Shown here piece by piece: positions 1 through 47,931 of a stretch of 47,931 nucleotides of DNA. Position 1 is the stretch's first letter, and every line of letters begins with the position of its first letter. The position numbers and the translations under genes were made by a program. This DNA is from Tannerellaceae bacterium. GTDB taxonomy: Bacteria; Bacteroidota; Bacteroidia; Bacteroidales; Tannerellaceae. The notes under the pieces are model-generated. The model was given only the letters and a program-made list of their open reading frames with translations. It did not search any database and had not been told where the DNA came from. Location of the stretch: NCBI GenBank assembly GCA_031280435.1, contig JAITGS010000009.1, positions 1 to 47,931 on the forward strand, written 5' to 3'.

Positions 1-240
1 CCTGTCCTAAACCGTTTAAGGCCTGTCCTAAACCGTTTAAGGCCTGTCCTAAACCGTTTAAGGCCTGTCCTAAACCGTTTAAGGCCTGTCCTAAACCGTT
101 TAAGGCCTGTCCTAAACCATTTAAGGCCTGTCCTAAACCGTTTAAGGCCTGTCCTAAACCGTTTAAGGCCTGTCCTAAACCATTTAAGGCCTGTCCTAAA
201 CCGTTTAAGGCCTGTCCTAAACCGTTGAAGGCCTGTCCTT
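1..240. repeat. 21-bp tandem repeat array, at least 11 copies
   Basis: Eleven complete 21-bp units run head to tail from 1 to 231, with a twelfth breaking off at about 240. The unit core is TAAACCGTTTA, an odd-centred palindrome (TAAAC, C, GTTTA), and unit junctions read AAGGCCTG. Copies 6 and 9 have CCATTTAAGG in place of CCGTTTAAGG, and copy 11 has CCGTTGAAGG; the others are identical. The array begins at base 1, so its true length is unknown. No spacers are present, which excludes CRISPR. Confidence 0.97.
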
Positions 241-440
241 TTTTGTTTATGTATCAGCTTCTTGCTGTTTTATTTGCCAAAAAAAGTTTTTGGGAGATGA
301 GGATGGCGATGAGGGGGCTTGGCATTGGGGCCGGGGATGAGGGCGGAGCGATGTTTGTGGTGGCTGCATCCTTTTCAAATCGTTTTTTTTAATTTTCTTT
401 GCTGCCTGAATCCTTTCTTATTATTAATATTTAAGTTATC
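241..440. other. Leader region before maeB, no gene seen
   Basis: About 200 bases separate the repeat array from maeB. The stretch holds T-runs near 238-244 and 384-391 and a G-rich segment at 295-360. No open frame with coding character, no clear TAnnTTTG box and no terminator hairpin were recognised. The last 20 bases before the maeB start are A/T-rich, as is usual for start regions in this window. Confidence 0.5.
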
Positions 441-2747
441 ATGGCAAAATCAATTAAAGAAGAAGCGTTGAAATACCACGCGGAGGGCAAGCCGGGAAAG
501 ATTGAGGTTGTTCCTACCAAACCTCATAGTACTCAGGCGGATTTGTCGCTGGCATACTCGCCCGGGGTGGCCGAGCCTTGCCTGGCTATCAGTAGCGAAC
601 CTCTTGATGCGTACCGCTATACGGCGAAGGGCAATCTGGTGGCGGTTATTTCGAACGGTACGGCTGTTCTGGGCCTTGGCGATATAGGTGCGGTGGCGGG
701 CAAGCCTGTTATGGAGGGCAAGGGCTTGCTGTTTAAGATATTTGCGGGCATTGATGTGTTCGATATTGAGGTGGATGAGAAGGATCCGGAGCTTTTTATC
801 CGCACCGTTAAGGCTATTGCTCCCACTTTTGGGGGTATCAATCTGGAGGATATTAAAGCGCCCGAATGTTTTGAGATTGAGGAGCGTCTGAAGGCTGAGC
901 TGGATATTCCGGTGATGCATGATGATCAGCACGGCACGGCTATTATCTCTGCTGCCGCTCTTTTGAATGCCCTCGAGATTACGGGTAAGGACATTTCGGA
1001 GGTTAGGATTGTGGTGAACGGGGCCGGGGCTGCTTCTATCTCGTGCACGCGGCTGTATGTGCTGCTTGGGGCTCGCCTTGAGAACATTGTGATGTGCGAC
1101 AGTCGTGGTGTGATCACGGTTAATCGCTCGGATCTGAACGCTCAGAAGCGTGAGTTTGCCACTGCGCGGCCTGTTGCTACCCTTGCGGAGGCTATGGTTG
1201 GCGCTGATGTGTTTCTGGGGCTTTCGGTTGCTAATGTGCTGAGCGGAGAGATGGTGAGGAGCATGAATCCCAATCCTATTGTGTTCGCGCTGGCCAATCC
1301 GGATCCTGAGATTTCATACACGGAGGCTATGAAATCGCGCAGTGACTTGATTTTCGCCACGGGTCGCTCCGATTATCCTAATCAGGTCAACAATGTTCTT
1401 GGTTTTCCATACATTTTTCGCGGAGCGCTCGACACTCATGCGCGTGCGATCAATGAGGAGATGAAGCTGGCGGCCGTGAGGGCTATTGCTGCCCTGGCTA
1501 AGGAGCCTGTGCCGGACGTTGTTAATGCTGCTTACCGCCTGAAGCGTACTACCTTCGGCCGCGATTATATTTTGCCCAAGCCTCTTGATCCGAGGCTGCT
1601 GACGGCGGTGTCGGTGGCCGTTGCCAAGGCTGCTATTGCCTCCGGCGTGTCGCGCAGGGATATTAGTGATTGGGATGCCTACGGCAATCATCTGCGTGAG
1701 ATGATGGGTTATGATAATAAGCTGATCCGTTCGTTTATTGATATGGCCAAAGCTCATCCCAAGCGGGTGGTTTTTGCGGAAGCGAATCACTCCAATATGC
1801 TTCGGGCGGCGGTTGAGGCTAAGGCGGAGGGCATTTGTATTCCTATCCTGATCGGTAATGAGGAACGGCTGCACAAAATTGCCCGCGAGGAGAACCTTAA
1901 CATTGAAGATCTGCAGATTGTGAACCTGAGGCATGACAGGGAGAGCGACAGGCGTGCCCGTTTTGCGGAGGCTCTGGCCTTTAAAAAGGGTCGTGAGGGC
2001 GTTACCTTCGATGAGGCTTTCGAGAAGATGAATAATCGTAATGCTTTTGGGATGATGATGGTGGAAACAGGCGAGGCTGATGCCTTTATCACCGGCGTGT
2101 ACAGCCGCTACTCGGAAGTGCTCAAGCTTGCCGAAGAGATTATCGGCATCCGCAAGGGTTTCAAATACTTTGGTGCGATGAATATAGTCCTAAGCAAGAA
2201 GGGGACGTTCTTTCTGTCGGATACGCTGATCAACAGGCATCCGTCGACTGAGGTGCTGATAGATGTGGCCCGGCTGACGCACGATGCTGTCCGCTTTTTT
2301 GCTCATGAGCCCGTCATGGCTATGCTTTCGTACTCCAATTTCGGCTCGGATAAGCTGGGTAGCCCGCAGAAGGTGCATGATGCCATCAGCTTCCTGCATG
2401 ATAACTATCCGGAGATGGTGGTAGACGGCGAGATGCAGATCAACTTCGCCTTCGACAGGAAGCTTCGCGACGAGAAGTATCCCTTCACCCGATTGCATGG
2501 CCGCGATGTCAACACTATGGTGTTTCCTAACCTGAGCTCGGCCAACAGTGCTTATAAGTTGCTGATCGAGATGGGGGTTGGGGAGACCATCGGCCCGATT
2601 CAGATGGGCCTCAACAAGCCTATCCACTTCACCGACCTGGAGAGCACTACCCGCGATATAGTTAATCTGACCACCGTGGCCGTTGTGGATGCCATCGTTC
2701 AGGAGCAGATGAAGGCTCTGGCGGATGCGGAGCGCTCGGCCCGTTAA
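441..2747 (+). CDS. maeB: NADP-dependent malic enzyme with phosphotransacetylase-like C-terminal domain
   Basis: Predicted to decarboxylate malate to pyruvate with reduction of NAD(P)+ in the cytoplasm. The 768-aa length is that of the large MaeB type. The N-terminal half (about 1-430) carries the malic enzyme segments [36 protein letters not shown] and MHDDQHGTA, then the dinucleotide-binding stretch VVNGAGAAS. The C-terminal part (about 430-760) resembles phosphate acetyltransferase; in this family that domain is generally regarded as regulatory and not as a working transacetylase. The ATG at 441 gives the standard N-terminus and follows an A/T-rich leader without a Shine-Dalgarno sequence. 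ysxC follows 27 nt downstream with no terminator between, so the two may be co-transcribed. Confidence 0.95.
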
Positions 2748-2774
2748 TTTGTATCCTTACACATTATATTATAT

Positions 2775-3371
2775 ATGGAGATTAAACATGCAAGCTTCGT
2801 TGTGAGCAATACGGATGTCGGCAAATGCCCGGAGGAGGGCAAGCCGGACTATGCGTTTATAGGCAGGAGCAATGTGGGCAAGTCGTCGCTGATTAATATG
2901 CTGACCAATCATGCGGGGCTGGCCCTTACGTCGCAAACTCCCGGCAAGACGCAGCTCATCAACCATTTTATCGTTAACGGCGAGTGGTATCTGGTGGATC
3001 TGCCGGGCTATGGATACGCTCAGAGGGGCCGTGACGGACGCGAGAAGATGCGCCGGATGATAGAGGACTACGTGATGTATCGCGCGCAGCTCGCCAACCT
3101 CTTTGTGCTGATCGACTGCCGGCATGAGCCTCAGAAGATCGACCTCGAGTTCATCACCTACGTTGGCGAGCATGGCGTTCCCTTCTCCATCGTCTTCACC
3201 AAGGCCGACAAGCTGAGCCATTCTCGCCTTCAGGAGAACCTTAAGGCGTACAAGGCAAAGCTGCTGGAGAGTTGGGAGGAGCTTCCGCCTGTATTTGTCA
3301 CCTCATCGCTGAAGAAGCAGGGCCGCGAGGAGATCCTGGAGTATATAGGCAGTATTAATGCAGAGCTCTGA
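2775..3371 (+). CDS. ysxC: Ribosome-biogenesis GTPase YsxC/EngB
   Basis: A 198-aa TRAFAC-class GTPase; the family acts in late assembly of the large ribosomal subunit. All G motifs are visible: G1 [10 protein letters not shown]2 threonine in SQTPGKTQ, G3 DLPGYGYA, G4 TKADK and G5 TSS. Length and motif spacing match YihA/YsxC/EngB. The start at 2775 lies inside an A/T-rich leader; the 19 bases at 2758-2776, including the first two of the ATG, recur exactly upstream of the GH9 gene at 29515-29533. A strong terminator-like hairpin follows at 3393-3427. Confidence 0.95.
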
Positions 3372-3392
3372 AGGCTTAGGGTATAACAAGGG

Positions 3393-3427
3393 AAGGGCCG
3401 GCTGTTTTGCAATCAGTCGGCCCTTTT
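3393..3427 (+). terminator. Rho-independent terminator after ysxC
   Basis: AAGGGCCGGCTG (3393-3404) pairs with CAGTCGGCCCTT (3414-3425) through 12 positions with one G-T wobble, across a 9-nt loop, and T residues continue to 3427. It lies between the convergent ysxC and the minus-strand gene at 3441. The minus-strand copy also starts with A/T bases, so it may work in both directions. Confidence 0.8.
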
Positions 3428-3440
3428 AGTTTAAGGCTCT

Positions 3441-3857
3441 TTACTTATAACCGATGAGGATACGGCATCTGGATTCGTAGGTTGGGGTGTCGGAGTCGTA
3501 GTTTTTGATGACAACGCGCATGCTTCGGCTGAAGGAGGGCTCAAAGCGGACCACTGCCACGTCCGAGCTGTCGGCATCTTTGGTATATTCTTCGCCGTCG
3601 GTTGATTTCAGGTAGATATCGACGTCGTTCACGTCGCTGTCGTCGGACATTCCGATGATGATGTACTCGTTGCCTTTGTAAAATTCCTTGGTGTAGGTGG
3701 CGCTCTCTCCCTGAGCGAGGTCGGCATACTGCTCGCTGGCGATTTTGTATCCGTTATTGATTATAAGAGCCTTTGCCTCCCGGTACGCAACCGATCCAAC
3801 CTGTGCCGAAGCCTGTGCGGAGATGATTATAAGTATCATGATAAAAAACTTTTTCAT
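3441..3857 (-). CDS. Small secreted protein of unknown function
   Basis: A 138-aa protein with a clear signal peptide: Lys-Lys start, a run of Ile/Leu/Met, then ASAQASAQ as a likely signal peptidase I site near residue 19. The mature part is acidic, with DDSDVNDVD and TDGEEYTKDADSSDV segments, and ends in short beta-like stretches (SMRVVIKNY, CRILIGYK). No lipobox is present, so it is predicted to be soluble in the periplasm or secreted. No family was recognised. It converges on ysxC and is preceded by about 620 bases without a gene, where two minus-strand TAnnTTTG boxes (4003-3996 and 4194-4187) could serve it. Confidence 0.75.
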   Translation of the reverse strand: MKKFFIMILIIISAQASAQVGSVAYREAKALIINNGYKIASEQYADLAQGESATYTKEFYKGNEYIIIGMSDDSDVNDVDIYLKSTDGEEYTKDADSSDVAVVRFEPSFSRSMRVVIKNYDSDTPTYESRCRILIGYK

Positions 3858-3936
3858 TGTGCTATAAAATTTAAAGTGTTACTATGATTGAAATTAAGGC
3901 TGTCCGTGTTGCTTGTTCTCAGGCTTACGCACATAA

Positions 3937-4107
3937 AAAAAGCGCGGACAGAACTCAGACTATTTGTTCCATGAGGTTCTCGACTACCTATCTACCAAAT
4001 ATACGAGCAAAGCCCGCGCCTAAGCGCGAGCGTCGTCGCTTTGCTCTCGGTAGATACTGAAATTGTCGAGATTTCATGAAACAAGAACTTAAGCTAAAAC
4101 GCTTTTT
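3937..4107. ncRNA. Candidate structured RNA or rod-like inverted repeat
   Basis: Five collinear arm pairs form one long imperfect hairpin: AAAAAGCG 3937-3944 with 4100-4107; TTGTTCCATGA 3964-3974 with 4074-4084 (one mismatch); TCTCGAC 3978-3984 with 4065-4071; TATCTACC 3989-3996 with 4049-4056; GAGCAAAGC 4005-4013 with 4038-4046. An open internal bubble lies between the first two pairs and a GC-rich loop at the tip. On the minus strand a TATCTTTG box (4194-4187) lies upstream and a U7 tract (3941-3935) follows the closing stem, so a minus-strand transcript of about 245 nt is plausible. The rod-with-bubble form recalls 6S-type RNA, but that is only a resemblance. Confidence 0.4.
3996..4003 (-). 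promoter_or_regulatory. Possible -7 box TATATTTG for the gene at 3441-3857
   Basis: The minus strand reads TATATTTG, an exact TAnnTTTG match, about 140 bases before the start codon at 3857. No well-spaced -33 TTTG was found. It lies within the large inverted repeat, so transcription from it would use half of that structure as a leader. Confidence 0.3.
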
Positions 4108-4186
4108 CCACAATGTCTTTAAGTGTGCGTACTATCGCATCTGTATTATCTCATACGCTATCATGTTTTTGTGATGTGAATAATTG

Positions 4187-4194
4187 CAAAGATA
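4187..4194 (-). promoter_or_regulatory. -7 box TATCTTTG pointing into the inverted repeat
   Basis: The minus strand reads TATCTTTGC, the commonest form of the promoter box in this window. Start of transcription would be near 4180, ahead of the rod-like repeat at 4107-3937 and the gene at 3857. No good -33 element was seen. Confidence 0.45.
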
Positions 4195-4481
4195 TGAAAA
4201 GTTTGTCGGAGATATTTCCGAACCCTATTTTAGGCCGTTCGGGCTTCGCCCTCTCTTATCTTCAGCCTTGTTCCTGTCCCCGCAGATCGCATTCAATGGA
4301 AAAGCGCATGACTTTTTGCCTGAACTGCCGGTGCGGGAGGCCTACTAAGGTTTATATCTCCCCCACCCTGCCTGCCATGGCTTGAAGCTAAAGTTGAATT
4401 TGGCTGCTGCGCCATTCGGACAGGTTTGCGGGATTTACCTATCTTCGCGTTCTCAAATAAATCAATTAATATTATATATAT

Positions 4482-6239
4482 ATGTATAGAACGAAAACTT
4501 GTGGAGAGCTGCGCTTAAGCAATATGGGCGCTACCGTTACTCTGGCCGGATGGGTGCAACGCTCGCGACGTATGGGGGGCATGACTTTTGTTGATTTGCG
4601 CGATCGGTATGGGATTACGCAACTCGTTTTTAATCAGGATAAGGATGCGGATTTGTGCGAGCAGGCCAACAAGCTTGGGCGTGAATTTGTGATACAGGTT
4701 ACGGGAATCGTGAGCGAACGCTCGAACAAAAATGCGCACATTCCTACCGGCGATATTGAAATAATTGTTGCCGGGATGCAGGTTCTGAACTGCGCCGCCA
4801 CGCCGCCTTTCACCATAGAAGACGATACGGACGGGGGCGACGACATCAGGATGAAGTACCGCTACCTCGACCTGCGCCGCCATGCCGTTCGCGCTAACCT
4901 CGAACTGCGCCACCAAATGACGGCCGAGGTGCGGAATTATCTTGGAGGCAAAAGCTTTATAGAGGTCGAGACGCCTATGCTCATAAGTTCTACGCCTGAA
5001 GGGGCCCGTGACTTTGTGGTGCCTTCGCGAATGAATCCCGGACAGTTCTACGCCCTTCCTCAATCGCCGCAAACCTTTAAGCAACTGCTGATGGTGTCGG
5101 GCTTCGACCGCTATTTCCAAATCGTGAAGTGCTTTCGCGACGAGGATTTGAGGGCCGACCGCCAGCCGGAGTTCACGCAGATTGACTGCGAGATGAGCTT
5201 CGTTGAGCAAGACGACGTTCTCTGCATGTTCGAGGGCATGACCAAACACCTATTCAAGAGCATACGAAACATTGAGCTCACCGAGCCCTTCCCGCGCATG
5301 ACCTGGGCCGACGCGATGAAATTTTACGGCTCCGACAAGCCCGACATACGCTTCGGAATGAAAATTGCCGAGCTCCCCGCCGAGCTGCTGCGCGGACACG
5401 GCTTTGCCCCCTTCAACAGCGCGGCCTACGTGGGCGGAATATGCGCCGAAGGGGCCGCCGCATATACCCGCAAGCAAATCGACGCCCTGACCGACTTCGT
5501 AAAGCGCCCGCAGATTGGAGCCAAAGGCCTGATTTACGCCCGTGTGGAGGCCGACGGCAGTCTCAAATCGAGCGTCGACAAATTCTACTCGCCGGATGAG
5601 CTGCTTCGAATCAAGTATCTATTTGGGGCCGGCCCGGGCGATCTTATCCTTATTATATACGGCGACGATGCTATGAAAACCCGCAAGCAACTCAGCGAGT
5701 TACGGCTTGAAATGGGCGGCCGGCTCGGATTGAGAGACAAAAATTCGTTTGCCTGCCTGTGGGTTGTAGACTTCCCGCTGCTGGAATGGAGCGAGGCCGA
5801 CGGCCGCTTCTATGCCATGCACCATCCCTTCACTTCGCCCAAGCCGGAGGACGTTCACCTGCTCGACAGCGATCCCGGAGCAGTCAGCGCCAATGCCTAC
5901 GACATGGTTATCAACGGCGTAGAGGTGGGCGGCGGCTCCATTCGCATCCACGACAGCGAACTCCAGCAGAGGATGTTCCGCCTGCTGGGATTCACGGACG
6001 AACAGGCCCTCGCCCGCTTCGGATTCCTCACCAATGCTTTCAGGTACGGCGCCCCTCCGCATGGGGGGATTGCCTACGGATTAGACCGTTGGGTATCGCT
6101 TTTTGCCGGCCTCGACTCCATTCGCGATTGCATAGCCTTCCCCAAGAACACTTCCGGGCGAGACGTGATGATAGACGCGCCCTCGACCATAGATGCATCC
6201 CAACTCGAGGAGCTGAATCTTTCGATCACCGCAAAATAA
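4482..6239 (+). CDS. aspS: Aspartyl-tRNA synthetase
   Basis: A 585-aa class II synthetase that charges tRNA-Asp. The N-terminal OB fold (about 1-110) includes [22 protein letters not shown]. Class II motif 1 lies around [20 protein letters not shown], motif 2 includes [18 protein letters not shown], and motif 3 is [10 protein letters not shown] near the C-terminus. The GAD insertion domain typical of the bacterial type fits residues about 290-400. The ATG at 4482 follows a long ATATATAT run. A TATCTTCG sequence at 4440-4447 could be an imperfect -7 box. The stop codon abuts the GNAT gene directly. Confidence 0.97.
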
Positions 6240-6725
6240 GTGCCGGCTGCCATTCGCGAGCTCCGCAAGGAGGAGCTTTGCCTCATGCCCGACCTCATGT
6301 ACGAAGCCATCTACCTGCCTGAAGGTCTGGCACCTTACCCGCGCGACATCATCAAGCTTCCGGTCATAGACGTTTATATCAGCGACTTCGGCAAGTATCC
6401 CACCGACCATTGCCTCCTTGCCGAAGTCGACGGCAGCATAGCCGGCGGCGTATGGACGCGGTTCCTCGCCGGCCAAACAAAAACCTACGAATATGTCGAG
6501 GCCGACGCTCCGGAGCTTGTCATCGCTGTTTTCGGCGAATATCGCAATCAGGGCGTCGGCCTTAGCCTAATGAATGCTATGATAAAACTGCTGGGGAAAA
6601 AAGGATATGGAACTGTTTGCTTAAGCGTCGACAAATCCAACTATGCCGTTGGCATGTATCGCAAACTCGGTTTCAAAGCGGTCGGCGAAAATGCGATTGA
6701 CTATGTGATGGAGCTGTCGCTATGA
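6240..6725 (+). CDS. GNAT-family N-acetyltransferase
   Basis: A 161-aa protein with the GNAT acetyl-CoA-binding pattern RNQGVGLSLMNAMIKLLGKKGY (about residues 102-123) followed by LSVDKSNYAVGMYRKLGF, the typical beta5/alpha4 segment. The substrate cannot be told from sequence. The first in-frame start is GTG at 6240, the base after the aspS stop, with zero spacing; the next in-frame ATG is more than a dozen codons inside, so GTG is chosen. This arrangement suggests translation by termination-reinitiation after aspS. The gene converges on phoU with only 6 bases between and no terminator. Confidence 0.85.
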   Translation: MPAAIRELRKEELCLMPDLMYEAIYLPEGLAPYPRDIIKLPVIDVYISDFGKYPTDHCLLAEVDGSIAGGVWTRFLAGQTKTYEYVEADAPELVIAVFGEYRNQGVGLSLMNAMIKLLGKKGYGTVCLSVDKSNYAVGMYRKLGFKAVGENAIDYVMELSL

Positions 6726-6731
6726 TGCGGC

Positions 6732-7391
6732 TTAGCCCTGATGCTTCAGCACCTTGGCGTCTACGTAAAACACAATCTCCTCCACAATATTGCTGCAATG
6801 ATCGCCTATGCGTTCCAGCTTGCGTATCAGCAGCATGGTCTTCAGCCCGCAGCGAATCAGGGAAGGATGGTCTGCAAGATATTCCGCAAGAATGTCAATG
6901 GAGCGGCGATAGATGTGATCGATCTCGTCGTCCTTCGAGAGTATCCTGCCCGACAGCACGGTGTCTTCCGAATAGAAGGCCGTGAAGCTGTCGGACAGCA
7001 TGCTGCGCAGTATGCCGAACATGTCCTCGCTGCGTAACTCCTTCATTATGTTCGGCTCAATGGTATTGCAATCGGCGTCTATCACGTGGCGGGCTATGCC
7101 CTCGGCGAAATCGCCTATACGCTCCAGCGTCATGCTGATTTTGATGAGCGACAGCACGAGCCGCAGGTCGATCGCCACCGGCGCATAGAGTGCGATATAG
7201 TTCTCACAATCACTGTCTATCTTGAGTTCGAAGGCGTCGACGCGCTTTTCCCTGCTGACCACCTCGCGGGCCAGCTCCATGTCGTTGTTGATAAAAGCTT
7301 GCTCCGATTTTTCGAGCTGCGACATCACCAGCATCCACATTTGGCTCACCGCATCTTTCAGGGCCTGCAATTCTTTCTCGGTATGTTTCAT
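6732..7391 (-). CDS. phoU: PhoU phosphate signalling regulator
   Basis: A helical protein with two PhoU repeats, each with an acidic metal-binding pattern (AREVVSREKRVDAFE and LSKDDEIDHIYR). PhoU links the Pst transporter to the PhoR/PhoB two-component system and restrains phosphate uptake. The start at 7391 (MKHTEKEL) is preferred to 7409: the upstream choice would overlap pstB by 8 bases, while 7391 follows ATATAT, the usual leader here, and leaves 10 bases after the pstB stop. It is the last gene of the porin-pstSCAB-phoU run. Confidence 0.95.
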   Translation of the reverse strand: MKHTEKELQALKDAVSQMWMLVMSQLEKSEQAFINNDMELAREVVSREKRVDAFELKIDSDCENYIALYAPVAIDLRLVLSLIKISMTLERIGDFAEGIARHVIDADCNTIEPNIMKELRSEDMFGILRSMLSDSFTAFYSEDTVLSGRILSKDDEIDHIYRRSIDILAEYLADHPSLIRCGLKTMLLIRKLERIGDHCSNIVEEIVFYVDAKVLKHQG

Positions 7392-7401
7392 ATATATGTT
7401 T

Positions 7402-8148
7402 TTATCCAAATCTTCCGGTTATATAATTCTGTGTCTCTGCCTTTTCGGGGTTGAGAAACATTTTTTTCGTATCGCTGTACTCAACGAGCTCGCCAAGCAT
7501 GAAAAAGCCCGTTCGGTCACTCACGCGCGCTGCCTGCTGCATGTTGTGAGTAACGATAACTATGGTATATTCTTGCTTGAGAATATGTATAAGTTCCTCA
7601 ATTTTAGAGGTAGATATGGGGTCGAGGGCCGATGCCGGCTCGTCCATAAGCAGTATTGAGGGCGAAACGGCCAGCGCACGCGCAATGCAGAGCCTCTGCT
7701 GCTGCCCGCCGGAAAGCTCGAAGGCCGACTTCTTGAGTTTGTCCTTCACCTCATCCCAAAGCGCCGCCGATACCAGCGACTCCTCCACACGCTGCCTGAT
7801 GAAGGCCTTGTCGCGCACGTCATTAACCCGCAATCCGTAGGCAACATTCTCGAATATGGACTTGGGAAAAGGATTGGGCTTTTGGAAAACCATTCCCACC
7901 TTTTTACGCAAATCGTCAACCTGCACGGACTTATTGTATATGTTCTCGCCGTCCACTATGCACTCGCCCGTCAAGCTCGTGTTCTCAATAAGGTCGTTCA
8001 TGCGGTTAAAAAGTCGCAGGAAAGTTGACTTGCCGCATCCGGAGGGGCCAATGAAGGCCGTAACCGTGTGTGGCTCTATCCGTATGCTTACGTTTTTGAG
8101 GGCGTGGAAAGAGCCGTAATAAAAGTCGATGTTTCTGGTTTCTATCAT
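7402..8148 (-). CDS. pstB: Phosphate ABC transporter ATP-binding protein
   Basis: A 248-aa ATPase that drives phosphate import. Walker A is GPSGCGKST, the Q loop lies in [16 protein letters not shown], the signature is LSGGQQQR, Walker B is [12 protein letters not shown], and the switch histidine is in IVTHNMQQA. The KPNPFPKSI segment is characteristic of PstB. It starts 4 bases after the pstA stop. Confidence 0.98.
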
Positions 8149-8152
8149 AACA

Positions 8153-9007
8153 TTAATCTGTCTTCACTTTGCCTCCGAAATACTTACGCAGCAAGCCCGC
8201 AAGCAAATTCATCAGCAAAACTATTAGTATCAGCGTCAGCGCCGTGCCGTAGGCAATAGGGCGAGAGGCCTCAATGTTGGTGCCGCTGGTTGCCACAACA
8301 TACAAATGATAAGGCAAAGCCATCACCTGGTCGAAAATGCTGTGCGGCAATCGAGGCAGGAAGTAGGCCGCAACCGTAAACAGAATCGGAGCCGTTTCGC
8401 CCGAAACCCGTCCAATCGAAAGTATCAGCCCCGTCACAATATTGGGGAAGGCCATAGGCAAAGTTACCCTCACAATCGTCTGGAACTTGCTCGCGCCGAG
8501 CGCTAAACTTCCGCTGCGGAACGACTGAGGGATAGCCTTGAGCGCCTCTTCTGTCGTTCGTATGATCAGCGGCAGAATAAGAAGCCCCAGCGTAAAAGAT
8601 CCGGCAATGATAGAGTCGCCGAAGCCGAATGTATTAACAAACAGAGCCATACCGAACAAGCCGAAGACAATAGAAGGAATGCCTCCCAAGTTGTTTGTCA
8701 TAACCCTTATAAACTTCACAACAAATCCGTTGCCAGCATACTCGTTCATATATATACCCGACATCAATCCCACCGGAAAGGCGAACACGACGCTGCCCGC
8801 AACTAAGCAGAGCGTCCCTACGATAGCAGGCAGGATTCCACCGCCCGTCATGCCGTCGGTAGGCGCCGTCGTCAGAAATTCCCAGCTAATAGTGCCCGCT
8901 CCGCGATAAATGATGAAGCCCAGGATCCATAATAATATCCCAACGACCGCCAGGCTTAGGAGCCTGAAAATTGCAAAAGCTATCCGCTGTTTCGTCCGTT
9001 TGTTCAT
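8153..9007 (-). CDS. pstA: Phosphate ABC transporter permease PstA
   Basis: A 284-aa inner membrane permease with about six predicted membrane segments. The coupling-loop (EAA) region reads [26 protein letters not shown], typical of PstA, and [19 protein letters not shown] fits the first periplasmic segment. It forms the phosphate channel with PstC. It starts 2 bases after the pstC stop. Confidence 0.97.
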
Positions 9008-9009
9008 AG

Positions 9010-10221
9010 CTATAATCCCTTATTAACAGGCTGTTTCGAGATAACTTCCGCAGAAATACTAACCACTAATGTGATCAGAAACAGTATGCAGCCCAGCAAA
9101 AAAAGCGACTGATAATGCGTTCCACCCGAAGGCGCTTCCCCAAGTTCGGCCGCAATAGTCGCCGGAATTGTACGCACCGATTCGAACATCGATCGAGGCA
9201 TAACCGCAGCATTTCCCGTAACCATCAGCACGGCCATAGTCTCGCCGATAGCGCGGCCTACACCCAACACCACAGCCGCCATAATCCCCGACGAAGCATA
9301 CGGAACTATCACTTTATAAATGGTTTGCCAGTGAGTGGCGCCAAGCGCCAGACTCGCCTCGCGCATCGCCTTGGGGGTGGCACGCATGGCATCTTCCGCA
9401 ATCGTAATGATCGTAGGCAGGGCCATAATAGCCAGGATGAGGCTGCCGGCCAGCGCCGTCTCCCCAACCGGAAGATTCAGAGCCCGTTGTATCAAGGGCA
9501 CAAGCACCACCAAGCCGAAAAATCCATACACAACCGACGGAATCCCCGCCAGCAGCTCTATGGCCGGTTTAAGTAACTTGCGCATCCTCTCATCCGCAAG
9601 CTCCGAGAGGTAAATAGCAACGCCCAGACCCAGCGGCAAGGCTATAAGTATGGCGAAGAAGCTCACCCAAAGCGTCCCCATAATCAGCGGAAGCACACCG
9701 AATTGAGCGGCAGGCGTAGCCGTCGGCATCCATTCGATCCCTCCGAAGAAGCTTCGCGGAGAGATGTTCCGTAGCGGCAATATCCGCAGGTCGGCATTAT
9801 CCTTAGGCACATAAAGTTCGGGCAAAAAGGCAAGTATGTTGGGCTCGGATGCTATCACCTCTCCAAGCTTTTCGGGCAGCAGTTCGTAGTCATTTCCCAG
9901 TTCCGATTCATCATAAATTGAAAAGATGTCCTCAAAACGAAAGGGTATTATTTCAGCATCCGCACCACCCAACTCGCTCCAATTCGTATAAGTATAATCG
10001 AAGATCTCCTTGATTTGCCGAGAATCGAGCGCACCTACGGGATTCGAAACGTTCACCGCAAGCACATAAGCCTTCTCTACCTCAGAACTCCGGAAGAGCC
10101 CCAAGCCTTCTTTAAACAGGAAGATAATGATCAGAATTATTGCAAGGCTCGTCACACCGCCGCTCAAGGTGAACAGTCCCTGCATCAAATGCTCCGTAAT
10201 TTTTCTAATCCTTTTTCGCAT
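9010..10221 (-). CDS. pstC: Phosphate ABC transporter permease PstC with a PstS-like insert
   Basis: A 403-aa permease, about 100 residues longer than the classical PstC. The first membrane segment (about 22-42) is followed by an extra domain (about 45-165) before the conserved core (PLIMGTLWVSF onward, coupling loop EDAMRATPKAMREASLALGA). The insert resembles part of the neighbouring PstS: residues 52-94 (AVNVSNPVGALDSRQIKEIF, then TNWSELGG and IIPF) parallel PstS 102-143 (AVIVHPSNKVSGLTREQLEAIF, then TNWKDVGG and IIPY), and AFLPELYVPK parallels YVGLAYLNK. By topology the insert should be periplasmic. Confidence 0.96.
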   Translation of the reverse strand: MRKRIRKITEHLMQGLFTLSGGVTSLAIILIIIFLFKEGLGLFRSSEVEKAYVLAVNVSNPVGALDSRQIKEIFDYTYTNWSELGGADAEIIPFRFEDIFSIYDESELGNDYELLPEKLGEVIASEPNILAFLPELYVPKDNADLRILPLRNISPRSFFGGIEWMPTATPAAQFGVLPLIMGTLWVSFFAILIALPLGLGVAIYLSELADERMRKLLKPAIELLAGIPSVVYGFFGLVVLVPLIQRALNLPVGETALAGSLILAIMALPTIITIAEDAMRATPKAMREASLALGATHWQTIYKVIVPYASSGIMAAVVLGVGRAIGETMAVLMVTGNAAVMPRSMFESVRTIPATIAAELGEAPSGGTHYQSLFLLGCILFLITLVVSISAEVISKQPVNKGL

Positions 10222-10224
10222 TTT

Positions 10225-11040
10225 TTATTTAACGGGTATAAAACCGATTTCGCCCACTATCTTCTGTCCTTCCGTCGATAGCACAAAGTCGACGAAAGCC
10301 TTAGAGCGGCTTTCCGCCTGCGTTATGTAGTAATAAAGCAGAGGACGGACTATGGGATATGTCCCATCTTTGGCTGAGGCCGCCGACGGCTGCACATGCC
10401 CCGCACAGCTCTTGTAGGACACTCCGAGCGCCTTCACATCTTTATTTAAATAGGCCAGACCTACGTATCCTATGCCGCCTCGCGTCTGGCTGATCGACTG
10501 GATAATGGCGCCTGTTGCCGGCATGCTCATAATCCCGTTCATGTAGTTGCGATTTCGCAGAACGCTCTCGCGGAAAAATTCGTAGGTGCCTGAAGATGTC
10601 TCCCGCGCATAAGGGATAATTTTCAGATTCTCGCCGCCAACATCCTTCCAGTTGGTGATTTTTCCGGTGAAGATAGCCTCAAGTTGCTCCCTGGTCAGGC
10701 CCGAAACCTTGTTGGACGGGTGAACAATAACCGCCAGAGCGTCGAAAGCTGCCGTCACCTCCTTTACGGTTTTGCCTCCCTGTTGCAACTTTTGTCTCTC
10801 GTCGAACTTAATTTTCCTCGACGACTGCGCTAAATCCGTCGTTCCCTCTATGAGAGCAGCTATGCCGACGCCGCTGCCTCCACCCGTCACCGTTACCGAT
10901 TCCGAAGGCCTCGCCTTCATAAACATTTCGGCCACTTTTTGAGAAAGCGGCAACATGGTGTCCGAGCCTTTTATCTTCTGGGCCTGAAGGCCTCCAAACA
11001 CGCCGGCAAGAAAAACCAGCGCCAAAATCATTTTTTTCAT
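10225..11040 (-). CDS. pstS: Periplasmic phosphate-binding protein
   Basis: A 271-aa binding protein with a signal peptide (ALVFLAGVFGGLQAQ, cleavage near residue 20) and no lipobox. Ligand-contact segments typical of PstS are visible: KGSDTMLPL, TGGGSGVGI, AQSSRKI and RETSSGTYEFF. It hands phosphate to PstC/PstA. It starts 79 bases after the porin stop; no separate promoter was recognised in that gap, so transcription from the porin promoter is likely. Confidence 0.96.
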   Translation of the reverse strand: MKKMILALVFLAGVFGGLQAQKIKGSDTMLPLSQKVAEMFMKARPSESVTVTGGGSGVGIAALIEGTTDLAQSSRKIKFDERQKLQQGGKTVKEVTAAFDALAVIVHPSNKVSGLTREQLEAIFTGKITNWKDVGGENLKIIPYARETSSGTYEFFRESVLRNRNYMNGIMSMPATGAIIQSISQTRGGIGYVGLAYLNKDVKALGVSYKSCAGHVQPSAASAKDGTYPIVRPLLYYYITQAESRSKAFVDFVLSTEGQKIVGEIGFIPVK

Positions 11041-11119
11041 CTTCAGTATATATTAATTGGTTTGTCGTTGTAAGCATAGATATATTTTTTTGCCATCATG
11101 ATAAGGATTCACTGCTTAT

Positions 11120-12466
11120 TTAAAAAGTATATTGCAGCCTAAGAGTGAATACGTTATCCCTACGGTCGGAATCGTATCCGGCAATGTAGGTTGAGCCATT
11201 TTCGGAGGCTACGGAAGGAATTTGCGCCGTAGTTTCGTTTTTTACGAGCTCGTAATAAGCTGTAAGCCGGAGAGTTTGATTGATTTTCCACAGCAGTCCG
11301 CAGCCAAGGCTGTGCATGGCGACGTCGCCGGCTCCCGTACGGCTACCGTCTGCTCCGATATTGTTGGAGGAAACGTCGGTATTCGGGTCGAAAAAATCGT
11401 AGCGCGCGACGGCAGTAAGCGGCACAGGGCCAAGATCTTGCGCGACGGAGATGTATCCTCCGGCAATAGGGCGCAGGTATATTTCTCCCGCCGCGGGAAG
11501 AGCGCTGAAACGATAGTCGTAGGCTCCTGCGGCATTGCCCGGATGTTTGCCTGCGACATACTCTAAGCGTATCTGTGTCAGGCCCGCAGCGGTGAATTGT
11601 GCGTATTGAAAGTCGGCTCCGAAGTATTGTCGGGGAGCATAGCGCCCTATGCGGTTTGCGTTCTTATCGTGGAGCATGAATTTTCCGTTATCCATCATAA
11701 AAATTGAGCTGTCGTTTTGAAAAACTCCGCCAAGATATGCAGATATTCCTCCACCTATGCTTATGCTGTTTCCAAAAGTATGCGAGCCATACAGGTGTGC
11801 GACGAAGTCCATTCGTGACACCACTTGCGGCCTTATTCCGTTGCCTGTGAACCATCCGGCGTCGAGGCGCAGAGCTGCAAGTGCCGAGTTTTTAGGCGGT
11901 TGCAGCGTCAGCATGAATCCCAAATCGAGCTCATCCGGAAACATTATTTGCGATATGCGCGTTCTTTCGGGAGACTCCCGTCGCGATGAGGAGAGCATGA
12001 ACTCGTGCCCGAACGGACGATAGAACATGCCGGCTTTCAGCATGTTACGCCCGGATATTGGATCTTTGACCTGCAAATAAATATCCTTAGTTGAGAGACC
12101 TTTATCGGTTATGTCGACTTGTGCGACTGCGGATGCGATGCCCTCTTCGTAGACGAATTTCAGTCGTCCGCGGCGTATTGCAAAGCGGCTGTAATCGGTG
12201 TTGTGCGATTTTTCGTAGGCGTTCGCTTTTCCGTGCTGCTTGAAACTGATGCCGTCGGCATCGGCTTGAGCGTACTGGTATTGCGCTTGTACATAACCTG
12301 TTATCTTAAGCCTCTGCAATATGCGCAGGCTGCTGTCAAGGCTGTCGGCCTTGGTTATCAACTTTTCGAAGGGTGTTGGAACGGATTCCTGTGCCGATGC
12401 GGCGAATCCTGCTGTAAGGCAAAGGATTATATGTGCAATAAAGCGGCTTTTTTTGATGATATTCAA
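11120..12466 (-). CDS. Phosphate-selective porin (OprO/OprP type)
   Basis: A 448-aa outer membrane beta-barrel with a signal peptide ending near ASAQ (residue 25), a coiled segment (ITKADSLDSSLRILQRL), then the start of an OprP-like barrel (KITGYVQAQYQY, RFAIRRGRLKF). The C-terminus is FTLRLQYTF, an aromatic-ended final strand. Position at the head of pstSCAB-phoU, behind PHO-box-like repeats, supports a role in phosphate entry. Selectivity for phosphate over other anions is inferred. Confidence 0.9.
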   Translation of the reverse strand: MNIIKKSRFIAHIILCLTAGFAASAQESVPTPFEKLITKADSLDSSLRILQRLKITGYVQAQYQYAQADADGISFKQHGKANAYEKSHNTDYSRFAIRRGRLKFVYEEGIASAVAQVDITDKGLSTKDIYLQVKDPISGRNMLKAGMFYRPFGHEFMLSSSRRESPERTRISQIMFPDELDLGFMLTLQPPKNSALAALRLDAGWFTGNGIRPQVVSRMDFVAHLYGSHTFGNSISIGGGISAYLGGVFQNDSSIFMMDNGKFMLHDKNANRIGRYAPRQYFGADFQYAQFTAAGLTQIRLEYVAGKHPGNAAGAYDYRFSALPAAGEIYLRPIAGGYISVAQDLGPVPLTAVARYDFFDPNTDVSSNNIGADGSRTGAGDVAMHSLGCGLLWKINQTLRLTAYYELVKNETTAQIPSVASENGSTYIAGYDSDRRDNVFTLRLQYTF

Positions 12467-12495
12467 TGGTAAATTGCATTAATGGGTTAATGCAA

Positions 12496-12503
12496 CAAAG
12501 GTA
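12496..12503 (-). promoter_or_regulatory. -7 box TACCTTTG of the phosphate operon
   Basis: The minus strand reads TACCTTTG, matching TAnnTTTG, 30 bases before the porin start codon. The PHO-box-like repeats begin 20 bases upstream, where a -33 element would otherwise lie. Confidence 0.7.
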
Positions 12504-12523
12504 GTTTCGCAAAATTACGCGCC

Positions 12524-12553
12524 TGTTGCGAAAGTGTTACGAAGCTGTTACGA
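12524..12553 (-). promoter_or_regulatory. Three 11-bp-spaced direct repeats, putative PHO box
   Basis: On the minus strand three 8-mers, TCGTAACA, TCGTAACA and TCGCAACA, start at 12553, 12542 and 12531, exactly 11 bases apart. An 11-bp period of short direct repeats next to the core promoter is the known architecture of PhoB/PhoP operators. The array sits upstream of the porin -7 box at the -33 position, as expected of an activator that substitutes for that element. Confidence 0.75.
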
Positions 12554-12560
12554 GAAAAAT

Positions 12561-12959
12561 TTACCGCTTGATGATGCGCCGTAAAATCGTCCAGGCAAAG
12601 AGGGTTCCTACGCTCACTCCGAGACAGTTGCAGATAAAATCGAGCGTATCTCCCGTACGATTGTCTGTTAAAAATGCTTGCCCGATTTCAATGATTCCGC
12701 TGAAGATGATTGGCGCGACGACGGCCCCTGCTATTCCATATCGCAACGGAAGAGGCTGTATATGCCTGTGGTTGAGGAAAAATTCGGCCCAGAGCACGGC
12801 GCTTACTCCGGCGTACATGCAGAAGTGCGCCAGCTTGTCCATACCCTCATGCCATGTGATGGAAGTTGCCGACAATTCGGTGAAAGACAGGGCTATAATA
12901 GCAAGCAGGATTGTGATCGAAAAGGGGTATCGGCGCAGGTATCGTAGTATATTGCTCAT
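12561..12959 (-). CDS. VanZ-like membrane protein
   Basis: A 132-aa protein with four predicted membrane segments (about 13-29, 46-63, 78-92 and 106-124). The segments DKLAHFCMYAGVSAVLWAEF and DFICNCLGVSVGTL match the VanZ-like domain. The physiological role of these short chromosomal VanZ-like proteins is generally unknown, and a role in teicoplanin resistance should not be inferred. It starts 3 bases after sufS and is probably co-transcribed with it. Confidence 0.85.
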   Translation of the reverse strand: MSNILRYLRRYPFSITILLAIIALSFTELSATSITWHEGMDKLAHFCMYAGVSAVLWAEFFLNHRHIQPLPLRYGIAGAVVAPIIFSGIIEIGQAFLTDNRTGDTLDFICNCLGVSVGTLFAWTILRRIIKR

Positions 12960-12962
12960 GGC

Positions 12963-14174
12963 TCAAGGGTTTAGCATTTTTTTCACGGTTGCCAGGGTTT
13001 TGATGAATGTATCTATCTCATCTTTTGTGTTATACAGTGCGAAAGAAGCACGAATTGTGCCGTCGATTCCGAAGGCTTGCATGAGTGGTTGCGCGCAGTG
13101 ATGGCCGGTTCTGACGGCTATGCCGTAGCTGTCGAGCAGCATGCCGGCGTCGTATGGGTGAATATTGTCGAGGAGAAATGACAAAGTGGCGGCTTTATTT
13201 TTGCTTTCGCCTATGATTCTCACTCCGCCGAGGGCTAAGAGCTGCCCGGTGGCGTATCTGAGGAGCTCGGCTTCGTGGGCTGCAATCCGCTCATGTCCAA
13301 TGCTATTAACATATCTGAGCGCTTCGGCAAATGCGGTGCTGCCTATGAAGTCGGGCGTGCCTGCTTCGAACTTAAAGGGGAGCTCGTTGTAGCTGGTTTT
13401 TTCTATGGATACGGACGCAATCATCTCTCCACCGCCCTGATATGGAGGCAGTTGCTCGAGGAGTGTTTCCTTGCCGTAGAGCACTCCCATGCCCGTCGGG
13501 CCGTAAATTTTGTGCGATGAAAAGGCATAAAAGTCAACGTCGAGCTCTTGCACGTCGACCTTGATGTGAGGCACTGCCTGCGCTCCGTCGAGCAATACGG
13601 GAACATTGTGCGCATGCGCTATCTCTATGATTTCCCGAACGTTATTCACTGTGCCCATCACGTTCGAGACGTGGGCGAGCGATACGAGCCGGGTGCGCTC
13701 GGAAAAAAGGCTACGGTAGGCGGCCATGTCGAGTTCGCCTGCGGCGGTTACGGGCACAGCGCGGAGCTTAATCCTCTTGCGCTCAGACTGTAATTGCCAC
13801 GGCACTATGTTGGAGTGATGCTCCATTACGGAGATAATGACCTCTGCTTCATCGTGAAAAAATGCATCGGTATATGTGGAAGCAAGCAAATTGATGGCTT
13901 CGGTTGTGCCTCTTGTAAAAATTATTTCGCATGCCGATCCTGCGTTTATGAACTGCTGCACCTGGCGTCGGGCGTCTTCGTGTGCTTCGGTTGCTGCGCG
14001 ACTAAGGAAGTGCACCCCGCGATGTATGTTTGCATTTTGCCTGTAATATCCGTCTATTATTTTATCGACCACACACTTTGGCTTCTGCGTAGTGGCTGCA
14101 TTATCAAAATATATGAGAGGTTTACCGTTAACCGTTTCTGATAATATGGGAAAATGTATGCGCTCTGATTCCAT
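12963..14174 (-). CDS. sufS: Cysteine desulfurase, SufS type
   Basis: A 403-aa PLP enzyme that removes sulfur from cysteine for Fe-S cluster assembly. The PLP lysine is K222 in SSHKIYGPTGMG, and the catalytic cysteine is C360 in RTGHHCAQP, the group II (SufS/CsdA) arrangement. The N-terminal LIYFDNAATTQKP is characteristic. The other suf genes are not in the window, as sufBCD would have to lie upstream on this strand and the next 200 bases hold none. A good promoter precedes it at 14195-14224. Confidence 0.95.
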   Translation of the reverse strand: MESERIHFPILSETVNGKPLIYFDNAATTQKPKCVVDKIIDGYYRQNANIHRGVHFLSRAATEAHEDARRQVQQFINAGSACEIIFTRGTTEAINLLASTYTDAFFHDEAEVIISVMEHHSNIVPWQLQSERKRIKLRAVPVTAAGELDMAAYRSLFSERTRLVSLAHVSNVMGTVNNVREIIEIAHAHNVPVLLDGAQAVPHIKVDVQELDVDFYAFSSHKIYGPTGMGVLYGKETLLEQLPPYQGGGEMIASVSIEKTSYNELPFKFEAGTPDFIGSTAFAEALRYVNSIGHERIAAHEAELLRYATGQLLALGGVRIIGESKNKAATLSFLLDNIHPYDAGMLLDSYGIAVRTGHHCAQPLMQAFGIDGTIRASFALYNTKDEIDTFIKTLATVKKMLNP

Positions 14175-14194
14175 TGCTGTACTTATTTATTGAG

Positions 14195-14224
14195 CAAATA
14201 TACACTAAAAAAATGCCGTTCAAA
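14195..14224 (-). promoter_or_regulatory. Promoter of sufS, TTTG-N18-TATATTTG
   Basis: On the minus strand TTTG (14224-14221) and TATATTTG (14202-14195) are 18 bases apart, close to the Bacteroidota -33/-7 consensus. The -7 box ends 20 bases before the start codon. Confidence 0.7.
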
Positions 14225-14375
14225 GCCTGGCCATGCAATACAGGCCGAAAAAGTCCGGGGCTGACGCCTGTCTGAAGCAATGTTTGCTGTAAACCTGCAA
14301 ACTATCCCTGTCAAACAAAAAATATGTCTATCCTTATCGACTATATATGCACAATAACAATGTAACTTCCCTTTT

Positions 14376-14663
14376 ATGAACAGGATATTCCCTGATATAG
14401 AAGCAACTTTCCGCCATGAATTCCGGACGTTCCCGATCCCGCGCGGCTACTTAGCCGGAAAATCGGGCTACTTAGCCGGAAAACCCGGCTACTTAGCCGG
14501 AAAACCCGGCTACTTAGCCGGAAATCCCGGCTACTTAGCCGGAAAACCCGGCTACTTAGCCGGAAAATGCGGCTACTTAGCCGGAAAATGCGGCTACTTA
14601 GCCGGAACCTTAAAAGAATGTTCGGAATACTTTAAGACAGCCCGAAATTCTTATCGGACATAG
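14376..14663 (+). other. Open frame through the 21-bp array, doubtful gene
   Basis: Because 21 is a multiple of three, the array stays open as a 95-codon frame: an unrelated N-terminal 23 residues (MNRIFPDIEATFRHEF...), then eight heptapeptides GYLAGK followed by S, P, N-P or C, then an unrelated tail. Copy-to-copy base changes fall in one place of the unit and alter the amino acid, with no sign of synonymous preference. No TAnnTTTG box was seen upstream. I treat it as non-coding by default. Confidence 0.2.
14445..14612. repeat. Second 21-bp tandem array, 8 copies
   Basis: Eight 21-bp units begin at 14445 and every 21 bases to 14592. Each opens with GGCTACTTAGCCGG, in which GGCTA and TAGCC are inverted around CT; the variable part is AAAATCG, AAAACCC, AAATCCC or AAAATGC. 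The sequence is unrelated to the 21-bp array at 1-240 although the period is the same. It lies between divergently placed sufS and the 3' end of gcvP. Confidence 0.97.
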
Positions 14664-14848
14664 CCTGAAAAGTTTTGTGACAGTCTGTTTTATGCATTGA
14701 AACATAGAAGGTTGAAGCAGGAGCAACGACAGGCATGCGCGGCATATCCTTGCGGTGATAATGCTTTCAAATTGCAAGAGGCTGCAAGCCGGACGAAAAG
14801 GCCGGAGTGCAAAAGCGGGCGAAAGCTATACTCAAAAGATTATTCGGC

Positions 14849-14875
14849 AAAAAAAACACAACATTAAATATGTTG
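14849..14875 (-). terminator. Terminator after gcvP within a larger stem
   Basis: On the minus strand CAACAT (14875-14870) pairs with ATGTTG (14864-14859) and is followed by TG and a run of eight T (14856-14849). A wider stem encloses it: GCGGGCGAA (14815-14823) is the exact reverse complement of TTCGCCCGC (14884-14892). It ends the run of genes from 19932 to 14909. Confidence 0.65.
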
Positions 14876-14908
14876 ATATGCAATTCGCCCGCTCTCGCTT
14901 GCGGATTC

Positions 14909-17752
14909 TCACTCTATAACGGGAATGAGGTTGCGGTCGCCGAAGGCATTGTCTACTCTTGCAACGTTTATCCAGAACTTGTTGGTGCGCAGCCAATCCA
15001 GCGGGTATGCGGCTTTGCTTCGCGAGTAGGAGTGATTCCACTCGTCGGCGGTGATTTCGTACTCGGGATGCGGAGCGTTTTTGAGTACGTTGTCGTCTTT
15101 TGGCGCGCGCCCTTCCTCAATTTCGCTGATTTCGCTTCGGATGCATGCGAGGGCTTCTACAAAGCGGTCGAGCTCGGCCTTGCTTTCGCTCTCGGTGGGT
15201 TCGACCATGAGTGTGCCGTGAACGGGAAAGGATAGCGTTGGGGCATGATAGCCGAAGTCGATCAGGCGTTTGGCTATGTCGGTTTCGTCGACGCCGGAGC
15301 CTTCCTTAAACTTGCGACAGTCGAGTATGAGCTCGTGGGCAACGCGGCCTGTGGCTCCGGTGTATACTATGCCGTAGGCATCTTTCAGCCTGGCGGCAAG
15401 GTAGTTGGCGCTGAGTATGGCGATGCGCGAGGCTTGCGTCAGTCCCTCGGCTCCCATCATCCTTATATAAGAATATGTGATGGGGAGGATGCCTGCGCTT
15501 CCGTATGGCGCCGCGGCTACGGTGTTTCGTCCGTCGCCGATTGCCGGATGCGAGGGCAGGAATGGGGCCAGATGTGCGGCAACGCAGATGGGCCCTACGC
15601 CGGGACCGCCTCCTCCGTGAGGAGATGCAAATGTCTTATGCAGATTGAGATGGCAGACGTCGGCGCCTATTATTCCGGGATGTGTGAGGCCCACTTGGGC
15701 GTTCATGTTGGCTCCGTCCATATAAACTTGTCCGCCGAGGGCGTGAACGACGGCGCACATTTCCCGTATGTCTTTTTCGAATACTCCGTGCGTTGAGGGA
15801 TATGTTATCATGGTGGCTGCCAATGCATTTTTGTGTTCTTCGGCTTTCTGTCGGAAGTCGTCCAAATCAATGTTGCCGTTGTTGTCCGTTCGGACGGTGA
15901 CGGTTGCATAGCCGCACTGAATTGCGCTGGCCGGATTGGTTCCGTGTGCCGAAGCGGGCAGTAGTACGATGTTGCGATGCCCTTGGCCTATGCTCTCAAG
16001 GTATGAGCGTATGACGCGCAGGCCTGCGTATTCGCCTGAAGCGCCGGAGTTTGGCTGAAGGCTGATGGCGTCCAGACCGCTTATTTTTTTGAGGTAATCG
16101 GAGAGGTTGTCTATGAGCTCGCGATAGCCTTCTGTTTGATCGGTGGGGGCGTACGGATGTATATTTTGAAATTCCGGGCGGCTGAGGGCGAATAACTCGG
16201 AGGCGGCATTGAGCTTCATTGTGCAGGAGCCTAAGGAAATCATTGACTGCGTGAGAGATATGTCCTTACTCCCGAGGCGGGTTATGTATCGCATAAGCTC
16301 CGTTTCGGTGTGATACATATTAAATACGTCTTGCCGGAGGAAGGCGCTGCTACGTGCAAATTTCGGCTCGAAACCTGCGATGTTGAGCGGAATCTCGTCA
16401 CATTCAATGGCATAATCTATCCCGGCCGCTCCGGAAAATATGTAGAGCAGAACCCCAATGTCGGTCAGCCGCGTTGTTTCATCAATGCTGAGGCCTACTT
16501 GCCCGGCTTCGAAGTATCGCAAATTCACTCTGCATTCAAGGGCAATCTCCCTCAGCGCTTCTATGGAAACATTTGCGGGCAGCTCCAGCATCAGCGTATC
16601 GAAGTAGTTCTTATTGAGTTGTTTGTATCCGAGTTTGGTGAGCTCGGCGGCGAGGAATCCGGCATACGCATGTATGCGTTTTGCAATGTCTCGCAGGCCG
16701 TCGGGCCCATGGTATACGGCATAAAAGCCGGCCATGACTGCCAAAAGCGCTTGTGCGGTGCAGATGTTCGAGGTGGCTTTCTCGCGTTTGATATGCTGCT
16801 CGCGCGTTTGAAGCGCCAGGCGGTAGGCCTTATGCCCGTAAGCATCCTTGGATACGCCTATTATGCGTCCGGGAAGCGCCCGCTTATATTCCTCCTTCAC
16901 AGCCATATAGGCTGCCGACGGCCCACCGTAGAACATAGGGATGCCGAACCTCTGCGAGGAGCCGAAAACAACATCTGCCCCCCATTCGCCGGGTGGAGAT
17001 AAAAGCACAAGCGACATCAAATCCGCTGCTACTCCCACACGCACTCCGGCGGCTGCGGCCCTCCTAACGAAATCGCGGTAATCCTCCACCGAGCCGTTGC
17101 CGTCAGGAAACTGAACGATCGCGCCAAAAGTATCAGCCGTGAAATCATAGCTGTTATAGCAGCCGGTCACAATCCTGATGCCCTGAGGGATAGCCCGTGT
17201 TTGCAATACGGCCTGCGTGGATGCAAAAACATTGTCGTCAACAAAAAGCGTTGCCGCTCCGGCCTTCACCTGCTCGCGGCTGCGACTGTTATAGAGCATG
17301 GCGGCAGCCTCGGCAGCAGCCGTGGCCTCGTCCAGCAAAGAGCAGTTGGATAGCGGCAATCCCGTAAGCTCGCACACAAGCGTCTGGAAGGTGAGCAAAG
17401 CTTCGAGCCGTCCCTGCGAAATCTCGGCCTGATAGGGCGTATACGAGGTGTACCAAACAGGATTCTCCAACACATTCCGTTGTATAGGCGCGGGGCATAC
17501 CGTCCCATACCATCCCATACCTATATAAGAAGTAAAGCATAGATTTTTCGACGCAAGTTCGGCAATATGCAAAGCATATTCCCATTCCGTCATAGGATCC
17601 GGCAGATCAAGCGCAGCCTTTAGCCGTATGTCGGCCGGAATAGTTTGCTCAATAAGCTCGTCGATAGACTCAGCTCCGACGGTTTCAAGCATGGCGGGGA
17701 GATCCTCCGCCTGTATGCCAAGGTGTCGGGAGGCGAATAAGTTCGTGTTCAT
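14909..17752 (-). CDS. gcvP: Glycine dehydrogenase (decarboxylating), P-protein
   Basis: A 947-aa single-chain P-protein of the glycine cleavage system, which decarboxylates glycine and passes the aminomethyl group to the H-protein. The N-terminal half has FASRHLGIQAEDLPAML and YIGMGWYGT; the C-terminal half has the PLP lysine near residue 706 in HLNLHKTFASPHGGGGPG. The length is normal, so the gene is intact. gcvT and gcvH are not adjacent. The start follows an ATATTATAT leader 21 bases after the metallo-hydrolase gene. No glycine riboswitch was recognised before it. Confidence 0.97.
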   Translation of the reverse strand: MNTNLFASRHLGIQAEDLPAMLETVGAESIDELIEQTIPADIRLKAALDLPDPMTEWEYALHIAELASKNLCFTSYIGMGWYGTVCPAPIQRNVLENPVWYTSYTPYQAEISQGRLEALLTFQTLVCELTGLPLSNCSLLDEATAAAEAAAMLYNSRSREQVKAGAATLFVDDNVFASTQAVLQTRAIPQGIRIVTGCYNSYDFTADTFGAIVQFPDGNGSVEDYRDFVRRAAAAGVRVGVAADLMSLVLLSPPGEWGADVVFGSSQRFGIPMFYGGPSAAYMAVKEEYKRALPGRIIGVSKDAYGHKAYRLALQTREQHIKREKATSNICTAQALLAVMAGFYAVYHGPDGLRDIAKRIHAYAGFLAAELTKLGYKQLNKNYFDTLMLELPANVSIEALREIALECRVNLRYFEAGQVGLSIDETTRLTDIGVLLYIFSGAAGIDYAIECDEIPLNIAGFEPKFARSSAFLRQDVFNMYHTETELMRYITRLGSKDISLTQSMISLGSCTMKLNAASELFALSRPEFQNIHPYAPTDQTEGYRELIDNLSDYLKKISGLDAISLQPNSGASGEYAGLRVIRSYLESIGQGHRNIVLLPASAHGTNPASAIQCGYATVTVRTDNNGNIDLDDFRQKAEEHKNALAATMITYPSTHGVFEKDIREMCAVVHALGGQVYMDGANMNAQVGLTHPGIIGADVCHLNLHKTFASPHGGGGPGVGPICVAAHLAPFLPSHPAIGDGRNTVAAAPYGSAGILPITYSYIRMMGAEGLTQASRIAILSANYLAARLKDAYGIVYTGATGRVAHELILDCRKFKEGSGVDETDIAKRLIDFGYHAPTLSFPVHGTLMVEPTESESKAELDRFVEALACIRSEISEIEEGRAPKDDNVLKNAPHPEYEITADEWNHSYSRSKAAYPLDWLRTNKFWINVARVDNAFGDRNLIPVIE

Positions 17753-17773
17753 ATATAATATATCTTAATTGGG

Positions 17774-18412
17774 TTATAAAAAGGGGTTGTTCAATCGTTC
17801 GTCCAGAACATGCGTTGCAGGGCCATGTCCGGGGTAAAGAATAGTTTCATCAGGCAGCGAAAGCACCTTGTCTTTTATAGCTGCAACAAGCACATCATGA
17901 TTGCCGCCCCATAGGTCCGTACGCCCTATGCTGCCGCTGAATATAGTATCGCCCACAATAGCAAAGCCATCCTTCCTGCTGTAAAAGATAACACTGCCGG
18001 GCGAATGACCCGGAACAGGGCGCACCACAATCTCCGAAATGCCGAACTTGATAACTTCATTGCTCAGCAGATAACTCGATATAGGCACCGACCTTATCCT
18101 GTCCTGGATTCCAAACAGCTTGGCCTGCTCCTGAGGAGACGGAAGCATTTCCACATCAGCCTTGTGCGCCCTTGGCGACAGCCCGTAGGCACGATCGGCA
18201 AAATCATTCCCAAACACATGATCCAGGTGCAGATGAGTACACAGCAAATGCTCAATAGTAAGCTCGCGCTCCTTAACGAACTCCTTCAGCTCCTTCTCCT
18301 CCTCCCTGCGAAAACAGCCGCAATCAATCAGAACTGCAGCCCCGGTTTCATCATACAAGATATAAGTGTTTACCGAGAAATAGTTAAACTCAAAAGACTT
18401 AACAGAGATCAT
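17774..18412 (-). CDS. Metallo-beta-lactamase-fold hydrolase, glyoxalase II-like
   Basis: About 212 aa with the metal-binding pattern THLHLDH, then PGHSPGS, GDTIFSGSIGRTD and YPGHGPATH. These match the glyoxalase II/YcbL-like branch, which hydrolyses thioesters; the actual substrate is unknown. The start MISVKSFEF at 18412 is preferred to 18442 because its ATG overlaps the rsmG stop as ATGA, a common sign of translational coupling, and removes an atypical 10-residue extension. Confidence 0.88.
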   Translation of the reverse strand: MISVKSFEFNYFSVNTYILYDETGAAVLIDCGCFRREEEKELKEFVKERELTIEHLLCTHLHLDHVFGNDFADRAYGLSPRAHKADVEMLPSPQEQAKLFGIQDRIRSVPISSYLLSNEVIKFGISEIVVRPVPGHSPGSVIFYSRKDGFAIVGDTIFSGSIGRTDLWGGNHDVLVAAIKDKVLSLPDETILYPGHGPATHVLDERLNNPFL

Positions 18413-19044
18413 AATGGTATATATACAATTCTTTTTAAGCAAAAATATGTTTCATTAAAACAAGAAGCCAGATCAATGCCGGAAGCCTTCTTGCGGAACG
18501 GCCTCAGCTCATGACTAAGCTCGCCACCCTTAAAGGTAATCAAGCCGTTAGGCAAAGCATTCCGTTGCAGCTCCGCAATGTTCTTCTTCACTAACCGCAC
18601 CTGCGATTCAACAGGCATAACCGCCCGGCTCACAACAAAATCATAGCGGCCCTTCTCATCCTCAACGCGGCAGTGCGCAAGGCTCACATTCTTCAGCCCT
18701 ATACTCGAAGCTACCTCCGTTGCCACCCGGATCTTCTTGCCCGTACCGTCGATGAGCCTGAAGCTGACCTCCGGGAAGTAAATCGCAAGAGGAATACCCG
18801 GAAAGCCGCCGCCGGTACCCATGTCCATCACCGAGGTGCCGTCTCTGAACCGAATCAGCTTCACAACCCCAAGCGAGTGCAAAACATGGTGAAGATAAAG
18901 GTTATCAATATCCTGCCGCGAGATAACATTAATCCTCTCATTCCAGTAAATATAAAGATCATTAAGGGCGGCAAGCTGCTCCCTTTGCTGCTCGCTAAGC
19001 TCGGGGAAATAAGCAAAAAGAACCGACAGTTGCGGATGAATCAT
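18409..19044 (-). CDS. rsmG: 16S rRNA (guanine-N7) methyltransferase RsmG
   Basis: A 211-aa SAM-dependent methyltransferase that in the known family modifies G527 of 16S rRNA. The SAM-binding stretch is VMDMGTGGGFPGIPLA, followed by FRLIDGTGKKIRV; ERINVISRQDIDNLYLHHVLHSL is the typical N-terminal helix pair. It starts 3 bases after the lipoprotein gene and overlaps the next gene by 4 bases. Confidence 0.95.
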   Translation of the reverse strand: MIHPQLSVLFAYFPELSEQQREQLAALNDLYIYWNERINVISRQDIDNLYLHHVLHSLGVVKLIRFRDGTSVMDMGTGGGFPGIPLAIYFPEVSFRLIDGTGKKIRVATEVASSIGLKNVSLAHCRVEDEKGRYDFVVSRAVMPVESQVRLVKKNIAELQRNALPNGLITFKGGELSHELRPFRKKASGIDLASCFNETYFCLKRIVYIPL

Positions 19045-19047
19045 TGT

Positions 19048-19932
19048 TCAAAAAAGAGCCTCAAGCATGCTGTCCGGACGCAGCAGCGCCCTCAGCTCCG
19101 CAAACGACACAGGCACCGCAATAAGTCCGGCAGCATAAGGAGCAATCTCATATTCATTAAAATAATAAATGATCCCCTTATCATTAATCTCGAAATTATT
19201 GTTCGGGGAGATTTCATCCACGCTGAAGAAGCCTATTTCCTCCAGCTCCTTGGCATCGCTCAGCTTATTATCCTTCACGAGCCGAGCCACAAGTATAGCG
19301 GCCATCCTGGCCTCAAAGCCGTCAACAAAAACATCCTTCTCTTCTATCTTTTTTCCCGACAAAAGGTCGACATTGCAGCAAATGTAACTGTGCGAACCAT
19401 GAGCGCCGCCCGAATAATTCTCGACGCTAACGGCAAAACTCAGTATGGAAGCATTGTCGAACTTCACCGCGTTTTCCTTCATTTCATAGTAAGAATAAGC
19501 CGTTTGGGAAACCTCGTCGAACAAATCATCGTCATGCTCCGCATGCTCGGCATCCGGCAACCTTTCGCTCTCTTCCTTAAACAAATTCTCCTGTTCCTTA
19601 TAAAACAAAAGATATTGCTCTTTATATTTCCCGGCCGCCTCATCCGGAGACAGGCCGGCATAGTTCTCGCCGAAGAATTCCGTTACAAACAGTGCCTGAA
19701 GCTTTTCGAGCAATTCGGGATTGAGCCCCGAAGCCGGATAGAGGAAAGATACCTTAAGTTCGCTGCTGGGATTATCGGTATTGTCGAAGAAATGAGCGAA
19801 ATGGCTCAACAGTATTGACTTATATTCAATATCGCTCTTAGCCGTACCTGCTGCCTTAGGCTTACAGCCCGACAGACATATTAAACTTATGATCAATAGA
19901 ATATAAATGCTTTTAAACTTTATGTTTTCCAT
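19048..19932 (-). CDS. Lipoprotein with DUF3298/DUF4163 (RsiV-like) fold
   Basis: A 294-aa protein with a lipoprotein signal: a hydrophobic stretch and lipobox LSGC at about residues 20-23. The mature part contains VENYSGGAHGSHSYICCNVDLLSGKKI and the C-terminal FNEYEIAPYAAGLIAVPVSFAELRALL, which match the DUF4163/DUF3298 pair found in RsiV and related envelope proteins. Lysozyme sensing by RsiV should not be assumed here. A strong promoter precedes it, and rsmG follows at 3 bases, making it the first gene of the run to gcvP. Confidence 0.82.
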   Translation of the reverse strand: MENIKFKSIYILLIISLICLSGCKPKAAGTAKSDIEYKSILLSHFAHFFDNTDNPSSELKVSFLYPASGLNPELLEKLQALFVTEFFGENYAGLSPDEAAGKYKEQYLLFYKEQENLFKEESERLPDAEHAEHDDDLFDEVSQTAYSYYEMKENAVKFDNASILSFAVSVENYSGGAHGSHSYICCNVDLLSGKKIEEKDVFVDGFEARMAAILVARLVKDNKLSDAKELEEIGFFSVDEISPNNNFEINDKGIIYYFNEYEIAPYAAGLIAVPVSFAELRALLRPDSMLEALF

Positions 19933-19958
19933 ATCTTTTGTACTTGAAATTAATGGCG

Positions 19959-19991
19959 CAAAGATATTAATAATATTGTCGTTGCTTCAAA
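19959..19991 (-). promoter_or_regulatory. Promoter TTTG-N21-TATCTTTG for the 19932-14909 run
   Basis: On the minus strand TTTG (19991-19988) and TATCTTTG (19966-19959) are 21 bases apart, a full Bacteroidota promoter. The leader to the start codon at 19932 would be about 20 bases. Confidence 0.7.
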
Positions 19992-20190
19992 TTGTTGATA
20001 ACTCGTGGCAAGGCTGTAATGGCCGGGGTGCTTGATGTAGTGATGTTGATAATTTATTTGTGGCCTGTTTGCGGCTTAAACTTGCGCTGATTACGCAGCT
20101 TGTGTCGCCCGGTTTTGTTGTTCTTTTGCGGCTTATTTTGCCTGAGTATTTCCGTGGTAACGATTTCTTTTTCATCTATGAAGAAAAGAA

Positions 20191-20198
20191 TACTTTTG
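20191..20198 (+). promoter_or_regulatory. -7 box TACTTTTG before the flavin reductase gene
   Basis: TACTTTTG matches TAnnTTTG and lies 35 bases before the start codon at 20234. No good -33 TTTG was found. Confidence 0.5.
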
Positions 20199-20233
20199 CG
20201 CTGTTTATTTAATCTCTAAACTTTATTAAGAAT

Positions 20234-20812
20234 ATGAATATGAACAGTGAGAATAGTGCTATTATACCGGGGGCGAATTTTGAGCAATTATTTATGCCCG
20301 TTACTCCCGAAAATATCAGTGAGAACGTGTTTTCTTTGGCCGGTAAGATTTTCCCGGTTATTACTGCGGGTTGTGTGGATAACTGCAATGCTATGACGGC
20401 GAGCGGGGGTGGCTATGGTGTTCTGTTCAAGAGGCCTGCTACGTGGTGCATTTTGCAGTCTACTCGTTATACGCTTGAGATGATGTTGAAATTCGGGTCT
20501 TATACTTTGTCTTATTTCGGGGAGGAATACAGGGATGATGTGTTGTTTCTGGGTAGCAAGTCGGGGAGGGATAGCGAGAAGATGAGTGAGGTTAATCTGA
20601 GTGTGATTGAGACTCCTTTGGGGAATGTTGCTTTCAGGGAGGCTTTCCTGGTTATTGAGTGTAAACTTGTTCAGGTTACGACGGTTCATGAGGCTGATTT
20701 TTATTCCGAGGAGGCGATTAATTATATTGGTAAGGTTTATAAAGATCCGGATGAATATCGCAAATATGTGTTTGGGGAAATCAGGGCTGTATGGGAGAAA
20801 AGGGGCGGGTGA
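20234..20812 (+). CDS. Flavin reductase-like (FMN-binding split barrel) protein
   Basis: A 192-aa protein resembling the flavin reductase-like domain: ITAGCVDNCNAMTASGGGYGVLFKRPATWCIL near residues 38-70, TLEMMLKFGSYTLSYFGEEYRDDVLFLGSKSGRDSEKM, and ECKLVQVTTVHEADFY. These are the positions where FMN and the dimer interface usually lie. The physiological acceptor is unknown. The first codons at 20234 (MNMNSEN) follow an A/T-rich leader. It is followed by asparaginase after 75 bases with a separate promoter box. Confidence 0.82.
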   Translation: MNMNSENSAIIPGANFEQLFMPVTPENISENVFSLAGKIFPVITAGCVDNCNAMTASGGGYGVLFKRPATWCILQSTRYTLEMMLKFGSYTLSYFGEEYRDDVLFLGSKSGRDSEKMSEVNLSVIETPLGNVAFREAFLVIECKLVQVTTVHEADFYSEEAINYIGKVYKDPDEYRKYVFGEIRAVWEKRGG

Positions 20813-20872
20813 TTTGCGGGCATAGCTCTTCCTCCCGGGCTTTTATGGCCTATGGATTCGGGATTGTTTGCT

Positions 20873-20880
20873 TACCTTTG
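20873..20880 (+). promoter_or_regulatory. -7 box TACCTTTG almost touching the asparaginase start
   Basis: TACCTTTG matches TAnnTTTG and ends 7 bases before the ATG at 20888. Initiation at the usual distance would give an mRNA with no leader or only a few bases. Confidence 0.55.
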
Positions 20881-20887
20881 TGTCATT

Positions 20888-21946
20888 ATGAAGCAAAATT
20901 TGTATACGACACGGGAAAAATCTTCTATTCTTTTAATTTATACGGGTGGTACTATCGGTATGATGGAAAACCCTGATACGGGTGGGCTGGAGCCGTTTGA
21001 TTTCGCTCATCTTGAGGTTCATGTGCCGGAGCTGAAAAGGCTTGGTCACAGGGTGGATACTTATGGCTTTGAGCCTCCTGTCGATTCGTCTGAGATGGGC
21101 CCTGAGGGTTGGCAGCGTATCGTTGAGGTTATTGCGTCGGGCTATTCGGAGTATGATGGTTTTGTGGTGCTGCATGGTACGGATACTATGTCTTTTACGG
21201 CCTCGGCGCTTAGTTTTATGCTCGAAAATCTTGGTAAGCCTGTAATTTTTACGGGTTCTCAGTTGCCTATCGGTATGTTGCGTACGGATGGTAAGGAGAA
21301 TCTGATTACTGCGATTGAGATTGCTGCTGCCAAGGAAAACGGGCTGGCTGTTGTTCCGGAGGTCTGTGTGTTTTTTGAGAACACTTTGCTGCGCGGCAAT
21401 CGTACCCGTAAGATTAATACGGATAATTTTAATGCTTTCCGATCCTTTAATTACCCTGCGCTTGCCTATGCGGGCGTTAATATCAAATACGATCGCGAGC
21501 ATATTTACAGGCAGGCTCTTCCCAAGCCTTTGCGGGCGCATTATTCGCTTGATTGTAATATTGCTATTCTTAAGCTTTTCCCCGGGATGTCGGATCGGGT
21601 GATTGGTTCGATTTTGAATATTGTGGGCTTGAGGGGAGTTGTTCTTGAGACGTTCGGCAGTGGTAATGCTCCTCTGACGGCCTGGTTTGTTGATATGCTG
21701 AGGGCTGCTGTCGATCGTGGGATTGTGATTGTCAATGTTACGCAGTGTGTTGGCGGCTCGGTGGAGATGTTTCGTTACAGGACGGGGCAGCAGCTGCTGG
21801 ATGCGGGGCTTGTGAGCGGTTTTGATATTACGACGGAGAGTGCTGTTACGAAGCTTATGTTTTTGTTTGGCCAGGGGATGGGGCCTGAGGAGGTTAAGGC
21901 GCACATGGGTTGCTCGCTCATTGGTGAAACTACTATTATTAGTTGA
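20888..21946 (+). CDS. ansA: Type I L-asparaginase
   Basis: Hydrolyses asparagine to aspartate and ammonia in the cytoplasm. The two threonine motifs of the family are present: IYTGGTIGM and VLHGTDTM, the latter with the catalytic Asp; the lysine region is unusual but VIFTGSQLPIGMLRTDG is conserved. About 352 aa, without a signal peptide. The start at 20888 (MKQNLYTTREK) is preferred to 20852: the longer form begins upstream of the TACCTTTG promoter box and adds an atypical N-terminus. The next gene starts 6 bases after the stop. Confidence 0.93.
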   Translation: MKQNLYTTREKSSILLIYTGGTIGMMENPDTGGLEPFDFAHLEVHVPELKRLGHRVDTYGFEPPVDSSEMGPEGWQRIVEVIASGYSEYDGFVVLHGTDTMSFTASALSFMLENLGKPVIFTGSQLPIGMLRTDGKENLITAIEIAAAKENGLAVVPEVCVFFENTLLRGNRTRKINTDNFNAFRSFNYPALAYAGVNIKYDREHIYRQALPKPLRAHYSLDCNIAILKLFPGMSDRVIGSILNIVGLRGVVLETFGSGNAPLTAWFVDMLRAAVDRGIVIVNVTQCVGGSVEMFRYRTGQQLLDAGLVSGFDITTESAVTKLMFLFGQGMGPEEVKAHMGCSLIGETTIIS

Positions 21947-21952
21947 GCTGTG

Positions 21953-22801
21953 ATGGAGCTTGTGTTTTTGAGTCTGAGAAGCGGTAGCCTTGGCAATTGT
22001 TATATTCTGGGTACGGAGGAGTATGGTATTATGATCGATGCCGGTCTTTGTGTGCGTGATGTTAAACAAATCATGCGGGAGTATGGCATGCTGTTTCCGG
22101 ATTACATCAGGGCCGTTGTTATCACTCATGAGCATATCGATCATATAAAGGCTTCGGGGATTTTTGCGGATAAGATTGGTATCCCGGTGTATGCTACGCG
22201 GGAGGTTCATGCCGGCATTAAGAATAATCACCGCATCAGGTTGCTGCCTCCCGATAAGTGTGTGGTGATTGAGAAGGAGGTTCCGTTTATGCTGGGTGAT
22301 TTTCGTTTGACGGCTTTCGAGGTTCCTCATGACAGTGCTGATAATGTCGGTTATTTTATTGAGGGCTTCGATCATTGCTTTACGTTTGTTACGGATATTG
22401 GGCACATTACTCCGACGGTTAGCGAATATGCTTGCCGTGCTCACCATCTTATTCTGGAGGCCAACTATCATGAGGGGATGCTGGAGGATGGGATTTATCC
22501 TGCTCGATTGAAGAAGCGTATTGCGGGCAATAACGGTCACTTGAGCAACCAGGCTGCCGCGGAGTTTCTGGCGCTCAATTACAGGCCTCACCTGAAGGAC
22601 ATCTGGCTCTGCCATCTTAGCGGCGATAATAATCATCCGGAGCTGGCTCGTAAAACTGTCGGCGAGCGTATGCTGGCGAATGGCATCCGTGTGAACAGGG
22701 ACGTTTCGCTGCATGTTCTCAACAGGGCTACTCCTACGGGCGCATGGAGGTGGAAGGCGGAGCGCAGTGATGCTGCGCCCGGCCCGGACAGTGACGATTA
22801 G
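21953..22801 (+). CDS. Metallo-beta-lactamase-fold hydrolase, YycJ/WalJ-like
   Basis: About 282 aa with N-terminal FLSLRSGSLGNCYILGTEE, the pattern ITHEHIDHIKA (HxHxDH), a later ETDIGH-like FVTDIGHITP, and LWLCHLSGDNNHPE, all as in the YycJ/VicX family. Members may act in cell-envelope or DNA processing, but no reaction is settled. ATG at 21953 is chosen over GTG at 21950. The C-terminal tail (about 20 residues, GAWRWKAERSDAAPGPDSDD) is low in order. It is convergent with rnhB, 6 bases away. Confidence 0.88.
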   Translation: MELVFLSLRSGSLGNCYILGTEEYGIMIDAGLCVRDVKQIMREYGMLFPDYIRAVVITHEHIDHIKASGIFADKIGIPVYATREVHAGIKNNHRIRLLPPDKCVVIEKEVPFMLGDFRLTAFEVPHDSADNVGYFIEGFDHCFTFVTDIGHITPTVSEYACRAHHLILEANYHEGMLEDGIYPARLKKRIAGNNGHLSNQAAAEFLALNYRPHLKDIWLCHLSGDNNHPELARKTVGERMLANGIRVNRDVSLHVLNRATPTGAWRWKAERSDAAPGPDSDD

Positions 22802-22807
22802 GCGGAG

Positions 22808-23404
22808 CTATCGTACGGCAAATGTCTGTCGGTGATGTGGTGTCTTGCCGTAGACTTTGATTGCATGCCGGTGTTCGCTGGTTGGGTAGCCTTTGTTTTT
22901 TTCCCATTGGTATTGCGGGTATTCCCGGCTTAGCTGTTCCATGTGTTCGTCGCGGTGGGTTTTTGCCAGTATTGATGCGGCGGCTATGCTCATGTAGAGT
23001 GCGTCGCCGCTGACTATGGTTGTGTGTTCTATGCCCGGATATGGGATGAAGCTGTTTCCGTCTATGAGTAAATGTTCGGGCCGAACCTTGAGCATGTCTA
23101 TGGCGCGGTGCATAGCGAGCAGTGATGCCCGTAGGATGTTTATCGCGTCGATTTCGGCTCCTGTGGCCGATGCTACGGCCCATGCTGTTGCGTCTTTTTC
23201 TATGAGCAGGCGCAATGCGGCTCGCTTGGCCGGTCGCAGTCGTTTGCTGTCGTTTAGTCCTTCGCATTTGAAGTCGGGCGGAAGTATTACTGCTGCTGCG
23301 AATACTGGCCCTGCAAGGCATCCCCGTCCGGCTTCGTCGCATCCGGCTTCTATGAGGTTTGGGGTGAAATAGGGTTTGAGATGTGCCGATGTGTTGCAGA
23401 TCAT
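22808..23404 (-). CDS. rnhB: Ribonuclease HII
   Basis: A 198-aa enzyme that cuts RNA in RNA-DNA hybrids, including single ribonucleotides in DNA. The motif GCDEAGRGCLAGPV holds the metal-binding D23 and E24, LLIDGNSF the next Asp, and SIAAASILAKTHRDEHM the last. The YPQYQWEKNKGYPTSEHRHAI segment is typical. The reading is complete. Confidence 0.96.
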   Translation of the reverse strand: MICNTSAHLKPYFTPNLIEAGCDEAGRGCLAGPVFAAAVILPPDFKCEGLNDSKRLRPAKRAALRLLIEKDATAWAVASATGAEIDAINILRASLLAMHRAIDMLKVRPEHLLIDGNSFIPYPGIEHTTIVSGDALYMSIAAASILAKTHRDEHMEQLSREYPQYQWEKNKGYPTSEHRHAIKVYGKTPHHRQTFAVR

Positions 23405-23482
23405 AATGTGTTGTTGATTATATTAGAGTTAAACTTAGATTTAGATTTGAATGATTGTGGAATGGGCAGGGAAAAGAGATCT

Positions 23483-23490
23483 TATCTTTG
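23483..23490 (+). promoter_or_regulatory. -7 box TATCTTTG before the HD gene
   Basis: TATCTTTGC lies 20 bases before the start codon at 23510. The -33 position shows no well-spaced TTTG. Confidence 0.55.
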
Positions 23491-23509
23491 CCGCTAAAAA
23501 ATATAGTTG

Positions 23510-24070
23510 ATGAATCCGAACAAAATAATAGCTGAATACTATCCTGAGGGCTCGAAGGCCCGTAAAATACTTGTCAGGCATGGCGAGGATGTTGCCGGAA
23601 AAGCCTTGCAAATTGCTGCTCTCCATCCGGAAATGCTGCTCGACTTGCGGTTTATTGAAGAGGCGGCTATGCTGCACGACATAGGGATCTTCCTGTGTAA
23701 TGAGCCCGAATTTCATTGCTTCGGCGCGGCCGAATACATTTGCCACGGCTATCTTGGCGCCGATTTGCTTCGCGGCAAAGGTCTTCATCGCCACGCACTT
23801 GTTTGCGAGCGCCACACCGGAGCCGGCATTACTATCGACGAGATTGTACTGCGCAACTTGCCTTTGCCGTTTCGCAACATGCTGCCTCTTTCGCTTGAGG
23901 AAAAAATCATTTGCTACGCTGATAAATTTTTCAGTAAAACCAAGCCCGGCAAGGAAAAAGCCTTGGAGAAGGTGCTCAAGAGCCTCTCAAAGCATGGTCG
24001 GGATACGTTAGAGCGGTTCATGCAGATGCACTATCTTTTTTACGGCGAACGCTTGGATTATATGGAATGA
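23510..24070 (+). CDS. HD-domain phosphohydrolase-like protein
   Basis: About 186 aa with the HD signature AAMLHDIGIF and further histidines in FHCFGAAEYICHGYLGADLL and ALVCERHTGAG, followed by EEKIICYADKFFSK. These fit a metal-dependent HD phosphohydrolase related to small uncharacterised HDIG proteins. The substrate is unknown. ATG at 23510 is chosen over TTG at 23507. It converges on the membrane protein gene with a 6-base gap. Confidence 0.88.
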   Translation: MNPNKIIAEYYPEGSKARKILVRHGEDVAGKALQIAALHPEMLLDLRFIEEAAMLHDIGIFLCNEPEFHCFGAAEYICHGYLGADLLRGKGLHRHALVCERHTGAGITIDEIVLRNLPLPFRNMLPLSLEEKIICYADKFFSKTKPGKEKALEKVLKSLSKHGRDTLERFMQMHYLFYGERLDYME

Positions 24071-24076
24071 GGGGGG

Positions 24077-24463
24077 TCAGCTCCTCCGTTTTGCCATTAT
24101 GATAATGAAGGCCTGCGGGAGGATGAGCCAAAAGCCCGAAAGGGGATCGACGATGCATCCGGCAACCGACATTATCAGCAAGCCGTAGCCGAGCCACAGG
24201 GGAGCTGCTTCCCCCACCCTCTTTATATATTCGTGAACCATTAGTCCGAGAAGCATGCAGAATATACCACACACGAGGAACCATACTGCCAGGCCGCGCC
24301 CAAAACTCTCGCCCACTCCGTTCCACAAACCGTCTTGAACAATGGCCATCAGAAATTCTCCGCCGAGCATGATTGCGACAATTGTGTGGACTATGCCCGT
24401 TGTCAGCAACAGTATGCCGCTGAGTTGCCACCATTTTGTTAATTTCTTTTTATTCATCTTCAT
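24077..24463 (-). CDS. Small membrane protein, DUF6463-like
   Basis: A 128-aa protein with four predicted membrane segments (about 14-33, 56-75, 89-104 and 108-122) and a basic end (AKRRS). The segments GIVHTIVAIMLGGEF and FGRGLAVWFLVCGIFCMLLGLMVHEY resemble the DUF6463 group, whose function is unknown. The start may be 24463 or the second Met at 24457. Confidence 0.7.
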   Translation of the reverse strand: MKMNKKKLTKWWQLSGILLLTTGIVHTIVAIMLGGEFLMAIVQDGLWNGVGESFGRGLAVWFLVCGIFCMLLGLMVHEYIKRVGEAAPLWLGYGLLIMSVAGCIVDPLSGFWLILPQAFIIIMAKRRS

Positions 24464-24784
24464 TTGAATGATATTATAATGCGTGCAAATAAAAAAAGAA
24501 AAAACAAGGGCAGCAATAAGGGCTCAAGGCAGGGCTGAAGGAATTTTCGCCTTGCTGCTATTGATTGCACCCTCACTTTTCAGGGAGAAGAGCTGACAAA
24601 ACGGCACACATCGCCTCGTTCACATATCTTCACACTAAACAGATTTATACACTTTCCTTAATTTATATTATATCAGAGCGCAATCTCTTATGCTTTCGGA
24701 TGTTAAAACTAAGCGTCAGTCCCATTGCAGGGCCCGTAGGTGAGGAAAAATAGACAAAAAAAACGCGGCACATAGCCAAATCGG

Positions 24785-25071
24785 TTTAACCGAAGCTCCC
24801 CGCTGTCAGCACGGAGCTTCGGTTAAAGCAAATATTAACAATTGCAGCTGCGTTCGTTAATATTTATTTTAACCGAAGGGCCTCGACGGCGGCGGGAAGG
24901 ATATTTTTTTTTACCGAAGCTTCCCGCTGACAGCACGGAGCTTCGGTAAAAACAAGTATTAACAATTCCAGCTGCGGCGTTAATACTTTTTTCAACCGAA
25001 GCTCCGTGCCGGCTGCGGGACGCTTAATATATTCCGATTTTCTTTCAAATTCTCAGCGGGAAACTTCGGTT
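24785..25071. repeat. Duplicated 124-bp hairpin block
   Basis: The order A-B-C is repeated with a 124-bp step. A is a hairpin: TTTAACCGAAGCTCC 24785-24799 with 24813-24827; second copy TTTTTACCGAAGCTTCC 24908-24924 with 24937-24952. B is an A/T-rich hairpin around CAGCTG: AAATATTAAC 24830-24839 with 24856-24865; second copy AAGTATTAAC 24954-24963 with 24979-24988. C starts with AACCGAAG (24871 and 24994); the second C is closed by CTTCGGTT at 25064-25071. Arm changes between copies are paired (A-T to T-A, A-T to G-C), so both copies keep their stems. Confidence 0.9.
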
Positions 25072-25318
25072 AAATTCAGGAGCTGTCATTTTGTCAGCAG
25101 GACGAATAGTTCTTCAGGCTACGGGATAGAAATGCTATGCCTTGCGTGTTTGCCTTGCAGCATCATTTTTTGACCTTGCTCAACGTATATTGTGAGTAAC
25201 GACAGGCTCCGGAGCCGCTTTTCAAGCCATCTTTAGCCAAAAGACAGGAATTTGAATGCCCGGATTGCATCTGCTTACATATATATATATAGCCATAAAC
25301 AGAATTGAAACATTTTAA

Positions 25319-25326
25319 TATCTTTG
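25319..25326 (+). promoter_or_regulatory. -7 box TATCTTTG before the Gfo/Idh/MocA gene
   Basis: TATCTTTGC lies 35 bases before the start codon at 25361. No well-spaced -33 TTTG was seen. Confidence 0.6.
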
Positions 25327-25360
25327 CCCTATTCCAAACTTTTAAAAACAATATAGCGAT

Positions 25361-26737
25361 ATGAAAAGAAGAGATTTTTTGACCAACACGGCGCTCATAG
25401 GCGCAGGACTGCCTCTCGGCGTGGCTCCGGTATTAACATCATGCAGCGGCGGCGCGGCCGGAACTACCGAAGCCGCACGCAGCTTCAGCCCCGAAGAATT
25501 AGGCATGTATTCATTTGTTGAGGTTGCTCCCGACGGCAAACCGCTGAAGGCCGCCCTCGTGGGATGCGGCGACCGCGGAACGGGAGCTGCTACACAATTC
25601 CTGAAATCGGGGCCCAACGTATCTATCATTGCACTTGCAGACATTTTTCCCGACAGGCAAGCAACTTGCCGGCAAGTGTTGAAAGATAAATTCAACAATG
25701 AAGTACCCGATGCCAATTGCTTCCTCGGATTCGAGGCCTACAAACAGGTGCTGGCAATGCCCGAAATCGACGTCGTACTCCTCTGCACCCCAACCCACTT
25801 CCGCCCCGAGCAGTTCAAGGCAGCCGTTGAAGCCGGCAAGCATATCTTCATGGAGAAGCCCTGCGCTGTTGACCCCACCGGCATCCGTACCGTAATCGCC
25901 GCAGCAAAAGATGCATCCTCCAAAGGACTTACGGTCATTACCGGAAACCAGCGCCGCCACTCGCGCGCATACTGGGAAGCCTACGTGCAGGTCAGGAACG
26001 GGCTGATTGGCGACGTACTTTCGGGCTCGGCGCACTGGGATCAGGGCGCATGGTGGAACAAACGCAAGCGGCCGGAATGGAGCGACATGGAATACTGCAT
26101 CCGCAACTGGTTTAACATCAAGTGGCTGAGCGGCGACCATATTCTCGACCAGGCCATTCACAACATCGACATCGTTACCTGGTTCATGGGCATGCGACCC
26201 ATCAGTGCGGTTGGCTTCGGCGGACGCGCTCAGCGACTTACCGGCGACATCTTCGACTTCTTCAGCGTTGATTACTACTATGAAAACAATCATAAGATGC
26301 TAACCACAGCCCGCCAAATCGACGGATGCGACGGCAATGTTTCCGAACAGGTTTACGGCACAAAAGGCATGTTCACCACCCGCAGAGTAGGCGAACGCGA
26401 AGGCTCCCGCATAGAAGATTACAACGGTAACGTCCTCTGGGCCTACGATTATAAGGGCAAGCCCGAAAAAAATCACTACGACCAGGAGCACATCCACCTT
26501 GTTGAATCCATACGCCTCGACAAGAAAATCAATCAGGCCGAAGATCTTGCATATTCCACCCTCGTAGCCATACAGGGCCGCGAAGCCGCCTACTCCGGCA
26601 AAGCCGTCACATGGGACGAAATCATGAGTTCCAACCTGCGCTACGGCCCGGAAACATACGCACTTGGCCCCATTCCGGATTACAAAGAAGGAGTGGCCCC
26701 GCTCCCCGGCAAAGCTCCGGATGCCCCGGTGATGTAA
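25361..26737 (+). CDS. Tat-exported Gfo/Idh/MocA-family oxidoreductase
   Basis: A 458-aa NAD(P)-dependent sugar-type oxidoreductase. The N-terminus is a twin-arginine signal, KRRDFLTNTALIGAG, ending in LTSC with Cys28, so it may be a Tat-exported lipoprotein. The Rossmann segment is AALVGCGDRGTGAATQF; the family motif EKP is in IFMEKPCAVDP; the conserved Asp/His lies in GDHILDQAIHNIDIVTWF. An exported member is expected to use a tightly held cofactor, as known for glucose-fructose oxidoreductase. The substrate is unknown. It has its own promoter and terminator. Confidence 0.92.
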   Translation: MKRRDFLTNTALIGAGLPLGVAPVLTSCSGGAAGTTEAARSFSPEELGMYSFVEVAPDGKPLKAALVGCGDRGTGAATQFLKSGPNVSIIALADIFPDRQATCRQVLKDKFNNEVPDANCFLGFEAYKQVLAMPEIDVVLLCTPTHFRPEQFKAAVEAGKHIFMEKPCAVDPTGIRTVIAAAKDASSKGLTVITGNQRRHSRAYWEAYVQVRNGLIGDVLSGSAHWDQGAWWNKRKRPEWSDMEYCIRNWFNIKWLSGDHILDQAIHNIDIVTWFMGMRPISAVGFGGRAQRLTGDIFDFFSVDYYYENNHKMLTTARQIDGCDGNVSEQVYGTKGMFTTRRVGEREGSRIEDYNGNVLWAYDYKGKPEKNHYDQEHIHLVESIRLDKKINQAEDLAYSTLVAIQGREAAYSGKAVTWDEIMSSNLRYGPETYALGPIPDYKEGVAPLPGKAPDAPVM

Positions 26738-26768
26738 TCATTTTCAGCAATATAAAACTCAAGCCTCC

Positions 26769-26802
26769 GGCGTCGGATAAAACATCCGGCGCCATTTTTT
26801 TT
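26769..26802 (+). terminator. Terminator after the Gfo/Idh/MocA gene
   Basis: GGCGTCGGAT (26769-26778) pairs with ATCCGGCGCC (26784-26793) through ten positions with one G-T wobble across a 5-nt loop, followed by A and eight T (26795-26802). Confidence 0.85.
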
Positions 26803-26865
26803 ATCCGCAAGCAGAAACCGTAGATTGGCAGGGGTTCGCCCGGCTACATTCTTATTCTTTTAGAT

Positions 26866-26873
26866 TATATTTG
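26866..26873 (+). promoter_or_regulatory. -7 box TATATTTG before the DUF362 gene
   Basis: TATATTTGC lies 45 bases before the start codon at 26919. Together with the terminator at 26769-26802 it separates this unit from the preceding gene. Confidence 0.6.
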
Positions 26874-26918
26874 CGCCGGATGTAATATACTATTTAAAAT
26901 TTATAAACATTATCTTTT

Positions 26919-27845
26919 ATGAAACGTCGTGATTTTTTGAAGACCAGCGTAGTTGCCGGAGCAGCCTTCGGCATGAGTTTGAACGGAATTGAGGCTTCGG
27001 TGCCCGCGGTGCATGCAGCTCCCGATTTGGTGGCGGTGATGGGAGGCGAACCCGAAGCCATGTTGCTTAAAGCCTTGGATGCGATGGGCGGAATAGGCTC
27101 GTTCGTGAAGAAGGGTCAGAAGATTGTTATCAAGCCGAACATAGGATGGGATCGCGCTCCGGAGCGGGCGGCCAACACTAATCCGGAGCTCATAGGCGCC
27201 CTGATAAGGCAATGCCTGTCGGCCGGCGCATCTAAGGTGACAGTTTTCGACCACACCTGCGACGACTGGCAGAAGTGCTACAAGTCCAGCGGCATAGAGG
27301 CGGTGGTTAAGGCTGCCGGCGGAGCCATCCTGCCCGGAAATAACGAGAGCTACTACAAGGAGGTGAAGCTGCCGGGCGGTACAAAGCTGAAGAGCGTGAA
27401 AATACATGAGGCTCTCATCGAGGCCGACGCCTGGATTAACGTTCCCATACTGAAGCATCACGGCGGAGCCAAGCTGTCGTGCGCAATGAAGAATTACATG
27501 GGAATCGTTTGGGACAGGCAGATATTCCACTCCGGAGACCTCCAGCAGTACATAGCCGACATCTGCACCTGGGATAAGAAGCCCGTCCTGAACATCATAG
27601 ACGCATACAGGATGATGGCCAAGAACGGGCCTCAGGGCCGAAGCATAGCCGACGTGCAAACGCCCAAGCAACTGCTGGCGTCGCGAAACATTGTTGCGCT
27701 CGACACCGCTGCCCTGGCTGTCTTCAACCAGTTCGCTCCGCAGAAGTTAGACATGGCCGCCGTTGGTCACATAGGCCATGGAGCCTCTCTGAAACTCGGC
27801 TCAACGGAACTCTCGAAGTTGAATATAGAAAGGATAAAGATGTGA
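26919..27845 (+). CDS. Tat-exported DUF362 protein
   Basis: A 308-aa protein with the twin-arginine signal KRRDFLKTSVVAGAAFG and probable cleavage near residue 30. The body matches DUF362: KIVIKPNIGWD, NTNPELIGALIRQCLSAGA, VTVFDHTCDDW, ILKHHGGAKLSCAMKNYMG. DUF362 proteins are often found with iron-sulfur proteins, but the chemistry is not known. It precedes the polyferredoxin gene by 46 bases without a terminator, so the two probably work together in a periplasmic redox process. Confidence 0.9.
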   Translation: MKRRDFLKTSVVAGAAFGMSLNGIEASVPAVHAAPDLVAVMGGEPEAMLLKALDAMGGIGSFVKKGQKIVIKPNIGWDRAPERAANTNPELIGALIRQCLSAGASKVTVFDHTCDDWQKCYKSSGIEAVVKAAGGAILPGNNESYYKEVKLPGGTKLKSVKIHEALIEADAWINVPILKHHGGAKLSCAMKNYMGIVWDRQIFHSGDLQQYIADICTWDKKPVLNIIDAYRMMAKNGPQGRSIADVQTPKQLLASRNIVALDTAALAVFNQFAPQKLDMAAVGHIGHGASLKLGSTELSKLNIERIKM

Positions 27846-27891
27846 GGCCCCGACGCCACCCTTTGGTTCGGAACAAATTCCATTTTATTCA

Positions 27892-29481
27892 ATGAAGAGA
27901 AAAGCATTTAATGTACTGAAAGGATTGCGGGTGTTGCTCGCAATTCTCTTTTTCGCCCCCCTTCTTTTGTACTTTACAGACTTCAGCGGTAACCTCCCTG
28001 AGCCGCGCGGGATGCTGTTTCAGATAGTTCCCGCCCTGCTGCTGCCTGCCTTGTGGGTGATACTGTTCAATGTTGTTCTGGCGGTTGCGTTCGGGCGTAT
28101 ATACTGCTCGGTGATATGCCCGGCGGGCGTGTTGCAGGACGTCATCAACCGTTTGTACTGCATCGGTAAAACAAAGAAGAAGGGGAAGATGCGCTTCAGC
28201 TATCATCCGCCCGTCGATAAGCTCAGATACGGCCTTGCCGGTCTGACGCTGATTGCCGGCGGGCTTGGCTTCACCACTTTGCTCGCACTGCTCGACCCGT
28301 ACAGCAACTTCGGCCGTATAGCAGCCAACCTGTTCCGCCCGCTTGTGATGTGGGCCAATAACGGCGCCTCTCACGTTCTGGAGTCAATGGATAACTATTC
28401 GCTCTATCAGGTGAGCGTCAAGACGGCCACCGTGGCGGGTGTTACAGGCGGAGCGATAGCGCTTGGGCTGTTCGTTGGTCTGACCGTATGGCGGGGCCGG
28501 CTGTTTTGCAACACGCTCTGCCCTGTGGGCGCCGTGCTGAGCCTGCTGTCGAAGTTCTCTCTGTTCAGGATAAGCTTCGACCCCGCGCTGTGCAATAGCT
28601 GCGGAAGCTGCGAGCGCAGCTGCAAGGCGGAGGCTGTCGACAGCAAGGCTATGACGGTGGATGCATCCCGCTGCGTGACTTGCTTCAACTGCACCTCCAC
28701 CTGCCCTAAGCAGGGCCTCAAATACAGGTTCGCTCCGGTATTCGGGAAAAAGGGAGGGTCTGAAACCGATGAGGTGAAGCCGACGGCTACCCTCGGCTCG
28801 CGCAGGCAGTTCATCAGCACCGGCGTGACCGTCGCAGCCTCTATTCCTATGATAGCCGCTATGGCTCAGCATGAGGAGACTGTCGTCAATGCCGACCCGG
28901 CGCTCGACAATATAGATTACGACGATCTTGAGCCTGTGACGCCTCCGGGCTCCGGCAGCCTGAAAGCCTTCAGGGATAAGTGCACCGGATGCCACATCTG
29001 CGTGGTGCGATGCCCGACGCAGGTGCTCCGCCCGGCCGGCTTTGAGTTTGGGCTCGACTATCTGCTGCGCCCGCACTGCGCCTTTGTGAGCAGCTACTGC
29101 AACTACGACTGCATGGTTTGCAGCGAGGTTTGCCCGTCGGGTGCAATAAGCCTGGCGTCGGTGGAGGACAAGCATACGACGCAGGTGGGCGTCGCTACCT
29201 TCAACAAGAACCGCTGCGTGGTCAACACTAACGGCACTGATTGCGGCGCCTGCGCCGAACATTGCCCTACGACCGCCGTCCACATGGTTCCCTACACCGG
29301 CACCTTGACGATTCCTCAGGTTGAGCCGGAGCTCTGCATAGGTTGCGGCGGATGCGAGTCGATTTGCCCGGTCAGGCCTCTGCGCGCCATTGTTGTAGTG
29401 TCGAACGCCAGCCATCAGCGCATCGAGCCTCTGAAGGAGGAAGAAGCGGAGCAGATTGAGGCCGAAGAGTTCGCTTTCTGA
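27892..29481 (+). CDS. Membrane polyferredoxin with internal Tat motif
   Basis: A 529-aa protein. The N-terminal half is NapH-like: about four membrane segments with two CxxxCP motifs (CSVICPAG near 71, CNTLCPVG at 206), then two 4Fe-4S motifs (CNSCGSCERSC at 234, CVTCFNCTSTCP at 261). A twin-arginine stretch SRRQFISTG (R304-R305) and a hydrophobic run follow. The C-terminal half resembles a NapG-like ferredoxin with more Cys clusters (CTGCHICVVRCP at 364, CNYDCMVC at 403, CGACAEHCP near 450, CIGCGGCESICP at 482). It likely carries electrons across or along the inner membrane to the DUF362 partner; direction is unknown. Confidence 0.9.
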   Translation: MKRKAFNVLKGLRVLLAILFFAPLLLYFTDFSGNLPEPRGMLFQIVPALLLPALWVILFNVVLAVAFGRIYCSVICPAGVLQDVINRLYCIGKTKKKGKMRFSYHPPVDKLRYGLAGLTLIAGGLGFTTLLALLDPYSNFGRIAANLFRPLVMWANNGASHVLESMDNYSLYQVSVKTATVAGVTGGAIALGLFVGLTVWRGRLFCNTLCPVGAVLSLLSKFSLFRISFDPALCNSCGSCERSCKAEAVDSKAMTVDASRCVTCFNCTSTCPKQGLKYRFAPVFGKKGGSETDEVKPTATLGSRRQFISTGVTVAASIPMIAAMAQHEETVVNADPALDNIDYDDLEPVTPPGSGSLKAFRDKCTGCHICVVRCPTQVLRPAGFEFGLDYLLRPHCAFVSSYCNYDCMVCSEVCPSGAISLASVEDKHTTQVGVATFNKNRCVVNTNGTDCGACAEHCPTTAVHMVPYTGTLTIPQVEPELCIGCGGCESICPVRPLRAIVVVSNASHQRIEPLKEEEAEQIEAEEFAF

Positions 29482-29579
29482 GGCCGGGCCTCCCTGAGTG
29501 CAGGCACAGGCTCCTACACATTATATTATATATAGAATCGCATAGTTTCCCTGTAATTTGTAACATTAAAAAAATATCC

Positions 29580-32102
29580 ATGAAAAAGTTTTTATCAGCA
29601 ATTATGTTAGTGTCGGCCATGCTGGGTGTGAGCGCCCAGGATTTCAGGCTCGACGAGAAAGCAGGCTACTTCCGCAACCAGGGCGTTGACGTGATGGCCT
29701 TCGACGACATTTATCCCGAAGGGCACCAGAGCGGACTGAGCCTGATCATGCACGGCAACCGCCTGGCAACAAACGGCGACGTCCGCTTCGAACAGACTCC
29801 CGGACAGTGGCAGCCGGTGCCCAAGCAACGCTCGCGGAAGCTCGACGCTGCCGGCAACAGCATCACAACCACTTTGAGCTTCCCCGACACCTCGCGTCAC
29901 CTCGCCGGCTTCAATCCTATGATCTACCCGGATTTCGTGTTCGGATATACGGTGAGTGTAAAGGGCGAAGGCGATGCCGTAATCGTCAGCGTCGATCTTG
30001 ATCGGCCCATACCTCAGTCGCTTGCCGGCAAGATAGGTTTCAACCTTGAGCTCTTCCCCGGCGCGCTGTTCGGCAAGCCGTGGATGATGGACCGGGCCTC
30101 CGGCATCTTCCCCCGCCAGCCTAACGGCCCCACGCTGACGCTTGCGGAGAATTATCCTCTGGCCGGCAACTTCAATCCCGCGCCCAAGACTAACAAAGAG
30201 CATCTGAGCGGCTACCATCGCGGCTACAACCCAATACTTGCGGATGATATTATCGCCGAGCCCTACGCTGTGGGCAAACGCTTTGTGCTCTGCCCGGACG
30301 ATAATCTTAACCGCATAGTAATAGAGTCGGAAACCTCGGAACTGAAGCTCTTCGACGGACGCATGAACCATAACAACGGCTGGTTCGTTCTGCGCAGCGA
30401 CATAGCCGTAGGCGCCACCAAGGGAGCCGTGCGATGGATCATCAGGCCGAGCGTAGTGCCGGACTGGAAGTACAGCCCGGTGATACAGACGTCGCAGGTA
30501 GGCTACCATCCCCGGCAGCCTAAGGTGGCTATCATTGAGCTCGACAAGCGCGAGCAGAGCCGTGCCATCCCCTCGCTCTACCGCATTACGGAGCAGGGCG
30601 AGACGGAAGTCTTTGCGGATGCCGGCCGGGAGTGGGGACAGTTTCTGCGGTACAACTACATCAAGTTCGACTTCAGCGGAGTGGGCGCCGAGGGATTGTA
30701 CAGGGTGCGCTACGGCGATGCGGCTTCGTCCATCTTCCGAATCTCCCGCGACGTGTACGACAGGGGCGTATGGCAGCCTGTGCTCGAGTACTTCCTGCCG
30801 GTGCAGATGTGTCACATGCGCGTGAACGAGAAGTACAGGGTCTGGCATGACCTCTGCCACGACGACGATGCTCTGATGGCGCCGACGGACTGCAATCACA
30901 TAGACGGCTACGTGCAGGGCCCGTCTACGCTCACCAAATACAAGTCGGGCGATCAGGTTCCGGGGCTGAACGTTGGCGGATGGCATGATGCGGGCGACTT
31001 CGATCTGCGGGTTGAGTCGCAGGCCGGCGAGACCTACATCCTGACGCTTGCATACGAGGCCTTCAAGGTGGATTACGACGCTACGACCGTCGACCAGAGC
31101 AAGAAGCTTGTGGAGATTCACCAGCCCGACGGCCGAAACGATATCCTCCAGCAGATTGAGCACGGGGCGCTGTCGGTGGTAGGTGCATGGAACAGTCTCG
31201 GACGGCTCTATCGCGGAATCATCTGCAACGACCTCCGGCAGTACGTCCTGCTGGGCGACGCCGGAGCTATGACCGACGGCATCACCGGCAACTCGGACGA
31301 CAGATGGGTATTCACCGAGAACAATCCCTACCGAGAGCTGACCACTGCTGCCGAGCTTGCCGCCGCCGCCCGTGCGCTTAAGGGATTCAACGATCAGTTG
31401 GCTGCGCAATCGCTGTCGGCCGCAACCTCTATCTACAATACAACCCAAGGGGAAGGCCGGGCGAGGAGCGCTAAGATACATGCCGCCGCAGAGCTCTTCC
31501 TCACAACCGGCAGCAAGGCCTACAAAGACTACATCACTTCCGAGTCTGCTTTCATTGCCGAGAATATTGCTCGCACCGGATGGTTCCTGGCTCGCGCCGA
31601 GAAGGCTATGAAGGACGCCGGCTTCAGCAAGAGCTTCCGTGCGGCTCTCGTCAAATACAAAGACGCGCTCGACAAGCAGAGCGGCGAAACGCCATACGGG
31701 ATACCCTATCGGCCTCATATATGGGGCGCCGGATGGGATATTCAGCGCATCGGATACGAATACTACTTCCTGCACAGCGCCTATCCGGATGTTTTCGGGC
31801 CCGATATGGTATATGATGCGCTGAACTTCATACTCGGATGTCATCCGGGCTCCAACACTGCATCGTTTGCATCGGGCATAGGAACCAAATCGGCCATACC
31901 GGGCTACGGGCTTAACCGTGCCGACTGGTCGTACATCCCCGGCGGAGTGGTATCGGGTACGGCCCTGATACGGCCCGACTTCCCTGAGCTGCTCGAGTTC
32001 CCGTACCTGTGGCAGCAGGTGGAGTACGTGCTCGGCGGAGGCTCGTCGCACTACATGTTCTTAGTTCTTGCAGCACAAGATATTTCCAAACAATTCAAAT
32101 AG
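29580..32102 (+). CDS. Secreted glycoside hydrolase family 9 enzyme
   Basis: An 840-aa protein with a signal peptide (cleavage near ASAQ-like VSAQ, residue 20). Residues about 20-300 form a beta-rich N-terminal region not assigned; about 300-400 looks like the Ig-like domain that precedes GH9 catalytic domains (SQVGYHPRQPKVAIIEL). The catalytic part starts with GGWHDAGDFD (D470 and D473) and ends with E815 in WQQVEYVLGGGSSHYMF, all three positions expected of the inverting GH9 mechanism. GH9 enzymes act on beta-1,4 glucans and related polymers; the target here is unknown. It probably shares a transcript with the next gene (9-base gap). Confidence 0.9.
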   Translation: MKKFLSAIMLVSAMLGVSAQDFRLDEKAGYFRNQGVDVMAFDDIYPEGHQSGLSLIMHGNRLATNGDVRFEQTPGQWQPVPKQRSRKLDAAGNSITTTLSFPDTSRHLAGFNPMIYPDFVFGYTVSVKGEGDAVIVSVDLDRPIPQSLAGKIGFNLELFPGALFGKPWMMDRASGIFPRQPNGPTLTLAENYPLAGNFNPAPKTNKEHLSGYHRGYNPILADDIIAEPYAVGKRFVLCPDDNLNRIVIESETSELKLFDGRMNHNNGWFVLRSDIAVGATKGAVRWIIRPSVVPDWKYSPVIQTSQVGYHPRQPKVAIIELDKREQSRAIPSLYRITEQGETEVFADAGREWGQFLRYNYIKFDFSGVGAEGLYRVRYGDAASSIFRISRDVYDRGVWQPVLEYFLPVQMCHMRVNEKYRVWHDLCHDDDALMAPTDCNHIDGYVQGPSTLTKYKSGDQVPGLNVGGWHDAGDFDLRVESQAGETYILTLAYEAFKVDYDATTVDQSKKLVEIHQPDGRNDILQQIEHGALSVVGAWNSLGRLYRGIICNDLRQYVLLGDAGAMTDGITGNSDDRWVFTENNPYRELTTAAELAAAARALKGFNDQLAAQSLSAATSIYNTTQGEGRARSAKIHAAAELFLTTGSKAYKDYITSESAFIAENIARTGWFLARAEKAMKDAGFSKSFRAALVKYKDALDKQSGETPYGIPYRPHIWGAGWDIQRIGYEYYFLHSAYPDVFGPDMVYDALNFILGCHPGSNTASFASGIGTKSAIPGYGLNRADWSYIPGGVVSGTALIRPDFPELLEFPYLWQQVEYVLGGGSSHYMFLVLAAQDISKQFK

Positions 32103-32111
32103 ATTAATACC

Positions 32112-33992
32112 ATGAAACGTTCTCTTACGATTATCATTGCAGCGCTGATCTGCTTAGGCTTGCAGCGCACGGAAGCCGCTCGGTACGACGGCTTCAAAGT
32201 ATCTGTTTATACCCGCGCCTACGAGGTAGAGAAGATGAAAGACCTGCACTGGCTGGACTCCACCTGGAATATTATAGCGAGCCAGGTAAGGGTTGATAAG
32301 ATATACCTCGAAACGCATCGCGACCTCCTCATTGTGCCCGACGCTACGCTGGAGCAGGCCAAGAAGTTCTTCCGCGACAGAGGCATTGAGGTAGGCGGAG
32401 GCATTACCTATACGATCAACGAGGCTAACAGCTTCGAGACCTTCTGCTACTCCAATCCGGAGCACCGCAAGACGGTGCAGGAGATAGCCGAGCATACGGC
32501 TAAGCACTTCGACGACTTTATACTGGACGACTTCTTCTTCACAAGCTGCAAGTCGGACATAGAGATTAAAGCCAAGGGCGCACGAAGCTGGACGCAGTAT
32601 CGCATAGACCTCATGACCGAGGCCGGGCAGAACCTTATAATCAAGCCGGCCAGAAAGGTTAATCCCAAGGTTAAGATTATCATCAAGTACCCCAACTGGT
32701 ACGACCATTTCCAGGGCCTCGGCTTCAATCTCGACAGCGGCCCGCAGATATTCGACGCCGTATGGAGCGGCACCGAAACGCGCGACCCCTCGACGGCACA
32801 GCACCTCCAGAATTACCTCAGCTATAACATCGTCCGATACTTCGACAACCTGCGACCCGGGCATAACCTCGGAGGATGGGTGGACAGCGGAGGCTCCAAC
32901 ATGGGCATGGACAGATACGCCGAACAGCTTTGGCTCACCTTCTTCGCCAAGGCGCCGGAGATTGCCCTCTTTGCATATAATCAGCTCATAGGAGTGAGGC
33001 TCAACCCCGACGCGCATCGCACGCCGTGGCAGGGGCAGGGCACAAGCTTCGACTACGACGAGATGATGCGGCCGGCCAACCTCAACGGCCAAAGCGTCGT
33101 GCCCACAACCATAGCTCGCGTGGCGGGATATACCTTCGAGAAGATCAACGCCTTCATCTCAAAGCTCGGCAAGCCTGTCGGTATCAAGTCCTACAAGCCC
33201 TTCCACGCTCTGGGCGACGACTTCCTGCAGAACTACCTCGGCATGATTGGGCTGCCTATGGACATGTACTCGCAGTTTCCCACCGACCAAAAGGTAGTGC
33301 TACTCACCGAGCAGGCCAAGTATGACCCCAGCATCATCACCAAGATGAAAGAGCAGCTCGCAAAGGGCAACGATGTAGTGATAACAAGCGGATTGCTGCA
33401 AGCCATACCCGACAAAATAGCCGACATTGCCGAGCTGCGCGCAGGCTACCAGAAGGCTTTGGTGAACGACTTCGGCACGGCAGGCAAGAGCGACAAAGAT
33501 ATTCTTATCACCCAGGTGTTATACCAAACCAACGATGCATGGGACATACTTAGCGCCGGACGCCCGCTCACCCGCGGCGTAAGCGGATACCCCATGCTGC
33601 TGCGGGCGCCATATTCCAAGGGCAACCTCTACGTGATGACCATCCCCGACGACTTCGGCAACCTGTACGACCTGCCCGCCGGCGTGCTCAACATGTTCCG
33701 CATGATACTCAGCAAAGACCTTGACCTTCGGATAGATGCACCGGCCAAGGTGGGCCTCTTCCTGTACGACAACGGCACATTCATCGTAGAGTCGTTCCTC
33801 GACGAGCCCGTCACCATCAAGGTCAACGCCCGCGAAGGCGTCAGCTCTATAACCGACATCCTCAGCGGGGCGGTGATAGAGAAGCTACCCGACGCAGCTC
33901 CGCAGCAATTCCGCCGCTTCCGTGCCGACGACAAGAACAATGCCTTCCGCGTGACCCTTCCGCCACACTCCTACCGCGTTTTCAAGTATTGA
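32112..33992 (+). CDS. Secreted TIM-barrel-like protein, probable glycosidase
   Basis: A 626-aa protein with a signal peptide (ALICLGLQRTEA). Alternating barrel-like strands are visible (KIYLETH, IEVGGGITYTI, DDFILDDFFFTSC with D139-D140, KVKIIIKYPNWY, DAVWSGTETRD), followed by a region that looks like a glutamine-amidotransferase-like fold (KVVLLTEQAKYDPSIITKMKEQL, DVVITSGLLQAI), and a beta-rich end. This order is seen in several glycosidases with a beta-galactosidase-trimerisation-like domain. No CAZy family could be named. The tight link to GH9 supports work on the same substrate. Confidence 0.75.
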   Translation: MKRSLTIIIAALICLGLQRTEAARYDGFKVSVYTRAYEVEKMKDLHWLDSTWNIIASQVRVDKIYLETHRDLLIVPDATLEQAKKFFRDRGIEVGGGITYTINEANSFETFCYSNPEHRKTVQEIAEHTAKHFDDFILDDFFFTSCKSDIEIKAKGARSWTQYRIDLMTEAGQNLIIKPARKVNPKVKIIIKYPNWYDHFQGLGFNLDSGPQIFDAVWSGTETRDPSTAQHLQNYLSYNIVRYFDNLRPGHNLGGWVDSGGSNMGMDRYAEQLWLTFFAKAPEIALFAYNQLIGVRLNPDAHRTPWQGQGTSFDYDEMMRPANLNGQSVVPTTIARVAGYTFEKINAFISKLGKPVGIKSYKPFHALGDDFLQNYLGMIGLPMDMYSQFPTDQKVVLLTEQAKYDPSIITKMKEQLAKGNDVVITSGLLQAIPDKIADIAELRAGYQKALVNDFGTAGKSDKDILITQVLYQTNDAWDILSAGRPLTRGVSGYPMLLRAPYSKGNLYVMTIPDDFGNLYDLPAGVLNMFRMILSKDLDLRIDAPAKVGLFLYDNGTFIVESFLDEPVTIKVNAREGVSSITDILSGAVIEKLPDAAPQQFRRFRADDKNNAFRVTLPPHSYRVFKY

Positions 33993-34421
33993 ATGATAAG
34001 AGAAAAAATTCGGGTCGGAGCCGAACGCCCATTCGGTGGATCGCCGAACGAGCATTCGGTGGATCGCCGAACGCCCATTCGGTGGATCGCCGAATGGGCA
34101 GTCGGGTCACAGCCGACCGAGCATTTGGGTCACTCTCAAATGGGCATTCGGGTCACTCTCAAATGGGCATTATGCGATCGCAGAGTAGCCATTATGCGAT
34201 CGCAGAGCGGCCATTATTGAGATCGTTTAATGTACATTAAAGGGATCGTTTAATTACCATTAAAGGGATCGCATAATGTACATTAAAGGGATCGCATAAT
34301 GTACATTAAAGGGATCGCATAATGTACATTAAAGGGATCGCATAATGGGCATTAAACGGATCGCATAATCCCCACCCGGTATTTCATCACTAAGGATTTA
34401 TAATTTATAAGTATATAAAAC
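33993..34421. other. Gene-free region filled by a 23-bp array
   Basis: Between the TIM-barrel gene and the esterase there is no credible gene. About 350 of 429 bases are the tandem array described separately; the remainder is an A/T-rich leader of the esterase. Confidence 0.7.
34012..34374. repeat. Drifting 23-bp tandem array, about 15 units
   Basis: Units of about 23 bp run through the region, most containing GATC. The sequence shifts along the array: early units have CCGAA and TTCGG arms around CGAGCA or CGCCCA; the middle has CAAATGGGCATT and CATTATGCGATCG; later units have TTAATGTACATTAA arms, including an exact 16-base palindrome TTTAATGTACATTAAA at 34226-34241. The late type recurs nearly unchanged three times (34270-34338). 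Arms change on both sides together, so most units stay self-complementary. Confidence 0.92.
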
Positions 34422-36098
34422 ATGGATAATAAGAATTTTAGCAGACGAGGTTTTATAAAAGGGACGGGAGCCATGGCCCTTAGCGCCGGCCTGGCATCGC
34501 CCTTCACCTCCTGTCGCGTACCCTCCCAAGGCGAAGCAAAGCCTGCGGCCGACGAAGGTCCGCTGCTGCAAATAGGCGAGGACATTGCCCTTGCCAACAC
34601 CGAGTACGGCCGCGTGAAAGGCTTTGTGATGCGCGGCGTCATCACCTTCCTCGGCATTCCTTATGGAGCCGATACATCGGGCGCTAACCGCTTTATGCCG
34701 CCCCGCCGGCCCGAAGCCTGGGAGGGCGTCCGCCCGGCGGTATTCTGCGGCAATTCAGCTCCGCAAAACATATACGACCGCTCCGCAACCTCCTACGGCG
34801 CCTTCATAGATCACTGGAACTACGACGAGCTGAGCGAGAACTGCCTCACGCTTAATATATGGACAAAGGCTTTGGATTCGGCCCGCAGGCCCGTAATCGT
34901 ATGGCTGCACGGCGGCGGATTTACAAGCGGCAACGCTATCGAGCAGGACGGATACCACGGCGAGAACCTTGCGCGATACGGCGACGTGGTGTTCTGCTCG
35001 GTGAATCACAGGCTGGGGGCCTTCGGGTTCAGCGACCTCTCCGCCGCCGGCGACAAGTATAAGGACTCCGGCAACGTGGGGCTGCTCGACATGATAGCCG
35101 CCCTGCAATGGGTGCACAACAATATAGCAGGCTTCGGAGGCGATCCGGGCAATGTGACCATCATCGGACAGTCGGGCGGCGGAGCCAAGGTGAGCGTCCT
35201 GGCAGCCTGTCCGCAGGCGCGCGGCTTAGTGCACAAAGGCGTAGCCCTGAGCGGCTCCTCCGTATCGGGCATAAGCAAAGACGATGCCCGCCGGCTGGGC
35301 GAATACATACTTCGGGAGGCCAAACTAAGCCCCTCAAAGGCCGACAAACTTCAGGAGATGCCCTGGCGGGAATATCTTGACATAGCCAACGCCGCCGCCC
35401 GCAAGCTGCGCGAGGAACAGGGCGAGGCGCCTCCGGGCGTGCGACGCGGATTCGCTCCCGTGGCCGACGGCATACTGCTGCCCGAAGGCACCTTCTTCGA
35501 GCAGCCGCTGCCCGATTCGCCCGACATCCCCATGCTGTTCTGCACCACCTTCCACGAGCAGTCGCCCAGCCGAACAGAGGCGGCCCTGGAGGGCATCACG
35601 CTTCCCGAAGTGGTTGAGCGCCTCCGGCAGCGCTTCGGCGACAAGGCCCAGGCCGTAGTGGACGCTTACGCTAATAACTTCCCCGGCTCCAAGCCGGTCG
35701 AGATCCTGGCCTTCATACTGTCGAACCGCCAGAGCGTGGTGCGCACGGCCAACGCCAAGCTGCATCAGTCGTCCGGGATATGGATGGCATGGTTCGGCTG
35801 GTGCCCTCCGCTGTTCGACGGCCGCATGCGCGCCTTCCACTGCCTCGACATCAGCTTCTGGTTCATGAATACCGACCTGATGCTCACTCACAGCGGCGGC
35901 GGCGCCCGTCCGCGAGCGCTCTCGACGAGGATGGCCGACGCCCTGGTAGCCTTTGCCCGCACCGGCGATCCGAACTCAGGCTCCCTCCCTGCATGGCCGG
36001 CGTACTCAGCGGCCAACGGCGAGACCATGATCCTGAACGACGACAGCCTCGTAGCGAACGATCCCGACCGCTCCGCCCGAGCCGTGCTGGAGGGATAA
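34422..36098 (+). CDS. Tat-exported type-B carboxylesterase
   Basis: A 558-aa alpha/beta hydrolase of the carboxylesterase type B family. Its N-terminus carries SRRGFIKGTGAMALSAG and ends in FTSC (Cys31), a Tat signal with lipobox-like end. The oxyanion region is WLHGGGFTSGN, the nucleophile is S251 in GQSGGGAK (GQS in place of the usual GES), and the catalytic His region is AFHCLDISFWF. It would act on esters in the periplasm, perhaps removing acyl groups from saccharides degraded by the neighbouring GH enzymes. A strong terminator follows. Confidence 0.9.
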   Translation: MDNKNFSRRGFIKGTGAMALSAGLASPFTSCRVPSQGEAKPAADEGPLLQIGEDIALANTEYGRVKGFVMRGVITFLGIPYGADTSGANRFMPPRRPEAWEGVRPAVFCGNSAPQNIYDRSATSYGAFIDHWNYDELSENCLTLNIWTKALDSARRPVIVWLHGGGFTSGNAIEQDGYHGENLARYGDVVFCSVNHRLGAFGFSDLSAAGDKYKDSGNVGLLDMIAALQWVHNNIAGFGGDPGNVTIIGQSGGGAKVSVLAACPQARGLVHKGVALSGSSVSGISKDDARRLGEYILREAKLSPSKADKLQEMPWREYLDIANAAARKLREEQGEAPPGVRRGFAPVADGILLPEGTFFEQPLPDSPDIPMLFCTTFHEQSPSRTEAALEGITLPEVVERLRQRFGDKAQAVVDAYANNFPGSKPVEILAFILSNRQSVVRTANAKLHQSSGIWMAWFGWCPPLFDGRMRAFHCLDISFWFMNTDLMLTHSGGGARPRALSTRMADALVAFARTGDPNSGSLPAWPAYSAANGETMILNDDSLVANDPDRSARAVLEG

Positions 36099-36112
36099 AG
36101 TCCTGAACATAG

Positions 36113-36144
36113 AGCCCGTCCGGATCCTATTTGGACGGGCTTTT
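36113..36144 (+). terminator. Terminator after the esterase gene
   Basis: AGCCCGTCC (36113-36121) pairs exactly with GGACGGGCT (36133-36141), followed by a T run to 36144. Confidence 0.85.
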
Positions 36145-36199
36145 ACTTGCTATTATGTATTAATTAGATTTAGATAGAGAAACATTAATTTATAAACCA

Positions 36200-39082
36200 A
36201 TGAATAGCAACACAACAAAAATCGTTTCAATCTTATTGTTCTTGCTTTCGTATTATCTACCTGTTGAAGGGCAAGTTGTATTCCAAAGGGATTTCTCCCC
36301 TTCGGAAGGATTGGTGAACAGGTACGAAAAAGGATTCCGGGAGGAGCTCTGCCTCAATGGCTACTGGGATGTTCAGCTCGTGGATGTCCCTGCGGGATGG
36401 AAAGCCGGTAGCGGCAATGCCCCTGTGCTTCCCAAAGCAATAGATGGGCGATGGGAGCAAACTCAGATTAAGATTCCGTCTCCCATTAATGTCAACAATT
36501 GGGGAGCAGGGCAGGATGTTGGCGAAGGCACCCGATCGCCTTACGCCCCAAGCTCGGTTTATTATCCCGGCTATCCCAAGCATTGGGTTGATGCACGTAT
36601 GGGCTGGCTGCGCAGGCACGTAACAGTTCCGTCGGAATGGCAAGGCAAGCGCCTTGTGCTGCACTTCGAGGCAGTTGCCGGAGAGTGCGTTGTATATGTT
36701 AACGATAAAGAGGTCTGCACCAATTTTGATTCGTATCTGCCCTTCGAAGTAGACATTACGGAACATGTTAAACCGGGTGAACAAGCCGAGATACTGCTGG
36801 GCCTGAGGCATAGCAAGCTATTTGATATGCGCCATCCGCTATACGATAAATTCGGCGCCGTGTATCCTCCCGGCTCCAATACGGATGATCTTATAGGGAT
36901 ATGGCAAGACGTATATTTATTCGGACTGCCGGAGGTAAGGGTCTCCGATGTGTTTGCAAGGCCATGGCTTGACAGGAACGAGCTGGACTTTGAAGTGACG
37001 GTTACCAATGATTCGGATCGAAAGCAGCAGCTGCTACTGGAAGGCAATATCCGCAAATGGATCAATAAGAATCAATCGAAGGATCCGGCGCTTGCTCCTG
37101 AAATCTTATGGGAACTCGACAATACTCCGGCTCTAACAATAGCGCCGCAAACGGTAGAGCTCAAGCCGGGTGAAGCCAAGACGGTGAAGCTAACCACAAG
37201 CGTAGACGGCAAATTGGAGAAATGGTCGCCCGATTCCCCTACCCTCTACACCTTCCTGCTGGATATAAAGAAGGGGCACGAGGTATTCGACCGCAAGGCT
37301 ACCCGCTTCGGATGGCGTCAGTTTACAATCGCAGGCGATGAATTTCATCTCAATGGGAGGAGGATACAATGCTTCGGAGATATTCAGCATCCTTTCGGCC
37401 CCTATATTTGTTCCCGTCGCTTTGCCTGGGCCTGGTATACCATGATTAAGGATTTCGGAGGCAATGCCGTCCGTCCTCATGCGCAACCATGGCCAAGGGT
37501 TTATTACGATCTGGCTGATGAGATGGGATTGATGGTACTTGATGAAACAGCGCTATTCGGCAGCTCAATCCGTCTTAACCTCGAAGAAGATATTACGTGG
37601 CAACGTTCCGAAGAGCACTTCCGACGATTGATTCTACGCGACAGGAATCATCCGTCCGTAGTAGGATGGAGCGCCGGCAACGAGATGTTTGCGATAGCGC
37701 TGCTGAACAAGCCGGCGAAGTCGGTTTCAGACATCTGGGACGACAAGCTGGTTGCGCTGACACTGACAGCCAAGAATACGGATCCGACCAGGGATTTTAT
37801 CACCCTTGACGGCGACCGCGACATGGATGGCCGGCTTCCTGTATGGAGCAAGCATTTCGGCCATGGCCTGAACCTCCAGGATCTACCCCAAGCTCCGAAT
37901 AAGCCCCTGATAGTTGGCGAATGTGGCGCCACTTACTATGGCAAACCCATGCAACTGTATCCTTTTGCAGGCGATAAGGCCTTTGAATCGTATTACGGCC
38001 GCAACGAAGCATTAGCTGTTGACGTGTACCGGAATGTAGTCGGAATGGCTCGCCCTTATCTGTCTTACTTTTCGCCCTCCGAAGTATGCTGGTTCGGCAT
38101 TGAGCATTTAGGCATCGGATATCACGACTATTCTCGCCTGCCGAATTTAAAAGATGGAGTTTTCGCCGGCAGTAAATATGAAGAAGGAAAGCCCGGCTAT
38201 CAGTTCGAACGAATCCCTCCCTATACATCCACATTCAATCCCGGACTCGATCCCGACAAACCGCTTTATAAGCCCTTACCAATGTTTGAAGCATTAAAAG
38301 CCGCCTTATCCGGAAATAAATCACCGTGGGATTCCTTCCAAAACATCCAGCCTCCCTCAAAACCAATAATAGAAAGCTATAAATATGAAGCTGCCGGATT
38401 TTTAGGAGATAAACACGGAGAGCTATACCGGTTTTTAGAAAGCATAGGACTGCCATTCGCACCATCTTCATCCCTCCTGCTCGTCGACGCACATACATAC
38501 AGGCAGGGCGGCGAAAAAGCCATCGAACAGATAAAGAAGAAGGGAGGAACCATATTAGTCATGCTGAAGGATACCAACATAAGCCCCTCCATACACGCCC
38601 TCCTTCCCGAACCCATTAAATTCACAGCCAGGAAAGCAACAGCCCTCGAAAATAACATGCAAAACACCTGGGGCAAATACTATGATTTGCCGGATTTATA
38701 TTTCAGCGAGCTACCCGAAGACAAGTATATTCTGAAAACCGGGCTGTCAGGCGATTTTACGGCCAAAGGCGATGTGGTTTTTACGGCTTCACGAACAGAT
38801 TGGTCTTTGTTTAACGAACAGCCCGAAAATCGGAAGTGCGCCCAGGTAGTTCTCTACGAACAATTGGAAAAGCCCGAAGGAACAGCTTTAGTTTCTGTGA
38901 ATCTTGATAAGACGTCTTTTGTTGTATCGGCTTTGGACTACACTTTAAACAGCCCACAAACATTTAAGTTCTGGAGAACTTTATTTGCTGTTATGGGAAT
39001 CAAGCTGCATGCAGCATCCTTTTCCGATAGAGATAAAGGCCAAAGAGAGCATGATCTACTGATGGATGGCCCGGTAGATTGA
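36200..39082 (+). CDS. Secreted glycoside hydrolase family 2 enzyme
   Basis: A 960-aa protein with a signal peptide (VSILLFLLSYYLPVEGQ). The GH2 order is present: jelly-roll sugar-binding domain (about 40-240, LVLHFEAVAGECVVYVNDKEV), Ig-like domain (about 240-390), and TIM barrel. The acid/base is E495 in RNHPSVVGWSAGNEMF and the nucleophile E574 in VGECGATYYG. After the barrel, about 260 residues form a C-terminal extension whose parts (GTILVMLKD, KFTARKATALENN) have no clear family. Activity could be beta-galactosidase, glucuronidase or mannosidase; sequence does not settle it. Confidence 0.88.
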   Translation: MNSNTTKIVSILLFLLSYYLPVEGQVVFQRDFSPSEGLVNRYEKGFREELCLNGYWDVQLVDVPAGWKAGSGNAPVLPKAIDGRWEQTQIKIPSPINVNNWGAGQDVGEGTRSPYAPSSVYYPGYPKHWVDARMGWLRRHVTVPSEWQGKRLVLHFEAVAGECVVYVNDKEVCTNFDSYLPFEVDITEHVKPGEQAEILLGLRHSKLFDMRHPLYDKFGAVYPPGSNTDDLIGIWQDVYLFGLPEVRVSDVFARPWLDRNELDFEVTVTNDSDRKQQLLLEGNIRKWINKNQSKDPALAPEILWELDNTPALTIAPQTVELKPGEAKTVKLTTSVDGKLEKWSPDSPTLYTFLLDIKKGHEVFDRKATRFGWRQFTIAGDEFHLNGRRIQCFGDIQHPFGPYICSRRFAWAWYTMIKDFGGNAVRPHAQPWPRVYYDLADEMGLMVLDETALFGSSIRLNLEEDITWQRSEEHFRRLILRDRNHPSVVGWSAGNEMFAIALLNKPAKSVSDIWDDKLVALTLTAKNTDPTRDFITLDGDRDMDGRLPVWSKHFGHGLNLQDLPQAPNKPLIVGECGATYYGKPMQLYPFAGDKAFESYYGRNEALAVDVYRNVVGMARPYLSYFSPSEVCWFGIEHLGIGYHDYSRLPNLKDGVFAGSKYEEGKPGYQFERIPPYTSTFNPGLDPDKPLYKPLPMFEALKAALSGNKSPWDSFQNIQPPSKPIIESYKYEAAGFLGDKHGELYRFLESIGLPFAPSSSLLLVDAHTYRQGGEKAIEQIKKKGGTILVMLKDTNISPSIHALLPEPIKFTARKATALENNMQNTWGKYYDLPDLYFSELPEDKYILKTGLSGDFTAKGDVVFTASRTDWSLFNEQPENRKCAQVVLYEQLEKPEGTALVSVNLDKTSFVVSALDYTLNSPQTFKFWRTLFAVMGIKLHAASFSDRDKGQREHDLLMDGPVD

Positions 39083-39091
39083 GCGACAGCT

Positions 39092-39346
39092 TTATGCGTA
39101 ATACTCAAAGAGCCGCCGAACGTATCGACCGTTCTGCGGCTCTTTGTCTGTTTTTGCATATCCTCCATTCCATAGCCAAGCCCATTGCGGCACATACACA
39201 GTGTCGGGCGGCTCCTCCACCACAACCGTATCCACGGGCGGAGGCACAGGCTCCGGCTCGCCATTGCTCCCCCCGCATCCGGCAAGGGAAAGCGCAAGGA
39301 AGAGCACTACCCCTGTCGTCAATAAGACTATCCGTATCCTTTTCAT
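39092..39346 (-). CDS. Short lipoprotein, family member 1 (perhaps truncated)
   Basis: An 84-aa protein: signal RIRIVLLTTGVVLFLALSLAGC with lipobox LAGC, then GGSNG, a Pro/Glu/Val linker (EPEPVPPPVDTVVVEEPPDTV) and only about 35 residues more. Members 2 and 3 next door share the signal and linker but have 130-150 further residues. The stop lies close to the GH2 end, and its last codons run through the 39106-39146 inverted repeat, so this is either a truncated gene or a short lipopeptide. Confidence 0.6.
   Translation of the reverse strand: MKRIRIVLLTTGVVLFLALSLAGCGGSNGEPEPVPPPVDTVVVEEPPDTVYVPQWAWLWNGGYAKTDKEPQNGRYVRRLFEYYA
39106..39146. terminator. Inverted repeat after the GH2 gene
   Basis: CAAAGAGCCGC (39106-39116) is the exact reverse complement of GCGGCTCTTTG (39136-39146), with a 19-nt loop. 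Its place 24 bases after the GH2 stop fits a terminator, though no clean U-run follows. It also lies inside the coding frame of the short lipoprotein on the other strand. Confidence 0.5.
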
Positions 39347-39359
39347 TGTGTTTAAAGTT

Positions 39360-39959
39360 CTAATCCTTATAGTCTATTTCTAAGTCGCGGATAATGCGCG
39401 TGACCCACATTCTGGTGTGTGGGTATTCGCAAAAGAGGAAGAGGCTGTCGGTTACATGGCCGCTGATTCTGACAGGCAACCATTCACGCCTGTATTGCAC
39501 CGGAATGGCTTCGCATGGCAACAGGACTTTAATCATCAAACCCAGATAGACTCCGTCGAGAGCAATATAGAACAGCTCTCGCTCTTTTATGCCCTCTATA
39601 TTTGTATAACAGCCTTTGAAAATGTGCGCAGGTTCATCGGTAAGCGTTTTCACAATCTCAAGATGCGCCGCTTGCTCAAATATATTGTAATTGTAAATGC
39701 TCGCCGTGTCGGGAACATCCGGCGGCTCCGGGTAATCGAAGTTGTGCGGGACATACGTAGTGTCGGGAATATATGGCTCTTCCGGTGTATACGTAGTATC
39801 GGGGGCATTCGGCTCGTTAGGAACTTGCGTCGTATCCGGTTCATCCGTATCCGGCACCATCTCCTCACCACCATTACTCCCCCCGCATCCCGCAAGGGCA
39901 AGGAAGAGCACAACCCCTGTAATCAATAAAACTATCCGTATCCTTGTCTTCATAATCAA
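39360..39959 (-). CDS. Lipoprotein, family member 2
   Basis: A 199-aa protein with the shared signal RIRIVLLITGVVLFLALAGC, GGSNGG, and a linker with three PDTT repeats (EPDTTQVP, APDTTYTP, IPDTTYVP). The C-terminal domain (about 90-199) includes EPAHIFKGCYTNIEGIKERELFYIALDGVYLGLMI and ends with WVTRIIRDLEIDYKD; no family was recognised and it has no similarity I can see to members 1 and 3. Start may be 39959 or the Met at 39953. It follows member 3 by 6 bases. Confidence 0.75.
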   Translation of the reverse strand: MIMKTRIRIVLLITGVVLFLALAGCGGSNGGEEMVPDTDEPDTTQVPNEPNAPDTTYTPEEPYIPDTTYVPHNFDYPEPPDVPDTASIYNYNIFEQAAHLEIVKTLTDEPAHIFKGCYTNIEGIKERELFYIALDGVYLGLMIKVLLPCEAIPVQYRREWLPVRISGHVTDSLFLFCEYPHTRMWVTRIIRDLEIDYKD

Positions 39960-39965
39960 TAAGCC

Positions 39966-40562
39966 TCATTGTTTTATTTTGCGAAATACTCGCAATGCGC
40001 ATATTCGGGTCACGCCGTCTTCATGGAAATAGCTACCGTAATAAGCTAACATGTCTGCGCTTAAGCTCTCACAGCTAAATCGTCTGCCGTCTATGGACAC
40101 TTCGAGTTGCATATAGTCTTCATGCGAAACCTCACCAAATGTATACTTGAACTTGCCTGAAGGAATAGCCGTGGTATCGGAAATCACCGTCAGCGTGCTG
40201 TCCGCATCGAATTCATACAAAACCGTTCGGCAGGAGTAGTCCGTTGAAGCCTTCAAATATGTCGTACAGGGGTCATGAGTAAGCAATAGTTTCCACTTGC
40301 CGACAATTCCATCGTCTCCCGTCCTATCCGTCGCATTCTTTACGACTGTGTTATTCATACATCCCAAACTGTTAAGACGCGGTATCAATCCTTCATACCG
40401 ATAGATTGATGGCATAATTATCGTATCCGGCGGCTCCGTCACAACCGTATCCGCAGGCGGCGGCACCACCTCCGGCCCATCGCCGTTGCTCCCCCCGCAT
40501 CCCGCCAGCGCAAGGAAGAGCACAACCCCTGTCGTCAATAAAATCATTTGTAACTGTTTCAT
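39966..40562 (-). CDS. Lipoprotein, family member 3
   Basis: About 198 aa beginning MKQLQMILLTTG, with lipobox LAGC, GGSNG, a linker with PPPADTVVTEPPDT, and a C-terminal domain (about 70-198) whose GKWKLLLTHDP and YEFDADSTLTVISDTT segments recall lipocalin-like lipoproteins of Bacteroidota. The start at 40562 is chosen because an upstream candidate at 40595 overlaps the -7 box at 40600-40593. It is the first gene of the three-gene run. Confidence 0.78.
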   Translation of the reverse strand: MKQLQMILLTTGVVLFLALAGCGGSNGDGPEVVPPPADTVVTEPPDTIIMPSIYRYEGLIPRLNSLGCMNNTVVKNATDRTGDDGIVGKWKLLLTHDPCTTYLKASTDYSCRTVLYEFDADSTLTVISDTTAIPSGKFKYTFGEVSHEDYMQLEVSIDGRRFSCESLSADMLAYYGSYFHEDGVTRICALRVFRKIKQ

Positions 40563-40592
40563 AAGGATTTTTTTTGGAATTAATATATGCTT

Positions 40593-40600
40593 CAAATTTA
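40593..40600 (-). promoter_or_regulatory. -7 box TAAATTTG for the lipoprotein run
   Basis: The minus strand reads TAAATTTG, an exact TAnnTTTG match, 30 bases before the start at 40562. It rules against the longer start at 40595. Confidence 0.5.
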
Positions 40601-41179
40601 AAAATTTTTAGGAGATTGGGAGGGGATGGATTTGGCATTGAGAGATAATTCCGGCGCCTGCTGCTTACAGGGGGGATGAAGCATTGTACGTTTCGGACGC
40701 AAAACTCCGGCGGCAGAAGGGAAATGTCGAAAAACAGGCGCCTCCTTTTCCGTCGAGGAGCCTCCGGAAAAAAAATTTGGCACCTCCTCGACGGAAAAGG
40801 AGCCTCCAAAAAAAATTTTTGGCACCTCCTCGACGAAAAAGGAGGCCTCAAAAAAAATTTTGGAGCCTCCTCGACGGAAAAGGAGGCGCCAAAAAAAAAA
40901 TTTGGAGCCTCCTCGACGGAAAAGGAGGCCTCAAAAAAAATTTTGGAGCCTCCTCGACGGAAAAGGAGGCGCCAAAAAAAAATTTTGGGGCCTCCCCGAC
41001 GAAAAAAAACCGCCAAAAAAAATTTTTGGAGCCTCCTCGACGGAAAAGGAGGGGGAGAAAAACAGCTTCGCAGGCGACATATCCTCCGCAGAGAGCCTCC
41101 GTTTTTTGGCATTAGCCGGCTTTTTTCGTAATTCGCAGACGGAAAAATTTCAGTTACACATATATTATATACCACAGAT
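40601..41179. other. Gene-free region with phased A-tract array
   Basis: Between the divergent lipoprotein run and the NIF3 gene there is no credible gene; overlapping open frames in several phases are low-complexity products of the array at 40739-41055. The 20 bases before 41180 hold the A/T-rich leader TATATTATATACC. Confidence 0.7.
40739..41055. repeat. 41-42-bp array of hairpins separated by A-tracts
   Basis: Seven units are marked by CGACG at 40789, 40831, 40872, 40914, 40955, 40997 and 41038; steps alternate 42 and 41. Each unit is GCCTCCT, a short loop with CGACGGAAA, AGGAGGC, then GCC or CTC, and a run of 8-10 A followed by 3-5 T. GCCTCCT and AGGAGGC form a 7-bp stem. The GCGCC and GCCTC junction types alternate in the middle of the array, giving an 83-bp dimer. 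An inverted unit (40739-40763) opens the array. Confidence 0.95.
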
Positions 41180-42280
41180 ATGAAGATTAGAGAGATTATT
41201 CGGGAGATTGAGCGGCTGGCGCCTGTTGCGCTTCAGGAAGGCTTCGACAACTGCGGCCTGCAAGTGGGCGATGCCGATGCGGAGGCCGTCGGCGCACTTA
41301 TTTGCCTCGACCTCACAGAGGCTGTCCTGGACGAAGCCATAGCCCTGGGCTGCAACCTCATCATTTCGCATCATCCCGTAGCATTCAAGGCCTTCAAATC
41401 GCTCACGGGCCGCAGCTACACCGAGCGATGCATGATGAAGGCCTGCCGGCACGAGCTGGCTATTTACGCCGCGCACACCAACCTCGACAATGCTGCGGGA
41501 GGGCTGAACTTCGTGCTGGCCCGCCGGATAGGGCTGCAGTCGGTTCGCATCCTGAGCCCCAAGGGAGGCGCGCTGCTGAAGCTGACCGTCTTCGTGCCCG
41601 AGGCCCATGCCGAGGCCGTCCGCGCTGCTGTTTTCGAGGCCGGCGCCGGGCATACTGGAGGCTATGATTCGTGCAGCTTCAGTGTGAGCGGCGAGGGGAG
41701 CTTCCGGGCCGGCCGGGGCTGTCGGCCCTTCTGCGGCGAGGTCGGAGAGCTGCACCGCGAGCCGGAAGTTCGCATCGAAACCGTCTTGCCCTCCTTCCGA
41801 AAGAGCGCCGTTGTGAGTGCTCTGCTCAAGGCCCATCCCTACGAGGAGCCGGCATTCGACCTTTATCCGCTGGCCAACGCCTGGGCGGGCGCCGGCTCCG
41901 GCATCACGGGCGAGCTTACGGCCGAGGAAGATGCGGCCGCATTTCTGCTTCGCATAAAAGATATACTCGGAGCCCGCGTGCTGAAACATTCGGCTATCAT
42001 CCGCCCAAAGCTTAGGCGGATAGCGGTTTGCGGAGGCAGCGGCGCCTTCCTACTGCCCGAAGCCGCGGCCTCAGGCGCCGACATCCTCATCACCGGCGAG
42101 GCTAAGTACAACGACTACTACGATGCGGCCGACAGCGGCATCCTCCTGGCCGTAGGCGGACACTACGAAACCGAGTGGGGAGCGGCAACCGAAGCGCTTA
42201 GCGAAATCATATCCGAAAAATTCCCTACTTTTGCGCAACATATTTCTAATGTTAATTTTAATCCTATAAAATATTTATAA
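41180..42280 (+). CDS. NIF3-like dinuclear metal-centre protein
   Basis: A 366-aa NIF3/YqfO-type protein. N-terminal metal ligands lie in ISHHPVAFKAF and YAAHTNLDNA; the C-terminal half has GEAKYNDYYDA and GGHYETEWGA with the remaining His and Glu. A central insert (about 125-235) with LLKLTVFVPEAHAEAVRAAVFEAGAG is the PII-like domain of the longer YqfO type. Some family members are suggested GTP cyclohydrolase-like enzymes or metal chaperones, but the role is unclear. It is followed after 4 bases by the zinc-ribbon gene. Confidence 0.93.
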   Translation: MKIREIIREIERLAPVALQEGFDNCGLQVGDADAEAVGALICLDLTEAVLDEAIALGCNLIISHHPVAFKAFKSLTGRSYTERCMMKACRHELAIYAAHTNLDNAAGGLNFVLARRIGLQSVRILSPKGGALLKLTVFVPEAHAEAVRAAVFEAGAGHTGGYDSCSFSVSGEGSFRAGRGCRPFCGEVGELHREPEVRIETVLPSFRKSAVVSALLKAHPYEEPAFDLYPLANAWAGAGSGITGELTAEEDAAAFLLRIKDILGARVLKHSAIIRPKLRRIAVCGGSGAFLLPEAAASGADILITGEAKYNDYYDAADSGILLAVGGHYETEWGAATEALSEIISEKFPTFAQHISNVNFNPIKYL

Positions 42281-42284
42281 ACCG

Positions 42285-43079
42285 ATGGCAAAGAAACCCG
42301 TTGTTGAAAAAGATTATTCGGTGGAAGATAAACTCTCCGCACTGTACAAACTTCAATTGATGCTTACAGAGATCGACAAGATCAAAACCCTGCGCGGCGA
42401 GCTTCCTCTCGAAGTGCAGGACCTGGAAGACGAGATTGCCGGGCTCGACACCCGCCTGTATAACTTCCAGTCCGACGTGAAAGAATACGAGTACGCTATC
42501 CTCTCGCAGAAGAACAAGATTGCGGATTCCAAAGGACTGATTGAGCGATACCAGGGCCAGCTCGACAACGTCCGCAACAATCGCGAGTTCGACAATCTTT
42601 CGAAGGAGATAGAATTTCAGGGCCTTGAGATTGAGTTTTCGGAGAAGAAGATACGCGAGTTCAACGAGATCATGGCCTCCAAGAAGGTAGACATCTCCCA
42701 TCTTGCCGAGAACCTCGACGGCCGCCGCTTAGACCTCGAGCAGAAGCGCGGCGAGCTCGACTCCATAGTGGCCGAAACCAAGCACGACGAAGAGAAGCTG
42801 CGCGAGAAGGCAAAGAAGCTCGAAGGCAACATAGAGCCACGACTGCTCACCGCCTTCAAGCGCATACGCAAAGGAGCCCGCAACGGCCTCGCCATCGTAT
42901 ACATCCAGCGGGATGCCTGCGGAGGATGCTTCAACAAAATACCGCCGCAGAAGCAGATGGACATCAAGCTGCGAAAGAAAATCATAGTTTGCGAATACTG
43001 CGGACGAATCATGATCGACCCCGAACTCGCCGGCGTGGCCGAGCCGCCAAAGCCTCAGCCTCCCAAAAACGATGACTAA
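42285..43079 (+). CDS. Coiled-coil zinc-ribbon protein (C4-type)
   Basis: A 264-aa protein with a long charged helical hairpin (about 15-195, heptads of Leu/Ile with many Glu/Lys) and a C-terminal zinc ribbon CGGCF...CEYCG (about 210-245). This domain order is that of the family often paired with NIF3 in many bacteria; nucleic-acid binding is suggested by the ribbon but not known. A Pro-rich tail ends it. Its last 8 bases overlap menB. Confidence 0.9.
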
Positions 43080-43890
43080 GGACTGGCAAAGCATAGGCAG
43101 GTACGAGGATATACTCTTCGACTTCCATAAGGGCGTCGCCCGCATCACCATCAACCGCCCGCAGGTTCGCAACGCTTTCACCCCCGATACAACATCCGAA
43201 ATCAGTTCAGCCCTCCTCGTTTGCCGCGAGGAGGCCGATATTCGCGTGGTCGTCATCACCGGAGCCGGCGACAAAGCCTTCTGCTCCGGAGGCGACCAGA
43301 ACGTGAAGGGCGAGGGAGGATACGTCGGCCGCGACGGCGTTCCGCGGCTGAACATACTCGACGTGCAGAAGCAAATCCGCTCCCTCCCCAAGCCCGTCAT
43401 AGCCATGGTCAACGGATACGCCATAGGAGGCGGGCATGTGCTGCACGTAGTTTGCGACATCAGCATAGCCTCCGACAATGCCGTCTTCGGACAAACCGGG
43501 CCGCGCGTCGGAAGCTTCGACGCCGGATTCGGAGCCTCCTATCTGGCACGCATCGTAGGACAGAAGAAAGCCCGCGAGATATGGTTCCTCTGCCGGCAAT
43601 ACTCCGCGCAGGAAGCGCTTGAGATGGGGCTCGTCAACAAGGTCGTACCGCTCGAACGGCTCGAAGACGAAACCATTGCATGGGCCGAAGCCATGATGAT
43701 GCACAGCCCCCTCGCCCTCCGGATGATCAAAGCCGGACTCAATGCCGAGCTCGACGGACAGGCCGGCATACAGGAGCTCGCCGGCAACTCCACCCTCCTT
43801 TACTACCTCACCGACGAAGCCGCGGAAGGCAAGCAGGCTTTCCTCGAAAAACGCAAGCCCGACTTCGACCGCTTCCCGCAATTTCCCTGA
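43072..43890 (+). CDS. menB: 1,4-dihydroxy-2-naphthoyl-CoA synthase
   Basis: A 272-aa crotonase-fold enzyme that cyclises o-succinylbenzoyl-CoA in menaquinone synthesis. Visible segments: [56 protein letters not shown] (oxyanion hole) and [22 protein letters not shown], which with [14 protein letters not shown] are diagnostic for MenB. It overlaps the zinc-ribbon gene by 8 bases and is followed after 7 bases by the menC-menE fusion. Confidence 0.96.
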
Positions 43891-43897
43891 TACGACG

Positions 43898-45907
43898 GTG
43901 CAATCCGCCTCTCCCCTCCTACTTTCCACAATACGTTCGCAACTGATATTCCGGCAGCCCGCCGGAACCTCTCGCGGCGTCTTTGTGCGGCGCCAAGTAC
44001 GCTATGTGACGGTAGCGCGGGCCGACGACCCGCTGCGATGGGGCATAGGAGAGTGCTCGCCACTGCCCGGGCTCAGCTGCGACGAGCTGCCCGACTTCGA
44101 CCGGCGCCTCTCGGACATCTGCCGGAACATTGAGCGGACAGGCGGCTTCGACCCCGACCTGCTTCGCCCCTACCCCTCCATACTCTTCGCCCTCGAAACA
44201 GCCTTCCGCCATCTCGAAACCGGCAGCTACGCCCTTTGGGATACCGCCTTCTCGCGCGGCGAGGCCGGCATCCCCATCAACGGCCTGATATGGATGAGCG
44301 ACAAGGAGAGCATGCTGCGACAGATAGACGCCAAGCTGGCCGACGGCTTCCGATGCATCAAGCTCAAGATAGGAGCCATAGACTTTGCCGACGAGCTGTC
44401 GCTGCTGAAGCACATACGCCGCAGCTTTTCGGCCGCCGACCTGAGTCTACGGGTAGATGCCAACGGGGCCTTCCCGCCTCAGGAAGCTACGGCGGCGCTC
44501 GACCGGCTTGCAGCCTTCGACCTCGAATACATAGAGCAGCCCCTACGCGCCGGGCAATGGGATGCAATGGCCCGCTTGGTTGCCGAATCGCCGGTCCCCG
44601 TGGCGCTCGACGAAGAGCTCACTGGATGCAATACGCCCGAAGGCAAGCGCAGGCTGCTCTATACCATTCGCCCCCACTTCCTCATCCTGAAGCCTACGCT
44701 GCACGGCGGAATCGGCGGATGCGGCGAATGGATAGCCGAGGCCCTACGGACAGGCGCCGGCTGCCGCATCACATCGGCCTTAGAGTCGAACATCGGCCTC
44801 AATGCCATAGCCCAGTGGTGCGCCACCCTCGACGACCCTCATCCCCAAGGCCTCGGCACCGGCAGCCTTTATACAACCAACGTTCCCATGCCCCTCGAGC
44901 TGCAAGGCCCCAGCCTGCATTTCAAGCCTTCGGCCCGCGTGGCGGCATATCCGCTGCCTCTTGAGGGCGATGAGATAAGCACAGGCACCTCCGGCTCCAC
45001 AGGACAGCCGCGCCAAATCCGCATCCGCAAGGAACAAATCGCCCACAGCGCCGGGCTGACCATCCGCAGGCTCGGCTTATGCCCCGGCAACAGCGCCCTC
45101 CTCTGCCTGCCGCGGCAATACATAGGGGGGCTGATGATGACGGCCCGCAGCCTCGCCGGAGGCCTCCGCCTGCTTGAGGTCGAAGCATCGGGGCATCCGC
45201 TGGCCGGCATAAGCTCCGGCTTCGACCTCATAGCCATGACCCCCATGCAGGCGTACAACTCGCTGCTGATCGCTGCCGAGAAAGAAACCCTGCGCCGCGC
45301 CCGCAACCTGCTTATAGGAGGAGGAGCCATGGATGCCGCCCTCGAAAAGGAGCTGGCGCAATTCCCCAACGCCGTATACTCCACCTACGGCATGACCGAA
45401 ACCGTGTCGCACATCGCCCTCCGCCGCATCAATGGGCCGGAAGCCTCCGAGTGGTACGAGCCTCTGCCCGGCATCGAGCTCACTCTCAGTGTAGATAATA
45501 CCCTGATAATTGCCGCTCCCCAGCTGAGCGATACCCCGCTTCGCACCAACGATATTGCCGAGCTGCGGGCCGACGGCCGCTTCCGAATCCTCGGCCGCAG
45601 CGACCTCACGGTCAACAGCGGCGGCCTGAAAATCCAAATAGAGCAGGTGGAAGACAGAATCCGCCGCCTCATCCCGCATGACTTTGCCCTCACCCACGCG
45701 CCCGACCCCAGGTTGGGGCAGGCCCTGACGCTGCTGGTGGCCGACGACGACGTCAGCGGCATACGTCAGAAGCTTGCCGACGGCCTGCCTCCCTTCGAGC
45801 GCCCTCGCCGCATCATTGCCGTGCCCTCCATCCCTCTCACTCCTTCCGGCAAAATCGACAGGCCTGCCTGCCTTGAGCTGGGCAGAGGAATACCTTCCGA
45901 AGAATAA
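43898..45907 (+). CDS. menC-menE: Fused o-succinylbenzoate synthase and o-succinylbenzoate-CoA ligase
   Basis: A 669-aa protein from GTG at 43898, the only in-frame start after the menB stop; the frame also stays open upstream inside menB, which is a shadow. The N-terminal domain (about 1-340) is MenC, with its enolase-superfamily residues K155/K157 (IKLKIG), D187 (VDANG), E213 (IEQP), D238 (LDEEL) and K265 (LILKP). The C-terminal domain (about 345-669) is a short MenE with P-loop GTSGSTGQPR, YSTYGMTETVS and LTPSGKIDRPA. All motifs of both are present and the join lacks a stop, so one chain should do two successive steps before MenB. Confidence 0.9.
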   Translation: MQSASPLLLSTIRSQLIFRQPAGTSRGVFVRRQVRYVTVARADDPLRWGIGECSPLPGLSCDELPDFDRRLSDICRNIERTGGFDPDLLRPYPSILFALETAFRHLETGSYALWDTAFSRGEAGIPINGLIWMSDKESMLRQIDAKLADGFRCIKLKIGAIDFADELSLLKHIRRSFSAADLSLRVDANGAFPPQEATAALDRLAAFDLEYIEQPLRAGQWDAMARLVAESPVPVALDEELTGCNTPEGKRRLLYTIRPHFLILKPTLHGGIGGCGEWIAEALRTGAGCRITSALESNIGLNAIAQWCATLDDPHPQGLGTGSLYTTNVPMPLELQGPSLHFKPSARVAAYPLPLEGDEISTGTSGSTGQPRQIRIRKEQIAHSAGLTIRRLGLCPGNSALLCLPRQYIGGLMMTARSLAGGLRLLEVEASGHPLAGISSGFDLIAMTPMQAYNSLLIAAEKETLRRARNLLIGGGAMDAALEKELAQFPNAVYSTYGMTETVSHIALRRINGPEASEWYEPLPGIELTLSVDNTLIIAAPQLSDTPLRTNDIAELRADGRFRILGRSDLTVNSGGLKIQIEQVEDRIRRLIPHDFALTHAPDPRLGQALTLLVADDDVSGIRQKLADGLPPFERPRRIIAVPSIPLTPSGKIDRPACLELGRGIPSEE

Positions 45908-45990
45908 GCCGCCGGGCATAATTCCCCTGTCGGGGAAGTGGTTGTACGCACAGCCTCCTACAATTATTTAATAGATGAAGCTCTTCAATG

Positions 45991-46434
45991 AGGTTTCCCG
46001 CACGCTTTTGGAAACTTACGAAAGCTCGAATCGAGTTTCCCGTGAGCTTTTGTAAACTTCCAGAAAGCTTGGATTGAGTTTCCCGTGAGCTTTCGGAAAC
46101 TTCCGGAAAGCTTGGATTGAGTTTCCGCAAGCCTCCGGAAACTTACGGAAGGCTTGGATCGACTGCCGCGCGAGCTTTTGGAAACTTACGGAAAGCTTGA
46201 GTTGGATTTCCGCAAGCCTCCGGAAACTTACGGAAGCTTGAACTTAGTTTTCCGCGAGCTTCCGGAAACTTACGGAAGGAATGAATCGAGGTTCCCGCGA
46301 GCTTCTATAACTTGCGAAAGCATGAATCGAGGTTCCCGCGAGCTTCTATAAACTTGCGGAAGGAATGAATCGAGATTCCCGCGAGCTTCTATAACTTGCG
46401 AAAGCATGAATCGAGGTTCCCGCGAAAGAATGTG
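45991..46434. repeat. Degenerate 42-43-bp tandem array, about 10 units
   Basis: Units begin near 45993, 46035, 46078, 46121 and so on at steps of 42 or 43. The core pattern is TTTCCCGCGAGCTT, then TTGGAAACTTACGGAAAGCTTG and GAAT(C)GAG, written here in parts. AGCTTTC and GGAAAGCT arms around GGAAACTTCC form small stems in the better copies. The last four units share a variant with CTTCTATAA. The array is more diverged than the others in the window. Confidence 0.9.
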
Positions 46435-46465
46435 TCAAAAGGTAATTAAGCCTGCCCAAAGGGGT

Positions 46466-46511
46466 TATTCCCGCGAAGGCCGGAATGACTTATTGTCGAA
46501 CGTGAAGGGCT
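46466..46511 (+). repeat. Inverted-repeat copy 1, flanking the PNPOx and barrel genes
   Basis: About 46 bases here (ATTCCCGCGAAGG..., GGAATGACTTATTGT, CGTGAAGGGCT) match the reverse complement of 47802-47847 with a few differences. It lies just after the 42-43-bp array. Confidence 0.8.
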
Positions 46512-46539
46512 GCCCTCAAACCTGGAGGCAGCCCTTTTT
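46505..46539 (+). terminator. Terminator-like hairpin before the PNPOx 3' end
   Basis: AAGGGCTGCC (46505-46514) pairs with GGCAGCCCTT (46527-46536), followed by T to 46539. Orientation favours plus-strand transcripts coming through the array; it may also halt the minus-strand PNPOx transcript. Confidence 0.7.
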
Positions 46540-46571
46540 GTATCTGATACTCTTATGGTACCTAAGCGGCG

Positions 46572-46976
46572 CTATGCGTTTTTGATGACTTCGGCCTCCA
46601 TCTTTCCGGTGCTGAAATCTGAATAGTAAGCGGTGTCGATTAGGATTTTGTAGCATACGGTTTGGTCGTCGGGCATGTCTTTGAACTCCGGGTGTCGGGT
46701 ATAGAGTTCGTTGAGGTATGCCTGTTCTTCGACCTCGGAGGGTGTTGCGACAGTGCCGTCGGCTGTTACCATCTCGGCGTCTGTCATTACGGAGAGGCTG
46801 ATACGCGGGTTCCTGGCCAGCTTTTGTCCTTTGATGCTTCGCGGATCGGTGCCGAAGAGTATGGCATCGCCTTCAAGAACGTATTGTTCGATGACGGATG
46901 CTCGTGGGCTGTCGTCGGCCGATGTTGCGAGTACGCTCACGGCTTGTTTTTTCAGTAATTCAATAACTCGTTTCAT
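46572..46976 (-). CDS. Pyridoxamine 5'-phosphate oxidase-like flavoprotein
   Basis: A 134-aa protein with the small split-barrel fold of the PNPOx-like family: LATSADDSPRASVIEQYVLEGDAILFGTDPRS, KGQKLARNPRISLSV, and YKILIDTAYYSDF. It probably binds FMN or F420-like cofactors; catalysis of vitamin B6 oxidation is unlikely for this short type. It lies 31 bases downstream of the barrel gene on the same strand. Confidence 0.85.
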   Translation of the reverse strand: MKRVIELLKKQAVSVLATSADDSPRASVIEQYVLEGDAILFGTDPRSIKGQKLARNPRISLSVMTDAEMVTADGTVATPSEVEEQAYLNELYTRHPEFKDMPDDQTVCYKILIDTAYYSDFSTGKMEAEVIKNA

Positions 46977-47007
46977 GTGCTTGTTTTTTTTTATTGTTGT
47001 TTCCTTG

Positions 47008-47715
47008 TTAATATATGCGGTATCCTATGGCTATGGATACATTATTCGTTTTGAGGGAGTAGTCGTCGTTGCCTGTGAGCGAGAAAACGGTTTTGAGGTT
47101 GTCGCCGGCGAGGTTGGCAAGTCCGAGCTCGTAGTTTATGTAGAAGTTCAGCCGCTTGTACTCCAATCCTGCTCCTATGCCGAGGCCGTAGTTGAAGTTC
47201 TTCATGAAGCCCTGGTCGCCGAAGAGGTCGATGTCCGGGAAGCTTCCTCCGACTTCGAATCCGAGCATTCCGGCGGATACGTCCATGGACAGCTTTCCTC
47301 CTATGCCGTATCCGAGCCATGGGCCTATGCGCGGCACGAATTTGGTGTCGCGGTCTATGTCGATCTTGTAGGCGAAATAGAGGGGCACCTGGAGGTAGAG
47401 CGGATTGGCTGTCATGTTTGCCTGAACCGGCATTCCCAGGACGTTCGTATGGACGGACTTGTATCCTTTTTGCGTGAGATCGATGCCGGACATGAGGTAA
47501 ACCTGGTCGGTGAAGTGAACGTCCAAGGCGAGTCCTACCAGGAATCCGAGCTTGAGCTCCGGCTTGCCGAGCGTGTTCTGGATATTATTATCCATAGCCA
47601 TTCCCGAGAAATTCACTCCTGCCCTGAATCCTATATCAGAGTAGACCTGTGCGCCGAGCTGTGTAATACTTGCAGCGATGATGGCTGCTGCAATAAAAAT
47701 CTGTTTCATTTTCAT
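47008..47715 (-). CDS. Outer membrane beta-barrel protein, PorT-like
   Basis: A 235-aa protein with a signal peptide (IFIAAAIIAASITQLGAQ) and alternating beta strands ending in VSIAIGYRIY. Strand pairs such as VYSDIGFRAGVNFSGMAM, FLVGLALDVHF, YLQVPLYFAYKI and LGIGAGLEYKRLNFYINYELGLANL match the outer membrane beta-barrel domain often called PorT-like. The family is large and its functions varied; no specific role can be given. Confidence 0.85.
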   Translation of the reverse strand: MKMKQIFIAAAIIAASITQLGAQVYSDIGFRAGVNFSGMAMDNNIQNTLGKPELKLGFLVGLALDVHFTDQVYLMSGIDLTQKGYKSVHTNVLGMPVQANMTANPLYLQVPLYFAYKIDIDRDTKFVPRIGPWLGYGIGGKLSMDVSAGMLGFEVGGSFPDIDLFGDQGFMKNFNYGLGIGAGLEYKRLNFYINYELGLANLAGDNLKTVFSLTGNDDYSLKTNNVSIAIGYRIY

Positions 47716-47801
47716 TTGGTACCTATATATTAATTGTGAATAAATAATTAACGGTTAAAGGGGCTCTAATAATTGCTTTTCAAGGCTTGCGACGTGGCAA
47801 A

Positions 47802-47847
47802 AGCCCTTCACGCTCGAACAATAGGTCATTCCCGCGAAGGCGGGAAT
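47802..47847 (-). repeat. Inverted-repeat copy 2, with ATTCCC-N8-GGGAAT core
   Basis: This is the reverse-complement partner of 46466-46511. Its end ATTCCCGCGAAGGCGGGAAT (47828-47847) is a 20-base imperfect palindrome of the ATTCCC-N8-GGGAAT type, the form of a short repeat known in Neisseria as dRS3; a relation is not claimed. Confidence 0.8.
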
Positions 47848-47925
47848 CTCCGATCGAAAAACGGGACGAATGTATTTGTATCATATAAAAACACATACAA
47901 TCGTCCCAGCTCTCGATCGGAGATT
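47845..47925. repeat. 81-bp interrupted palindrome at the right edge
   Basis: AATCTCCGATCGA (47845-47857) is the exact reverse complement of TCGATCGGAGATT (47913-47925); inside, GGGACGA (47863-47869) pairs with TCGTCCC (47901-47907) and TGTAT with ATACA. It overlaps the end of inverted-repeat copy 2 by 3 bases. The window ends 6 bases after it. Confidence 0.9.
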
Positions 47926-47931
47926 GACTGC

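Follow-up and report, generated by a model that had tools for sequence, protein, structure and literature searches.

Five tandem arrays lie between genes in the window (the whole 47,931-nt stretch of a Tannerellaceae contig analysed here), and they sample a genome-wide pattern: arrays sit mostly between genes, and their units vary in sequence but almost always span two (21 bp) or four (40–43 bp) turns of DNA. At somewhat less than even confidence, we favour the explanation that they are size-locked noncoding satellites whose size is set by a two-turn ruler acting on DNA. Arrays of this kind, which the earlier note had thought would be new, are already known as constant-size, variable-sequence bacterial satellites (PMC8161180) and as arrays of Porphyromonas gingivalis (PMC4596501); new here are a lineage dominated by 41–42 bp and turnover at fixed sites.

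Results

Five arrays between genes in the window

The five arrays are all those of the window with a TRF score of at least 60 (Table 1). Their scores run from 233 to 457, against a top score of 49 in 20 dinucleotide shuffles of the window, none of which yielded an array scoring at least 60; E. coli (50 kb) and five Verrucomicrobiota-type loci (73 kb) likewise contained no array scoring 60. The arrays picked out in the earlier note are thus real, and, with shuffles and controls free of arrays, chance or a repeat-finder artefact is rejected.

Table 1. Tandem arrays and dispersed elements located in the window.
Feature	Coordinates	Strand	Description
Array 1	1..239	.	21-bp unit CCTGTCCTAAACCGTTTAAGG, 11.4 copies, truncated by contig end (TRF)
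Array 2	14444..14607	.	21-bp unit CGGCTACTTAGCCGGAAAACC, 7.8 copies (TRF)
Array 3	34010..34369	.	22–23-bp period across several successive blocks differing in sequence (TRF)
Array 4	40756..41053	.	41–42-bp unit with A/T tract and palindromes, ~7 copies (TRF)
Array 5	45993..46425	.	43-bp unit with a 41-bp stretch at 46281–46425, 10.3 copies (TRF)
Dispersed repeat adjoining array 5	46430..46512	.	~12 similar places in G009 among the matches listed
Palindromic MITE-like dispersed element at contig end	47795..47931	.	

Genes were called with our own simple codon-usage caller, at a laxer setting for the period census and a stricter one for the window and for gap orientation. No gene called at the stricter setting overlaps any of the five arrays; the laxer setting placed array 4 inside an ORF that we regard as spurious, since a 41-bp repeat shifts the reading frame from unit to unit. 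Array 2 has an aminotransferase gene and gcvP as neighbours, both on the minus strand; array 3 lies upstream of a carboxylesterase gene, array 4 upstream of a DUF34/NIF3 gene, and array 5 between convergent genes. Searches of viral contigs with two of the array units gave 0 matches each.

Unit lengths across the genome

We sampled 663 kb of this Tannerellaceae genome (G000; a 3.06-Mb assembly, 83% complete) and stretches of its closest relative (G009; ~80% DNA identity, assembly 60% complete), with only TRF arrays scoring at least 60 entering the period table. The G000 stretches were picked by contig number and are nearly all contig starts, which favours arrays; the G009 stretches were picked partly for matching the window or its repeats, which biases density upwards.

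Periods of 21, 23 or 40–43 bp account for 102 of the 109 intergenic arrays of the G000 sample (17 at 21 bp, 4 at 23 bp, 81 at 40–43 bp); five of the others are at 63/126 bp, and two are of neither size. All 38 intergenic arrays of G009 fall at 21–22, 40–42, 82 or 126 bp. In the G000 sample, arrays make up 18.5% of called intergenic DNA, and their density of ~164 intergenic arrays per Mb extrapolates to ~500 per genome, a figure that is perhaps too high since most stretches are contig starts. An array lies within 40 bp at 10 of 40 contig starts, where ~5% would be expected; caution is due, as assemblies tend to break at size-locked arrays.

Counting recurrent 11-mers, which involves no repeat finder, we found 135 intergenic clusters at lags of 39–44 and only 14 at lags of 24–38 and 45–60 together, as against 7 and 23 in coding DNA (135:14 vs. 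7:23, p ~1e-13, the clusters not being fully independent). Three-turn lags (31–32 bp) are almost absent between genes. Coding DNA lacks the peak at 39–44 but has a small one at lag 21 (7 clusters), so that mutation or miscalled ORFs may account for part of the preference for 21 bp. By the laxer caller, 19 G000 arrays lie in called ORFs vs. the 109 between genes; 12 of the 19, window array 4 among them, have periods of 21, 23, 41 or 42 bp, and several of these ORFs are therefore probably spurious. The check that the earlier note had proposed, a tandem-repeat search of the genome and its relatives, thus showed periods near 21 and 42 to be in strong excess, far commoner between genes and with units mostly different from locus to locus; apart from the small coding peak, neither an even spread of periods nor arrays equally frequent in genes was seen.

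All seven G000 intergenic arrays with fewer than 2.7 copies and at least 90% identity have periods of 41, 42 or 126 bp; outside G000, two of three high-identity, low-copy arrays are off-size (17 and 19). Other genus members have fewer sampled arrays, mostly of ~22 bp, and 22–23 bp is common in relatives. The 20–23 class shows no genome effect (p 0.61), and the one seen for the 39–45 class (p 0.0001) may be due mostly to five G012 arrays.

Sequence families and turnover

Clustering covered 165 of 174 arrays from G000 and G009 and gave 123 sequence families, 99 of them seen once in the sample and 24 multi-locus. The nine arrays left out have periods of 12, 13, 15 (five), 75 and 210, and one or two 77-bp arrays were kept; given this selection, per-family periods lend size locking no independent support. 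The earlier description of the window arrays as unrelated, and not one dispersed repeat, stands insofar as units mostly differ from locus to locus, but arrays 1, 2 and 4 have kin in G000: DNA resembling array 1 is also found at the ends of contigs C11, C103 and C110, the array 2 family recurs in stretches L041 and L051, and the array 4 family in L042 and L050. Array 3 has no relatives in the G000/G009 sample; array 5 has none in the sampled part of G000 and finds matches in G009.

Gaps were compared between G000 and G009 through chained alignments totalling at least 800 bp, with empty gaps reported only if longer than 60 bp. Two orthologous gaps carry 41–43-bp arrays of unrelated sequence in both species, and two further gaps carry an array in one species only. 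The gap orthologous to that of array 5 holds a 42-bp array of unrelated sequence in G009, and the NIF3 gene of G009 adjoins a 42-bp array of a family different from array 4. On the few sites available, then, species at ~80% DNA identity differ in the arrays that a gap contains, and site and size class can persist. Persistence of the site was seen in two clear gaps and one doubtful one.

The units of one array are set apart by substitutions, by indels that are mostly of a single base and by the copying of whole blocks. Of 242 indels inside arrays, 3 are at least 4 bp long (two of exactly 21 bp), against 13% of the 77 indels in aligned intergenic DNA outside arrays; TRF breaks an array wherever a large gap occurs, which biases this length comparison. 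Relative to substitutions, indels are no rarer in arrays than outside them (0.076 vs. 0.056).

Unit architecture

Stems of at least 7 occur in 34 of 90 forty-class families, the average for non-array intergenic DNA being 6.5; for stems of at least 5 in twenty-class families the figures are 11 of 25 and 3.2. The earlier note, in giving almost all units a small inverted repeat, was too strong. A/T runs of at least 7 are found in 23 of 90 families, where non-array intergenic DNA predicts 4.8. A weak T-tract/G-C junction motif stands above background in array units, with a score per sequence of 2.24 vs. 0.59–0.87 in non-array intergenic DNA and a smaller margin against shuffled units (2.50 vs. 1.48–1.67); the motif search was started more often for array sets than for controls. 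Of the top-ranked 8-mers, TTCCGCAA ranks highest among those that contain no homopolymer and is present in 8 of 114 families.

Dyad symmetry over the whole unit is modestly raised (p <=0.05 in 29 of 89 forty-class and 5 of 25 twenty-class families). A 21-bp sub-period within forty-class units is weak, with a z of 2.0 at lag 21 that is equalled at lags 13 and 19 (73 units). Stem positions stay paired at 0.881 vs. 0.874 in shuffles (slid controls, 0.56–0.70), and double changes at these positions number 36 vs. 22.8 (sd 3.4) in shuffles (slid controls, 6–17). Predicted curvature, computed with wedge values, shows no excess over shuffled units; selection for strong curvature is rejected.

Discussion

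Our results suggest a way in which such arrays could be made and kept: an array would originate by local duplication or from a piece copied from another array; it would grow and shrink by slippage or recombination between units; and one or two 21-bp quanta would be the only unit sizes to start efficiently or be kept. The quantum would come from a hypothetical DNA-bound complex stepping two turns, such as a polymerising nucleoid protein or a repair or recombination machine, and this ruler would recognise not a sequence but a spacing and a loosely defined layout, namely an A/T tract beside a G/C block, often with a short dyad. Some array families would move with flanking MITE-like DNA. A more specific proposal is that the lineage has its own cellular ruler, with a two-turn quantum, which writes or keeps the intergenic satellites; a gap would then retain an array of one length class and inherit site and spacing, with the sequence replaced wholesale. 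We regard this as unlikely. The helical phasing proposed in the earlier note matches the sizes near two and four turns; against it, and against a ruler, stand several observations: three turns (31–32 bp) would be equally well phased yet are almost absent; 22–23 bp, common in relatives, fits 10.5 bp per turn poorly; units are predicted to be no more curved than shuffled ones; and pairing at stem positions barely exceeds that of shuffles.

The alternative that the arrays are variable cores of MITE-like elements, spread by transposition and varied by slippage, with sizes taken from their founders and no ruler, is possible if rather doubtful. Similar flanks surround 14 of the 24 multi-locus families, and the palindromic element at the contig end of the window reaches high numbers only in the two genomes with many 40–43-bp arrays, G000 and G009 (among the matches listed, 87 and 54, respectively, with 40 candidates scored in each and both strands of the palindrome counted; one match in G012, none in 15 other genus genomes). 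Where gaps have at least 100 bp of other DNA, an array is present in 9 of 11 with the element vs. 50 of 163 without it (p 0.001); the corresponding counts in shorter gaps are 0 of 2 and 5 of 146. Of the 22-, 23- and 41-nt arrays of P. gingivalis, two types lie inside MITEs (PMC4596501). However, a few founders would hardly yield more than 100 unrelated units of the same length, as the predominance of families single in the sample would require; 10 of the 24 multi-locus families have no flank match; and some flank matches are neighbouring arrays or a common dispersed element.

It is improbable that the arrays act as RNA, be it as repeated hairpins for termination, in protection of mRNA ends or as small RNAs. 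Folds of three units do beat shuffles somewhat (mean z of −1.51 in the forty class and −1.29 in the twenty class), and 52-nt satellites of Bacillus coagulans are described as transcribed (PMC8161180; PMC8625621). However, terminator-like units, with a stem and then a T run, are confined to 3 of the 89 families of the forty class and 1 of the 25 of the twenty class (shuffles, 0.6 and 0), on which count intrinsic terminators are rejected; arrays are common in divergent (21 of 42) and convergent (14 of 42) gaps alike; A/T runs have no consistent strand bias; the window has no Rfam match; and an RNA role leaves the fixed spacing unexplained.

Ordinary replication slippage without size preference, aided by repeats and palindromes, would give the kinds of change seen within arrays, but the near-empty intergenic lags of 24–38 and 45–60 make it very improbable; contradicted by the period spectrum, plain slippage is rejected, in agreement with the earlier remark that simple slippage does not explain the shared periods. 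SbcD, the palindrome nuclease, is present in both G000 and G009, and its loss is therefore not the cause. Least probable of all, and rejected here, is derivation from REP-associated Y1 transposases (the RAYT/REPIN system): the arrays are intergenic, palindromic and partly dispersed, but Y1_Tnp has 0 matches in G000 and G009, whereas 33 of the 60 genomes searched have one. With these two assemblies only 83% and 60% complete, a Y1 transposase may have been missed.

A 2020 J. Bacteriol. paper of Subirana and Messeguer reportedly names 22/44 nt, and a four-turn class may already be in print. A further paper by these authors describes constant-size, variable-sequence bacterial satellites of 20–23 and 52 nt and points out that 20–21 nt equals two helical turns (PMC8161180). 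Like those satellites, as there described, our arrays are noncoding, form many unrelated families per genome, have a near-fixed unit length, may share weak common short sequences and are partially conserved among close genomes; unlike them, 40–43 bp is dominant here beside 21–23 (PMC8161180). A text search found 'Bacteroid' in neither PMC8161180 nor PMC8625621 and 'Bacteroidetes' nowhere in the main text of PMC6749651, a table of which lists one Flavobacterium family, of 69 nt.

In P. gingivalis, of the same order, BrickBuilt and PgRS/MITE464 likewise lie between genes, as arrays of 23 and 41 nt whose sequences are unrelated, and 22-nt arrays are also mentioned (PMC4596501). By that account BrickBuilt and PgRS are one family each of ~10–20 copies, whereas here there are more than 100 families, most single in the sample; BrickBuilt is described with a leader, a tail and IS5-like ends (PMC4596501). 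Borg tandem repeats resemble our arrays in being many, independently arisen and fast-evolving in each genome, but they are adenine-enriched and also lie within genes, and their abstract carries no mention of size locking (PMC9879509).

In conclusion, bacterial satellites of fixed length and free sequence have been reported without a known function or size-setting mechanism and are little studied. The lineage described here is a dense system, with ~164 arrays per Mb and a close relative that has equal sizes but other sequences; it makes it possible to study whether a size is fixed when an array arises or is selected afterwards, and to look for the factor that distinguishes genomes having the 40–43-bp class from those lacking it.

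Array sizes in the source genome

The five intergenic tandem arrays described in the earlier note exist, with TRF coordinates close to those first reported and units also inspected by eye (Table). They score 233–457 (n = 5), and none of 20 dinucleotide shuffles of the window gave a score of 60 or more; a stricter gene caller places no gene over any of them, and a laxer one puts array 4 within an ORF. The window is contig C72 of a 3.06-Mb assembly (143 contigs, 83% complete), which arrays seem to break: of 40 contig starts inspected, 10 have an array no more than 40 bp away.

Table. Positions of the arrays and associated features
Feature	Sequence	Position	Setting or content
Array 1	window	1–239
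Array 2	window	14444–14607
Array 3	window	34010–34369	upstream of carboxylesterase gene
Array 4	window	40756–41053	beside DUF34/NIF3 gene
Array 5	window	45993–46425	convergent gap
Two-domain ORF	window	43742–45907
MITE-like element	window	47795–47931	palindromic; core TCATTCCCGCGAAGGCGGGAATCTCCGATCG
Second palindrome	L040	flank before 2127	GTAGAGACGCGATGCATCGCGTCTCTAC or variant
Open-frame array	L053	8217–8384	42-bp units
Array of changing units	L043	11789–12438	21-bp units

Arrays were counted at scores of at least 60 in the window and 40 further stretches of the source assembly (663 kb). The 109 intergenic arrays have periods of 21 bp (17), 23 bp (4), 40 bp (14), 41 bp (43), 42 bp (23) and 43 bp (1), the remainder being of 63 bp (2), 126 bp (3), 13 bp (1) and 77 bp (1), and arrays fill 18.5% of the called intergenic bases. 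The 19 arrays inside called ORFs, which include array 4 and the array at site B (compared with the closest relative below), have periods of 12 bp (1), 15 bp (4), 21 bp (5), 23 bp (1), 41 bp (4), 42 bp (2), 83 bp (1) and 210 bp (1); several of them are probably spurious ORFs, because a 41-bp period cannot keep frame. The array in L053 lies in a frame open throughout, and its gene aligns with that of the closest relative (G009), where the array is absent.

Clusters of recurring 11-mers, counted per lag to sidestep repeat-finder bias, number 25, 7, 135 and 7 in intergenic DNA at lags of 20–23, 24–38, 39–44 and 45–60, and 9, 13, 7 and 10 in coding DNA (lag 21 alone, 7; lag 42, 3); intergenic multiples at 63, 82–84 and 123–126 are also present. 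The period and placement check proposed in the earlier note, run on the 663 kb and on relatives, bore out its expectation: periods cluster near 21 and 40–43, mostly between genes. Arrays occupy 14 of 42 convergent, 21 of 42 divergent and 29 of 238 same-strand gaps, the last being mostly short.

One window ORF has matches both to the C-terminal domain of the enolase superfamily and to an AMP-binding enzyme; it looks like a fusion of two genes of the menaquinone pathway.

Distribution among relatives

G009 shares 82% protein identity with the source genome (G000) at the NIF3 gene and about 80% DNA identity. The 231 kb of it that were sampled hold 38 intergenic arrays, every one with a period of 21–22, 40–42, 82 or 126, and 8 more in called ORFs. 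Arrays of 21–22 bp make up 6 of 7, 10 of 20 and 3 of 6 in three other relatives (G007, G025 and G027). The 39–45-bp class is present in four sampled genomes (G000, 87 arrays; G009, 36; G012, 5, mean 42.8; G024, 1), its absence elsewhere being weak evidence, as most other samples span only 5–34 kb. One window protein has named relatives in records of Dysgonamonadaceae, Proteiniphilum and Tannerella, and we take the source organism to be an uncultured Bacteroidales member, perhaps of termite-gut origin. Among 21 named loci, which possibly overlap with the sampled genomes, the class occurs in two (L015, Dysgonamonadaceae, 42–43 bp; L027, Tannerella sp., 41 bp). L012 has a 23-bp array, and no array was seen in the Seramator (L010) or Proteiniphilum (L011) locus.

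Unit anatomy

Compared with intergenic DNA outside arrays in these genomes, the 90 families with 40–43-bp units are rich in A/T runs of at least 7 (23 families vs. an expectation of 4.8, with no more than 12 in any of 200 sets) and in stems of at least 7 (34 vs. an expectation of 6.5, with no more than 13 in any of 20 sets). The motif they have in common, in which a G/C block follows a T tract, is stronger than in that DNA, with a smaller margin over shuffled units. The dyads show no strong maintenance: in stem columns the paired share of cells is 0.881 vs. 0.874 after shuffling, and double changes number 36 vs. 22.8 (sd 3.4), in a test that handles stems wrapping the unit boundary crudely. 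Only 3 of 242 indels within arrays reach 4 bp, vs. 13% of the 77 in alignments of intergenic DNA outside arrays, a comparison biased by TRF splitting arrays at large gaps; indels per substitution are not fewer in arrays (0.076 vs. 0.056).

Turnover between genomes

Few gaps are comparable between G000 and G009, and in none of them is the same array sequence retained. The convergent gap of array 5 contains, in G009, a 42-bp array unrelated to it in sequence; beside the NIF3 gene G009 has a 42-bp array of a different family from array 4, which reaches the contig end, so that one flank only was aligned. In a third gap, a 42-bp array in G009 faces a two-copy 42-bp repeat in G000 that overlaps dispersed-element sequence and adjoins what looks like a decayed array; that both genomes hold a same-site, same-size array here is doubtful. 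Sites A and B have an array in G000 only, with short unrelated DNA in G009; a minor 21-bp repeat and the L053 array are likewise confined to G000, and six further gaps longer than 60 bp have an array in neither. In another genome, G001, the homologue of the gene that follows array 3 has a 21-bp array of other sequence upstream of it (one neighbour compared). The array in L043 contains successive, different unit sequences with an unbroken period.

Families and dispersed elements

Clustering of 165 of the 174 arrays of G000 and G009 (nine off-size ones excluded) gave 123 sequence families, 99 of single occurrence. Units mostly differ from locus to locus, as the earlier note held, but three of the five window arrays have relatives at other places in the source genome, partly against its view that they are not dispersed. 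Five families are common to both genomes, at sites that may or may not correspond. Flanks are also alike in 14 of the 24 multi-place families, so in part of the spread the copied segment extends beyond the array.

The MITE-like element has at least 87 matches in G000, at least 54 in G009, 1 in G012 and 0 in 15 others of the genus (18 genomes), with both palindrome strands counted and 40 candidates scored in each of G000 and G009; a separate scan placed it at 30 sites in the 663 kb. A second dispersed palindrome (Table) is found close to several arrays, and variants of it occur in flanks in L044 and L200.

Discussion

The invariant of the arrays is length. Our favoured, still tentative, explanation is that they are size-locked satellites whose unit length would be set by a ruler acting on DNA with a two-turn quantum. 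Such a quantum fits better than helical phasing alone, because phasing also predicts units of 31–32 bp, which are nearly missing. Low-copy, high-identity intergenic arrays of G000 are all of 41, 42 or 126 bp (7/7), an indication that unit size is fixed early or taken over from arrays already present; off-size low-copy arrays of 17 and 19 bp occur in small samples of other genomes. The lack of a clear coding excess at lag 42 argues against a general mutational bias to the larger class, and selection in genes may hide such an excess. The small coding excess at lag 21, which could be mutational or stem from miscalled ORFs, reduces the weight of the ruler, as does the indel rate.

The main rival, that the arrays are units carried by MITE-like elements, we consider less likely; such carriage probably contributes to array dispersal. 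Among gaps with at least 100 bp of other DNA, arrays occur in 9 of 11 with the element vs. 50 of 163 without it, and among shorter gaps in 0 of 2 vs. 5 of 146; both may simply gather in tolerant gaps. Klein and colleagues described P. gingivalis MITEs with 23-nt and 41-nt arrays, 22-nt arrays also being mentioned (PMC4596501). Less probable still is a lineage ruler that keeps site and spacing in gaps while sequence is replaced, the weight of which is reduced because the third gap is doubtful.

Subirana and Messeguer reportedly named sizes of 22 and 44 nt in J. Bacteriol. in 2020; "Bacteroid" does not occur in four papers linked to that work. Another account by them describes bacterial repeats of constant size and variable sequence (20–23 nt in many groups, 52 nt in Firmicutes), with short sequences particular to each species, partly conserved between strains and without a known function, with 20–21 nt equated to two turns and nucleoid binding or small RNAs suggested (PMC8161180). 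By our reckoning the 52-nt satellites of Bacillus span five turns, so other lineages differ from that of G000. Deletions in lake Planctomycetota have been tied to intergenic tandem repeats, in passages that do not address fixed sizes (PMC9426551); among the other titles and abstracts searched, nothing on the subject was recognised. The arrays for which the earlier note proposed a new process are therefore of a known kind (PMC8161180, PMC4596501). What is new, as far as our searches go, is a lineage dominated by 41–42-bp arrays with turnover at fixed sites.

Follow-up and report, generated by a model that had tools for sequence, protein, structure and literature searches.

Twin hairpins lie in tandem in an intergenic gap of the 47,931-nucleotide stretch of DNA analysed here (the window), and their stems differ between the two units at bases that are matched on both arms. 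Are these matched differences the trace of a folded molecule kept by selection, or of a process that acts on the DNA itself? The initial annotation of the hairpin block (24785-25071) left both readings standing, taking the paired changes to mean that the stem is maintained by selection or by repair of cruciform arms. Since 'compensatory' hairpin changes are usually taken as proof of a functional RNA, the block offers a natural test case in which that reading can be set against copying between palindromic arms.

Analysis of the block by repeat search, pair table and DNA folding revealed the A and B hairpins as annotated (Table 1), with an A stem of 15 + 3 pairs. The described duplication of an A-B-C unit holds over A-B (68 nt, 90%, offset 124 bp) and is weak over C. 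Outside ACCGAAG, the two copies of hairpin A read TTTAACCG and TTTTACCG, a single-base difference, and only one pair has changed from A-T (24788/24824) to T-A (24912/24948), not the two that had been reported. The change of one hairpin B pair from A-T (24832/24863) to G-C (24956/24986), the difference at the centre of loop A, which is T/A in the letters themselves, and the inverted half-A that closes the block (90%) were all recovered. Of the two neighbouring genes, the left one (DUF6463, minus strand, start 24463) is 322 bp away and the right one, with its start at 25361, is at a distance of 290 bp.

On both strands the fold of the entire block is much more stable than those of its dinucleotide shuffles (z -9.1 and -13.2). 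Folded alone as DNA, A1 reached -17.4 kcal/mol (z -7.7) and A2 a z of -6.6, while B1 and B2 (z -1.3 and -2.5) stood only modestly above shuffles. No intrinsic terminators were called around the block. Searches of the window and of all five genome copies of the element described below against Rfam returned tRNAs and a nearby group II intron alone, with no match for the block. Readings as an integron attC site, whose boxes do not match, and as a CRISPR array, for which unique spacers are absent, were dropped on inspection.

Table 1. Coordinates of the element, its parts and the other tandem arrays of the window
Feature	Position	Strand	Basis or comparison
Full-length dispersed element (507 bp), present five times in the genome	24592-25098	+	common borders, unrelated flanks
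Leader, non-repetitive, 193 bp, common to all five copies	24592-24784	+	alignment; mean pairwise identity 0.92
Left end, GCTGACAAAACGGCA	24592-24606	+	inverted match 13/15 to 25084-25098
Hairpin A1	24785-24827	+	repeat search, pair table, DNA fold
Hairpin B1 (stem 24830-24839/24856-24865)	24828-24867	+	pair table, DNA fold
C1, brick of 41 bp resembling free-array units	24868-24908	+	matches the C123 array at 93% across 43 bp
Hairpin A2	24909-24951	+	repeat search, pair table, DNA fold
Hairpin B2 (stem 24954-24963/24979-24988)	24952-24990	+	pair table, DNA fold
C2, diverged brick, pairs with the A2 right arm around B2	24991-25031	+	inverted pair and RNA fold
Closing inverted half-A	25054-25074	-	90% complementary to 24785-24805
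Right end, GCTGTCATTTTGTCAGC, nearly self-palindromic	25082-25098	+	copy alignment, end search
Window array regions	1-239, 14444-14607, 34010-34369, 40756-41053, 45993-46425		others in L250-L269

The hairpin block forms the right side of a non-coding element, 507 bp long, that the earlier reading had overlooked. Searching the host's own genome (143 contigs totalling 3.06 Mb, at 83% completeness) revealed five full-length copies, the window copy (c72) and those on contigs C78, C85, C84 and C139, which align over 507-508 bp with 90-96% identity to the window copy and have unrelated flanks. In the five-copy alignment, the element begins with GCTGACAAAACGGCA and terminates with GCTGNCATNNTGNCAG(C/T). 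Its 15-nt ends, compared as inverted repeats, match at 13 of 15 positions in the window copy and at 9-13 in the others, with only a GCTGACA core remaining steady. No ORF of at least 80 aa occurs in the window copy. Mean identity between copies is 0.92 for the leader and 0.94 for the bricks described below; being about equally diverged, the two parts indicate that the element evolves as one unit.

All five copies are intergenic. Divergent genes flank the window copy (DUF6463 and Gfo-Idh) and one further copy (genes for a C69-type peptidase and a TetR-like protein), two copies lie between genes on the same strand (AhpD-like and sufC; DUF6913 and dapA), and the fifth lies in the convergent ruvC-pdxT gap; Pfam support applies to the neighbours of the window copy only, the names at the other four sites having been read from translations. 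Gene order was usable for an empty-site comparison only at dapA. There the gap holds the element and measures 713 bp, whereas in all 15 congeneric loci carrying both genes it is 52-70 bp long and brick-free, which indicates that the element arrived by insertion. The site holds about 145 bp extra besides the 508-bp element, so the insertion may be larger or compound. Conserved gene order was found neither at the window locus, among 80 Gfo/Idh relatives, nor likewise among relatives for the sufC and ruvC-pdxT sites.

The nearest relatives of the host's proteins place it in the Tannerellaceae/Parabacteroides group. The element was present in 0 of 40 relatives and in 0 of 123 other Tannerellaceae genomes. 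The exact brick pattern had no match in GTDB r220 contigs or in IMG/VR, from which records of or near the host genome were possibly excluded, and we therefore name no outside homologues. The element is a species-limited, MITE-like one that has spread to at least five intergenic sites of one species. No adjacent direct repeat common to both flanks, such as a target-site duplication, was detected at any of the five copies; close to the C139 copy, a direct repeat of CAGTATTTCG was rejected for this role, its left copy lying about 36 bp outside the border and its right one being partly shared with the C78 copy. Because the ends are imperfect and no target-site duplication was found, we use the term MITE-like and refrain from classing the element among the MITEs proper. 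End-motif searches for an insertion sequence with the same ends returned, in the 83%-complete genome, the five copies and chance-level matches. The Y1 (RAYT-type) transposase domain PF01797 had no match there at E<=0.001 and was present in 5 of 14 control genomes.

The A arms and C1 match free tandem arrays of a 41-bp unit, or brick (for example AATTTTTTTAACCGAAGCTCCCCGCAGCCAGCGGGACAGAT), at about 12 other places in the genome, on C20, C25, C34, C39 (two), C59, C68, C73, C107, C118, C123 and C129. Spacings within these arrays equal 41 with few exceptions, and the bricks of the element are part of a genome-wide minisatellite that also forms free arrays. In the window copy, A1, C1, A2 and C2 start at 24785, 24868, 24909 and 24991, that is at steps of +83, +41 and +82; these are approximately multiples of 41, which makes the 124-bp A-B-C unit a higher-order repeat of three bricks. 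Comparison by eye showed the same sequence ahead of the first brick in C25, C34 and C107, and another shared by C20 and C118. Two further families have the brick core AGCTCC..GCTGACAGC in common and differ in their palindromic linkers, TCAACAAATGTTGA and TCCACAAATGTGGA.

Several other observations concern the surroundings of the bricks. Other element families of about 500 bp, built from 41-bp units with the core GCTGACAGC, have linkers (TCAACAAATGTTGA/TCCACAAATGTGGA) that differ by paired changes; they lie at C85:18684-19204, C70:16438-16953 and C122:5826-6303 (L071-L073), and more such families occur on C10, C50, C55, C58 and C71 (L078-L083). Brick arrays also adjoin other repeated hairpins, GTAGAGACGCGATGCATCGCGTCTCTAC and GGGTCATTCCCGCCTTCGCGGGAATGACCC, several families of palindromes being crowded together at shared intergenic positions (L025:60-190, L070:640-780, L064:240-370 and L022:1320-1470). 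At L009:1349-1600 (C39:36010-36260), a brick array with 41-bp units closes with a full hairpin, and directly after it a group II intron starts (GTGTGCCGGGCATGACATC); the intron has an RF02001 match at L009:1675-1766, and the same 5' intron sequence recurs near L009:1140. The intron may have used the array hairpin as its insertion target.

The locus is probably best explained as a non-coding, non-autonomous MITE-like element whose arm changes arise mainly from palindromic arms copying one another. The element consists of the 193-bp leader, the A-B-C unit twice over from 41-bp palindromic bricks, an inverted half-brick that closes the block, and short ends inverted to each other. The copies, their borders and the one empty site in congeners show dispersal by insertion into intergenic sites. 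The mover could be a trans-acting transposase, presumably acting on the element ends, or recombination. Against this explanation, the ends are short and imperfect and recur in no other element found, none of the five copies has a convincing target-site duplication, and the 83%-complete genome gave no Y1 transposase.

A more specific reading, that of a true MITE whose GCTGACAAAACGGC-type ends are recognised by the transposase of a specific insertion sequence and whose hairpin block is cargo, is plausible if somewhat doubtful. It agrees with the size, the lack of genes, the copy number, the inverted ends and the empty site, and has a parallel in Porphyromonas gingivalis, where elements of similar build share their ends with IS5-type insertion sequences (PMC4596501). 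It is weakened by the missing target-site duplication, by ends that match at only 9-13 of 15 bases and by the lack of an insertion sequence with these ends in the 83%-complete genome.

By description, the closest known kinds appear to be MITE464/PgRS and BrickBuilt of P. gingivalis, a species reported with 22-, 23- and 41-nt repeats (PMC4596501). MITE464/PgRS is a dispersed, MITE-like, species-limited element of about 10-20 copies, with internal 41-nt tandem direct repeats and repetitive flanking segments (PMC4596501). The likeness lies in the 41-nt unit, the MITE-like dispersal and the related host, and was drawn from descriptions and not from internal sequence. BrickBuilt, with 23-nt bricks, IS5-like ends and 19 copies (PMC4596501), resembles our element in its leader, tandem bricks and tail, its strictly intergenic location, its predicted long stem-loops, its limited host range and its irregular or missing target-site duplications; no higher-order A-B-C block has been described for it. 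The leader flanking fixed-period bricks is thus found here as in these elements. The IS5-like ends listed for them (PMC4596501 Table 2) do not recur in GCTGACAAAACGGCA, and the MITE464/PgRS ends GAGACTGTTGCA/TGCAACGGTCTC resemble IS5-family ends whereas GCTGACAAAACGGC does not. The present element, a species-limited form of this kind, extends the minisatellite-bearing MITE-like elements of P. gingivalis to another Bacteroidales lineage, with different ends and the same 41-bp unit. A full-text search of the literature on such arrays in Parabacteroides and Tannerella found nothing relevant.

REP/BIME palindromes are 20-40 bp long and carry GTAG or CGTC tags, the GTAG ones being tied to RAYT transposases (PMC3733652). 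Like the bricks they are intergenic palindromic units, often close by in opposite orientation, but the present element consists of 41-bp bricks within 507 bp, and a reading as REP with a RAYT was rejected for want of a Y1 transposase match in the 83%-complete genome.

Bricks lie at a dozen other loci, which raises the question of whether the element owes its spread not to transposition but to recombination, homologous or illegitimate, among bricks already present at many intergenic sites. The missing target-site duplication and the shifting of variant blocks among arms (see below) would also suit such a route. We nevertheless consider it rather doubtful, because the copies share a brick-free 193-bp leader and a common left border, and because the dapA gap of the congeners has no brick.

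The matched arm changes were then compared over all five copies. By the initial annotation, further copies with paired changes would count as support, and copies with one arm changed alone as often as not would count against it; the four other copies gave 2 stem pairs altered on both arms, both in A1 of C84 (A-T to G-C and C-G to G-C), versus 12 one-sided breaks of pairs that are Watson-Crick in other copies. Eleven breaks are in C139 (five pairs in A1, five in A2 and one in B2) and one is in C84, where the innermost B1 pair is broken. Two further stem pairs gain or lose G-U, with C-G becoming T-G in A1 of C78 and T-G becoming C-G in A2 of C139. Both A stems of C139 lack their outer pairs and fold at -6.5 to -7.6 kcal/mol, versus -15 to -17 kcal/mol. 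C139 may be an older, decaying copy, which softens the break count; still, a stem under selection should not vanish in one of five copies. Among the A hairpins, six of which are distinct, 90.7% of cells are paired and both sides have changed in three pairs, giving a covariation score that was equalled in 49 of 500 shuffles and not reached by any slid register. The paired differences of A1/A2 and B1/B2 have a chance of about 0.03 each by a rough estimate and, being few and between two units, are suggestive rather than strong.

With 12 one-sided breaks against 2 paired changes, the stem upkeep by selection proposed for the block is not supported. A functional RNA or DNA structure, with regulatory, transcript-stabilising or insulating hairpins kept by selection and dispersal as a secondary matter, is unlikely. 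Such a structure would account for the strong folding on both strands, for the two clean paired changes of C84 together with the A1/A2 and B1/B2 differences, for the excess of paired changes in the true register over every slid one, and for the B1 stems, which were counted as invariant across the five copies even though the innermost pair of C84 is listed as broken. It sits poorly with the collapse of both C139 A stems and with a covariation score that shuffles can match, with the lack of an Rfam match at gathering score within the five copies, with the occurrence of copies in divergent, convergent and same-strand gaps alike, and with the absence of the element from all 123 relatives. An assembly artefact or chance is in practice refuted: the assembly is a draft of metagenome type in 143 contigs and some brick arrays end at contig edges, but the five copies are non-identical, sit within contigs of 19-48 kb and differ in the genes that flank them.

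The other half of the initial proposal, a process acting on the DNA, fared better. A two-base variant, AACCG to AGCGG (or its complement), is found in 5 of 35 arms, always jointly and never by half, a pattern with a probability of about 3e-6 if the two sites varied independently. It occupies the left and right A1 arms of C84, the right A1 and right A2 arms of C139 and the left C2 arm of C78, which are non-homologous arm positions, and in three of the five cases it faces an unmatched arm. A variant that moves as a block, three times without its match, points to arm-to-arm copying. The pattern comprises few variants in five copies and is partly explained by related copies inheriting a shared variant. 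From these alignments, copying between repeat arms appears favoured over a conserved RNA as the source of the matched changes.

In the preferred explanation, arms would serve as templates for one another, either through strand or template switching during replication or through conversion among repeats, and the block pattern suggests that this would shift short variant blocks among arms, at times leaving mismatched stems. Template switching at hairpins can yield multi-base paired changes and small loop inversions, and has been documented both creating and mending stems (PMC8794818). The likeness to our case lies in multi-base paired changes and loop inversions that arise without two separate compensating mutations; the difference is that template switching is a process and not an element, demonstrated in RNA genes (PMC8794818). 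The change between T and A in the middle of GCTGNCAGC would be consistent with template switching, and equally with a point mutation. In these data, template switching inside one hairpin is indistinguishable from exchange among copies.

The unit length itself recurs beyond the bricks. Tandem Repeats Finder, run on 446 kb of this genome, a sample partly picked from brick-bearing contigs, placed 52 of 53 arrays (at least three copies, period of at least 10) at periods of 21-23, 40-43, 81-83 or 123 bp, bands that were set after seeing the data. These arrays comprise many unrelated sequences, and their units show a tendency towards self-complementarity (fold z below -1 in 34 of 52, and below -2 in 18). 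Congeners (715 kb) had 22 of 25 arrays in the same bands, with 60-65 bp in addition, at a quarter of the density. The bands held 0 of 5 arrays in other genera of the family (241 kb) and 3 of 6 in other families of the order (530 kb), both small samples. Given the post hoc bands, the partly chosen sample and the small outgroups, the period pattern serves as a lead only. Five such regions, besides the element, occur in the 48 kb of the window, which was not chosen for its arrays.

A pitch of about 21 or 41-42 bp corresponds to two or four helical turns. A genome-wide system of this lineage may make or keep intergenic tandem palindromes at this pitch whatever their sequence, the element being one product of it, although we hold this idea as tentative and on the improbable side. 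If it were true, and if the unit length were fixed by a single enzyme or DNA-binding protein, this would amount to a new kind of repeat-making or chromosome-organising system. The unit length shared by unrelated arrays raises the question of what sets the pitch, which is hidden from sequence comparison alone. Long arrays of 23-bp and 21-bp units are also present in a related Tannerellaceae MAG (L113:6271-6493 and 8795-9141).
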